Shown: piece after piece, positions 1-64,000 of the stretch
Layout: every line of letters starts with the position of its first letter
Numbering within the stretch: the first letter of the stretch is position 1
Assembly: GCF_000003815.2 (NCBI RefSeq)
Contig: NC_049980.1
Location: forward strand, 14,906,293 to 14,970,292
Length of the DNA: 64,000 nucleotides
Direction of reading: 5' to 3'
From: Branchiostoma floridae
Lineage: Eukaryota > Chordata > Leptocardii > Amphioxiformes > Branchiostomatidae
The notes under the pieces: model-generated
Told to the model about the DNA's origin: nothing
Database searches by the model: none
Seen by the model: the letters and a program-made list of their open reading frames with translations, nothing else
Translations under genes and position numbers: made by a program

Positions 1-3000
1 ATTAATTTCAGCTCCCACTGGGTTCTGGAACTCATATTCAATACAACGTACTTCCTTAAGAGATGATAGTTACACCTCGTGAATTGTTGTATAGATCAGC
101 CGGCCGTATATCTTCTCGACGTTATCTTTGCAGCGTACAAGACGAATGAAGTACCTCGATCGCTCGACTATAGAGTACAAAGTTGTCTAGGCGTTATGTA
201 TAGCAACAGGAATCTTACAGTGGGACTGCAATTGTAAAACTGTATATTGATGAGTGTACGCAATGATGAAAGACGGTGCAAAGGTTTATAAACTTTACTG
301 TTAGGTTTTGTATGTGCATAATTTATATTCAATAAATGTGGTAATCTCGACTATTTCTGTCAGTAACTAAACCTCGGCACTGAAAGGGATTTGTTTCTTT
401 TGGTACATAATGATCAATAATTGGAAAACGTCGCTGGATGAAGGTTGATATTCTGTGAATATATGTTGCTTCAATAAAATGCATATCGACGTTAGCACAT
501 ACAATTAGATTCGCTCGTATAAATGTCCTTGATATCTTGACGATGATACTGATAGAACTGATGGGATGTTCCCTTTACAGGAATCTACATGAGAATCTGG
601 TTAATTATGTTTTACTCATAAGCTTAACATCGATTTCCGTTGGTCTCGGCAGTCTCTCGTTGACGAAGATAACTGTTTGTGTTCTTATTGAAAGGAGCCT
701 CAATTGCCAACGAGAACTTCCATGCTGATAATTGTCCTTGATAACTTTAAGATAATATCAGTAGGCTAGGATTAATGGAATATTTGGTTTTATGCTAGGC
801 TTTGTCTTAAATCGCTCTTTTCATCATTCTAGAAGATTCTGGCACATATATCCTACTCTGCGGTGTGACCCAGAAATGCCGGCTGCAAAGTTACAAGGCT
901 CTTGAATGACCTTTGAATGACCTTCCATTTTCACCACTGCATTTTGTATAACGATCATTTCATCCTGCATCACAAACATAACTTAATGGATCTAAAATTA
1001 CTAAATTGCTGAATGGATCACATTTCTCCATCAAGCAAAAGCAAACAGCGTCAATTTAACACCAAAAATGAGTTTCAATTCAGACAGTAACGTCCCTTAT
1101 GTAGTGTGAAGATCGTAATAGATAAACTTCAAAATAGGATGACAAGAGCATGAAGTTCTACGACCAGGACATAAAAGCTAAATAACATGGGTATGGCCAC
1201 CCCATAAAACAAGACATAACGTTTCACCGAGAATCAAACATTATTCAACAAATCTAACCAGCAAATGCATCCGAATTACGATAGAGAAAAACGCTTCCTG
1301 AACAAAGTTGTCTTCCTCGATCACTTATTGATTTGGTGAAAGCCTTATCAAAAGCAATTTTGTCTGAATACTTGTTTCCCGCAATGATTGCTTAATTTGG
1401 AAATTACGAGCGACCTACATCCTTAATAGAGTGTTAATAACCATCCGCCATGATAATTGTGTCGTTATGTGGCTATCGGCAAAAATCCATCAGGGATTAT
1501 CAGGCTCCAACAGATTTCCCCTTTGAGATAAAATGGCTGATAAGTCATCACACATCAATGCAGTTTGCTGAGTAAATGTCACTGAAGGTCGCATTTCACC
1601 ACAAATTATCCCGACTTGAAAGGATTGTGGGTGGAAGTCGACCCCTCATTTTCAAAGGTCTTTCCAATAAATCGCCGAGCACGGCTTCTTGTCACCATTA
1701 GGTGGTTATTTCTCTTTTGAGAGCCACATGTTGATCATAAATACCTTAACAGAACCATGAGTTGCATAGTGAGTTATGTGTGCTATTCGCTATTCGGTCA
1801 AGCGAAGTTCTCGATATGGGTATATGTATCATGAAATAGAGAATATTTGTTTAAGGCTAAGGCTCCTTTCTATTGTGATCGTTGAGCGACCGTCAAGCGA
1901 CCAAAACTGGGTTTCTGTAATCCTTGATTTAACATTTGGAACATGATGGAAGGTGTGAATGTACGGTTTAAAAGACAACAAATAAACCAAATCCAGCGCA
2001 TAAAACGTAAGGAATTCAGGATTTGCAGTCTTTAGTGGAATGAGGGGGTTAACCGCAGTAAAACGCATGCAAATGAGCCCACGGTTCTCGCATTTGAAAT
2101 ATAGAGTATGGTGACGTGCTAAATGATGTTTTCTCTCAAATTTCAATAATAGTAAAAGTTAATGGTGAAATGTTTTCGTGGCTGTTCATCTATTTTTACA
2201 TCATAAATACTTCATGTCTTTTATAGGCGAAAGGACACTGCTAATTATTTTCCAAATTGTCAACAAAGAACATCTTTACACAGCAATTCCCGAAATTATG
2301 TGATCTACAATGACCATCCATTGCAAATCCTCGCCTCAACCGGTAACTTTGGAGACGGTGTATTAGACCGGTTGAACGATCGATGAGATCCGAGAAATCG
2401 TCCACATCCGGGGCCTTGCCTCCAATTGTGGAAAGCGAGAAATCGAAACACCATGAAAGCGCCACCGCAATGGCTTATCGACTTAAGTCGATAACTCTCT
2501 TGTTTAACCTGGCGGTGCTTCCTAGACAAGGAGAGCTCATATGAAGGAAATGATTGGTGGGAGAACAAAGAGCAAAGGTCACGGCTCCGGGGCGGATGGG
2601 TCACACATCTGAGGAAACAGTCATTCGGGTCATGCGTGCAGGCCATATTCAGGAGAGAGGACACCAGTATTGAATGTAACCTCCTTTCCAAGGCGAGAAC
2701 AAAAAAGGTCAGCGCTGAAAGGAAAAATATATTCTTTCCAACCTGGTATGGAGATCGCAGATCTATCTTTACGTTTTTTTATGAATAATATAATAGGTTA
2801 CGGGTTGAACTCCAAGGCCAACCGTTTTCCCAAACGTCGATTAAAACCCTCTTTTGCAAGTCAAGCACTGGTTTTCAGGTTGTCAGTTGAATCTCGAGAC
2901 TCTATTGCTCTCTTTCACCCATGGGCCATTACAATATACAAACTGTACATATATATAACCATACATTCATTCTAAATTAACTAATAGTGGGACCTGTCAT

Positions 3001-4238
3001 TATTTCTCTGAATTTGTGCGGTTTGGTGGCAAAGTATTTGGGTAGATGTTGAATTTTCAACCTATGTAGAAATGGACATTCCATCACAAAATGCGCCTTA
3101 TTCACATGGTGGACATTATCTGTCATGTCAAGTAGATTCTACGGTAGCATAAGATACTATCAAAAGCTGCCAGAGGAGTGAAGCGGGCCTTGGAGTGTGG
3201 CTGATTCATTTTGACCGGCTATACTCCTTTGCCAGCTTTGATACTATCTAATGGCTCCGTAGGATCTGCTTGGAGATTAGTCTCTTAAACCTTGGCGCGC
3301 CTATGCTTAGCACATGTGAACATCTCAGCTGTGACAGGGCATTCTGTGGTTGAACACATTGATAGATACTTTTCTGATCAAAACATTTCTTTGATTAGGT
3401 GATATATTTCCATCCTGTTTGAGTTTTCAATTTCTTAGTTCCCTAGTTGAATAGCATGTATTTTGGACCCTTTCTTAAATACCCCCAAACACTTCCTAAT
3501 TACTTACCACTTGATTATACCATACTTCCTGCACACAAAAGAAAACGTGCTTATCCTTATCTCTGTCGCTGATGGTCACGGATGTGTAGAGTAGGACTAT
3601 ATAGTATATTAGGTAAGGTGGAAGGATGACCATGGGCATGGTTTGATGCGTGGGCAGTATTGTAAGAACTTACTCCCAGCCTAAGTGGTGCTTTTAGGCT
3701 GTGCGAAATATTGGATAGGGCTGCTCCCATCTTGTTATCTACATTTGTACTATGAGTGTTTATTTTCTCTTCAGGATCTCGATGGAGAGCTTCATTGAGC
3801 TCTAGAGGCCGTGCTGATGCTCCTGATGCTTTAGTGAAGCAGTGATGCTCGTGAATATCACAACAACAGAAGGCGGTCACCTGTAATCTGCACTTGAAAG
3901 GTTAGTAGTGTATACATGAGACAAATGTTTAGTCAATGGTGAAGATTACATATGAGCTATTCATTTCTACTACATCATCATACATAACCAGGCTACAGGA
4001 CGTATGCTTCAGCTCACAGACTTTGAGTCACAAAGGAGATCAGGAAGCCTGTTGTTGGGTCTAAATCCAGTTTCCAGTGGCATGAATAAAGTTGAATGCA
4101 ATATAAATGACAATAGCATGTTGCAATGTGTTCATACTTCAGTTTGTACACTGCTATGATAGAAGAGTGCACATATCTGAAAAAAAAAGAAACCAGAATG
4201 CAGATGTACTTAAGTGATCTGGTGTTCTGCTTCCGCAG
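1..4238. other. Upstream intergenic DNA, no supported gene
   Basis: I find no exon with recognisable protein similarity and no copy of the CUB, micro-exon or signal-peptide exons here. The longer open frames (for example about 128 codons on the minus strand near 2305-2691) overlap each other in different frames and show no domain or signal peptide, so I treat them as chance. The one structured element is the imperfect hairpin at 3129-3272, listed separately. The promoter and first non-coding exon of CUB gene 1 may lie here, because the coding start exon is preceded by a splice acceptor, but I cannot place them. Confidence 0.6.
3129..3272. repeat. Imperfect 144-nt inverted repeat (hairpin)
   Basis: The arm at about 3129-3190 is complementary to the arm at about 3212-3272. 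Within it, CTACGG...AGATACTATCAAAAGC on the left pairs with the reverse complement of GCTTTGATACTATCT...CCGTAG on the right. Pairing is imperfect, roughly 75-80 percent by eye, with a loop of about 20 nt. It could be a small MITE-like foldback or a long hairpin transcript. No flanking duplication is obvious. Confidence 0.6.
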
Positions 4239-4310
4239 TTATTGACGTGGAGTTACGAGTCATGGCTACCCGAGTTGCGGCATTCTGCATCCTCCTGGGC
4301 AGCATTGCAG
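4239..4310 (+). CDS. CUB gene 1 exon 1: 5-prime UTR end and signal peptide
   Basis: A splice acceptor (TTCCGCAG) ends at 4238, so 4239-4261 is the end of the 5-prime UTR and at least one non-coding exon lies upstream. The ATG at 4262 opens MATRVAAFCILLGSIAG, a typical short signal peptide with a hydrophobic core, followed by the donor GTAATG. The coding part is 49 nt and ends in phase 1, exactly as in the two paralogs, which strongly supports the start. Confidence 0.75.
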
Positions 4311-7300
4311 GTAATGTGGTGTTTTATTGAATAAGACAAGATTCATGTTACTTCTCAGCAAAACACTTAACAACAAAACACTTAACAACAAAACACTTAG
4401 GAACAAAACACAGCTGACTCCTGTAAGTAATTATTTACTCATGTATTTTGTTTCTTTCTAGCATGTAGAGGTGAGCAATAACCTGTTTCGCTTCCCTCTT
4501 CGTTGTGATTTTGGTAGTTAAATAACAACTGAACAAAATAATGTAATCTCTCATTGTACTTAGGAAGGCGACGACAGAGCTTCAATAAACCGGTTGAAGA
4601 TGTGCTATAGAACCGTTGGACACTCTCAGAAAGCTATTTATACACCCGTAGTCCTGGACGTTTGTCTTCTTGTCCACACAACACTTCCGTCGCCTGCAGG
4701 CTGTGCCGGGTACTTGCGCACCGGGTCCGGGAGTGACAGGAGCTTTCCATCCTCCCCGCGCCTCGCTGAGAGAACAGCGTTCGTGCGCAGCATATATTCA
4801 GTTGGTTTCTCGTTTCGCTGACTCTGATAGCAAATGTAGGAATGCCTTGTCACGGCTGACCTGCCTGCGCAATTTTATCAGACTACACGAGAGGACCGAG
4901 GGACAAACAGAAATGCCATACTTACACATTCACCATTGCAAGTTATCAGTTCAGGTGTACTTTTTTTCAAAACCTTGCCTATCCGCGATTACCAAAAATT
5001 GCCATTACTTTCCCATATACTGTTCATACATGTATGTAACGCAACCTTTCCGTACCATATCTGGACCATACAAGAGGAAAGAAGGTGTTGACCTTTGCTG
5101 TCACTCACCAGACAGGCGTGGTCTCATGTGCTGTTCATCAAATATCCCTAAATGTCAATGTCAAAGTAGAAGTGTCTACTAGACAAGGGAAATAAGGTGA
5201 GGTAAGGTAAAGGCCCCTCGCCATGCAGGGTGGTTTAATGACTTGATTATGTAGCATAGTCTATGGTAAAGGTTTTGGTGAGGTTGCAGAGGAGGTATGT
5301 TCGACCCGGCAATTCAATATAATAAAATACACGGCAAACGGGCATAGCCGTATACTTGTATTCCAAGACTGTGAGGTGCATCCAGGCTTGCCTTGCCTGG
5401 ATTACCAGATCAATGGCTAAGTGGCTGGTTGGTATTTACAGACATCGAATCAAAAACGTATTAGATTTCACTAACAGGGACGTTGTCGAATAGAATACAA
5501 CATTCCCAATTGAAATATGCGGTTTCATGAGAGGCAGCGACTTAACATTCGTGTCATCGTACGACGATAGCTTGATATGCACAATTTGTCTTACTGAATG
5601 ATGTGCCGCTTCTTTCCCGAAGTCTGCTTTCCTTTGTTTCATCATTTTGCTGTCAGTTTCACAATTGCTCATTTTGGGACGTTTGTGAGAATTGCTGGAG
5701 GCTAGGGTACGTATTGAATTGAAGTTGCTTGGTGCCTGATAGATGCCCGTCCAGCCGGCTGTGCTGGGTTGGATAATAGTGTTCGGTCTGGCGTGTTACT
5801 CTGACCATCATGGAGAGGCAGGTCACATCGCTCAAGGGCCTTCTTGACTTTTAGAGTCTTGCGCATATGCAGGAATAGAAAGTGACCACGCTCCTACACT
5901 TCATACTGCGTTCTCATCGGTTTGAGGTCGGAACAGTGCGTCGAGTGTGGCATTACTGCATGTAGATAAAGCTTTCAAACGCTCACACTTCGGGAGTATT
6001 GAGTAATAAACAATAAATCAAACAACTGGATACATTCTCTAAGGAGGCACACGTCCCAAAAAGCATCCACAATCTTTCATCAGTGGTTAACTCATTATCA
6101 GTCACTGCCACTGGGGAAACAGCATCCACAATTTTTTATCAGTGGTTAGCCCATTTTCAGTCACTGTTGAAATGGATACTATCTGAAATGTCTGACTCTT
6201 TAGAAAATATATCCAGTTGCTTGATTTATTTTGTCCAACGTAATGTTCCACCTTAATTTAAGCCTTTATGGACGTACTTAGTAATTATTTCCACCATTGT
6301 GACTGCAAAGTACTCCAAAGGCATCGTGCATCAAATCATTGCCACTTTTAGCAGGGCCAAAATTGTCACGATCTTAACAGCAAAGACTCTTGTATATAAC
6401 TCAGTTATTATACTGTATGTAGTCGTAGTTACACTGTAGAGTTGCCCTTATAATAAAGGGTTAATGCCCCGGCCCGAGGTGTATATGGTGTCCTTATCTT
6501 GCTCGCATTGCCAGTGGCGACCGCAGCTGCAGCTCCATTTGCTGGTTTATCACTTGTAGCATAATGAGGACAGCAGCAGAGCAAATGCTAGGGCGCATCA
6601 ACAGTTATTCTAGATTTCATGGTTTGAATTCATTTTGATTGCAATAGGAAGTTACTCTTAACAGCATAAATACGGCATCGCTTCTCATGAATCTATATGA
6701 TATGTACTGACTGTTTTCAACTCTAATTGGAATTCTAATTATTTTCCGATCTAACGTGGTTTTCTATTAGATTGTGAGAACGCAGGTTAACGTCTCAAGG
6801 GCATGAGGAAAATGTTGGAGATCGAATCAGTAGCCTCGTTATGTCGTAAATTTGCCATGATTATATGTACAATTCCACTCGTAAAGTCTAATAGTCTCGA
6901 TTGGAATGCCATACATGTGCCAGGAGCCGTTAGTTTTACGGCAGTATTTGATTATGCTCGGCGTACAACGTAAATGGATAGTGAGGAGATGACGGTTTTT
7001 GAGAAACATTATTCAAATGAGTCCATGTATTACAGATGTAACCCACAGGACCACTAATGTATATTTTACAACGACGAACAGTGCGTAAAATGTGATATGC
7101 GTTTGTGTATGATGGTAAAGCCCTATTTCCAGAAAAGTCTGCATGTGCAATGTATCAGCATGTAAACAAGAACCACTAGGAAACACGAAGTCTTCAAATG
7201 GTAGGAATTCGTACACTTCATAAACTCTGATGAGTGTGAGCGCAAAGGACACTGTACACACGCGCTGGAGACTGTTATTGCGCTGACTACGTGAATTCAT

Positions 7301-10300
7301 ATGAGTATGCCCCACCCAAACGGCTCACCATAGACGCTATTACTCCTAACGGGCTGTCATTCCTATAACTTTAATCAAATGAGGCCATAAAACGAACGGC
7401 TCCAGGAAGATATATGAGTGTCGCTGTAATTGAATTTGTGGTTTTGTTCCATCCCCTAATATAAACGTTAATAAAAGAAGTGCTGGCGGGGCATTTTGAT
7501 AGAAGTGTGCTTCTTCATAACGACTGACCATGAATGATGGTGGGGGAGATATCTAGATGAACATCCCAAAAATCCCCACTGAAATTGCATTTTTGAATGT
7601 TGATCTTTTGGTTTCTTATCAGCCACTTTCACAAGAGTAGACATGGATACCAAAACAAATCATTGATGTACGAACGCAAGACTTTGCAAAAACTAGCCTA
7701 AAACAAGACGAAAATGTGTGATATAAATGACTGTACCAATGAAAAATTATGGCCGAGTTTTTACTACCCCACCCCTCCCCCCTCCCCGAAAAGAAAGTAA
7801 GGCCCTTGCTACCAGTGACTTATCGTCAATAATACCTTACCAGTACTTTATATGCTCAACATTACTCAAAACTACTCACCTAAAACCAATACGTTGCATT
7901 TTTAGGAGCTGTTTCCATGGATGACCAAAAAAGGCATTACTCTACTCACGACTGCTCTACTTATACGTGCAAGTCATACTTATCAATGATATAGGACAAT
8001 TTAGAGTTTTCATTTTTTTATGTTTTTGACGAACAAAAATAACATTAGTCACTCTAAATTGACACATGGTGGTTCAAAACAAAATCCAGCGTAACTGATA
8101 ATTAAGAAAGAAACAAACCTGGCAGAATAAGTGTATATTTAAAGCATTACTTTAAAATAGTTTGGATTTATTTAGTCATTGTCAACAATTGATTTAAGCA
8201 TTCGATTCACCATTAAAATGCTGATGAAGCTTAGATCAGAAAGACATCCAAAAGTTGATTATCAAAGACGTTAATATAAAGATATTTGCAATAGAAATCT
8301 AAATTACACTTATTATATTCTGTACAGTTACAATCCGTGCAAGTACGCATGCTACAAAAACAGCCAAATGCCATCTGTACCTGGAATACATCCTACGAAA
8401 GTCATGGGAATTTTCTATCTCTACTCTAGCGGGAGACTTATTTTGATTGAGACACAACAAGTTTTAATTAGATTCCGTGGGTTAATCAAAACTTCAACAA
8501 GTAATTCAATTAACCTTGGCGGACCCTGTCATTACCAATGATCCCAGCGTTGTCTAAGTGGACGAACACAGGGGTACTGGAATGACAAAAACTGTCATTA
8601 GACAGGTAATTGCTTGGGGAGGTCAGACCGTTCATGGTGTAGAACCATACATGTTAATTTACGACTAACCATGCTTTGAATTCTTAACCTTGACGACGAA
8701 GGTCTTAAAGACGTTAGATGCATGGCACCTTATCTGCTAAGTCCCTCAAGATGTTTGGTCTTGGAAGTAAAGAATGAAAAGAGAGCTTTGTAGGATATCT
8801 AGTGCCAGTAGTGGCCTGATTAAATGCCAAGTTCGACGGTTGACATGTAGATATTATCTACCCTTACGCTGGAGTGTATCAGCCCTTGAGTCCTGAAATG
8901 CATTTTTCGGCAGTTATCCGTGGTTTGTCAATTCAGAGCTGCATGGGAACTGGTTAAACCGATGTCTATATGTCCTAGCTACAAACTCGGCCCTACAACA
9001 CGTATGTACGTCGCGTCTACCTTCAACCTTCATTAACCAGGGAGACAAATAGTAATCGGGGAAATGCATGGTAATTACATGCTAACCATCCGTCTCAGCT
9101 GAGGCCATATTGCCACCTGCTATTTTGTGATTGCCTCCTGTCTGCCATTAGTTATGCTGCTATCGCCCATGGCTATCTAGCCTCGGGTCATTAAATCGGA
9201 CTACACAAAATAAGCAGGATTACCCAATTTGACTTTTATTAGAAGATGTCTTTCGAGAGGACGGGAGGCCGCTCGTATAGACACGTAAACCCGTTATATA
9301 GCTCACCCGCGACAGTATTGAATATCCCCGTAATGCAGCTAAACCATTGATACACAGTGTGTACAAAGAAATCACAATAACAAGAACGGAAGCCTACTCT
9401 TATTTTAACCATCTTCCGATAAACGTGATTTAAAGCACGCTAATTCACAGATATTCATGTATTGGTGTAAAAGTGAACTCATTACCATATACCAGTTGCT
9501 CTGTATTGTAGGTTTATCGTGCTCGTCTACCGGGGCTACCCATAAAGCATGCATGAGCCTAACAACGACCCCCAAAGTAAAAGTGTACGTTTTGTGACCT
9601 ATGTACCCAAGTAACTCCAATTACCACAGCCACGAGCGACAAAAGGTCTATGTACATTGAAAAAGTATAATACGAGGCAAAAGAAATAAACATGTTTGAG
9701 ACATTATCTGTTTATTCCCTCAATTCAGGAATATTCAAGCCACATCCAACTCTATCGAGTTGTTTTAAGGGAGATATATACCAACAACATATCGTCCCCG
9801 AGATTAAATAAACATGCTACTACTAAAGAGAGAACCCTATGTCTTTAAGCAGTTTAGATACATGAAAATTGTATTCCTTCTGCGGACCAATAGGCTATAA
9901 GATAAGTAAAGTTCAAAATCAATGCATCTTTGATGGCTGTAAAGGCTCGTGACCGCAGGCAAAAACACCGCTCTCGTCATATTACTGTATCAGAGAACTC
10001 CTATTATCTGAGGTGAAATTGCTTCCATTTCATCTAGGTTTTGATAGGATGCTTTTGATGACTGGTGGTATTGATCGTGGTGTAATATTACCATCACACG
10101 AACCAGGTCAGCTGAGGGCAACACTTGATGCATCAACTTTGAAGTCCTTTTCGATGCCCTCTGCATTCTAACGGATTCGATATTCCTGAGTGAGCTTTCA
10201 GCATGTTTATCCATTAGCTGATTGGCTTGAAGAATGTGATGCTATCGTTTATCGGTTGTCATGGCAGTGTCTTACCATTTTCTTTCATTTTGTCTTTACG

Positions 10301-13300
10301 AGTCTTGTATTCTATGCCAGGCATCTTAGCCCTGTTAACAACAACGTGTCGGTCTTCATTACCAGCTGTGATGAATGACCATATAGGATGAGGCTGGTAT
10401 TACCAGAGAAAAAAAAAACGTCATGGAAAACTAGTGATATGTCAGAGTTTATAAAACTACATTTACCAAAGCACGTGCATTTTCAATCAGCACTAATTCG
10501 ATTTTCACGTTTAGGGGCCTAGTAAGTACATTTCTGAACTAGATTAATGCGGTACAGAAAGAGGTCTTACGTCGAGGATTTCCGGCGCTTCGTTTTGAAC
10601 AAAATTTTCTCAAATGCGGATCACAGATTTCCTTCGTGCAATGTTTACCCACGCATTAAAATACTTCGTATCGCAAGAGGTTAATTTTTTTGTAATACAG
10701 GGTATCTGTTCTTATGTGCCATAGATTTGACAGAGTCTACTCATTATTTTCAGTAATCTGCACCGCCAGATGCAGCAGGTCAAGACCTACAAAAGGTAAG
10801 CACTGGTCCAGTAGCATTTCTACCGGCGGTGATAGCTAATTGTTCTAAGATCTATCTCACGTTACAATCCCTTCTACCTTGTCTAGTCACAACAAAAACA
10901 CCAATATATCAGTGTGCAGTATAAGGCTTTGCATTTATAACCCCTGATGTCTTAAATCAACTATGGCACTTTCATTGTGTAGACAAATGACCGACACCAG
11001 CATACCTCGATGTTGAACCTAATTGCTGCTGGCATGATACATCCTCACAGAGTACCTGCTTGGTAATACAGAGTAGTAGTATAGTTACTCGGGTACATGA
11101 ATCACAATTATTTCCAACCGATTTTCATGGAACCTGTTACGTTCACATTTGTGCATTCTCTTTAGGCTAGAAAAAAATAATTCTTAAAGCCGAACACCTA
11201 AACTGACAAAGCCAAAGTTCATTAGAAAATCATGAGTATGAATTCTATTCAAGTACACAGTTACGTACTGACACCATATGCATTTTCAAAACCATAGTTA
11301 CATGATTTGCACATCCTGTATGCTTGTCGTACATATGAATTACCTGAGGTTTAGATAGTTGACTAATAGTTGGTGTATCGCCAGTTGTTGTGTTCTCCCG
11401 AGGCCTGACGGAGTGATTGTACATTATCTCTACCCCGGTTTCATGATTATGCTTCATGAAGCGCATCCAGCTCAAACTTCCCTGGAAGATGAAACTAATT
11501 CCCCCTGTCCCAAGCTATCGGCGCTCTTGGATCCGGTTCACTTGTTCATAATTCGCAAATCCAACCCTATGAACGATTTTCTGAAAATACTGAGGCGTAA
11601 GCGTTATTATGTAACCTCTGAATTCGGTAATCTCTACCATAGGTCACGACAATGGTGGCTACATCACTCACGTTACGTGAAGAAAATGTACATCCGGTTC
11701 TTAATCACTGTTTGTTTCCGTCAGCAGAAATATGAGATGGGAATTGGCATCAATTCTGCCCCTATAGGGCAGGGAGACGGGAAAAAGCATCGATGGTTGT
11801 CGTTCAATTTTAGGAACACGTACGGCCTTACACGGTCTGGCATATTGGACATATAATACTATGCAAAAGAATGAGTGCATAATGGTACAATGGCTTTCTC
11901 TGCAACAAGAAGACCTAACTCAAAACCAATTAGTTTCTATGTGTAGTTTACATACCATCGACAATAGAAAGTTTGCACTGTACGCAAATGCAAAATTCTA
12001 TCTGATTGTGTAGAAAGTATCCTGTGGGATTATATAAAAAGAGGATGAAGTAATTTCGACACACAGCATCTGAACGCACATGTACATGTTTCTGTTTGTC
12101 TCGTGTATAGGGTGTGGAAGGACCATGAGCGCATATCGTGGAACCATCAAATCACCAGGCTTTCCAAACCCATATCCCCCTGCGCTAACAGAAGACGACC
12201 AGGTCTGCCAATGGATGATCAGCCTTCCCTACGGACATGGTATCAAGGTCTACCTGTACGACTATGACTTCAACTTCGAACCGAACGACGTTTCCACGGT
12301 GTACGACGAATTGCAAATCTTTAGGGACATAGCCTGCAGTGAAGCCGATAGGGAAAGGACGTTTGTTGGCAACCTTAGTGCCACATCGCTTATTCACCTA
12401 CCTAGCCACTGGGCATGTATCAAATTCATCAGGAGGACACTTCAAAACCTTCAACATACTGGCTTCTCTCTGTCCTATGAAGGTTCGTTGAGATCAAGTT
12501 GTCACTGTGCTGGATACATGACAGATGTTATTATTCACCTTGTACTGCCTAGGGGTATGCAGGGCAGCAAACTTCCTTGCTGTTTCTGTAGCATTATATA
12601 TCTGTGGATGGAAGGGGTGCTAGCCCTCCCCCCTCGAAGTACCTTCTCGAACCGCACTAGACGGGTGCAACCCCAACTGAAATTGACCATCCGGGATTTA
12701 ACCGGAGTCTCGCATTTACCTACTATATTTGGAACCAGGGGCTCCACTATGAGGCTGTTACCGGTTGAGCTGCCTTTTTACATGATAGATAACTTATGTT
12801 AATTTTAGAAGGCCTATTAAGAGCAACGCCATTGATCATTAGGTAGCACAATCAAGTAATGGATTCTAAAAGAAGAAACCATTACTGGGTTTAAAAGGGA
12901 AACAGCTTCTGACTGTTTAGTATTATCAGTGAATGATTTACGAAACATATAATTGACAATTTGGTGTTTTTTCGTTTTCTTTTTTTTTTCTAAACCAGAC
13001 ATTACTCTGTGTAATTGTTTACTCTGTGTAATGTTAGACTCTGGCCTTAAATACTGATTTCCTACTTGACAAATTGCACCTACCCAAGCACATAATGTGT
13101 TACCCCACCCACCCCAACTGGAGCGTAAATGCAGAGCAGATGCCAGCAAACATGATTTACTTTGTTCCATATGTACTGACATTTCTGGACGTATGGCAGA
13201 ACGTCTGTCTTACCGTTGCTTATGTGCCATGGAGATTTTGCTCCAAAGTTAACATAAACTTCTTTTACGCTATAAGCTTCTGTCTCCGATCCAGTACACC

Positions 13301-15531
13301 CTAATACACGACTATCAATCAATGGAGTGGGAAGTGTCGGGATAAACGTCACATGAATTCTGCAAGGTCATTGTTTCTCAAGTAACTGAATATTTTTGGA
13401 AATCTATCCAGTTGTTTGGAAAACTGTTACCTTGCGTATCCTATTACCTGAGTGTCTAACCTTCATCGACGTAATGTGAACTTGTGTTTTCACCATGTAG
13501 TTATTGACGCGAACAGTGACTGCGGGGTAAACAAGACGACGAGGCTTCTCTCTGAAGAGGGCTACATTTTCAGCCCAGGCTACTCCATATCCAGTTATCC
13601 ACAAGACCTAGAGTGCACGTGGTTGGTGGAGTCCCAGCCCGGCAGTACCATTGCCGTCACTTTCCTGGACTTTCAGCTCAGCTACACCTATAGCTGTGAC
13701 TTCGCTGCAGACTACGTACAGATCGGAAACTCTAATACATCGTATGCCTTTAAATACTGTGATTCGGACTCGCCGCAGCCTTTTCAAACAAAAGATAACC
13801 GACTATGGGTATTCTTCAAGTCCGGGCAATGGAGACATCGGGGATTTTGGTTATACTACAAAGGTGATGTATTTTGACAAATAAGTGCACTTGGTGCCAG
13901 GTCCATTTTACTCTTGCGTAAAATAATGGCACCCGAATTACTTACTTACTTATTATGCTTAACATTGTTATGTTTTATGGGTACATCAATGATCCAAACG
14001 AGCCTCATTAGATTTTCTTGAGAACTAAAACAGAATAACCCCAGTTGGTAAGAACAGATAGTGCAATGAATTTGTATATGTGTCTTTAAAGGTAGTTTCA
14101 CTGTATCTAGCCCCTAAGGGCCCTTTAACTATGTCTATGTCTGTATCATGAAAAGTAATCCACATTTGTCTTTTGTCTTATACAATATTTTGTTGCAAAT
14201 GGATTAAAAACAAATCTTTATGAGGTCTGTTACCCCCCTGTTACCCACAGGCGACTGATTTTCCTCTTTATTAGAAAAGCAAGCTTTCAATCATCCTCAG
14301 TACATGTACGTGAGCAGACCACATTTCATTTCGCGGTTCCCCCGCCCATCCTCCAGCCGTCTGGCGCCGCTAACGAATGTGACCAATTCTGACTTCTAAG
14401 GAGTGATAGGGAATCCTGCGGTCTTACTGACTCCTCATTTTCATGCACCAGTTCCCACAGATTGGGTGGTTTGGTACAAGATCCACGGGGAAGAAATTGT
14501 ACAACCGTAGGAAATAGATGTTTGAGTTGTAGCAATGTAGCATGTCCGACAACTTTGGCTGTCAGTCTATTTAGTATTATTCAATTGCTTGTTTTTCTTT
14601 CAAGCTCAATTATTACGCCTTTTTTTCACTTTTCCACAGGGTCCGGAGACTCAATCGATTCAGATCGACCAAGTTCAGATTACTGGAAAACAGGTTCCGT
14701 CAAATTTGGATGGAGCCGTGGTGACGATACAGGCGGGACGTCATTTGTAGGTCTGTAGTCGTGTATCATATTATAGATGTTCCGATAACATGAGAAACTA
14801 CTCAACGATGCACAGTTGACTAGAAATACTAGATTTTTGGCGGTCTAAAGCTGCGAGAATATAGGTCATTTGAAAATTTCATATACTGCGTCTCATAGTG
14901 AGTACCAATATAACCTGTACGTACTGATGACGAATGACGAATACATGGTTCAACCCTATAGCTAAACGATACCGTGAAAAATAACAACGCGTGAGACAAA
15001 ATATATTCTACAAATGTTGAACGCAAGGGATTCAATATAAATACAATTTGTTGATTACATATTAATGCCGTGATTTCTACAGCTGTTACTACGCCGTAGA
15101 TATATTTTACATATTGCAGATGCTGTTGCTAAAAGGCACATTCAGTCTGAAACATTAATAATTTGTTCGTACAGGATGGAGTAGGGACTCCAACAAAGTG
15201 GACCCCTTCAAAAAGTCAAATGGAGGAAGAATACGTAAGTATATTAGCTCTGTAAAAATCCCTGGTCATTTCAACCATTCCATGCACGCCATTACATTTT
15301 TCATCATTTTATGCCTGCTTGAGTTTGTGATGCCATTTATCATATACCGCCGTGTAACATACAGAAGCACTAATTAAGTGGCCACAGTGGTGACATGGGT
15401 TTATCATCCAAAGCGAATCGCCTTTAATCTGAATTAATGTGCCTTTCCCCTCTCCCACAGATCTGTCATACCAGCTCATACTAGCAGAGGTCATCATAGC
15501 TGCGACTTCATTACTCACCAGACGAAACTGA
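4262..15531 (+). CDS. CUB gene 1: secreted or tethered two-CUB-domain protein (complete, 7 coding exons)
   Basis: The predicted joined coding sequence is 4262-4310, 10754-10795, 12111-12482, 13501-13863, 14640-14750, 15175-15234 and 15461-15531: 1068 nt, 355 aa plus TGA. The order is a signal peptide (residues 1-17), a Cys/Arg-rich micro-exon segment (17-31), CUB1 (about 31-155), CUB2 (about 155-276), a hydrophilic linker (276-333) and a hydrophobic tail (333-355). Each CUB has the usual four cysteines, which suggests two disulfides, and the SPG[FY] start signature. All introns are phase 1. CUB domains are extracellular binding modules; the ligand here is unknown. The gene has the same architecture as two downstream paralogs. 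Uncertainty is greatest at the 3-prime end, where exon 5 has an alternative donor and another terminal exon is possible at 16310-16387. The protein is probably extracellular or cell-surface. Confidence 0.8.
4359..4412. repeat. 15-bp tandem repeat, about 3.6 copies
   Basis: The unit CAAAACACTTAACAA repeats at 4359, 4374 and 4389, followed by a partial fourth copy. It lies just inside intron 1 of CUB gene 1, about 50 nt from the donor. It looks like a simple minisatellite. Confidence 0.85.
6062..6168. repeat. 59-bp tandem duplication
   Basis: AGCATCCACAAT starts at 6062 and again at 6121. Each copy continues with TCAGTGGTTA, then CAGTCACTG after a few mismatches. The two copies are close but not identical, so the duplication is not brand new. 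Confidence 0.8.
10754..10795 (+). CDS. CUB gene 1 exon 2: Cys/Arg-rich micro-exon
   Basis: This is a 42-nt exon between a TTTTCAG acceptor and a GTAAGC donor, phase 1 on both sides. It codes for VICTARCSRSRPTK. Paralog exons at 25947-25985 and 59919-59960 code for RCSRSRP in the same position, which is the main evidence that it is real. It joins the signal peptide to CUB1 and would sit near the mature N-terminus. Confidence 0.8.
10796..12110 (+). other. CUB gene 1 intron 2
   Basis: The intron is about 1.3 kb. A 165-codon open frame at 11359-11856 lies inside it. That frame has no recognisable domain or signal, is overlapped by a minus-strand frame and has no counterpart in the paralogs, so I leave it uncalled. 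Confidence 0.5.
12111..12482 (+). CDS. CUB gene 1 exon 3: CUB1 domain
   Basis: The exon is 372 nt, phase 1-1, acceptor GTGTATAG and donor GTTCGT. It encodes one whole CUB domain starting CGRTMSAYRGTIKSPGFP, with cysteines at the start, in the CQW motif, after the DELQIF strand and in ACIKF. The pattern GIK..LY.YD..FE, the IH.PS..AC strand and the final GFSLSYEG match the two paralog CUB1 exons. One N-glycosylation sequon (NLS) lies after the third cysteine, at the same site as NYT and NDT in the paralogs. Confidence 0.92.
12483..13500 (+). other. CUB gene 1 intron 3
   Basis: The intron is about 1.0 kb. It contains a repeat-like GC-richer block (12535-12790) that may be a tRNA-related SINE on the minus strand, listed separately. 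Otherwise I see nothing in it. Confidence 0.6.
12535..12790 (-). mobile_element. Possible tRNA-related SINE fragment
   Basis: Read on the minus strand, CAGCTCAACCGGTAACAGC resembles a tRNA/SINE box A, and TGGTTCCAAAT and CCGGTTAAATCCC resemble box B in degraded form. The block is more GC-rich than the surrounding intron. There is no clear tail or target duplication, so this is a weak call; it could equally be an unrelated intronic repeat. Confidence 0.25.
13501..13863 (+). CDS. CUB gene 1 exon 4: CUB2 domain
   Basis: The exon is 363 nt, phase 1-1, acceptor ACCATGTAG and donor GTGATG. It encodes the second CUB domain, with EEGYIFSPGY at the start, ECTW, TFLDFQLSYTYSCDFAADY in the middle, FKYCD, and FFKSGQWRHRGFWLYYKG at the end. 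The four cysteines are in standard CUB positions. By hand count it is about 62 percent identical (72 of 116) to the gene 2 CUB2, clearly higher than for CUB1. Sequons are present at NKT and NTS. Confidence 0.92.
13864..14639 (+). other. CUB gene 1 intron 4
   Basis: The intron is about 0.8 kb. A CCCACAG acceptor-like site at about 14453-14459 could open a short exon, but no donor in a useful phase follows before a stop, so I do not call it. Confidence 0.5.
14640..14750 (+). CDS. CUB gene 1 exon 5: hydrophilic linker
   Basis: The acceptor TTTCCACAG is preceded by a strong pyrimidine tract. The exon is 111 nt, phase 1-1, donor GTCTGT. It codes for a Ser/Asp/Gly-rich, low-complexity stretch with SDRPSSDYWKTGSVKF. 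The gene 2 counterpart carries SDEPIPDYRQ at the matching place, so the two are probably homologous despite low identity. An alternative donor (GTAGGT after TTT) lies 6 nt upstream. Confidence 0.65.
   Translation, partial: GPETQSIQIDQVQITGKQVPSNLDGAVVTIQAGRHL
15175..15234 (+). CDS. CUB gene 1 exon 6: linker
   Basis: This is a 60-nt exon between GTACAG and GTAAGT, phase 1-1, reading GWSRDSNKVDPFKKSNGGRI. It parallels the 57-nt exon 6 of gene 2 (GRKRGIRPWQSYAESKGHF) in length and phase. If the alternative exon 5 donor is used, the same DNA reads in another frame and would join to 16310-16387. Confidence 0.6.
15461..15531 (+). CDS. CUB gene 1 exon 7: hydrophobic C-terminal tail and stop
   Basis: A very strong acceptor (CCTCTCCCACAG) opens a terminal exon that reads HLSYQLILAEVIIAATSLL then TRRN and TGA at 15529-15531. 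It aligns with the gene 2 final exon (VILVTSLSAATVFIAGL), including the shared AAT. The tail is moderately hydrophobic but has an internal Glu and ends in Arg-Arg-Asn. It could be a short transmembrane segment or a decayed GPI signal. Confidence 0.6.
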
Positions 15532-15862
15532 ATTTCAAAACCTACATCTCATTACGTCATGCAAAAAAGAACAAGCAAAAAGATAAATCTAATTTGTTGC
15601 TTTGTGTGTCATTTTTGGGAGTTTGATAGAAAATCGAAAACCATCAGGACAGAAATATTAGTTGCTTTGCCGTATTCAAGAGACGAACAACGGGCAGCAA
15701 AACGTCGAACTTACCAGTGCCTTATAGCTAGATCACCCTGCTGGGTATCCTTTGGATGCAGAAAGATGGCATCAAAAGGGGTACCGGTTTAAAACGGTAG
15801 TGACGTCGTCACAATATCTCCATTTGGCAACTCTATAAACTACTATACTTTTTAACCTTCAA

Positions 15863-15868
15863 AATAAA
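15863..15868 (+). terminator. Candidate poly(A) signal of CUB gene 1
   Basis: AATAAA lies about 330 nt downstream of the predicted stop, the first canonical hexamer on this strand after the gene. It is plausible but untested. Confidence 0.4.
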
Positions 15869-16099
15869 GTGTCCAAAACACGCTCTTCCAAGTAAACGTG
15901 TTAGTGGGACCCATATGGCTGCTCCATCCCTCAGGTGAGATAAGGTCACAGTCGATCTTGTTATGTCATGGACATGATTTACTGCAATTTCGCACATATA
16001 TCTTTCAGTGTTGCTGATAGAATATGTATCTATCCTGTCATAGATTGTAAAAGTTAGGTGCATCCGTCTATTTAGTTGTACATTTTATATCAAGAACAC

Positions 16100-16260
16100 C
16101 ATGACATACAGATACACACTTTTTCACACAGACGAACGCACAGTCATGAACGCACATTCACACACACACACATACGCGTGCAAGTGCACACAAACACACA
16201 CACATAACGTTAAGTGCCCATAGACACACACAGAGATACACACGCGCGTTCACACAAAAA
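16100..16260. repeat. CA-rich microsatellite tract
   Basis: Interrupted (CA)n runs with ACACGCG and ACACATA variants extend across this stretch. It is a simple low-complexity repeat. Confidence 0.85.
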
Positions 16261-17054
16261 ATACCTTATGTAAGAATTTTTTGGCAGTGATGAAATATGT
16301 TTTATGCAGATAACTGGCCAGGCTGAATGGACTACCATCTTTGACCATGTTCTTATCGAGGTGACTGAAGACTACTTCAAAGCATGAACAATTTCCGTAG
16401 CTGTTTTACAAAGCCATGTACAAATGTACGATGTGGCGTGGTACGATCAATACATTTGAAATGTACTTCACACGAAAGCCTGAAGGGTATTTCTGATTCA
16501 CTGAGGTGTTACGTACGCGCACCTAGCCACAAGTACTCACTTGTGATGAGTGTTAGGTAATTAGGACTGTTCATGGAGATCACAGGGTAAAGGCATCTTT
16601 CATCAGATTTCTTGTCCTTGCCAAAGTTGGTTTGGATCGATATCCGGATGAAAACTCTTGTAACAAAATAGTTTTGTCCGCAATGCCATCGATCATTAAT
16701 TAACATCGGAGGCAAACACAATGAATAGTACAGGTAGCGTACCATAGAAAAGCAAGTAAAAAAGCAGATTTAAGTTCAGATGATGCATCAACAAATAAAA
16801 TGCTATGTATGTATGTATGGCTGTTTTTACAATGTTTGTTACTTATTGTGAGATCGCAAGGTGGCGTGCGTAAAGCACCAGGGGGGGGGGGGTAATGGAA
16901 TAATTTCGATTCATAACACCACACGACGGATGAATTTTGCTGGACAGTTATGACGATGACAATAAAAAAACAATTTAGAAGACCTCATTCCACCATGATG
17001 GAAACATTGGGTTTTCGTACCTTATATTGAATTTCTCTCTGTCTATTCATGTTT

Positions 17055-17180
17055 CCTCTTGGACTATGAACCCGGGCCAAGCTTGCGACAACAACTTTGA
17101 AGCCGAGCCAAACCAGAGTTCCCATCCTGCAAGTCTCGAGTTACACGATTTCCACCACTCTGGCCAGCCTTGAACCCGGG
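17055..17180 (-). mobile_element. Possible tRNA-like or SINE fragment
   Basis: On the minus strand, TGGCCAGAGTGGTGG resembles a Ser/Leu-type box A, and CCCGGGTTCAA and CCCGGGTTCATAG resemble box B. The spacing is too long for an intact tRNA and I cannot fold a cloverleaf, so a degraded SINE is the better guess. Confidence 0.25.
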
Positions 17181-17794
17181 TCATCAGAAACAAAATAGCA
17201 CACGTACGAAAGCAAACAAACTGAAAACAATACCTCTGTATCATGGAGATAATGAAAACCATCTTTACTAAACGTGTTAAAAGCAGCAGTTATAATATAG
17301 TGTTTAAAAGTAGCGGTCGTTTAAGGTAGACTGTCGTGACATTTAGATTAGCTACATATTAGAAGAGAAATTGCCGTTTTCAGACCATTTTCAGTCCGGA
17401 GTATTTGCTGTCATCTTTAACCCATCTCGTTGAACAAAATAATTTACTGTTATGACTTTTTATGTACGTTACCACTGTTTGTTGTTAAAGTTATCGATAC
17501 AGCTGCCCTGTTTCTAACTGTGCGTATGTACGTCCTCTATGAATACAGGAATGTGTTGTCCTTTTACGCGATAAGCAATGAATACGTTTCCCTACAAAAT
17601 ATGATAGGTGTGTCTGAATAATGAGCTGTTCGAACCTAAAATTGCTAATATGCACTGAGAACCGACTAATCTCGCTGTGGCATACATTTCTTGTGAATGG
17701 TGGTAATGGTACGCAATCAAAAACAGAAAACAGCGGAACACATACAAGTGATACACCAGATTTCTTCAAAAGTCAGAACGCATACGTCAGAATT

Positions 17795-17841
17795 CGTGTA
17801 TCCTATGCCGTACGTGTACCCTATGCCGTACGTGTATCCTA
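17795..17841. repeat. 18-bp minisatellite, about 2.6 copies
   Basis: The unit CGTGTATCCTATGCCGTA occurs at 17795 and 17813 with a partial copy at 17831. One T/C difference separates the units. Confidence 0.85.
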
Positions 17842-20800
17842 GGTCGTGGGAAACTGGTCATTACAGCTAGTTTGACAAGTCGTACGCGTCTGATAAGGAT
17901 TGCTGCAAAACTCTATATGATATTCCACTACCGTTTTGATTATTCATCACACACCAACAATGCCAGACGTTAACATTTTCACACAGATCAAAGTAACGAG
18001 TGTTGCGGTTGCCGCCTTGTCATTTTACGCTTAAATGCATTCTTATTTCCAAATCACTATCTTTTCATATGTCTATTACGACAGTTCCTTTATGGCATCT
18101 ATAACTGGGGGGTCACTGCCGAAATGTTTCAATAAGCGATTCCGGTGGCACTCAGATTACTACACGCTATTTCAGTTTGATTCTTGGCTTTCAGGATCAA
18201 AGATCCCTTAGTAGCCTTTAGCGTTCTTTTTTCCCCCAGACAGATTCATTACTGAGTGTCTCGATGGGACATTTAGCTGGTAAAGCCCTCCAAGCGACTC
18301 CTTAAACAATTATCTTGAAATCTCCAACAGGAACGTAATAGCTTTACCTGATGCCATGGCTCAATGCCAGGTCACTAGTTCCAATTCTTCAATGATGATA
18401 AAGGCCACAAATGACTGGTATTGGGATAATGATTATGATGATGATTGAAAACGCTAGGTAAGATGAGTTGGCTTGCTACTGGTGTATATCCAGGATATAA
18501 AGACACGTTCAATTCTCAATATGTCTGGCTTACACAGAATTGTGCTCGCGAAATGGTGGGCTGCAAAGATGGGCTAATCTTCAGGCCCTGAACCTGACCG
18601 CCATTGCCCAATCATACCGTCTTGTCAACCAAAACTTCACCTATTATTTCAATTGATCCTATTTCAAAATCTGTATGCAGGCTTGGCAATGTGAGAAAGA
18701 ATTCTTTTGCTGCCAGCTTTTTTTTTCAGATTGGTATTGATTTTGTCTTCAGGCCCATTAAGAGCGCTATTTTTCACTTTCGTACCACAGAGACACTCCC
18801 CATCTGTGTTGTCTACCTGGAGCATACTGATGAGCCGCCGGAGTCAAAAGTGCCATATAGCAAAAATGGCTGTCTCGTGAGATGGTTGTATGAGAGGTAT
18901 CCATCATTTCTTGTCATGTTACTTTGGTCCAAATTGCTGCCACTCAAGGTATATCTTGGACCGACAGCGCGTATGAATGCCCTATTGCACACCAGCACAT
19001 GTCTGTAATAACCTACTCATGTTCAAGTGTGCTAGCAACTAAGCTAACATAATCGTAATCATCCTTTCATGTCTACCGTTACATATGAAATGGTGAGCTC
19101 GTGAGCTCGTAAGAATCGGTGAGCGACTCATGTATGCAGTTTTGATAAATTTACTTTAAAAAAAGAAAGTCTACAAAACTACAGGATGTTTTGCCAGAAA
19201 ATATACTGTAGATTAACTGGAGAATAAATAACCCTAATAAAGTCACCCAATTTGGGTTCATAAGGCTAGAAATATTATGTACTAGTCGTCATGTCTGATA
19301 GGTCCTTATACTAGTACTGAATTTCACTCAGAACACCATTAGGTACACTGTTAACAGTCAGCTGTCAAACCATGTTAATGTACAAGCGGCCCTTCCAAGG
19401 CCGGTCGTTTGACGTCCACACGTCCCACTTATCACACGTTGTTGATAACAGATGTGTGCGGAAATGGAATGCTGTTCGGTGTAAGGGGCGGCAGGGGCAC
19501 AGATGGAAGCGTTAAGCATAACATTGCTGAACGTATATTTCCGGTCAATTTCTTTAGGTCTCCTTTCAGCTAGACGGCTACCGATGAGCGACATTACAGC
19601 GTCCAAAGTTGGATTTGTGTGGAAATATGATGAAAGATGTAAAAGTATGGTTTTAAGGACAGCAAAACATAGTTAACAAATCTTTCTCGATGAAATTCGT
19701 TGAGAGATCTGTTGATCGCTCAGGGGTCGTAAAGTGGTCGATGCCCTAGTAAAAAGGGGTAAAGTGATTTCATCTCTATTACAATTTGCATTGATAATGA
19801 CTATCAAGCAATTTCGACATTTTTGGTTAGGAAATAGTTTAAATTCAATTTTTACCAAACGCATCGAGTTAGGATTTCAGTGTAACATTGCGTCACCAGT
19901 TCACTTAATCAAATTATGTTCAGACTACCAAAAAAACAACTGCTTTTATATTGATTCAACATATGGTGTCAGGGTTTTCTACCAGTTGCGGGAATCAAGG
20001 CAATGGCAGCCTTTACTTACCGCTATCTTTGCCCAGGCATCAATACCTTTCAGAGCCAATTTGACAGCCAAATCCCGAATGAATTGCTATCCGGTGAGGC
20101 TGAGGTCCCGCTGAGAACCTAACTTGACAGTCGTGTAATGCAGTGCAGTTTTGGTTGATATGTACGTGCATCGCTAAATTGTCACATAGGCCGCGTCTGG
20201 CTCACTCTCGAAGGTGCTAGCGGTATCAGCGAGACCTCCGATTGATTGTCCCGGGTTGGATATCAAAGACGAGGTCTAGTGTGATCAGACTGGGGGTTGC
20301 TGCCTGTAGGCAGTATGGTGTGAACTAATGCAACTGTAATGTGGCTGTGCCTTTAATGCGTGGCATCGGGCCGCTGTGTTGATGTGATAGGTGTTAACGT
20401 ACGAGTGGACAGATCTACAAGGACATTCGCAATTCACAACCTGGCCGCACGGTAGGAGGGTGAAGCTGTTTTCTCTGTGGCGAGCACAGAGGGGTGCAAG
20501 GCCACACCGGCACTTCGGATCGGATCGTGTTAGGTTCAAGGTGAGATACTCTTCTCATATCTGATCTAGACTAGGGCTAATAGATTTTGATACGAAGATA
20601 TAAACAATTACGCAGGAAATAGAAAATATAAGAAAGAACTTCTTGACGTGGTACTCACTAGAAAGAAAAGTGATATCGTGTGCAACACAAAAATAAGAAA
20701 CCCGCAAAAAGAATATGGTCAGATTTTTTTTGCGTCTTAAAAGCATTTTGTATGTTTTTAATGCATTTCCACGTTATGAAAAATCATAATCGATCGATAC

Positions 20801-21955
20801 CCATTCTGGTGTAATTTTCTTTTAGATAAAGAAAGTCCGGATTCTGAGAGCGTATCACTTCAACATCCATGACTAGCTTGCTTGGCGGAGAAAGGAGGGC
20901 GCATTGGGAACATAGACAATATATTTTATATAATGACAATAATAATATTTCTTTGTTTTTCTTTCTCAATTGACGGTACATGCCACGGTGACAGGGTCCT
21001 TTGAAGGACCATTAATTGTTAATATGTTAAAAGCAATTAAAAAAATAGATATCAAAAACAGTTACTTTTAAAAACAGTTATTGAAAGTACTGCTGTATAT
21101 AATAGGTACGAGCGTATCAAGCAGTAATTAGTAGTTTACAATACCGTTTGTAGTTTACAATATGTCATGACAGTTTGTTGGGTTTGTTCAGCAGTATTAA
21201 GATATAAGGTAAAGAGCTGTTTTTAGATCTCTCAGCTCTAGCTCTGATTTTGTCTCTTTCGTTCACTTTTGTTGCACTTTGTCTTGTGTGTCAGTTAACG
21301 TTACTGATTTGCTCTCGGGAAGAGGGGAGCAGGCTTCTGAAAAAAAGTGTTGTTCAGCAGTTTTCTCCCGAAGCGGAGACAAAAATGTTCCCGTCGGCTC
21401 GTTTCCAGTGGTTGAAGACCAAACTCTGCATACCCAGGCGTGAACGTAGCTGGTGTACCTTTTCCCCAAGATTTTCTTGCGACATATTAAACGACATCGA
21501 TATCCTGGGCTCTACACCGGGGCTGCATATTCAAAACTGGTACCGGTCTTACATACGTAGTGTATACTGCAGCCAAGTCCGCGACTGGTAGGTGGAATAG
21601 TTTTAACCGCCTCAGTATGAAAAGACCCTTATTGCCTTCTTTTCTGTTTTTCATGGTCTAAGATACTGTGGGTGCGTTTTGTATTCACAGTTCAAACGTT
21701 GTGCTAGAGCAAATATCATTTGTATAGCTGTACCAAAATTGAACCAATCATATCTATTCCGAATTTCAGAACTAGGAGAACGTAGAACACTCGTTCTCAT
21801 TGAAATGTCGAAAATGGCATTTTTTTGGTCGAAAAATAGATCGGCTTTATTTTCACTGAAAACTACCTGGTTGTTTAGGAAAATTCCTCTTTTAACCATA
21901 CCCAAAAAATTGCAACTTATTATTTTCGGCCCCATTGGTAATGCATTACAGGGCA

Positions 21956-21987
21956 TGTAACAAACGTTACCGGTAACGTTTGTTACA
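21956..21987. repeat. Perfect 32-bp palindrome
   Basis: TGTAACAAACGTTACC is followed immediately by its exact reverse complement, GGTAACGTTTGTTACA, with no loop. The right half occurs again, exactly, at 22135-22150 and 22317-22332. Confidence 0.95.
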
Positions 21988-22134
21988 ACAGTAGACTTGA
22001 CCCTGTTTTCTTCGAAAGGACTCACCTTATTGACTACATCATTTAGGTATAAGCGGATGTCCCTAGGGACATTTGGAAAGTGGGCAGCTTTTTTACACCA
22101 GGTAAAATGGGAAGTTTAGACAGCATCGAACAAT

Positions 22135-22332
22135 GGTAACGTTTGTTACAGTCATTTCTGTACAACATTTTGTTAAGCAAGGTGGGATACAAATGACAGT
22201 CAACAACCCTTTCTTGTTTCTTTAGAAAGCCAGAAAAACTGTACAGCGTCACAAAAACGGCAGTTTCTAGTCTTATACGTGCATAATATAACCGTGTCAA
22301 CCATCATACTAGTGGTGGTAACGTTTGTTACA
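22135..22332. repeat. Two further copies of the 16-mer GGTAACGTTTGTTACA
   Basis: Exact copies lie at 22135-22150 and 22317-22332 in the same orientation as the right half of the palindrome at 21956. The 16-mer is itself partly self-complementary (GTAAC...GTTAC). The sequence between copies is unrelated by eye, so this is a dispersed motif cluster and not a tandem array. Confidence 0.9.
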
Positions 22333-24762
22333 GAATCTGGCGACAGGCATAAACCACCTCACACAGCCTCCAAGATCAGTGACAGGAGCGATCTGACGTG
22401 ATCGGGCAGAGGGCCTGGGCAGCTGGTTTCACCTGTCGAACAATCATTCTGGGAACTGAATTGTTACATTTTTGGCTACTATTTGAATTCTTCGTTTCTT
22501 CTCAGGCGACAGCCATTTTTTAGGGTTTGAAATCCCACCAGTGGCTATAATAATCTTCTAACCCATCAAACTATACGAATGTTGTGGTGCATCTTTTGTA
22601 AAACATTACTGGGGTTGTGGAAAAATGAAGGAACCAGTGATATTGTCGATAATTTGCTCCATATCAAGACGTAAAGTCAGGCGACAGCATTTCGACATTT
22701 AAATGAGAACGAGCCAGAAGCTTTACACCGCTTTTCCTCTCATGACCAGTTTCAATTAGTATTCACTACGCTCCCTGTAAATCACTCATCCTATTTTGGT
22801 GTCTAATGATATCAAATTCTGTCTGTGTCCTACGCCCCAACCTTCAGGGTAGGTAATATCCAGGATGGAGAAGCCTCAACCCCGTAGAGAAAGTGAAGTA
22901 TGAATGTAATATCAGCGTCACCAGGTTCAATGAAAGCTATATGCCGTGATAATGCAGTGACCAATTTCTCGCGATCGCTGAGTGGTAACTAGAGATCTGG
23001 CAGGTGGAGATATATAGTTCTAAAGGTTCCTCAACAGCTTTTACATCTCACAGGGCGATGGATGCTGCCTATTACCAGTATACAGGAACAGATGGTAGTC
23101 CGTAGAGATACGTGTTCCTGCGCCAAGGTTGGGCTACAGGCAAAGCTGAGTATAATATTATCGTTTGACTGAGTTATGTGCGCCCCCTGGTTTACCTCTT
23201 TGATAATGACTTCACTATACGTAGTTGCACTCAGGAAGCTGTAAATCACCTTTATCGATGTTTTATCGATGTTTGACGCTTTCTAACTTGACAGCTATTG
23301 CACATGAGAGTATTACATATGGAGTTCCCATGCCTATTGGCGAACATTTGTCAACAATAATATGTTCCATATGATGCCATCTGTCTTGTGCATTTTTCAA
23401 CAACTTTAAATCAATTCAGCAGCTCGCATAGGTAAATCACCGACATATATCTCCAAAACGTTTTTAAAATTCATGATATCCAAAGAGACTACAATTTTCA
23501 AAAGCTATGTAAGAAAGATAGGAATATGCCGCAGTTAATGAGAGATTCAGTTCATATAAATATGCATATTGCTCTGAAGTTTCTCCTGAAGCATAATTTT
23601 GGAAGAGATAACAGACCAATTGGGGCTCCCACGGGAATTGTGGCACGCGACGACGGCAGCAGGGGATTCCCGCACTACCAATACACCCTTTCAACTCTCA
23701 TCCACATCATGCAGACAAATGAGCCTGATGACGCTCGATTCTGGAGGAGACGAAAATTACACGGCTAGGAAATCCTATGACCAATGGTTTGCTAAGTTAG
23801 ATGTGACATCGTGGGTAATGAATACTAAGACGTTGAAAGATGTTAAGAGGCAGATTCAGACATATAAATCTACAGGCATTTTCACATATCATGCTTATCA
23901 AAATTCGGAGCGGAATCAAATGATGAAGAAGAGAGAAAGTGTCATGTGATATTACAGTAGGGAGACCCATACAGATTTCTGCATGAAGATTATATTAGGT
24001 CAATTGAGGCCACTTCGGGCATCTGTATCGATATCCATTATAAACTATGTGAACATTTGAAAATTCCCTTCAAAGAACTGCTCAAACCGTTGGAAAAATC
24101 GACAATCAGGCGTACAAAAATGTCTTGAGTTCACGTTGGGGTTGCAGGTCAGTGGTTTGAGATGAAGGTCTGGACGCTGCCAGAGGCAATTGGCCCGGTG
24201 CCTCATCCTCCGTGCAGCCGTAGTTTCAAATATTCCACCCATTAACAGTGCCTGTAGTCTTAACCGGCTCGATGATCACTCGGATCAACAAAAGATGGAT
24301 CAATAGTCTCATTCTGATGGCCACACTTTGCAGTACAAGTTTAAACAGGTTACGGTCTAAACTTCAAATCTTCAGTCTGGCAGAAGGTACTAAATGTCAG
24401 TAAGAATGATAATCTGTTCAAGAACGAGTCTGTTATGCTTACTAGATATGTTATTCCAGCTGACCAGGTTTAATTACAAGGTAATGAGAAAAGAGCATTC
24501 CACATGAGATTCTTTCATTCTATAACTCAGCTCAAATGAAACAGTATAATCAACAATTTTGTCGAAGTGACCTTGGTATTGAACTCTTAGTCTTTTAAAG
24601 TCTTTGACTTCCTTGTGGCTACATTTTTCTTCTTTATTTTGCGAATAGCTCTTTTCTTACATGATGAAGATTCTCGTTACATGCTGTATGTTGCCTGTAC
24701 CGCACGTTACCCCACGCCATGAGCAATCTCGTACAACCTGACACCATGAATACTTTTTGCAG

Positions 24763-24847
24763 GTTAAAAAGTCTGGAAATCGGAGAGTTGTCTGCACAAT
24801 GAGTCGAGCTCTACTGATACCCTTATGTGCTGCCTTTCTAACTGTGG
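24763..24847 (+). CDS. CUB gene 2 exon 1: 5-prime UTR end and signal peptide
   Basis: The acceptor TACTTTTTGCAG ends at 24762, so 24763-24798 is UTR. The ATG at 24799 opens MSRALLIPLCAAFLTVG, a clear signal peptide, with donor GTGAGT. The coding part is 49 nt, phase 1, identical in length to both paralogs. Confidence 0.85.
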
Positions 24848-27800
24848 GTGAGTACAAATATGACTTATGTTTCAAAAGCAGGTAAAACGATTAAAGCAAA
24901 GAAACCAAAAGGTAAAACTACGGATATAAGAATTTATATGAAAGTTGCTACCATGTGTACCAAGCTTATAGGACGCCGAGATCATGGTTCAAGTCCTTTT
25001 GATACCATTGTTATATATGTAACGAATAGGTCATGTGCAAACAAAGCATAAAGCTTACTGTTCACTAACTTATTTCATACCCATTGCCTGTATCACTTTC
25101 TGGCAGATTGAAGGATAATGTGGTTTTATCATGATTATATGAGTGATATTCATCCATGTACTGACGCTCTGATCCGTACACTTTCTGTCCCCGTCTGCTG
25201 CGTACTCCGGGCAACAGTGAATCTGTCAATGAGTAGAGTGGACGTGTTTTGAAAAGCCACACATGTGGCAACATTCAAACCCGCAATCTGCTCTGTTTAC
25301 GTAATAAGTCTGCTTAGTCATTCGAGAATGGCGCATCATGATATCTCTGGTTGGCATACAATGCAAGAAGACGAATGAGTGAATCAGTCGGCCAGTCACA
25401 ACCCATACGTGGAGTTCCAGGAGGCAGGCACCAATACCGACCACAGGGCTTATAAACGTATTTATGCACTCGCACATCTTGTGACAAATGTTGCAGACAA
25501 GAACAGAAAATGTGGCTAATGGTCACGAAAATGCATAAGGTCGGAAGAACGATGATTTGTACCGAACTCTATTGAAAATTAGCGGTGATCTCACTGACAG
25601 GACACGGATAAAAGGTTTCCGCCGTGCATACAGGTCAAACAAAATCTTCTAGATTGCACGTTGATACACAATTCCCTCTAGCTACCCATTTATCATTACG
25701 TCAAGGAAACTTACAAGTGTGCCGTTTCTTCTGTTGTGTAAATTATATCTAAAAAAGATAAATTACACTGCCTGTTTGTCACAGCTGTACGTGTGGTTTT
25801 GTGCTGACGTTGCTACAGCTGCCAAGAGTCAACAAGATATCATACATCATTTTGACATGAGTTGCAGGAAGTACCACGACGTCTCTTCCTTTCACGCACA
25901 CTGAGAAGTATCCTCATCATGTGATGTAATGTGCTTTTACTTACAGGGATATGCGAAGCACGTTGCAGTCGCTCGAGGCCAAAATGTAAGCAATTCTCAA
26001 AATGTTAGCGTTGGAAAGGAGTGAAATATACCGGTACACTTGTCTAGATCTAGCATGCGCGCAAATATATGTATCATAAAGGAATTAGTAGATCATGGTG
26101 ATACATAGAATATGCTATTTATCTGGAAAATTGTTCTGTAAAATATTATTTCTATGCACTACCGGAATTTAGGTCTTAAGAATAGGGAATGAACCTTGTG
26201 AATATAGATGAAATATATACACCTAGGCCCCACCTGGCCACAGACTGCAAAATGCAGAAGAGTCTGGAGTAGTTCAAGGGAAAGATTCCTCAGAGAGAGT
26301 GACAATGCCCTGTCATGAGAGAGATATCGCGGCATGCTACTTTCTTCTTATATTCCATATAACTCTGTAATCAATGTCATTGTCTAAGAATAATTCAGAC
26401 TTTTTTTCAGCCTGCGGAAGGACAGTGTCGTCTTACCGCGGCTGGATAAAATCACCAGGATTTCCGCGCCCATACCCCTCCGCCATGACAGAAGATGATC
26501 GGATTTGCACCTGGACGATACGTCTCCCCCTCTCCCGCGGCATCAAGATCATACTGTACGGCTTCGATTTGAATTTTGAAAAGACAGGGGTTGGGCCGAC
26601 AAATGATGCATTACAGATATACATGGATGAGTCATGTAACACTCTGCTGAGAAATTATGAGGGGAACTATACCGACGCGGACCTAATTCACGTTCCCAGC
26701 AACAAAGCGTGCATCAAATTTCTCAGGAGAACAGAACAAAATTACCAACACAACGGATTTTCCTTGGGTTATGAAGGTATATTGATTTTTTTCTGTACCA
26801 ATCTCCTCACAAGAATTGCCCGAAGAAGAATTTACCTAACTGGTGTCTCTTGTGGAAGTTATCTCTTGTTGGAGTATTTGTCACACATGATATATATTCT
26901 AAATACGAGTGATTATTAATCTCATATCTGGTATATCTTGTTTCGTTACCATGTTGTGATTGTTTTGGACGTGCACGTGGATAGCCATGATAAAGCAAAT
27001 GGATATCAAGGCACCGTAATTGACCTCAATGTGACCCATAGATCTGTTAGTCTGGCTCCATAATTCCATTTTACCATTTTGATATGATGTATTATCTCCA
27101 TTTATGGAGACTTTGGAGATTGCGGGGCAACGCATATATTGTCCTAATGCAATCTCCAACCGTGAAATTTGCTTATGTCATAAAACAATCATTCATAATT
27201 CTGTATGTTTTGCTGACGTATGCAATAAATTGGTTAGTCTTGATTAATCCATCTATTCATATTCATATTCAAATATGTAATATGAAAATCAAATACATAC
27301 TTAAGAGTTATATTTTTGTTTTCATCTGTCTTCACTTTGCAATTGGAGATGACTATATTTAAAGACGAATCGATCATAACAAAAGGGTAAGATATTATTT
27401 CCGTGGATTTTTAGTGGCATCCGTCACACTTCTTCAGAATGAGTCAATACTAGTAAGTGAGATGTAACAAGGAAACCGGTTTGAGAAAACTTTGTCATCA
27501 TCAAGATCAACAGGTCCTTCCAGTCACATCTTATATGTCATGCACTAGTAATGAATCGTTTCACCAGTTCGTTGTTGTGACACTGAATAAGATTTCCGTA
27601 TCTTATCCAGTTGTAGAGATTGATGTATCTTCAGATATTGTTTAAATACATGTCTAACCTACATCAATGTACATGTTACTTTGTTTCAGCTGTTGATGCC
27701 AGTGATGAGTGTGACAGCAATCAGACAACCACTCTGACGTCTGATGAAGGGTACATCTACAGTCCAGGATACCCCGTAGCAAGTTATGAACAGGAACTCA

Positions 27801-29960
27801 ACTGCACGTGGCTCATCCAAGCCGAGCCCGACCAGACAATCCAGATAACATTCCTAGATTTCCAACTCAGCTATACCTTCAGCTGTGACTTTGCCACTGA
27901 TTACGTTCAGGTTTTCGAGTTGAATTCATCTCTGAACTTTAAATACTGTGACCAGGATTCTCCGGCTCCGTTCACGAGCTACTCTAATATCATCTCGGTA
28001 TTCTTCAAATCTGGAAGGTGGAGGAACAAAGGATTCTGGCTACACTATAAGGGTTTGTCATCTATACAATGTATATATATGACCACCTTCGGTCAATATT
28101 CCCAAGGTAAACCCCTTCTTCACACCAACCCTAGCTTTGCACAATGTCATAGCTAATCAGCCGTATACGATACAGGCAGTCGCTGCCACATATAGAATTC
28201 TTTTCTCTGGATCCATGCACGTTTTGTTTTCAATGCGCATCAGTCTAGCTTCTCCTGGTTTTGACTGGACAGTGTGAATCGCCAACCGGATTGGTCATTG
28301 GTCGCCTCTTTTCCAAAAACTGTTGTCAGTTTAATGTTGAATTTGAAATGCAACGATATACAAAACTTAAATGTTTTTCGCAAGAAGCTGCAGGCAAGTT
28401 AGGAAACTTGAGGGCGGCTTTTTTGCATGCTTGATCATTATAAGCCTGCCTGCGGATTAAATTGCACATATGCAACGATGTGTATTTTGTGTAATTTGAA
28501 GGACCCTGAGATAAAATAAAACACCATTAAGATAAAGACTGGGCGTGCATAGGTCAAACAAGAACTGTTATCAGCCTTCGTCTTTGGCATATTACCCACA
28601 GTGTATCTTAGTGCGCATGCGCACCTTAAACCGTGAAAAGACTTATTCACAACAGCTTGCACAATGATCCTACATGCAGCAAACACTGCTGGTGTCCTGT
28701 CAGACGAGCCCATCCCTGACTACCGCCAGATCGTGGACGAATGGAGGAATTCAAATTCGCCACTGATGCCGCACGAAGGTAAATTTGGCTCTACCACAAT
28801 GTATTGGTCATTGGCACCCACAGTATAAACAACCATTTGACTCGCCTCTGAGGTGTACATGTCGCCAAAAACGCCAAACATTATAACCATGGTAAGATCC
28901 AACGGCTGAACGTTGTTTTCGAGATGTTACCGGAAGGCACAACCTTACAAGTGCAATCATACCTCTGTGATTCTACAGGTAGGAAACGGGGAATAAGACC
29001 ATGGCAATCTTATGCTGAATCAAAGGGACATTTTGGTGAGTAATGGAATCATCCTATTTGTAGCGCAAAAACGTTGTAAAAGTCACACAACCATGAAGGA
29101 TTTCTAATATCTGATATACCTTAAAGGGATATCTTAGGCATGACATTGAAATAACTTGACAGTCAGCAAATAATGAAAACTTTCACCCCAGGCACCATGC
29201 TTGATTCTTTGATGTTGCATGATGTTTTGATGTATTGTAAAGTATTGTAATTTTACATCGTGCATTGCAATCCAATTATGAAATTGATCCAATTTTGATC
29301 GTTGTACTGTCGCTCAGCGATCGCCGCCAACCAGTGAAATTCGGCCTTAAAATGATCATATTACATGTTTCTTTATTTTTCTCTTAGGCCATGTTGATTT
29401 GATTATATGGATGACATCCTCCGGGAACTCCAAAACTGATGCGAGCGAGCGAATAAAAAAAAGTTTGGCCAAAAAAAAAAAGTTGCCTTCAGTATGAAAT
29501 CAAAGTGGCCAGGAAGGTTGAACATAGGTCTAAACACACATAGTATGGTATACATTGATCCTCTGGACCTGAATGTTCTGTACTGGTACCTCCCCCAACC
29601 AACAATAGATTTTTTTCTTTCCGTCCTTTCACATCTTATTCTTTGACTTTAGATTCATTTTGGCATTCTATCTATGGCATTAGTTATCTGTTTTCTGATA
29701 CTTTTTTTTCAATCTACGGAATATTTGTGCTCATTTTACAGCTACTTTGCACAATTTATTGTGTGGTCGAAAACTTTTTTTTTTTGGAAATGGCCGAAAA
29801 TTGGTGCGAGCGCGGATGTCATCCATATAATCAAATCAACGTGGCCTTATATCATGAAACTTTATTCAGAACTGATTGTTCTTTTACATCCTCAGTGGCC
29901 GTGCGGGTTATCCTTGTAACATCGCTGTCGGCAGCAACCGTCTTCATCGCAGGATTATAA
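24799..29960 (+). CDS. CUB gene 2: two-CUB-domain protein with hydrophobic C-terminal tail (complete, 7 coding exons)
   Basis: The predicted joined coding sequence is 24799-24847, 25947-25985, 26411-26776, 27690-28052, 28680-28778, 28979-29035 and 29896-29960: 1038 nt, 345 aa plus TAA. The domains are a signal peptide (1-17), RCSRSRP micro-exon segment (17-30), CUB1 (30-152), CUB2 (152-273), hydrophilic linker (273-325) and a hydrophobic tail ending at the stop (325-345). All junctions are phase 1. The tail VILVTSLSAATVFIAGL has almost no charged residues after it, which fits a GPI-anchor signal or a transmembrane segment without a cytoplasmic part. This is the cleanest of the three paralogs and the best template for the family. 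The role is unknown; CUB pairs usually bind protein or glycan ligands outside the cell. Confidence 0.85.
24848..25946 (+). other. CUB gene 2 intron 1 (about 1.1 kb)
   Basis: This is much shorter than the matching introns of gene 1 (6.4 kb) and gene 3 (4.3 kb). I see no exon or named repeat in it. Confidence 0.6.
25947..25985 (+). CDS. CUB gene 2 exon 2: Cys/Arg-rich micro-exon
   Basis: This is a 39-nt exon between CTTACAG and GTAAGC, phase 1-1, reading GICEARCSRSRPK. It is one codon shorter than in genes 1 and 3. Two cysteines are present, as in gene 1; gene 3 keeps only the second. Confidence 0.8.
26411..26776 (+). CDS. CUB gene 2 exon 3: CUB1 domain
   Basis: The exon is 366 nt, phase 1-1, acceptor TTTTTTTCAG and donor GTATAT. 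It starts CGRTVSSYRGWIKSPGFP and ends GFSLGYEG. The four CUB cysteines and the RRT.QN.QH.GFS motif are shared with genes 1 and 3. The sequon NYT lies at the family-conserved site. An open frame continues past the donor but runs into non-homologous sequence, which supports splicing at 26776. Confidence 0.93.
26777..27689 (+). other. CUB gene 2 intron 3
   Basis: The intron is about 0.9 kb, AT-rich, with no exon or repeat that I can support. The pyrimidine-rich acceptor TTGTTTCAG closes it. Confidence 0.6.
27690..28052 (+). CDS. CUB gene 2 exon 4: CUB2 domain
   Basis: The exon is 363 nt, phase 1-1, the same length as in gene 1. Motifs in order are DEGYIYSPGY, NCTWLI, TFLDFQLSYTFSCDFATDY, FKYCDQDSPAPF and FFKSGRWRNKGFWLHYKG. 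Sequons occur at NQT, NCT and NSS. The donor reads GTTTGT, weaker than its neighbours but at the position conserved in the family. Confidence 0.93.
28053..28679 (+). other. CUB gene 2 intron 4
   Basis: The intron is about 0.6 kb with no exon or recognisable repeat. It ends at the acceptor CTACATGCAG. Confidence 0.6.
28680..28778 (+). CDS. CUB gene 2 exon 5: hydrophilic linker
   Basis: The exon is 99 nt, phase 1-1, donor GTAAAT. It reads ANTAGVLSDEPIPDYRQIVD and then a polar stretch ending PLMPHE. It contains no cysteine. SDEPIPDY matches SDRPSSDY of gene 1 exon 5. Confidence 0.75.
28979..29035 (+). CDS. CUB gene 2 exon 6: basic linker
   Basis: The exon is 57 nt, phase 1-1, acceptor TTCTACAG and donor GTGAGT. 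It reads GRKRGIRPWQSYAESKGHF. The RKRGIR start could be a basic protease-processing site, which would release the CUB ectodomain from its tail; that is inference only. Confidence 0.7.
29036..29895 (+). other. CUB gene 2 intron 6, carrying a MITE
   Basis: The intron is about 0.9 kb and more than half is occupied by the TIR element at 29387-29846, listed separately. The rest shows nothing recognisable. The acceptor ACATCCTCAG closes it only 46 nt after the MITE's target duplication. Confidence 0.65.
29387..29846. mobile_element. PIF/Harbinger-type MITE (460 bp) with TTA target duplication
   Basis: The ends are 33-bp terminal inverted repeats differing at one base (GGCCATGTTGATTTGATTAT and onward against GGCCACGTTGATTTGATTAT). 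TTA flanks both sides (29384-29386 and 29847-29849). A 3-bp TTA duplication with TIRs is the PIF/Harbinger hallmark. Inner parts of the arms also pair partly (the GCGAGCG and poly-A/poly-T parts). There is no transposase; it must have been moved in trans. Confidence 0.85.
29896..29960 (+). CDS. CUB gene 2 exon 7: hydrophobic C-terminal tail and stop
   Basis: This terminal exon joins in phase 1 and reads VAVR then VILVTSLSAATVFIAGL and TAA (29958-29960). It is almost wholly hydrophobic to the last residue. Homology with gene 1 exon 7 is visible in IL..., AAT and overall length. Confidence 0.75.
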
Positions 29961-30267
29961 TTCAGATTCCTGACGTAGAGATATAGAAACCATTCTCTAT
30001 ATAGATAAAGACGTTTACATGATTTATCGGTTTGCAACTATTGTAGATGGGCTGAGTACCATCGAAAGTGTATATAATGTTTCGAGTGACAGAAACGTTG
30101 TAGTATCGTTTTCCAACACGTTCTCCTTGTTTATGTTACAAAAGAACGTTGTGCTTGTACATGTACTTGTGTCTGTATGATTAGGACCTGATGTTGAAAA
30201 TAAGTCTGATGCATTTCAGATTGACATTGCTAAATAGCATTTGTTGGATCACTCCAGACGAAATTTG

Positions 30268-30273
30268 AATAAA
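30268..30273 (+). terminator. Candidate poly(A) signal of CUB gene 2
   Basis: AATAAA lies about 310 nt after the stop. Further hexamers lie at 30850-30855 and 30986-30991, so alternative 3-prime ends are possible. Confidence 0.4.
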
Positions 30274-31552
30274 GGATCACATAAAATTAATTTTCCAAGG
30301 CCTTAGATGACGTTGCATCGTTTTTTTTTAAGTATATCGATGACAATGTGTGGGATGAGTTGCAGTCCGACCGTTGCAGTATTTGTCGTGAATTGCAAAC
30401 TGTATGTAGATATGTCAGTATAATTTTGTCAATCATTACGACGGGAAACATTTTGTGTAGTGTGTTTCATATCCATCTACATCGTCTAGGACTCCTAGTA
30501 GTGAGCTATTAATACATATAATTAACAGACGTACTTGCAAGGCAAAGGCATTTTGTTATTTGTAGTGTACTTTTATTGTAGAGAATGTGTCTGAAATGTT
30601 TAAAGTTATACTTCCTTCTATTAAGGCCCACATTCATGTGAATGAATATTGCGGCTTTAGGGTAGTGAAGCAAAGTCTACTATCTTCATTTCATTCGTGC
30701 TGAAAGATTCAAACAATTTTGTATCGTTTTCATGACGACACAGTACAATGTTTTTTGATGATAATAGCGTTTCCATGTTTGCTATGTACAGGAAATGATA
30801 TGCGCTCCTTATTAAATGAACATCAAGATTGACCTTATGCTAGGATAATAATAAAGTCATGTAAAAAGTTTGGTTTTTCAGTACAGCATTAAAGTTCAAC
30901 GAAACCTCACCATTTGTACGGCTGGGTTTTGCGGCAACATTGACAATATATCATGTAGACAGATGAATTACACAAACACCAATTGAATAAAACATATTAA
31001 TGGTATTCATGAGCCATAAAATTACTAAATATAAATCATATTTTTATTTACCTTTATAATCTATGTTGACCTTTTATTTGTGATACATATATATTTGAAT
31101 TTTCTCTATATATACAATGGGTTTTTTCTTACGATGTCTAATATGTTAGTGTTCGATCATAGAAAAACTTGCTATCACAGTATCAGTTGGAACTTGACCT
31201 TTAAGAACGTTATCGAGTAACTGTAAACGAAATGAAATTCCTCGAATTGCGTTAAACAGTTCCAGGAAAATGATATGCTTCTCCAGGTAGCGAAGTTTTT
31301 CTGGGCATATAATTTACAGACACTACACGTTAACCTTCAATTTCAACCATAACGCATCGTTAACGGCACATCTAAGGATTAAGAACGTGCTTTTAGTTCG
31401 AAAGACAAAATGCCCATCGCTTGGCCTACAAGAAAGGTAAGTTGGGTATTAAAGGCGGTCCTGAATCCCATCAGAGTAGGCAACTTACGGCGAACATTCT
31501 GGTGGCGCCTAGAATTGAGTAGACACAAGCTAGAGACCATCACGCAGCCAAA

Positions 31553-31637
31553 GCCTGATTTGGACATCATGAAAGCCTGATTTGGACATCATGAAAGCCT
31601 GATTTGAACATCATGAAATCCTGACTTGAACATCATA
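31553..31637. repeat. 22-bp minisatellite, about 3.9 copies
   Basis: The unit GCCTGATTTGGACATCATGAAA starts at 31553, 31575, 31597 and 31619. The first two copies are identical and the later ones drift. Confidence 0.9.
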
Positions 31638-33764
31638 ACCGCAATGCATGATGCAACAATCAATGATTTTACATGTATCATGTTATTATAGGACAGCAAA
31701 AATTAATTTGGATAGTCGAATGTAAGGCGTCAGACATAAAAACATAACGTAGGTAGAGTTAGTATTCCTAGGAAAATAATACCATACATTAAATTCATCA
31801 TCATCTCATGTTGTACGTTCACTCATGCAGGAATTATTCTTCCAGTTGTAGATTCTTACGTTATCTAACATGAAAGTTCCTTTGTCAATGAATGTAAAAA
31901 TTAATGTTCTAGTGACTTGCTCATTCCGATGATGTATGAAGACAGTGACAGGGTTTACACACCAGAAGTCGGCTTGAGTAAGAGTAACTTCAAAACGTGA
32001 CTAGTCACACAGCCAAAGAGCTGAGACTCACGTCTATCAGTTCAACCTTCCGTCCCTGTGATCTCGTAACTGCTACTTTATAAATGTGAAATTACGTAAT
32101 ACTCCAAACGAAAGACAAAACTATACACTCCGCAACCGGCACACGGCTTGTTCCTTAACATTCCTGGACAGTTTTGACAAATTATAGTGAATGGGCCAAT
32201 ATCTGACTTACTGGGTCCCCATTGATCCACAAAAGTAATAGCTGTTAATGTCACAGTTGATAAACTTTTGCTGAGGTTGACTTGCCACTGCACGTAATAC
32301 TCATGCCGAAGCCATATGACTCTGTGCCAAATCGATATGTGAGCGATCAAAAGTCGTAAAATTGAATGATCTGCCTCAGTCGGCTTCTTTGGAAACCTGT
32401 CCGATTCTTCAATACTGATAAAATACATAGGCCGTTTCAGTATCGGAAGAGAGGCTCTTGGAAGGTTGAGATGGTAAGGTCTCACAAAATTAGCACCGTA
32501 AACAGCAATGTGGAAATCATTAGGCTACGGCGGTGAGCGCTCTAAGTTCGATTGCGCAGGTCTTTTTACCTTGGAAGGTTTCCAAACGGTCTATGAGCTT
32601 ACCGCTATCATCTACATTGGCAGATGTTCGTAATACTGAAGCACGTGTATACAATTCAGAATACTAATTGGTGGATCACGCACGAATCCAAGTAATGACG
32701 AACTCCTTGCTTTAAACAGGTGTAGCATTAATTTTATTTCAATTTTTGGTCGATTGTCTCAAAAAAGATAATCAGGAGAAGTATCCTGTATGATTTTGTT
32801 GCTATACAATTTCAGACCAACAATTTTTCTGTGAGCGATTTTTCTGTGACGGGTACACTGCCATATGCCAGCCCATTGTCAATATCAGCTTATGTGTAGT
32901 GCATATCCTATGGTGTACCATTCAATATAATTTTACGGTCATGTGGTTTTACGATTATGTGCTTACAAATGGCAGCAATTGGCTCTGAATTAAAGACAAG
33001 TGATTTATTTTACAGACGTCTCACCGTTTGTCACCATCCTTCCGTTTAATGCAGTTCAAGCATGGCATTCCTGTTCTAAAGTCTTACCATACATACACCG
33101 CGAACTTCAGATCATTCTACGGGGGCGTCATATTATACAACTAGATGATAATAAGGAAGTGAAAAAGGGCATAATACACATAATACTGGTTTCCCCCTCT
33201 TCTTTCGTTTTTGTACTGTCTTTGATTTAAAGAGAAAAGACATGACAATTGATGTACAAACTAGTTATCATTGTGATGTTGTTAAGCATCTACATTGTAT
33301 AAAACATGATATCCAGTCCGAAACAGTATAACCATACACGTTTTAACACATATCACCGAGGTACAGGACGTAGAGCGATGTCTTTCAAGACTCCTGCCAG
33401 CAATCTTTGTAAAAAGTTATTCGCAAAGTCATTTCGACAGACCGTTAATTGAAAGTGAAATTGAAACTGATTGAAGCTGACTTCACTTGATCCACTTACG
33501 GTAATCTTCTCCTCCAAGACTCGGCCAATAACGGGATGAATCCCTCAGGTGCCCAGGTGCTCTTTCTGGAGAAGGAGGCTGTATGCCACCGAGATTTCAA
33601 TTGCCAACGTGCGTAATCCCGCTAGAGATCGGGATCCAGTACAAATTAGGGGCTGACATTTTCCGGGAACTTGAGAGACCCTTCTGCATGATAGACTTAA
33701 CATGCACATATCATACTCCTCGTGGTGTATGTGTGGGGTAAATAATACAGGTCTTTTGTGATTT

Positions 33765-34985
33765 TTATTACCTTTGCCAGAATGGCTAAGGTTATGTTTT
33801 GGGCTTGTGGGTCTGTCTGTCTCTGTGTGTGTTAACAGCATAACTCAAGAAGCCTTGGATGTATCCCGATAATATTTGGTAGGTGGGTAGGGGTCGGGAA
33901 AACGAAGGTCAAGTTCGATAATGGGCCCCCTAGCGGCTTGGTAAGGTACTGCAGCAGAACCTCAATTTTTGATATCTCGTGTTCTGGACATGCTGTGGTT
34001 ATGATTTTTGAGTGGTAGATAGCCCTTCGGGCAGAGAGTTAGTGCTGTAAGTTTGGACCCCCTAGCGGCTTGTTTGGAACTGCAGTCGCCGATTTCCTTT
34101 CAAACTTTGGACGAGAATAACTCGAGAACGTGTTGATGGATCGTCATGATTTTTGGTATGTAGATAGCCCAAGTAACAATGTACATAATGGAATACTAAT
34201 TATGCAAATCAGCAACCAATTTACATAATTAATGAGGAAAGTTTATAAATCCACTGCATTTCATGATAGGACTTTCAAACTTGTCACATATATAGATGAG
34301 AAAGAGAGAAATATCAATGCATATTAATTATGCAAATGACGGCCTCATTTGCATAATTAATGGCAACATATAAACGTGTTGACGGATCATCATGATTTTT
34401 GGTATGTAGATAGCCAAAGGGAAGACTTACATGACAGAATTCTAATTATGCAAATCGACAGCTAATTTGCATAATTAATGACGAAAGTTTGTAAATCCAC
34501 TGCATTCCTTTATAGGACTTTCAAACTTGTCACATTTGTAGCTGAGAAAGAAAGAAAGAAATATCAATACATATTAATTATGCAGATGATGATCTCATTT
34601 GCATAATTAATGGCAAAATATGAACGTGTTGACGGATCGTCATGATTTTTGGTATGTAGATAGCCTAAGTAAAAACTTACATAATGAGATACTAGTTATG
34701 CAAATTAACAGCTAATTTGCATAATTAATTAGGAAAGTTGATAAATCCACTGCATTCCGTGATAGGACTTTCAAACTTGTCACATATGTAACTAAGAAAG
34801 ATGGCAGAGAGTAAGAGGTGTATGTTTGGGTCCGCTAACGTCTTTTCTTGAACTGCAGGAGCCGGTTTAGTTTCCTACTTTGAAAGAGAATAAGTCAAGA
34901 AGGGATGAAATGATCATCATGATTTTTGGTATGCTGATAGCTTAAGTGATGCTTGATACAATTTAATATTAGTAAATATATGTAA
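33765..34985 (+). repeat. Repeat element with internal satellite of about 245 bp
   Basis: The left part contains paired sub-motifs such as CCCCCTAGCGGCTTG (twice) and GATAGCCC. From about 34117 a unit of about 243-277 bp repeats. Each unit has CATGATTTTTGGTATGTAGA (starts near 34147, 34390, 34641, with a diverged copy near 34918), then inverted ATGCAAAT/ATTTGCAT pairs, then CACTGCATT and GGACTTTCAAACTTGTCACA. A diverged relative of the left part lies at about 54990-55400. There is no coding capacity; it is probably a non-autonomous element. Confidence 0.8.
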
Positions 34986-37900
34986 ATAGGGATCGAATTT
35001 GTATAAGCAATGGCAAAATGTTATGAACCAACTCCAGGCATATAAGATAAAATGTAATGAGTAACACATTTATGTCTACAGACATCATTCTACATAACAA
35101 ACCTGGTTTATTTGGCAAAGGTATGTTTGTATCATGTTAACAGCGATTCTATCTAGCAACGCAAATTATCTATCAAAACCTCCATTACAACTTCCATTCA
35201 TCATAGATATTACATCATACACCTACTTGTTTTATTCATGTATGTACTTTTAGTTGTTTATGCATATTGCATACTGCTTATATAGGATAGTATATTTCTA
35301 TTCAATACCATGTTATTAGACACCTTGGGTCGAAACTGGCAATAATCACGGTCTAGCAGAGTGACTTGATAATATAGGAGCAGAAAGTCAACAAAATCAC
35401 GTTTTCAATCAGCTAGCCTTTGTTCCACAGGAGCAAAGAATGACCGGTAATGAAGAAAACAGTCCTTGTCTTGGTCATTGCATAATAACGAACGGGTTTT
35501 GTTTACTTTTTGTGGGCCTTTACCTTTGACATATTACCTAGAATTCCTGTCGCCGCACTTGCGTTCTGATCTCTGTGTAAGAGTAACCATTCAGAAACTT
35601 TTCTTTGCGCACAATTTGCACAATACGCGCATAACAAATACTACCAATAGATTGAAAATGTTTACATAATTATATTATAATGCATATGTAGTTATCACGA
35701 TCTGTCTGATCCATAATCACCCACAACTCTCCGAACGTTTGCCAACACAACAGCGCCACCATGCGGATGTGCAGAATCGACTGGAGTTTCATACCGGCTG
35801 ACCAACACTTCGTGTCAGGTTCTTTGTCAAGATTTCTTGATTGTTGGTGTTTCCGGGGTAGAGACAGGGAAAATATGTACTGCCTATCATTCACAAAGAG
35901 CATAATGCACATGTCATCAGATGTTCGAACTCAATCAAAAGTCTATTACAACGGCTGGCCATTTTGTTTGCGTGAGTAGCCCCTTATCTTTATGTTTTTG
36001 CAATACCGTGACCGTATACATTTCTTAGAAGACCTCCTTATCACCTGGTGCATTGTCACACAAGGTGATAAAAGTTTAGCCTGACTAAAATCACGCTCCT
36101 AGCGGCCGGCCCTACAGTTATCATCAGATTATGTATATACAAGCTAATAGAAGTCTAAATCTAAGGTATGTGCCCTTAACTGAACTCATTAGACGACGAC
36201 GTCAATAGAATCATTCTGTATTGCAGAGTTAAAACCACATGGACTACTTTTCAAACCCTTGCATAACCCTACAGCAGGTACACTTTAAAATAGCATGAAC
36301 CGTTTTTACAACATCGTCCAACAAAGTCCACTGCCGAATATTGTTCTGCAATCGACACGAATGGTATCTATTATCATAACCATAGACGTTGGGTAGCGTT
36401 GGGAATGCGATAACTCAATGAGAATAATTGATGGTAGTTAATTTTTGTTTCGCGTATAACAGTTTGGTCAGATGGGACTGCATGTTAGATAGCGCCACCT
36501 ATCATCTCCTGTGTGAAACAGGTGACTGTGAGCTGTCGTGTTGAGTCCCCTTTCCACTAGCGTTCAGCAACTGTGCAGAACTGAAAATTGGATTTATTAC
36601 TATTATTTTACAATTGGAGTATGATACCTAATGTAAAAGTATTGTTTGAAAAGCAATATAACGCAAAAAAGTTATGTGTCAGATTTTGGCCACTCAGTGG
36701 TCGAAGAGCGGTCTCGGGCTTAAAGCCATGCTGTACTCCAGAGGAAAATGTTACGGTTCTACTAGTAATATTTTTCTGAACCCCAAAGTGTAATTGTATT
36801 GACCATGTGATATTGACCTTGGACAGGGAAATAGTCGCATTATTCAGCATCAACCCCTCTCCTATTTTTAAAAAAAAAATTCTACTTATTTGACCCAAAT
36901 ATCAATATAACCTGGAACTTTAGAAATCATCCCATAGGAACCGATACTTGATTATGGCATTATTCCCATCATGGATCACATTCGATGGGTCTGCATGAAG
37001 GGCAATACTCAGTTACCGGATTATAAATGGTTCATTTATCTGCCCAGCTGTGTTTAATTTTAGTCAACGTTGAGTTCATAAGGCTGTGGTGTTTCAAAAA
37101 ATAACACACTCCTCTTGAGTACAGTATAGCTTTACGTTCTAGTGGCAAGGCGGTGTTAGGAGGAGGAAGGGTGTGTGTGTGTTGCTACATCGTCAGCGAC
37201 TAATCCATCATCACTGGCACTCGTTATTAGGAATATCCTAGCCCATCACTCACGCATGCACATTTAGCAACCTCATGATGAAAACTTGATTTGGGATGAT
37301 TAAATACGGTATTGTGAGTTTCCCTCGGCCGTTTTCTGGAGTAGGTTCTTTGCATACACAGGATAATCTAAATCATACAGACTATGATGCATGACAGACT
37401 TCTCACAGTAAAACTGTGGGCAACTGCAATATACCAGTGTCGTCAGTTTGTCTGAGCCTCAATCACATAGGCAAGTTAATAGACAGAAAGACTCATTCAC
37501 AGGCCAATTTCAACAAGAAATTCTTATCTTAAAGGCTTGCTTCAGAAAATATATGTATCATAATCACAAACTCTTTTTAGAAGAAGATATCAATTATGTC
37601 ACTTTGGCACAAGCCAAAAAAGCATGGACGGTATTTTATACCCACCAAATGAAATATTACAGTTAGGAAACCGACAGAAGGCAGTGGCAGTTCTGCTCAT
37701 TCCCAACTCAAAGCTCTACTTAATGAAAGGATTAAAGACGCTGCCTGTGTAATCCTCCTGCCTCTGTATGCTGGCGGGGGAAACATCACAATGCCATCAT
37801 GTTACTCCTAACGAAACGTGACTTATTGAATCACCCGTGGATTAATCAATCCCTGCAGATTAACAGCCTGTCAATATAATACACTACAAAAATTTTACCA

Positions 37901-38029
37901 TTTGTGTGTTTAAAAATAAATTTGAAACATATGAATATATGAAATATCTCAATGAATTTCAGACATGCAGCTTTACCATTAGGTACCATTAAAAAGATCA
38001 AGCGGCTGGATAAAGTCCCTAAAGAGTCA
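34986..38029. other. AT-rich intergenic DNA
   Basis: I see no supported gene, RNA or repeat of note. Open frames are short and overlap on both strands. Confidence 0.55.
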
Positions 38030-39149
38030 GACGTTTCCAGATACCATCCACTATCTTTCATCACATCAGACAGCCGCCACATGAATCTATGTCATTTTTT
38101 TTTAGCAAAAGCAGTATCATACGCCGCACTTAAAAGTCGAACCGTGTTCTTTCTCACCGTTCCCAATCAGTTTGTCAAAGTAACCCCTAGAGTGTGCTGT
38201 ATCTACCCACATAATTGATACAATGACTCATTGATATTCGTTCTACAACACTCCATTGATTATGGAATTATAGAAACTATGTGCAAACACAGAATGTTCT
38301 ATTCAAACCTGCTCCTTCGAATGTAGCAATTTCGTGCCAGAGTACTGTCAAAGCCTGGTATTTTAAATTGTTGCCAGCGCGTTTCTGTACACTCTGTATA
38401 TATGAAAGTATGCACTTATTACCAGTTTGGCAAGGAGTGCGGGGCCAGAAAGCAGTCATCAAATATTTCCCATGATTTGTCTACTACCACTTGGTACAGG
38501 AATCAAACGGTAAAAGCAATACCGAGGTCATTTGCCAAAATTGTTATGGCATCCCCTGAATTATGTAAACACTCACCGGAGGATTCTGCAGACACGCAAT
38601 GAGCATTAAAAGTGCGGAAAGCCATTCACCTTGATCATGGAATCTCAACAAAGGCGGATCAGTGGCGCCCAGCGGCCAGGCGCAGGCCGGAGGGGATCAT
38701 TGGGTAAAACCAATGTGACTGTAATTGTCAATGGGGAGCCGCTAAATGCTAAACTTAGATTGTTTCTACCTGCCAAAGGGTAATGTTTTATCGTTTGCGA
38801 CTCATCAACGTATCCATTTTAGATTGATTCAATTGGTCTTTTGTTGCAATTACACATGGCAGAATTTTATTCATACATTTGATTTGCATTCAGATACCAA
38901 TTCATATACAAGTTACATTTGTCTTCAGGCTCATTCTCATTCACCGATGAAATATAGTACATATCTGAAACGGCTGATTATTTTGCTTATCTTGTTTTAT
39001 ATTTCTTAACATTCAAATATTGTTTGATCACATACTGTCTTTGTTTCTTCTCCTCTGATTTCGTGGTATGATATTTTGTGGTTAAAAAAAACTGGTAACT
39101 CTAACGTACATTTCTAGAAACCGTGTTTGATTGGATATAGTGTAGAATA

Positions 39150-39708
39150 AAGCTAAGGGCACAACCCAACATACGTGCAAATACATGCTGTCTACGTTCC
39201 AAACGTGGGCAATCTTTTGGGGTCCGTAAGTGATAGGTACCGCCTCCGTACGAACTCGGACGGAATCCGACGGATTGGTAACACGCAGACACGCCGTAGA
39301 ACTTTCCGTGCAGGCAGAACTTTGTCTGCCATCGGGCTGCGGATTCGCTCCCCGTACGAGCCAGTACGGGAGACGCACGTGTCCCTCACAGCGAATAAGG
39401 GAAACCGTACGTACGCAGCACGTGTAAGTAGTGCCTGCATACGGTAACGTGGCAAACGCAAAGAGATTGTACGTTGTAACCACTAACCACTTGCGGAACG
39501 AACCATGCACGCATCCGGCTCGCGGCCAGGTGTGGCGTGCAGACCACATACTTACACCTTGCTCAATCAAGCGAGTGACGTATGTTAAAAGATACTCCCT
39601 CCCTGCTCTTGCCATTCCTTGCCCACATTTGCAGAAAAACGTGGCGGATGTGACCTGCCAAAATACGTACGGACAAAAATCACTTACGGCAGGTTGTGCC
39701 CTTAGCTT
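39150..39708. mobile_element. Small TIR element (559 bp) with TA duplication
   Basis: The left end AAGCTAAGGGCACAACC (39150-39166) is the exact inverse of the right end GGTTGTGCCCTTAGCTT (39692-39708). TA flanks both ends (39148-39149 and 39709-39710). The interior is strikingly CpG-rich and full of short ACGT palindromes, unlike its surroundings. There is no transposase frame. TA duplications suggest a Tc1/mariner-like mobiliser, but the ends alone do not prove it. Confidence 0.7.
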
Positions 39709-40134
39709 TAGAGACTACTAATACGGTTTGTTTCAACATTGCACGGCGTCTTGGTAATTTATTCTGTAATACCAGATAGTAAGGACTAGATTATTGGTGA
39801 AAAAAGTGAACTTATATAATGGCATATTTACAGTTATTTCCAATTTGATTCCGTTCTATATGCATGTCTAAAACTCATCTCTTATATATTTGTACAGTCG
39901 GCGCCTTGTAATCCCATATATGTTTTCCCATAGAAGATGTTCCCAACTGTGTACTTAACCTTGCAAACAGAATCAAATTCTGCCATGTGTAATTACAGCA
40001 AAAGAACAACTGAATCAATCTAAAATGGATACGTTGATGAGTCGCAAACGATAAAACATTACCCTTTGGCAGGTAGAAACAATCTAAGTTTAGCATTTAG
40101 CGGCTCCCCATTGACAATTACAGTCACATTGGTT

Positions 40135-40572
40135 TTACCCAATGATCCCCTCCGGCCTGCGCCTGGCCGCTGGGCGCCACTGATCCGCCTTTGTTGAGAT
40201 TCCATGATCAAGGTGAATGGCTTTCCGCACTTTTAATGCTCTTTGCGTGTCTGCAGAATCCTCCGGTGAGTGTTTACATAATTCAGGGGATGCCATAACA
40301 ATTTTGGCAAATGACCTCGGTATTGCTTTTACCGTTTGATTCCTGTACCAAGTGGTAGTAGACAAATCATGGGAAATATTTGATGACTGCTTTCTGGCCC
40401 CGCACTCCTTGCCAAGCTGGTAATAACTACCTTTATTTGTACAGAGTGTACAGAACCGTGCAGGCAACAATTCAAAATGCCAGGCTCGGATATCAATATA
40501 GTACTCTGGTACTAAATTGCTAAATTTCGGAGGAGCAGACTTGAAAAATTCTTTCTTTCTACTAGGCTCCAA
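40135..40572 (-). other. Open frame of 145 codons in the right arm of the inverted repeat
   Basis: The frame contains LPARFCTLC, YYQLGKECGARKQSSN and WYRNQTVKAIPRSFAKIV. The same peptide segments occur on the plus strand in the left arm (38281-38602) but are there split by a frameshift and an early stop. Several differences between arms outside the identical core are at third codon positions. I recognise no family. It may be part of an old transposon or an unknown gene; it has no clear start context or splice sites. Confidence 0.3.
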
Positions 40573-40790
40573 TCATTTTATAATCAATGGCTGCTGCAGA
40601 ACGAATATCAATGAGAGTGAAGACAGTACATCAGTCAAGCACAGCACACTTTAAATTTAGGAGTTATTTTGGCAATTTGATACGAAGCAGGGAGAAGAGC
40701 ATGGTTTGACTTTGAAGTGCGGCGTATGATACTGCTTTTCCTAATATTGATTCATGTGGCGGCTGCCTTCTTTGATTGGTGGAGACGTTC

Positions 40791-43700
40791 GTGTACCGAA
40801 GGGAAAATATTGGACGATGAAAAGCAGCGGTGGCATCTCGTGCTCCACATTCAAATCAATTTGGTTGGAGAAAATCCATATTTCCTAAGTGAGCATTCGG
40901 TCGGACCTACAAGGCCAGGTAAAGGAGTGCTGATGGGTCATCGGCAAAGGGCTTTTCCTCACACAAAGGCGCAAGACGACTCAGCGGGCATCCTGGCCAC
41001 AGGCAAATCTGCCCGCCTTGCATCATCCGCTAGTCTGTTGCCACTTGGCACTTCGCAGAACGTTACTTCTCCAGAAGGGAAAGGATTTGGCAACCGAATG
41101 CTGTTAATCTGGACAGAAGGAGAGACATTTACCACACAGAAGGCACCAGCGCTAACTAGGCCGGCTTAAAGCGGTAAGTATTGTTCTTTTGTCTAAGCAC
41201 GACAATTCCACAGGAACAATTTACGATTGGCTGTTGAGAAGTTGTGCTCAGTCGCCTGACTTCTGTGATTGCCAAAGACATGATTTTTCATGGTTTCTCA
41301 ATGATAACTACCAAGACGAGAAGACAAGTGAATATCCTGATTTACATGTCGTTGGTAATAGTATCTAAAGCATAGGCAAGACTGCTGAAATAGAACCCAT
41401 TGATGGATAAAACCGTGAAATTAACCAATATCACTTCATCGTTATGGTGTGTGGAATAAGACTGACGGCATCATCCTCAAAATAAGACTGTCTTGTATTT
41501 TTGGTCCTTGATGAACTGAAGATAGAAATTCGCGGATTTTGCATCTTAGGAAGTGCTATACCATATTGGTGTCCGGGCTCTTTTAAACAGATTTAGGTGT
41601 TGTTCACAGAACTTACATTAAGTTATCATTTTATACCTTTAAAAAGGTTCGTTTTATATCGATGTGAAATGTATTTGGTCAACCTTGCTAAAATAACATT
41701 CTGCTTTTGTATTAGATTTTACATTTAACAATACGTGAGGTACTGGTTTGTTAGGAGACGATAGATAAGTGCAGGAAGTTATGTGAGACTAAGAGGCTCT
41801 AGCATATATCCGATCAGCGTGGACATTCGTGCGTGATCACTTGACTTTGAAGCTGGTTGTGAAAAAGTGACAGGCGTTGTTTGAAGTGAAGTCGATGAAT
41901 TTGGCATTCTCTGATGTCACAACTGTCATGAAACAGACACAAACTGTCATGCAAATTCCATGCAACTGCATGTGATAAATCTAATTTCGCTATCCCATTC
42001 TGGCTAGCATTACCGCTAACAAGAAAACTTTTGCAATTCAAAGAAATATTGCGTGCATTGAGGAAAATTACGTTGGCTCTGGCAGAAAATTGGATTAAAA
42101 TACCTGCTTAACGCTAAGAGGATTACAGCCCCATGTGTCCAGCTCCTGATAGCATTATTCAACATGTTGCTCGTAATCGTGCTGTACTTCTGCTTCATCC
42201 ATCCTCCTGGATCTAATCTTACACTCCTTTTGAAATCACTTTGAAAAGAGTACAGTCTGAAATTCAGACGAAATCCTTGTACAGAGGACTTAACTTTGGA
42301 ATCAGCGCAGTCACATTACAGCGATGCTCCAGGCAAGCCGTCGATCCCAGTGTGCCACCATGATTTGCAGGCAGTTTCTTGAGTACATTATTCTGATGAC
42401 GAAGTCAGTTTAAGTGATAGAAAGAAGATATGAGCAAGGATGTTTCCGATATGAGTTGTACGGATAACGTTTGAAACGGACCCGCAATACCTGTTGTTCA
42501 GGAAGGCGGTGCGATAGCCAGCTATTCCCACCGGCCTCTATCACGGACTTACAGTTGGAGTAAGTTCACTGTTTCAGCCACTGGGTACATTTTATCTTAT
42601 TGAACTGGGACATACAGAATCATGGTGGAACAGACAGTATGGGAAGATATTGTCATTACTGTTGTGCCTTGGGTGTTGAAGCTTTCCCTTGTGTGTCATC
42701 AGGATTGGATGGAAGTCAAGGTAAAGAATCCAATTTATAATACAAATTATGCAAATTCCATGTCCCCTGATTGGATTCAAATTAACCACTTTTCTACTCC
42801 CTAGTTGTACATTTTCTATAAATAGTTGATCGACGGATAAATGTGAAAACAAAATAGGCCATAGCCACTTTCTATTAATAATTGACTTTGCAGCAATACG
42901 TCTTCACGAAACCAGCCATATAATTACTTACAGCCATATTCATATAAGGTCGTGTAGACGCACGTACATCTCTTAGCAACTTTTGATTTACGTCTAACAA
43001 AACATCGACATTACATTTATGGGTTTAATCAAATGCGCAGGGTGTTACAGGAAGGACAACATAGGGGTGAAAAATACTGCAATCAGTCGCAAGCGCCTGG
43101 GTCCATTACTCTGCCTTTCAGGTAATTTCACCATCGGCCGCCGCACACTTTTCTGCCTGAGGTGCCATTTACACGGGTGTGAAAAACTCCTAATGTGACG
43201 AACCCTTTTAGCAAGTGGGAGAAAACAATTTTACTATGGATAGATAAATACTACACATTTTACCATGGTGTTAGAAAGCTGCGAGTTTGGGAGGAATGTT
43301 AAAATGTTCCTGCCATCCCGGAGTAACCTATTTGTAAAAATCGCGACTTTCTCTCGTAGAGGGATAATATAATGCATGTAGCTATCAGGGCTGGGCTGTG
43401 TAATGGTAGCATTAGGGGTCATTTAGTTGTAGCCGTTACTCGAACGGACGGCAATTTTACACTGTACCGAACAATCACTGTCCATGTAATGGTGCCATGA
43501 ATCGTACCGCATTAGCGCTGTCAGGAGGAAGGGCTCGGTGTGATGGAAACACTGTTAGGAGAGGAGGGACCTGTGGGAAAGTAGCCCTTACTTTAACGGC
43601 GGGGTTGAATTAAGGTTGCAACTCAAGAAAAACGGTGCAGTGAATACAGAGGATACCACAGGAATGGAAAAAAAAGACTGCATATCCACGAACATGCTAC

Positions 43701-46700
43701 CATTTGTATAATCGTTTCCTTTTCGGAATATTATCCGATATCAATTATCAAATATCAGATACCCGATTTTGAAATGATGAAAAACGTGTCGTTCTTCATA
43801 TCTAAGAGGTCCATAACGATGTGGTGTTAGAGATATACCGAGCTACCGTGTGGCATTATTCATTCTCATGGAGGATATGGGTTCACTATTTAAATCTAAC
43901 AAACTAGAGTATGTATCAAAGTTCTCTTAGATCATACGCTGCACTGAAAGTGGTATATCATTTAAGCAAATAGTTCCATTACATTTCCTGTACTGCACTT
44001 TATCCGATGACTGATGTTGGACATTAGCATAACTCACCAGTATTTCTGTTTTACTGAGTTCATCCTTAGGATTGATTGTGCAGGACTAAAAGGTTATCCA
44101 TGGAAGACTGATAGTACACATGCTAAAACTTCATTGTGTAAAAGCTCCGATTGACGCCAAGATGATTCATGAACGCCCCATCCTTAATCGGTTTTACATA
44201 AATTCATTAAAATCAAAGACTGCTTCCTGAACAAGATGATACCATCAGGATAATCCAGTCTTGACTAAAATGTACTTGCCAGATAACCACTTTCTCTATC
44301 AACGATTTTTATCTATATCAACTTCACCAAACGCTTAAAGTAATACAAAACAGCAATTAATACATTTAAGAAAATGAACGGAACAAATAACATCATGTCA
44401 CCATGGCGTTTTCCTGACAGTCCTGAAGAATTTGTCGAGCCTATAAAGTCCTTGGTCATATAAATCATACCGGAAACCCACTGTAAACACAAATGAACCA
44501 TAAACCACTGTCTTCGTTCAAGAATCAAGAAAACACTTTAATCAATCTATGTCCAAGTCCGATTTGTGTTAATAGTGTATCTTCCTCTGCAATGTCAAGA
44601 TTATGTATTGGAAGAGGCGATATGCACATGACGATCTCTAAATGTCACCATACGTCGTAAGCTGAAATGAATTTATCATTTCATTCCATTTCGATCCAGT
44701 GAGTAATCGTCTCCATGAGGTAGTGTGGAGATATGTAAATACATGTAGTATTAACTTAACTCGAGGCTTTATGAATTTATAACTTTTCACAACAGAAAGA
44801 CAGTGTACCCTTCAGTCTGTTTCCTTCAGTTCTGTGCATTCTCAACAACAGTTTTCTTACGGAAGCTAGAGCTAAAACACTCTGCTCACCTAGAAAATAT
44901 TCTAATTTTGCTCAGGCAATAGGAACCAATGTTGTGGCATTGTCGCCTCGTCAATGTACAATGCAAATCTTCATACCGGTCGTCGTTTCCCCTTTCATTT
45001 GTTTTGTTTGAGACATGCTACGGCCTTTAATCAGAATGCATTTCAAGGACAACTCGATAAAGTGCAAAGTTTATCCAATTTAACGTTAGACGGGACGGGG
45101 GCAGGTGTGATTTTTATTCCACATGAATCTGCTTGGATTGTTTTAATCTTTCATGCCTCGCTCATGATAGAAACTTTCAGTGGTACTGATGCACCAAATA
45201 CTACTGCTTCATTCTATATAAATGTTCTACTGTATAATGTATGTAAGTATGTATGTACGATGGTACCCAATATTAGCATTGCTGCCTGGTACAATAAGAT
45301 AGAAGGAAAAAATAACATCCACTCCAGTGAGACTAACCAACCCTAAAAAACTAATACAATTGGTAAGGTATGAGAATATGCTCTTACAATCATTAGTACC
45401 GGTTGGATTCCTATAACAATGCAACATTTCTTAAAATTTCAATCAGCTGTTATAGCATTCAAATTTTCGAATGAAACACTAGTTGTGGGCAAAATTTGTC
45501 TCTAAAGGCCATACGATAAATTCTGTAGCAACCACTTCCAACCACGTCTTTATGTCTACCACAAGTGTGTCTCATGTGGGTCTGAATTTCCCAGGTGTAG
45601 GACTATCCTCCAGCTTAATCTGGTGAAAAAAGAGGTTGACATTGACTCACACGTTTGGAAAACAACTAGGGACATCTAGATTGATCGCATCATTAAATTT
45701 ATTCTCTTGTCACATTGCTGTGTAAGATAGCTGTAATATGCTATACCAAAGGCCAACTTAGAGTAGAGGTTCTATTGGCAAAGGAATTCCAATCTACACG
45801 GTTCGTAAAATCTTTGCATTTCCGTCGCCCGTGATAGCATGGTATCCATAGGAATATTTACTCAATACTATTACCACAAAATAGGAAGAAATATCGTTAC
45901 ACAGAATAGTACGAGCACTTCGCTCAGGTCTAAAAGTAGAAATTAATGTTCCATCTACGTGTCCTATCTCCAAGGAAGTCACAAATGTTGTAATATGTCT
46001 CCCGAGGTGAGCACGACATCCCTGTGCTAACACTTTCCTTCTCGGTGGAATTCCGGGAACCTTCATACCGGCAGGATTTCCCTGGGTAGGATGTGTCCTT
46101 TTAATGAGAATGCAGAATTAAGTGATGACAACAAATGATTACGAGGAAAAGAATTCTATCGAAAAAATCGCAACAGTAAGTGCCATCATTTCTATTTCTT
46201 CAAATGAGTTTTCCGTACGTAATTGGTCATTAAGATGGATGATGTTCATAAAGCCGTGTGGGTGGTGAGCCTGAAGCACCTAAACATCTCTGTCAATATG
46301 CACGAGTGCCTAGCCTCAGGCAGCTCTGAGAACGTATGATAAGGAGGCTCTTCCCATCCCTCTGGGGCTATGATGTGTTCCACAGATAAATATGCACCAA
46401 GGCTGAACAGAGTTGGATTGGCTTGGGTTCAATATGACAGGAGAGGCTACTTGTGTGGGAGGCTGTAAAGGTTGGCACGTCCCTGTACTCCAATTGTGGA
46501 TTTTAATGGTGACACGTATTTCTGCTTTGATGTCACTTAAAACACCTTCGTCCAGACGTCCCATTGGCCATAACAGTTAGTAAACATGGTAGGTAGAAAA
46601 CATGCGAAAATCTGTACTGAGCTTATCCTACATTGAATCTGAAAAATATTTGCCACTCTCTTCATTGTCTTAACGGTTATTACTAGTTCTTTCTGATTGT

Positions 46701-47639
46701 TATACATTAGCAATAGTTCAATTGCCATATATATACAAGTTGCTATTCATCATAACTAATACAATCACTTTGCCCCCGGCCCTCCAAACAGGTGGCATTC
46801 CAGAAAATAGTTTTATGTCTGCCCTGAAATCAAGTAAATGTGAAGTAGAAGAATATAGAGAAAATGCGGAAACACACGTACGTGTGTGTAAATACGTGTA
46901 TGCCATTAGTCTTTATATGAGTACGGCTATATCTTTCTAAGGAGAAATGTCCGTGTCAAACAACGGTAGCTGATCATCATTGGCAATACTATCTTTTAGC
47001 ATTCACCATAAACAACCACCTTGTTGAATGGGCCTTGTCGGACTTAGCAGCTGATAATGGAAACCAATTTGACTGTATAATAATGCAGACCCTTGTCCAT
47101 TTTCGTTTAAGCCCAGATTAACCACCAAAAGGCCACCAGATCCCTATAGATCTTTGCATCAACGATGCATCACGCCCAAGTTGTGAAGCCGAACCGTCAG
47201 AAACAGGCAAGGCTTTGCGTTATCACTTATCGGTGAGATGCAGGATTCCAGCGGGTACAACGCAGAAAATCCCGCCAGCCCGTCTGGGACCTCATCGTGG
47301 ATTCTGCCTGCTCCTTGACGTCAGCCATTTCATAACACTGCAGCTACTCCATACAAACAGTTATTTCATTGCATCCACATGTATTCATAGTAAAGCGCAA
47401 AAAGCAACATGTTATAAAACCACTTCCTCAAAAACATGATATAAATATGAACACAAACAATTACATGTAAGAACACAGGTCAACAACATACATCAAAAGT
47501 ACAAGATGGATGACGGCAAAAAAGCAGGAAGAAGCAAGAGGAGCTGGTGTACAATTTATCACGAAAACCCAATGATTAATGAAAGTCTGAACAAATACTA
47601 GAAAGGCCGACATTTGCTTGAGAGCAAATGCAGCATATT
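40791..47639. other. Intergenic DNA, no supported gene
   Basis: A plus-strand frame at 40726-41169 starts with a hydrophobic stretch but overlaps the inverted-repeat arm and has no known domain. The 130-codon frame at 44954-45346 is also unsupported. I see no RNA gene and no strong repeat. Confidence 0.55.
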
Positions 47640-48395
47640 TCAGCCATCTCCCTCCCCATGCAACAACAGACTATTCCAAAATCACCCATGTGCAAGAATC
47701 GAACACTTTTGTTTAAAAGTCACTTCCACTAATGACACTTAATGACACCCAAAAATGAATCTTACAAAATTCCTAGTGCAAGAATGGACTCTTCCAGTGC
47801 ACCCCATGTGAATTTGCACAATAGACCAGTCCAGAAATACTCTCACTGAAAACATGGTCAAGGTTGAACTAAGCAAAAAAGGCATGAAAAGGTAAAATGG
47901 ACCAGTCCAAAAACACTTCCACTAAAAATGGAATATTGAATTATCACCTTTCTAAAACTAAATTTGAAAACATCCCCATGCAAGAATGGACTCTTTTTGC
48001 GATGCCCCTATGTAAAGTGGTGCAGTCCAAAAATACATCCGCTAAAATTGGACTTGGACGTAATCACCAAAGTCCCAAAAATGGATTTTAAAAATCCCCC
48101 CATGTAAGGATCGACTCTTCCAGCACAACCTATGTAAAATTGCAAAGTTGACCAGTCAAAAAATAACCACACTGAAACACTTTGACATATCAAATCACCA
48201 AAGTCCATAAACAAATTTTAAAAAAATGCCCCCCTCCATGCAAGAATGGACTCTTCCAGTACACCCCATGTAAAATTGCAAAATAGTCCAGTTCAAAAAT
48301 ACTCCCATTGAGAGACATTATATAATCAACAGTCCAAAGATGAATTTAAAAAATACGTACCCCCTCCGTGCCAGAATGGACTCATCCAGATAACA
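47640..48395. repeat. Degenerate tandem array, units of about 90-135 bp
   Basis: About six or seven imperfect units each contain TGCAAGAATGGACTCTTCCA, then CCCATGTAAAATTGCA, then ACCAGTCCAAAAATAC. The first motif occurs near 47691, 47780, 47982, 48103, 48238 and 48368. The units are diverged and unevenly spaced, so the array is old. Confidence 0.8.
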
Positions 48396-48399
48396 CCGG

Positions 48400-48550
48400 G
48401 CTCACTGATTGGCTGCCAATCCCCTTCGGGATGTTGACTCAGGCTACGTGATTGGTTGCCTCTTTAATCAAGTTACTAGTATATATAGACATGTGCACAT
48501 GCTGTCTTCCGGTGGGAGAGGTCAACGACCTTGAGGTCGTTGACCCTCTG
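48400..48550 (+). promoter_or_regulatory. Promoter-like block: CCAAT boxes, TATA box, downstream hairpin
   Basis: ATTGG at 48408-48412, CCAAT at 48416-48420 and ATTGG at 48451-48455 precede TATATATAG at 48480-48488. About 30 nt further on comes a hairpin (48517-48549) with AGAGGTCAACGACC paired with GGTCGTTGACCCTCT. The order and spacing look like a Pol II core promoter, perhaps that of the repeat that follows; there is no evidence of transcription. Confidence 0.35.
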
Positions 48551-48654
48551 GCCAGTGGAGAATTACTAAAAAAGTACCCAAATATATCATTTTGAAGTGG
48601 TTTATGCTAGAAATTATACATGGGTCATTTGAATGAATATCTAGTGCACCTATT

Positions 48655-49229
48655 TACCAAAATGTAGGTCATTTGGTTACAAGACCAGGGAACAGGAGCC
48701 AAAAGCGTACGTCTTTGGTCAAACAATGGCCAAAAAATTCCAAAATTAAGCATTTTGTTGTACCGTATGCCAAAGGTGCCAATGAATTCATGTGCGCATA
48801 TGTAGACGGCACTCCTATACCAAATTTCAGGTCATTTGGTTGTAAAATGGGGGTATAGGAGCCAAAAAATGTCATTTCTGGGGCAAAAATGCCAAAAAAT
48901 GCCAAAATTAAGCATTTTGCTGTACCGTATGCCAAAATTGTTTTAGGAATTTTGTGGTCATATGATCAAGGCACCTCTGTACCAAATTTTAGGTCATTCG
49001 GCTGTAACACCAGGGAACAGGGGGGCAAAATGCACATAAAAATTGCAAAAAACATGAATAAAATCATTTTAAAGGAAGATATGAAAAAAATGAGAAAAAA
49101 GCACATGGGTATTGACCCACTCTACCCTTGTGCCAAATTTCAAGTAATTCGGTCCAGGAACGACGGAGTTGAATCGATTTGAAGATTTGACAGGAGAAAG
49201 AAAGAAACATTACGAATACAATATATTTC
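48655..49229 (+). repeat. Repeat unit with about 160-bp periodicity, target of the LINE insertion
   Basis: CCAAATTTCAGGTCATTTGG, then a purine-rich stretch with GGAGCCAAAA, then AAGCATTTTG.TGTACCGTATGCCAAA recurs at about 48658, 48820 and 48978. The block ends in GAAAGAAAGAAACATTACGA and one arm of a palindrome; the other arm is at 52517-52533, beyond the LINE. This appears to be an older interspersed repeat interrupted by the LINE. Confidence 0.65.
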
Positions 49230-49240
49230 ACCATACCTAT
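49230..49240. repeat. LINE target-site duplication (one copy)
   Basis: ACCATACCTAT here is repeated exactly at 52506-52516. It directly abuts the stop codon of the LINE frame. Confidence 0.92.
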
Positions 49241-52200
49241 TCACTCATCCTCTTGCACATGGTGCGTAGAGCCGACTGCGTGCACTAGAGTTCTCCACCG
49301 CCCTCTGTTCAATGCTGCTGGCTGCGCCTGCTGGGGTGTGATGTTGATGCTGCGGAGATCTCTGGTCACCACGTCCATCCAGCGGGTGCGAGGCGCCCCC
49401 CGTGGTCGCCGCCATCCTGCCTGCTTGGGATCGAAGTCTAGCAGGGCTCTCGTAGGGTGTTCTGGGGGGAGGCGAAGGACATGGCCATACCAGCGGACTC
49501 TTCTCATGGCAGCGAGGCTAGAGGCAGGAGGTTGTCCGGTCTGCTCCCGGAGGTCGCTGTTACGCACATGCTCTTGCCAGCGAGTGCATGTGATTCTCCT
49601 CAGGGCTCTGCTGTCAAACCCATCGAGACGGGCTGCCAAGGTGTTGCTCAGAGGCCAGGTTTCGGAGCCGTACAGAAGGACTGATACGACGGAAGAGTTG
49701 TACACACGCTGTTTGGTCTGTAAGGAGACATGTCTGTGTCGCCAGAGTGGTTTCCACAAGGACTGTAGGACAGCGGAGGCCTGGGCACGTCGTTGATTTA
49801 TCTCTGGCTTCAAGTCACCAGTCTTAGAGATGATAGAACCCAGGTACTTGAATGTGGAGACAAACTTGACAGGGCAGCCGCTGAAGATGAAGGGTTCAGG
49901 GTCAGGGCCGTCTCCAACATGCATCAGTTCCGTCTTGCCCCAGTTGATACTGAGTCCGAGCTTCTTGGCCTCCTCGTCGTAGACTGTGAGAGCGTCTTGA
50001 AGTCGGGTCAGGTCATCGGCAAGCAGGGAAGTGTCGTCGGCATACTCTATGTCCGCCAGGTTGTACTGCCCGAAAGATACCCCGGGGACACGCTCACAGA
50101 CCCTGGACATCAGATAGTCGATGATGCAGTTGAAGAGATCCGGTGCAGCCACGCATCCTTGTCTGACCCCACTGTTGATGGAGAACCACTCGGACTCTTT
50201 CCCGTTTACTCTGACGCAGCTCTCCGCGGAGTTGTACAGCTGCTGGAAGAGGGAAATTGTCTTCTGAGGTGCTCCAAGAAGTCTCAGGATTTTCCAGAGG
50301 GAGGCGTGGTCTACCGTGTCGAACGCCGCTCGGAGGTCGATGAATGCGATGTAGAGGTGACGGTCCTTTCTGAACTCCCGGGCCTTCTCGATAGCCAGAC
50401 GGAGTGCAGAAATGTGGTCGATGGTGGAGCGGTTTGGCATGAAGCCTGCCTGTTGCAGGCGCCGCCTGCTCCTGATGGCAGGGATGGCTCTGGTGAGGAG
50501 GATACGGGTGAACAGCTTGCCTGGAATGGAGAGTAGGGTGATGCCTCTGTGGTTGCTGCACACCAGCTGGTCTCCCTTCCTTTTCCAGAACGGCAGGATG
50601 ATCCCACGTCTCCAGTCATCAGGGAGAGTCTCCAGGACCCATACATGGTTCACTATCTGAGTAAGCCACTGAATCATGTGATCCCCTCCTGCCTTCAGCA
50701 TCTCAGCCGTTATGTTGCAGATCCCAGGGGCTTTCCCATTCTTCAGTTTACCCAGGGCAGCCTTCACCTCGTCCGGAGTAACAGGAGTTACGGGACAGTC
50801 TGCGTTTGTGGCATCAGTCGCACTGGCTGCTTCGGAGAGTGTAGGGTCCTCTGGTACTGGGGGGTGGTTGAGCAGCTGGCTGAAATGTTCCTTCCATCTG
50901 TGGATACAGTCGGACTCTGTAGAGATGATGTTGCCGACGCTGTCTTTGATGAGGAAACTGCGTTGTCGTGGGCCAGCCTTGGCTTGACGTAGGAGCCTGT
51001 AGACTTGTCGCTGGTCATTCCGCTCTGCTGCGGCTTCAAGCTTAGCAGCTTGATCCGTCCAGTACTTCTCACGGTCCTGGCGAATAGCTATGTTGCGGAT
51101 TCCATTGAGTCGGCGATACTCCGTCAGATCTCCACGTAAGCGTGCAGCACGGCGTGAGTCAATGATGTCGAGAGTCTCAGGTGAAATCCAGGGTTGCTTG
51201 GGTGAGGGTCTGCTCTTGCCAACTGTTTCCTCAGTCGCTTTAAGGACCTCTTCTTTAAAGAGCTGCCAGTCCGTCGTGGCATCCATTGCTAGGGCGTTGT
51301 ACCTGTTGGAGATGGCACAGCTGAAGGCCTCTTGGATTAAGGGATCCTTGAGCCGTGCGGAGTCAACTCGTACTTGCTTTTTGGAGGAAGGGTCGGCTTT
51401 AAGCTTGAGTCGCATGTGGGCCATCAGCAGCCTGTGGTCTGTGTTGCCAAGCTGGGCACCTCTGTAGACTCGGCAGTTGGTGATGAATGACTTCCAGCGG
51501 CCAGAGATGAGGATGTGGTCGATGGCTTTTCTGGTTCTTCCGTCAGGGCTGTACCAGGTCCAGTGATGGATCCTCTTGCGTGGAAACCAGGTGTCAGCGA
51601 TGCAGAGGTTAGTAGCTCTGCAGAGTTCCAGTAGGCGGTTTCCGTTGTCGTTAGTAGTTGTGTCCACAGATATGGGGCCCATCGCATCCTGCTGGGCAGA
51701 GGGGTGGGTGTTAGCTGAAAGGGTGGCATTAGCATCGGTGAGAACGAGGGTGATGTCATGCGGTGGAGCATCTTGGACAGCTTCCTGCAGCTGGTCGTAG
51801 AACGCATCCTTGTCAGTGTCCTCGGCTACCTCTGTTGGCGCGTAGGCGACAATGACAGTCATCTTTCCATGTGTGTGAAGGAGACGGGCTGTGAGCAGTC
51901 TGTCAGAGATGGGTTTCCAGCTGATGAGTGAGCCTCTCAGCCGTGAGGGAATTGCTAGGGCTACACCGTAGAGGCCGGTTCTGTCCTCAGGGCCGCTCCA
52001 TATGAAGGTGTGGTCTCCAACAATGGTCTCTCCTGAGCCGGGCCATCTGACTTCGCAGATGCCCGCCAGACTGAGGTCATATTTGGTGAGTTCGTGCGAC
52101 AGAAGTGTTGCATAGCCTGTTCGAAGAAGGGTTTGTACATTCCAGGTCGCGACGCGTACCTTGTTACGGAAATTCAGTACTCGTTTATCTGTGGCGCGCA

Positions 52201-52351
52201 GTGGTCGATTCCGAGAAAGGTCAGTCCTAATGCTTCCAGTCGGTGTCGTTACATGATTAAGTTCCGCCATGACGGGTAGTGGGCCCGACGCTGGCGTAGT
52301 CAGCTGGTGGGGCTGCCACCTCGCAGCATAACTGACATGCTGAGGGTCCAT
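49241..52351 (-). CDS. LINE ORF: AP endonuclease - reverse transcriptase (1036 aa)
   Basis: This is the retrotransposition enzyme of the element. An APE-type endonuclease spans about residues 66-310, with VRVATWN (66-71), ICEVRW (98-103), TDANAT (205-210), AIDHIL (276-281) and NTDHRLL (303-309). It would nick the target. The reverse transcriptase spans about 525-845, with KLKNGKAPG (535-543), HRGITLLS (601-608), AFIDLRAAFD (669-678), GVRQGC (728-733) and the catalytic box EYADDTSLLADD (769-780). A C-terminal RRVRWYGHVLR (950-960) motif is common in RTE-like and related elements. The start is ATG at 52351, with an in-frame TAA two codons before it. There is no frameshift or stop. Plus-strand frames here are antisense shadows. 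Confidence 0.93.
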   Translation of the reverse strand: MDPQHVSYAARWQPHQLTTPASGPLPVMAELNHVTTPTGSIRTDLSRNRPLRATDKRVLNFRNKVRVATWNVQTLLRTGYATLLSHELTKYDLSLAGICEVRWPGSGETIVGDHTFIWSGPEDRTGLYGVALAIPSRLRGSLISWKPISDRLLTARLLHTHGKMTVIVAYAPTEVAEDTDKDAFYDQLQEAVQDAPPHDITLVLTDANATLSANTHPSAQQDAMGPISVDTTTNDNGNRLLELCRATNLCIADTWFPRKRIHHWTWYSPDGRTRKAIDHILISGRWKSFITNCRVYRGAQLGNTDHRLLMAHMRLKLKADPSSKKQVRVDSARLKDPLIQEAFSCAISNRYNALAMDATTDWQLFKEEVLKATEETVGKSRPSPKQPWISPETLDIIDSRRAARLRGDLTEYRRLNGIRNIAIRQDREKYWTDQAAKLEAAAERNDQRQVYRLLRQAKAGPRQRSFLIKDSVGNIISTESDCIHRWKEHFSQLLNHPPVPEDPTLSEAASATDATNADCPVTPVTPDEVKAALGKLKNGKAPGICNITAEMLKAGGDHMIQWLTQIVNHVWVLETLPDDWRRGIILPFWKRKGDQLVCSNHRGITLLSIPGKLFTRILLTRAIPAIRSRRRLQQAGFMPNRSTIDHISALRLAIEKAREFRKDRHLYIAFIDLRAAFDTVDHASLWKILRLLGAPQKTISLFQQLYNSAESCVRVNGKESEWFSINSGVRQGCVAAPDLFNCIIDYLMSRVCERVPGVSFGQYNLADIEYADDTSLLADDLTRLQDALTVYDEEAKKLGLSINWGKTELMHVGDGPDPEPFIFSGCPVKFVSTFKYLGSIISKTGDLKPEINQRRAQASAVLQSLWKPLWRHRHVSLQTKQRVYNSSVVSVLLYGSETWPLSNTLAARLDGFDSRALRRITCTRWQEHVRNSDLREQTGQPPASSLAAMRRVRWYGHVLRLPPEHPTRALLDFDPKQAGWRRPRGAPRTRWMDVVTRDLRSINITPQQAQPAALNRGRWRTLVHAVGSTHHVQEDE

Positions 52352-52505
52352 CCTTTAGCGACTACCCAAGCTCCACCCCCTCATTCGAGGTTACAGAGTA
52401 GGAATGTGGCACCTACCCCGGGACTGGGAGATTGGTACATTCGGGCTCTCACACCACGGCAAGGCGGATGGACCGGGAGCCGATGTTAGGGCATCCCCGT
52501 GAGAG
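49241..52505 (-). mobile_element. Full-length RTE-like non-LTR retrotransposon (3265 bp)
   Basis: It is bounded by an exact 11-bp target-site duplication and contains a 154-nt 5-prime UTR (52352-52505) and a single uninterrupted ORF. Its 3-prime end coincides with the TGA stop (GAGGATGAGTGA), so it has no 3-prime UTR and no poly(A). Length of about 3.2-3.3 kb, one ORF and a short TGA-type end are typical of the RTE clade. Intact structure suggests recent insertion and possible activity. Confidence 0.9.
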
Positions 52506-52516
52506 ACCATACCTAT
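52506..52516. repeat. LINE target-site duplication (second copy)
   Basis: This is ACCATACCTAT, identical to 49230-49240. Continuing into AGTATGGCTGAAATATA, it restores the palindrome of the empty site. Confidence 0.92.
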
Positions 52517-53316
52517 AGTATGGCTGAAATATAATTACAGTTTTTATGTATGATTATGCATTGCTTCAAGACTTGGATGTCTAACGGTGAACTGAAAGGG
52601 CAGCATTCGAGGGTGAATTTGCCATGTGTCTCTAGTAAATGGTCTTCGTTACACGAACTAATTAGGCATTATTTACCATACAGTTCGTAACCTTGGACCA
52701 GCCACACATCCCCAGGGGCATGAAATCCAGGTTGTTTAACTTAATTGGTCTCTGGTGTTGCGTATTATAGATTGGCAGAGACGTGACCAATGGACATCAG
52801 TTATATGGCCTAAATGGACTTCTGCAAATTTTGAATTTTTTTTCCAAATGACGATTGACCTTCAAAACTCAGGAAGTAAACATTTTGAATACTAATTAAA
52901 CTAGCTCAAAGCTGACGGTTAATGTACCGGATTCTGAAATGAGACTTTCTTGTGAAGTATCATAAGAATGGCACAGAACTTCAGCCGTATGTCTCCTTGG
53001 TAATTTTGGTAAACCATGCATGTTCATTACAGTTCTCAGCCTAAAATAAAAGTTATATAATATACCAAAATTAAACAGAATTACCAACGTCTGCGTTTCT
53101 ATTATGGCCCCTGCAATTGACGTTTTCTTTTATTCAAATTTGTCCTATTGATGAAAAAACCCAAATGATGTAAAAAAAATATTGAACTTGAGAAGCTAAC
53201 AGTTTGATCTTATTTTGTAGGAAAACACGATTTTGAGCAATAATCTTATAACAAGAAGAGATAAGGGGAAACTGAATTAACATTCCAAAACATTGAACTA
53301 ACTCCAAAACTGCCAA

Positions 53317-53319
<3 letters not shown>

Positions 53320-53349
<30 letters not shown>
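53320..53349. repeat. (AT)n microsatellite
   Basis: A pure run of alternating A and T of about 28 nt. Confidence 0.9.
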
Positions 53350-53352
<3 letters not shown>

Positions 53353-54989
53353 ATGACAGCTTTATTCTATGATCATATTTCATTCGTATCTCATATCAAT
53401 GTTTAACACTGAAATATGGCTGCCCGAGAGCTGAATCAATTCTGCCCGTATCATATTAGACCAACAGGCTTATCAAAAAGGACGACAAACATACGAGTTG
53501 TAATAACGCGACAAATGCAATGAGATCAGCAGGGACATCTGTGCAGTTTGTTTAAGATGTCAGCCATGTCTCCTTTTATTGAATACCAAATACACACAAT
53601 GAGGTAACTGACACGCATTTCCGGTAGGAGCAGTTGGCTGACATTTATACACTTCTTAAGATATACCCTGGTCTTTGTAAATGCCTCCTTGTAATCATGA
53701 TTTCAATCCCTCCTTTTCATTCTTCAGCCAGACTTCTAAAAATCGTTACTTCATCAGGAAGCCAATCCTGCAATCTCAGCAAGACCGATACTATATTACT
53801 CCCAACTTTGAGATCCATACTGCTCCAGATACGGCCAAGACTCCGCGATGCCCCATTCCATGAGATCTATTGGTCTAATTGAGCGATGCCTAAATGGCTT
53901 TGACGGTGCCGAGTCCAAGTCTCATCGATTACATCTGGTCTTGTAATTTATATCATAGTCTAAGAAGCCCAGAAGGCGCATACCCTGCTCTTCTGACCTC
54001 TTAAGAACTCTTGTTGAAGAGATGCGAATGAAGAGCTGTATTCTTGGAATATGGGGGTCAGAGAAATTAATAGAGGTCTTCTTGCTGTCGATAAGTCTAC
54101 TGGTTATTTTCATTTATGCCCAGCCGTAAGGACATCCTGAACACGAATGGACTGACTCTGCATTTTGATGACATTCCCAAGTAGCTGTAAAACTGACGAC
54201 ATTGCAGTTTTGCGCAGTGGAGTCATCAATAGATCAAACACGATGTGCTGTTTCATGGATGCCCGGCACGTCCCAAATCACCAAACTAGAACAGCCTCTG
54301 TCTGAGAACGTTCATACATTGCGAAATTAAAAAAAAGTATTTTCATCAGAGCATATATCAACCAGATAGATGTTTATTTCTTTTATAAAGTTCATTCTGC
54401 TAAGCATGATAAGAACGTTCCGAAATTAGAAATAAACTTTTGGACTGGAAATGAGTATTCATCACTAGTGCCTTGTTCTTTGGTAGTGCGATTCAGAATA
54501 CGGACGACGACTGGCGAAGCAATTCTGACTTCGGGCCATTTCCCTGTATGGCACAAATATGTATGATTTTACATGAGGGGATTTTAAACCCATCTGCGAA
54601 CTGCAGTGCTAGTCGGCCCTACTATTGTACGCAATGCACAAGGTCACTGGGCAATTACACCCCCCTCAGCCTCCTCAGGATCGGCAAGTGAAAAGTTAAC
54701 GTGCCGGTGAAATTCAATCTACATTTATCTCGGTATGTCGGCCTGTGTCCACTAGGTTGCAAGGGACTTATGACGAATACAGAATCCCTGCATGCGCAGA
54801 TTGGCAATCAGAAGTTCCGGGAGTATCCCGAGCCAAAGGTATATACTATGTACCTGAACCAAGATGACTCAAGGGACATAGGGTGGAAAATGTCCCTATG
54901 GCGCCTTTACGAAGTCCACAATTATGTGCAAGGCGAAAACATGCAAATGTTATCTCCATGAAAAATAGGTTCCCGGTGTCTGTGTTTCC

Positions 54990-55400
54990 GGATTTTCGTA
55001 GTTAGCATAACTCAAATGCCTCTGGTTGGGCTACAGTGATAATTGGTACGTGGGTAGATGTTTAAAACATGAAGGTCAGAGTTGATTTTGGGCGCCCTGG
55101 TTTGTAACATTGACACTGTAGCAGAACTTCAGTTTTTTGTATCTTTTTAACTGGACGTGCTATGGTCAGATAGCTCGTGATTTTAGAAACAAATGGTGCA
55201 TGTTTGAGCCCCATAGCAGATCAATTGGTCTGCAGGGGCGCTTTTGTCAAAATCTTCCAAGAAGAAGAACTGAACAAAGGAACGACGGATATCCATGTTA
55301 TTCAATATGCTGGTAGCTTATACATAATGAAGTGTAATGTAAGTTATGCAAAATGACTTGATTTGTACAATTATTCTTTTCGTGATTAATTAGACTATCA
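54990..55400 (+). repeat. Diverged copy of the 33.8-kb repeat
   Basis: It shares, in the same order, TAGCATAACTCAA, GGTACGTGGGTAG, GAAGGTCA, a GGGC.CCCT block, CTGTAGCAGAACTTCAG and a GATAGCTCGTGATTTT-like stretch with 33830-34020. It ends about 170 nt before the first CUB gene 3 exon and lacks the satellite expansion. Confidence 0.6.
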
Positions 55401-55569
55401 ACATGGTGACCTGTGTTTATTAGTTAAAGGTGTATATAACTAAGCATAGATTACATAGATGTGGGAGTCATTTGCATAATCATGACATTTTTTTGTAATT
55501 ATAGAGTTTATATGGAATAGTAAATAGGTAAATATAAACTTCTAGACAATATCTGTTATTTTTTTGCAG

Positions 55570-55633
55570 GTCGTGACGTCTATCATGGCAATCAAGATCT
55601 TAGTGAGCTGCCTGGTCTTCCTGTGCTGCTTCG
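55570..55633 (+). CDS. CUB gene 3 exon 1: 5-prime UTR end and signal peptide
   Basis: The acceptor ATTTTTTTGCAG ends at 55569; 55570-55584 is UTR. The ATG at 55585 opens MAIKILVSCLVFLCCFG, with donor GTAAGT, phase 1. Its coding part is 49 nt, as in the paralogs. Confidence 0.85.
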
Positions 55634-58600
55634 GTAAGTCCCAAAACGGTTTGCGTTATCTTATTGCCTTCATGTAGGTAGCCCCAATACCGTGGACCTA
55701 TCTATTGCGAGTGCTATCTGTACCTGAATAGACATTTACGTAAGATGGATATTTAGCACTGGAAAAAGATTAAACATTATATGGGCATTGAAATTGTAAC
55801 CATTTGATTTGGTATCCACACGAAAGTATGTTTCTATGATCACTGAATGCCACAGGTTACTACATTGTCAAATCGTTTAGGTACAGGTGCAGGAATAGGT
55901 CCGGACCTGTACCTAAACCTCTGTACCGGTACATGTATCGGACCATGTTACTTTTTTTTTCTCTTATGCGCAGCTTTGTTCAAGATCCATGTAAAATCCA
56001 TTTCGATCTTTGGAGCTACAGAATATGATCCATGCATTTCCCAATAGTATATGATAACATATGAAAGAAGTCAATATCATATAATAGCCTTTTACGGCAC
56101 TAGAAGTTTGTCATTTGTTTTATAGATTTACAGCAACCAATCTATGGCGAACTGTTTCTATGCATCGCTCTAATATAAATGGATATTGTTATTGAACAAA
56201 ATGCAGTTATTTGATTTCCCTGTTACAAGGCGATGGTCTAACACTTCCCATAATGGTTATACTTCCTTTATGTTATCTGTTAGATGAAACTACGGAAAAG
56301 TAGAAAGTGAAATTGGAGTTTATAGATTTACTGCCTCTTGTTTAATATTCATAACACCCTTGATCTGACCAAATTAGTAAGAACGCATCATAGTAAGGTA
56401 CCACTATATGTAGATATCATTATACTATAGTACTTGGCGTATTCAGGATGAGTTATTTCAATGTTCCTGTCTTAGTGCTCGTCTTTCAAGCTGTAAAGAT
56501 ATCATATTGGCGCCAATATGGATACAAATCAACATAAACTTGATGTAAAGCAGTTTAAAACATGCGCTGTTGCATGATATTTCAATAAATGAATTAATGT
56601 CTATTGATGTGACTATCTAAAATCTACATCTGACACATTTGTCACGGAATCGTCTGATAAAAACAGTGATTGTTTTAACATGGGCGACACAATCTATGCT
56701 GCAGCCACCATACCAGATAATCCTGGGAACCAGAAACCCTCAAGTATACATTATGCGTTCTTCTGATTGCAGCGAGTAGCGAAATACTAAAGGGCAATGT
56801 CCTTTGCCATTTGACAGCAACATCGTTGAATAATTTTGAATAAAGTACGAAATATCCGTGGGCTATCCATAATACCCATGTCCTTGGGATGCACGGAAGC
56901 ATGATGTTAAGGTATCTACAGCACGTTTTGTGTGATCTTTTTTTAATAATGTTTTAGCTAAGCTAATACGAATTCACCAACGTACTGCTTACGTAGCTTA
57001 ATTGAACAGCAACGACAAAACCGCAGTAGCCACTATAAATACACAAATGAGATTCCGTGCAATATTGGATGAACTGTAGCTAGTTTTCACATCACTTGGC
57101 CAGTAGGATATTTCAACTTTACTGCACAAATGTTATTCCAATCGGATGGAGACTTTGCAGTGAGCTATCTTTCTCTTGGCTGGTTTCAGCAGTCATTTGA
57201 AGAGAATCTCCAAGATAAACGACGATATAGGATTATTTAAAGATAGCATCATCACGTCATTGTTAAGAATAACTACAAGTGAAAAATGTGTGCATAAGTT
57301 GACTGGTACCAAAGTTGAGAGGAAGCTGCTGACACGGCGCGTGCTGACTCCCCGTACAATCACGGGCCAGTACGGATCACTGCAGCCCAGTGTACATTTG
57401 ACCCACGGGGCAGACATCCATGTTTATTGGCGCTTATTTATGAGAGAGTGTCCGGATATGGTTGACAAATGGTCCTGCTGATATACAACGATCATATTTC
57501 AGCCTAACGTTCCAAGGTATTGGTATTTATTACTCAATTTTTGACAAAAATTTATTCAAATCCTTTTGAAGAGTATCGGATCGGTGTTGCAGAAGCAATG
57601 TGTTTGCCAGACGCCATCATTTGTTTTCGTTCTATTCATTTGAGCTTTTTTTCAAATTTAGAAATCTATTTGTCGACGAAAGTTAGGCATTTAGGTAATA
57701 AGATACGAAAGGTAAGTCAAGTAAATGGATAGATTTTAATAATGATCAGCGCTTTAAAGTAGCACCCAGTTCATTTCATCACTGACTAACAATTGGTGTG
57801 TGGTCCACCAGGTTTAAAATCAATCATCCAAAGACTACAAATTGATATGCAAATGAGTTGAAGAAGAAGTAACATGGTCTGATAGGGAGCTAAAATGAAT
57901 GCAGAAAAGGCATAATTAGGGAGAGTTTCTGAGAGTGTAAATAAAGACTACAAACATCTGAAACATCTTTTTTTTTTACCACGGAACGACGTTCAATGAT
58001 GGGGTTATCTCACGTAGAGTCTACTGTTTGTGAGAGATTTTAAGAGCACTATTTTAGGCACGTGACCTCGCTGCTACAGGCAGAATACAGAAACAAACAT
58101 GACTTTAATAATGGCATCTAGCAAATGTTAGTGACAGTGATTCTTTCAGATCATAGGTTTACTGTTTTAAAGATATGTATTTTTCCGTAATGGTATTATT
58201 CCGGAAACATTTAGGAAATTTGAAATGTCAAACATAATAGCTGCGGATTCACACTAAACTCAAATTTTACATACGTTGGAGAAAAGACATTATGATTGAT
58301 AGGATCCCCACACTGCAGTTCGGTGCCTTGGTTATTTCTACTAGCGACCGCTGTGTAGTATGAAATTAGTTTTGTCTAGGAAAAATGTGTACGGAAGCTG
58401 TACAAATCGTGATCACCCACTCCAACTATGGGAATGCCCTGATGGATGTACATTATCACCGGTCAAAGGATGCTGCTAACACCAGGAACGTCTACATTCC
58501 AACTAAAAAGTCTGAGTCCACGAGGGAACTACACATGTGACATTTACTCAAATGCACAATCCTTCATTCTGAAACATGCTGGGAGACACTGTCATTGTCA

Positions 58601-61600
58601 CTGAAAACTCAAAGTTCTTTTAGAGCTGATCGACCAAGCCTAAGACATGATTATACATCCCCCGAAACGCCATCAACGTGGTTAAGTTAATATTCAATAA
58701 GGTATTAAGATGTTCCCGGAAAGAGCCCCTGTGAGCACAGTTTGAAGTAATTGGCTAGCAGTGACCCCAGCCTTCTTACCTTCCACCATTCATCAAAGGT
58801 TCGATTCCCAGATCAGTCATATATAACACATATTCAAACATGTCGGCCTTAACATCACCCTAAACCTGGATTCCTCTCCTAAATTTTAGATGTTCGTTTA
58901 TTTGTTGGCTTGATTGGACTAGAATTGTTTACACTAGCTTCTATATCCTTTAATGTTCAAATGGCGGTGTATGCTACTTTTATTTGCCCTGACATCACCC
59001 GTTCCATCAGAAGGTGTGGCCGATGAGCGAGCGAAGAACTACAAAGTATCCACTACTAACCACATACAGATCGCTCTGTAGATATTATAGTTTTGCAGTT
59101 TTTGAATTCATGTTTTTCATAGTCCATCCTATTCTAACTTTACATTAAATTTAAGGGTGACACAACTAAAAGATACACTTGAATCCCTGGCTACATGTAG
59201 ATTAATATTTCATATCTAATGATATGTTTATGGGGCAAACTCTTACAACTGGCAAGCCTGACGGTGTGATGCGCCTGAAAAGTGTTGTGAGAGTAGGTTA
59301 AGCAATTTGTCTCTGAGTGAACTAACATGACCGACATTGCAAAGTCCATCTTCAGAGTAATTTGTTGGAGCTCGTTTCCACAACCATGATGTTCTTTTAC
59401 TGCAGCTGTATTATAGGTGAGCCTGGTTGAACTAATAGGACGATATATTCTTGGATCTGCAGGCTCATTACATTGGCTTGTAGACAGGTGAACTTCATTA
59501 ACTATGACTAGACTGTACATCTTCTAGGGAAACCCTGTCTGTGCAGTGTCTATAAGCTCACATAAATACCAGCTATACTCCATCATACCAACCGTAGCAG
59601 TAGAACAGTATGTTTTGTGGGTACCTGAAAGAAAGGAGATTTGAGGATAAATAATTGGGGATATCGAGCTCAAATCTTGACATAAAGTAACATAACTTGT
59701 GCCTTTGACGTTACATATTTGTAAGTGATATGATTGTATCCACAATCAACCGAGTGAGTCCTCTACTTACTATCTTTAGTTCTAATTGTCATGTGCAAGA
59801 TAAGTTACATGATATTTTAATTCGACCTCCTGATTTTTATATATGATTGATATATGAGGCATTACGTTGGGCCTTACACATTGCCTTACAAATCCTCCTA
59901 AATTCTTATCATTTTCAGCTGATGGCTGGACAAGATGTAGCAGGTCGAGACCACATAAAGGTAAGCGATGAAAATCTGCACACTGTTCAGTGGTGATAGC
60001 GCGTAGCCATATGTCTGTGTCACTTTCATGAGAGAAAGTCTCAAGCTTACAAGCGTTTAGCTTTATCTTAATTATGAACAGGCAGTTACGTTGATGCTAC
60101 ATATACCACGTTTATCAAGTTCAGGAATGTTAGCAGGCCTTACAAGTATATCGGGGCCAAGATTGTACCAGTTTGCAGAATTGATAACGGAAGTGCCAAA
60201 CATCCCTAACACTGTTCATCAATTCAGGATCTTTCTTGGGAAAACAATTATCAGGTCCCGCACGCAGTCTGCTTGATCAACGCGGTGTGGAAAAGCTTTT
60301 TAATCATGTATTTAATGATTTATCGAAAGCCTTGGCTTTATTCTTCACCCCAGAGCGAGGCTTTTAAACCCATCCCCTCATTATCAGTCCGCTTTCACGG
60401 TGGCAATCAATGGCACACATCCTACAGGGTGCTAGATAGTTCAATGTTTGTCAGCCTTTGAGCCGATGTGACGCAGAATTACATTTGCTAATTAGTAATA
60501 TCGTGAAATTAACAAATTCGGTGATTAGAGTGTCTCAGACATAGTAGCAAAAACATAATTTTGATGTTGTAAAAAGAACGTGTTCTGTAAAAGTCTCAAT
60601 TCACTACACAATAAGACTTTCAAGCTAACTAGCTGCACTTGGCGACTTCTTACTCCAAACGTGCATGTTAGAGCTGATTCGCTAGAAATATCAATATAAG
60701 ATAGATAGATATTCGACGACTGTAACGGTACGCATTCAATTAACGCCACAAATTGACGTACATATACACTGTTTTAACGATAGAACATTCATGTTGTCAT
60801 CTATACCCTCCATTCAATCTTTACATCAAAATCTTCCAAATAAAAGATGAATGATGATGATGATACTTATAAGTCTGATGTTCGTCCATGCAGCATGTGG
60901 CCGAAGCATGACATCCAACCGTGGCACCTTCAAATCACCGGGATTCCCTCGCCCCTATCTCTCCGCTGATACACTTGAAGACAGAGTCTGTACCTGGTTG
61001 ATCACCCTTCCCTCCGGCAAAGGCATCAAGTTGCTGTTGTACGGTTACGACTTCGCCTTCGAGAGGCTTACATACAGAACGCACATGGACGAACTGCAGG
61101 TCTTTAGGGATGAAATGTGTGGAGAGGAGAGCCGTATAAGGCAATATCAAGGCAACGATACGGAATACGACATCATTCACATCCCCAGTAATACAGCCTG
61201 TATAAGGTTTTTTAGAAGGACTACACAAAATCACAGCCATACGGGATTTTCTATGTCATATGAAGGTGAGTCGAATTCTTATGCGTCTAATTTTCTTTTC
61301 TTTAATTGTCTTACCTTTCTTTATATGAAGAGTGTGTTTTAGTGGACTATTTTTTTTTTCAAAATCTGACAACAAAACTTGAAGTGATGGACTCCATCAC
61401 ACCTCATCATCCAGTGGTAGTATTCACGGACCAATCGGTGTGGTGGAGAATGCAAGGCACGTGACGTAAATAATCATGTTAGTCACAATGGATAGTCGAT
61501 ACTACATCAACAGCTAAATGCAATCCCTCATCAGGATGGAAAGATCAACAAGTACTGCTCATTATTTCACTTATTTAGACTACAGACCATGGGAAATAAG

Positions 61601-63204
61601 TCCATGATACCGGCTGTGTGTAAATAGCCTTTTATTTCCCTGGTACGTTAATCCCTTTTGACATAGGCTACAGTCTAATGGACGAGAGAGTACACTACTA
61701 ATGGACCAAGGGCCCATGTTATGCAAGTGATCAATAAACAGCAACGTCTTACATTATGTATCAGCTACTAAACGTAGAGTGGCGTATGTTCCACGACTTT
61801 AATGCACGATTCAAGCATCTGATCACTAAAAACATTTTCATTGTCATTATTTCCCGGTCATTTGTGTTGATTCGTTACGTCTGCTTATCTAGTCAAGAAA
61901 CAAAAAGATCCATCAACTAACGAAGGCAGATGAATCATCGGCATCCCCGGAACAATGCAACGGGCGTTATTCTGTTAGTATATCTAGTGAGAGCTTCCTG
62001 CTTACCAGTGAGTTGTGATAAACAGACCGTTCTCATGTAAATCTTTGCTATAGCTACTAATCTCTTTAGTAATGCCTTTATCTTGGAACATAGTAAAGTT
62101 ACCCAGAAATATCGTGTTGGCAACAATCCAGTGACGACTGTATTGGTTAGATACTAATTGCAAACTGCAAACTACAGATCGCTGCTGTTGAACCTATCAC
62201 TTCTGGTACCTTTGAACTTTTAATCGAAATTCACGATAAAGAAGCCAGGAAGGGGCAAGTTATAAATATCAGGTGGCTACGAGACAGACTTGACAAGATC
62301 AGAAATGTCGAACCGTCTACTTTCTTCATAAACATGCTCATTAGAAAGAAGAGTTATCATATCTAAGTAAACGTGGCATTTTTATGGGTTACTTGAGACA
62401 ACTGTCTGATCTTTAAGACACCTACAGCCTGGCGAAGGCTTTTATGACTACAATGATTCATCCATTGTATTACTTATATCCCATATGATATGAAAATAAC
62501 TGGATGATCGAAAAGGCATCATCGTTGCCAAAATATCCTTGCAATAAAGTAATTACCTGAAACAACATCTAAGGTGCCAAATTGTCCCCAATCGGTGGAT
62601 AGAAGTTCCAAATTCTGAGAGCTAATAAATCAACTTATTTGCACAGTACTATATATGTTGTGTCAGAGTGGGATATCAATTAGTATTCAAACTAAGAGTG
62701 GTTTACGACATGTTGCAATACCTTTTAAAGCGTTAATTGCAGCAGATGGCAATGTGTAAGGATTTACTCCAGGCTTAATTTTTTGGGGATTATCTGTAAT
62801 GAAATGATACGTATTGGATGTATTTCTTTCTGCAGCTGTGGATGACAATGGGGAGTGTGGAACCAACGGTTCTTCTATCTCTTCTATCTCGTCACAAGAA
62901 GGATACATACGCAGCCCAGGATACCCTGCGGCCAGCTACCCACAGCACATCAACTGCACGTGGGTTGTTCAAGTCTCACCGTCACAAACCGTTCAGGTGG
63001 AGTTCTTGGACTTTCAGTTGAGCTACATTTACAGTTGTGACTTCGCGCCTGACTTTGTGCAAATAGGCAGCTCCAACAGGACTTACGAGTTGAAATATTG
63101 TGACCAGGATACACCATCTATCTTCACAAGTAAAAAGAACATGGTATGGCTTTTCTTTAAGACTGGGCGCTGGAGGAATAGAGGATTCCTGGTGTATTAT
63201 AAAG
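55585..63204 (+). CDS. CUB gene 3: two-CUB-domain protein (3-prime end beyond window)
   Basis: The visible joined coding sequence is 55585-55633, 59919-59960, 60894-61265 and 62836-63204: 832 nt, about 277 residues. The order is a signal peptide (1-17), micro-exon segment with RCSRSRP (17-31), CUB1 (31-155) and CUB2 (155-277). Phase 1 throughout. By analogy with genes 1 and 2, two linker exons and a hydrophobic tail exon should follow; I find none of them in the 800 nt left, so the gene is cut by the window edge. Four cysteines per CUB, sequons NDT in CUB1 and NGS, NCT and NRT in CUB2. Likely extracellular or surface-bound; ligand unknown. Confidence 0.82.
55634..59918 (+). other. CUB gene 3 intron 1 (about 4.3 kb)
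   Basis: There is a possible tRNA-related SINE near 58740-58860. No exon is supported. The open frames at 57176-57481 and 59191-59520 are domain-free. Confidence 0.55.
58740..58860 (+). mobile_element. Possible tRNA-related SINE
   Basis: TTGGCTAGCAGTGACC resembles box A, and GGTTCGATTCCC (58798-58809) is a perfect box B about 40 nt later. No closing acceptor stem can be made, so it is not an intact tRNA gene. The downstream part has no clear LINE-like tail. Confidence 0.35.
59919..59960 (+). CDS. CUB gene 3 exon 2: Cys/Arg-rich micro-exon
   Basis: This is a 42-nt exon between TTTTCAG and GTAAGC, phase 1-1, reading ADGWTRCSRSRPHK. RCSRSRP is exactly conserved; the first cysteine of genes 1 and 2 is replaced by Trp. 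Confidence 0.82.
59961..60893 (+). other. CUB gene 3 intron 2
   Basis: The intron is about 0.9 kb. Nothing is recognised except a short ATG/GAT repeat close to the acceptor (60849-60864). Confidence 0.6.
60894..61265 (+). CDS. CUB gene 3 exon 3: CUB1 domain
   Basis: The exon is 372 nt, phase 1-1, acceptor GTCCATGCAG, donor GTGAGT. It starts CGRSMTSNRGTFKSPGFP and ends GFSMSYEG. It shares CTW, GIK..LYGYD, DELQVF, IIHIPS..ACI and RRTTQN with the paralogs, with sequon NDT at the conserved site. Confidence 0.93.
61266..62835 (+). other. CUB gene 3 intron 3
   Basis: The intron is about 1.6 kb. I see no exon or repeat worth naming. Confidence 0.6.
62836..63204 (+). CDS. CUB gene 3 exon 4: CUB2 domain
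   Basis: The exon is 369 nt, phase 1-1, acceptor TTTCTGCAG and donor GTAAGA. Motifs are QEGYIRSPGY, NCTWVV, EFLDFQLSYIYSCDFAPD, LKYCDQDTPSIF and FFKTGRWRNRGFLVYYKG. It is two codons longer than the paralogs, with an inserted Ser/Ile repeat near the start (SSISSISS). Confidence 0.93.
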
Positions 63205-64000
63205 GTAAGACACCAGCAGACATCATGAAAACTAGCATTGGAATGTAATTTACGATATGTATGCACTGTTTGTTACTCCGTCGAATCACCAAAGCCAAGT
63301 ACAGAGAAAAAAATCATTGGTTAATCTTCACAGGGTAAATGCAGTATCCATTAGATGTGTCCCTGACACACAAGTCAGCTTCCAGCTGCTATTACCTAAT
63401 TGTCCTTTATCAACCATGCATTGCTGCAATAAAATTTCAATTTCCTGAACCATAAGTAACAGCATGGTCAGCGGTCTATTATTCCCGAGGTAACACTTAT
63501 TCACAGCACAGCCTCTTACATTTATAGAATGTCCTCCCCTCAGGAGGCCAATCAGTAATCAATATGTTCCTCAGATATTTCATTTTCTGGTAGTAAATAT
63601 CAAAGTTCACATCAGATTTTTTTTGTTCTATTTCAGTTTGCTTCGTATACAGCGTTCTAATTCTTTTTTTTTTTGGTGGGTAGTTTTAACATATCATATT
63701 CATTAAGAGCAATTACTATTCTTTGCTTTCTAGAGAATACTATGTACGTTTACAAGGCCCCCTTAAAACCTAATAGAAGAGGACGAATAGAACAACGCAT
63801 TAGCCAAACATGACCATAAATGTTGCTTATAGTGTTGTAAAACCAACGACTCTATAAAATGTCATTGATAGAACCTTTATTCCAAGTGGAATGTAATTTT
63901 TTTCTCGCTTAGATGGCCTTCATTCAAATGATCGGTGTTATCGTTGACAGACGTAACGTGCACATGCAGTGTTCGTACTAGTATATTCTGTCAAAGAGTT
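63205..64000 (+). other. CUB gene 3 intron 4, truncated by window edge
   Basis: No linker or tail exon could be found in this stretch. In gene 1 the corresponding intron is 776 nt and in gene 2 it is 627 nt, so exon 5 probably lies just past the edge. Confidence 0.6.

Follow-up and report, generated by a model that had tools for sequence, protein, structure and literature searches.

CUB modules are mostly found together with other modules. Cubilin is a long receptor built of many CUBs, and procollagen C-proteinase enhancer 1 (PDB 6fzw, 9en2) carries an NTR domain after its CUB pair. In one report, the CUBs of this enhancer bind Ca2+ and their acidic ligands touch the partner (PMC6372009). NETO1/NETO2 and SOL-2 are presented in a second source as type 1 transmembrane proteins with two CUBs and an LDLa domain, and the same source describes neuropilins as having a short cytosolic part besides discoidin and MAM domains (PMC9083331). 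The tandem CUB structures available by 2021 bound Ca2+, and ADAMTS13 CUB1-2 was the first exception; in it the Ca2+ motif is absent and an unpaired cysteine gave some disulfide-linked dimers (PMC8051872).

The window analyzed here is a stretch of 64,000 nucleotides from Branchiostoma floridae. It carries genes 1, 2, and 3 of a six-gene cluster whose remaining copies are named A, B, and F; these six are all the copies found genome-wide in the assembly, and they lie inside about 230 kb. A genome search with CUB1 scored 63 candidates and gave six matches, and with CUB2 six matches were obtained at E ≤ 7e-44, the next of 48 matches standing at 2.2e-7. The assembly has a 20 kb gap at contig 2 15034697-15054931, in which another copy may be concealed. 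The first-pass annotation had described a tandem family in a single orientation and had proposed looking for more copies on both sides of the window. The genome search returned six in one cluster, and the common orientation holds for the three window genes, all on the + strand, but not for the whole cluster, in which two of the six copies are reversed.

All six copies present one six-exon layout in phase 1 with a stop codon in every model, and the predicted proteins are about 325 to 348 residues long. Each model is free of internal stops and comes with a separate stop and a separate predicted signal exon. In the window genes, every junction between the signal peptide and CUB2 exons is in phase 1; the linker and tail exons, which are predicted, were located via splice phase and comparison of the six copies. 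The outer bounds first proposed for the family are real exon edges, 4262 being the ATG of gene 1 and 63204 the last base of the CUB2 exon of gene 3. The exons are as follows:

4262..4310, + strand: gene 1 exon 1, signal peptide (49 bases, ends in phase 1); sole candidate listed in 1-10750
10754..10795, + strand: gene 1 exon 2, short exon VICTARCSRSRPTK; conserved in both other window genes
12111..12482, + strand: gene 1 exon 3, CUB1; Pfam CUB E 2e-9, splice sites
13501..13863, + strand: gene 1 exon 4, CUB2; Pfam CUB E 9.3e-17, splice sites
14640..14750, + strand: gene 1 exon 5, predicted polar linker; donor weak and uncertain (14720 fits too); likeness to the copy A linker, 23 of 2000 shuffles, and to the copy F linker, 33 of 2000 shuffles, the latter value being inflated because the copy F linker was chosen from many candidates as the one most like the other copies' linkers
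15461..15531, + strand: gene 1 exon 6, predicted hydrophobic C-terminus DLSYQLILAEVIIAATSLLTRRN and stop; strong acceptor tract, position test
24799..24847, + strand: gene 2 exon 1, signal peptide (49 bases); the better of two listed candidates
25947..25985, + strand: gene 2 exon 2, short exon GICEARCSRSRPK; conserved among window genes
26411..26776, + strand: gene 2 exon 3, CUB1; Pfam CUB E 1.2e-11
27690..28052, + strand: gene 2 exon 4, CUB2, donor weak; Pfam CUB E 1.5e-17
28680..28778, + strand: gene 2 exon 5, predicted polar linker, acceptor uncertain; likeness to the copy A linker, 1 of 2000 shuffles
29896..29960, + strand: gene 2 exon 6, predicted hydrophobic C-terminus VAVRVILVTSLSAATVFIAGL and stop; position test
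55585..55633, + strand: gene 3 exon 1, signal peptide (49 bases); the better of two listed candidates
59919..59960, + strand: gene 3 exon 2, short exon ADGWTRCSRSRPHK; conserved among window genes
60894..61265, + strand: gene 3 exon 3, CUB1; Pfam CUB E 8.2e-11
62836..63204, + strand: gene 3 exon 4, CUB2; Pfam CUB E 8.6e-16
contig 2, 14974187-14974294 and from 14975139: gene 3 exons 5 and 6, predicted linker and tail, outside the window

The signal exon measures 49 bases in all six copies, a regularity that is partly our own choice because the candidates were selected: that of copy A is the middle of three ATGs with one common donor, that of copy B is one of six candidates listed and not the top-scoring one, and that of copy F is the fifth of eight, three of which are 49 bases long. 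A second signal-like candidate, likewise of 49 bases, lies before gene 2 at 22133.

The six CUB exons of the window all score above the Pfam CUB cut-off (E 2e-9 to 1.5e-17), and a seventh did not turn up when the ORFs of the window were searched with profiles. Ten long ORFs of the window have no Pfam match at E ≤ 0.1, and scanning the window for Rfam families and tRNAs gave nothing. In the full models, two stretches of every protein exceed the curated cut-off of Pfam PF00431 (CUB). The test for the CUB jelly-roll fold was positive as well, in a fold search to which the CUB2 model did not contribute. Apart from the two stretches, only a marginal CUB_2 in copy A exceeds its cut-off, and no domain kind other than CUB types passes in any of the six. 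This agrees with the initial proposal of a local double-CUB family with a shared layout and without the additional domains of known double-CUB proteins. Provided that the models are complete, none of the six has a match at E ≤ 0.1 to the NTR domain of the enhancer family, the LDLa domain of the NETO family, or the discoidin (F5/8 C) and MAM domains of neuropilins. Membership of the spermadhesins, which are single-CUB proteins, is ruled out by the two CUBs in all six models. Scans of viral and prokaryotic contigs with the three-gene alignment gave 49 and 93 pattern matches, respectively, none confirmed as a relative. In listings of the open-licence literature, covering GPI-anchored and double-CUB families, a lancelet CUB cluster, and RCSRSRP in full text, no description of this family was found. 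The six genes appear to encode small extracellular double-CUB proteins of a type that is apparently undescribed.

The two CUBs differ from the Ca2+-binding CUB subgroup, which has three acidic ligands in odd-numbered loops. In CUB2, all six copies carry Ser at the position aligned with the Glu of the cubilin HLEF motif, which is taken by analogy to be the first Ca2+ ligand, and none has the loop-9 Asp. In CUB1, an invariant Arg-Arg replaces the loop-9 Asp in all six, the second Asp is kept, and the alignment of the first ligand is ambiguous. Judged by alignment, each CUB is without at least one of the three ligands, and the pair may be independent of Ca2+. The structure model of CUB2 is of poor confidence (pLDDT 67). 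Mean identity reaches 79% in loop 4-5 of CUB2 and 36% in loop 6-7 of CUB1, and two loops of CUB1 are variable in both sequence and length among the six copies.

Upstream of CUB1, the short exon encodes RCSRSRP identically in the three window genes, with differing codons. The proposal that this motif is common to the genes stands for the window and fails for the family, where it occurs in four of six copies, the others having RCTRSEP and RCSKYGQRSP. Its N-terminal cysteine is invariant in all six, in addition to the eight CUB cysteines, and may link two chains by a disulfide. A further N-terminal cysteine of genes 1 and 2 may remain after the signal peptide is removed, which would make the cysteine count even.

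By inspection, all six models end in a short hydrophobic C-terminus without a cytoplasmic part, with at most about eight residues behind the hydrophobic stretch. These predicted C-termini resemble GPI-anchor signals. The hydrophobic tail ascribed at first pass to the three window genes is visible there for genes 1 and 2, but the linker and tail exons of gene 3 lie beyond the window. The explanation we put forward, and rate at about an even chance, is that these are GPI-anchored, possibly disulfide-linked, Ca2+-independent double-CUB binding proteins. The product would be made with a signal peptide, followed by a short basic N-terminal segment with the invariant cysteine, CUB1, CUB2, and the polar linker. 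A GPI anchor replacing the hydrophobic C-terminus would probably fix the protein to the outer cell membrane. The CUB pair, whose binding role is itself presumed, most likely binds a protein or glycan partner without Ca2+, with the more constant CUB2 as the putative shared contact and the two variable loops of CUB1 possibly tuning specificity; the spare cysteine may join two chains. Given that no cytoplasmic part is predicted, the protein might serve as a co-receptor, adhesion, or capture protein.

A secreted protein ending in the linker, with the hydrophobic exon unused or mispredicted and a role in body fluid or matrix like that of procollagen C-proteinase enhancer without NTR, has a small but real chance of being the correct account. 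Against it, a tail-like exon follows within 1.6 kb of the linker in all six genes (sampled chance 1e-4, by criteria set after viewing earlier candidate lists), and the donor of the gene 2 linker is good (score 5.3). Copies A, B, and F and gene 3 each offer two to six tail candidates. In copy F, a weaker candidate (15064608) that the test criteria omit is nearer than the one used; in copy B, the nearest match was counted although it lies 55 bases from the linker, too close for an intron, and the model takes the next, at 323 bases. Counting against the anchored reading, the tails show no clear resemblance among themselves (the closest of 15 pairs reached 46 of 2000 shuffles). Linker candidates number one in copy A and several in copy B and genes 2 and 3, and that of gene 1 falls below the donor threshold of the six-copy linker scan. 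The linker and tail exons did not emerge among the matches listed in all-against-all comparisons of the ORFs, and the gene 1 linker peptide, searched downstream of gene 2, scored no better than three shuffles.

It is quite unlikely that the same tails belong to membrane proteins that cross the membrane once, have next to no cytoplasmic tail, and assist a receptor or channel as auxiliary subunits in the way NETO does. Against the GPI-anchored reading, basic residues follow the hydrophobic stretch in genes 1 and 3 and copy F, and charged residues lie inside it in gene 1 and copy A. Against the single-pass reading, no basic residue comes after the stretch in copies A and B and gene 2, LDLa is missing from the models, and no NETO chain is among the CUB1 profile matches listed (E ≤ 0.01).

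The divergence of the copies bears on the suggestion, made in the first-pass annotation, of a likeness to expanded recognition or fertilization proteins. Such fast-changing gamete or immune proteins, multiplied in one lineage by selection for diversity, would fit the clustering of six copies and the two CUB1 loops that vary in sequence and length, and EBR1, also a CUB protein, functions in the binding of sea urchin sperm (PMC9265791). Yet in the three window genes dN is 0.37 to 0.41 while synonymous sites are saturated (pS 0.78), and 71 of 248 core columns are invariant among the six copies, whose core identity is 50 to 64%. Low replacement change against saturated synonymous change, together with these invariant columns, points to old, constrained duplicates and not a recent arms race; the likeness is not supported, and we consider this account improbable. 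The gene tree, with supports of 46, 54, and 60, does not settle the branching order. It is highly improbable that the copies are pseudogenes, or that a single larger gene has had its exons misread as several genes: some introns do span several kilobases, but the models are uninterrupted and joined in phase 1, a signal exon and a stop are predicted separately for every copy, and the window genes show constraint on replacement change.

Returning to GPI-anchored double-CUB proteins, a further-reaching proposal, which we regard as unlikely as a whole, is a chordate GPI-anchored receptor family of just two Ca2+-free CUBs, forming dimers or mixed pairs through the invariant N-terminal cysteine and making contact by a constant CUB2 and variable CUB1 loops. 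If so, the six paralogues could yield many pairings. Since CUBs are usually accompanied by other modules, two CUBs with a basic N-terminus and a membrane tether would offer a clean system for the function of a lone CUB pair, and another Ca2+-free pair would help to tell if ligands are bound through the metal site or through the fold. The six clustered lancelet paralogues would also allow the fate of duplicates to be studied outside the vertebrate genome duplication.

We know of no GPI-like tail or basic N-terminal exon in cubilin. With the six-copy profile, cubilin CUBs (PDB 3kq4) are the top PDB sequence match of the paired CUBs, at E 4.3e-45; that structure holds four CUBs of a many-CUB receptor, whereas the lancelet proteins have two and have partly lost the aligned acidic positions of the Ca2+ site. 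The a1-a2 pair of neuropilin (PDB 2qqk), two N-terminal CUBs of a surface receptor, matches at E 3.1e-22. Two CUBs on a membrane protein would be common to NETO1/NETO2, SOL-2, and, if its predicted anchoring holds, the lancelet family. ADAMTS13 CUB1-2 resembles the lancelet proteins in having tandem CUBs without the Ca2+ motif and an unpaired cysteine; there, however, the pair is the C-terminal part of a protease and the free cysteine sits in loop 9 of CUB1, whereas in the lancelet family it precedes CUB1. If the proposal is right, the lancelet proteins would represent a second Ca2+-free tandem-CUB design next to that of ADAMTS13.

The three double-CUB genes on the + strand of the window (genes 1, 2, and 3) were reassembled using splice sites and reading phase. 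Six CUB exons came out of a profile scan of the window, and Pfam returned significant CUB domain matches in these genes. From the short exon through the second CUB domain (CUB2), the borders are AG/GT throughout with phase 1 joins, and the 49-base first exon was located for all three. All three genes encode the same short-exon motif, RCSRSRP, despite differing codons, and genes 2 and 3 show 57% and 55% identity to gene 1, respectively, in a 277-column alignment. Further features of the window, where GC content is 0.51 in 48001-52000 versus 0.38 to 0.42 in the remaining 4-kb blocks, are as follows:

34126-34801, tandem repeat, 250-base unit, 2.7 copies
48720-49051, tandem repeat, 162-base unit, 2 copies
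49244-52354, - strand, LINE-type retrotransposon located between genes 2 and 3; its 1037-codon frame is uninterrupted and matches reverse transcriptase (RVT_1, E = 3.8e-30) and, below the cut-off, an endonuclease-like domain (PF03372)

A search of the B. floridae genome (513,431,437 bases in 431 contigs; contig 2, where the window occupies 14906293-14970292, accounts for 35,136,500 bases) with the first CUB domain (CUB1) of gene 2 retrieved six places and none further at E ≤ 0.001 among the 63 candidates scored. CUB2 of gene 2 gave 48 matches (150 scored among 253 candidates), six of them at E ≤ 7e-44 and the other 42 from 2.2e-7 downward. All six CUB pairs fall in a single cluster, with models spanning contig 2 14847548-15075965 in the order copy A (+), copy B (-), genes 1, 2, and 3 (+), and copy F (-); the cluster contains a 20,235-base gap, so that the family has at least six copies. 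In the downstream half of the cluster, 15012437-15019050 contains an open frame of 1250 codons along with frames that are repetitive, with GDATPDC and TQTLDTP units. Other CUB exons are numerous in the genome (969 candidates for the Pfam CUB model, of which the 150 scored matched), and most of the matches fall on contigs 1 to 19. One dense run of CUB exons lies at contig 16 7844807-7889993, perhaps as a separate many-CUB gene or cluster.

The six models share exon lengths of 49, 39 to 48, 360 to 375, 363 to 369, and 87 to 111 bases, followed by a last exon that carries the stop, and predict proteins of 325 to 348 residues. Linkers, which in several models were chosen among multiple candidates, resemble each other beyond shuffled sequences for A-B and A-F (0/2000 each), A-gene 2 (1/2000), and gene 2-F (7/2000), with weaker likeness or none in the other 11 pairs. 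The tail exons show no clear sequence likeness among copies; a tail-like exon nevertheless lies within 1.6 kb after the linker in all six, against a background of 0.17 per kb. With position criteria set after viewing, random points in 20,000 trials matched the largest observed tail distance at a frequency of 1e-4, and the sum at 2.5e-4.

The six copies look like old duplicates under constraint. Pairwise comparison of the window genes gives a pS of 0.78 (saturation) and a dN of 0.37 to 0.41, and their signal peptides have diverged freely, as expected of such sequences. Core identity among the six is 50 to 64%, with 71 of 248 columns invariant; in their tree, the tips are long and the support values are 46, 54, and 60. 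CUB2 is the more alike domain (58.6%, versus 51.2% for CUB1); across five measured loop stretches, mean identity ranges from 36% in CUB1 loop 6-7 to 79% in CUB2 loop 4-5. Every copy carries an N-glycosylation sequon at residue 230 to 235. With a charge of +2 to +4, the N-terminal segment is basic; as a guess, this would favor an acidic binding partner, for instance, a sulfated glycan.

No named double-CUB family (NETO, neuropilin, or PCPE) fits, because their additional domains were found in none of the six models, and searches of open-license papers found no description of this family. CUB domains coordinate Ca2+ through a single Glu together with a pair of Asp residues, which in Gpr126 are E89, D97, and D134 (PMC6954182). 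We infer from the sequences that neither CUB1 nor CUB2 would bind Ca2+, because CUB2 has an invariant Ser at the Glu position and has lost the loop-9 Asp, and loop 9 of CUB1 has an invariant Arg-Arg.

CUB2 keeps four cysteines. CUB1 keeps the first CUB cysteine pair and not the second, lacking cysteine at the positions of cubilin YNC and YCG; two other cysteines, C107 and C134 (copy A numbering), are invariant across the six copies and may form an alternative disulfide. When the invariant cysteine of the N-terminal segment is counted, copies A, B, and F and gene 3 have nine cysteines in the mature chain up to the tail. Genes 1 and 2 may retain a tenth, depending on where the signal peptide is cleaved, a point judged by eye. 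The odd count suggests a disulfide bond to another chain; ADAMTS13 CUB1-2 carrying an unpaired cysteine formed disulfide-linked dimers to some extent (PMC8051872).
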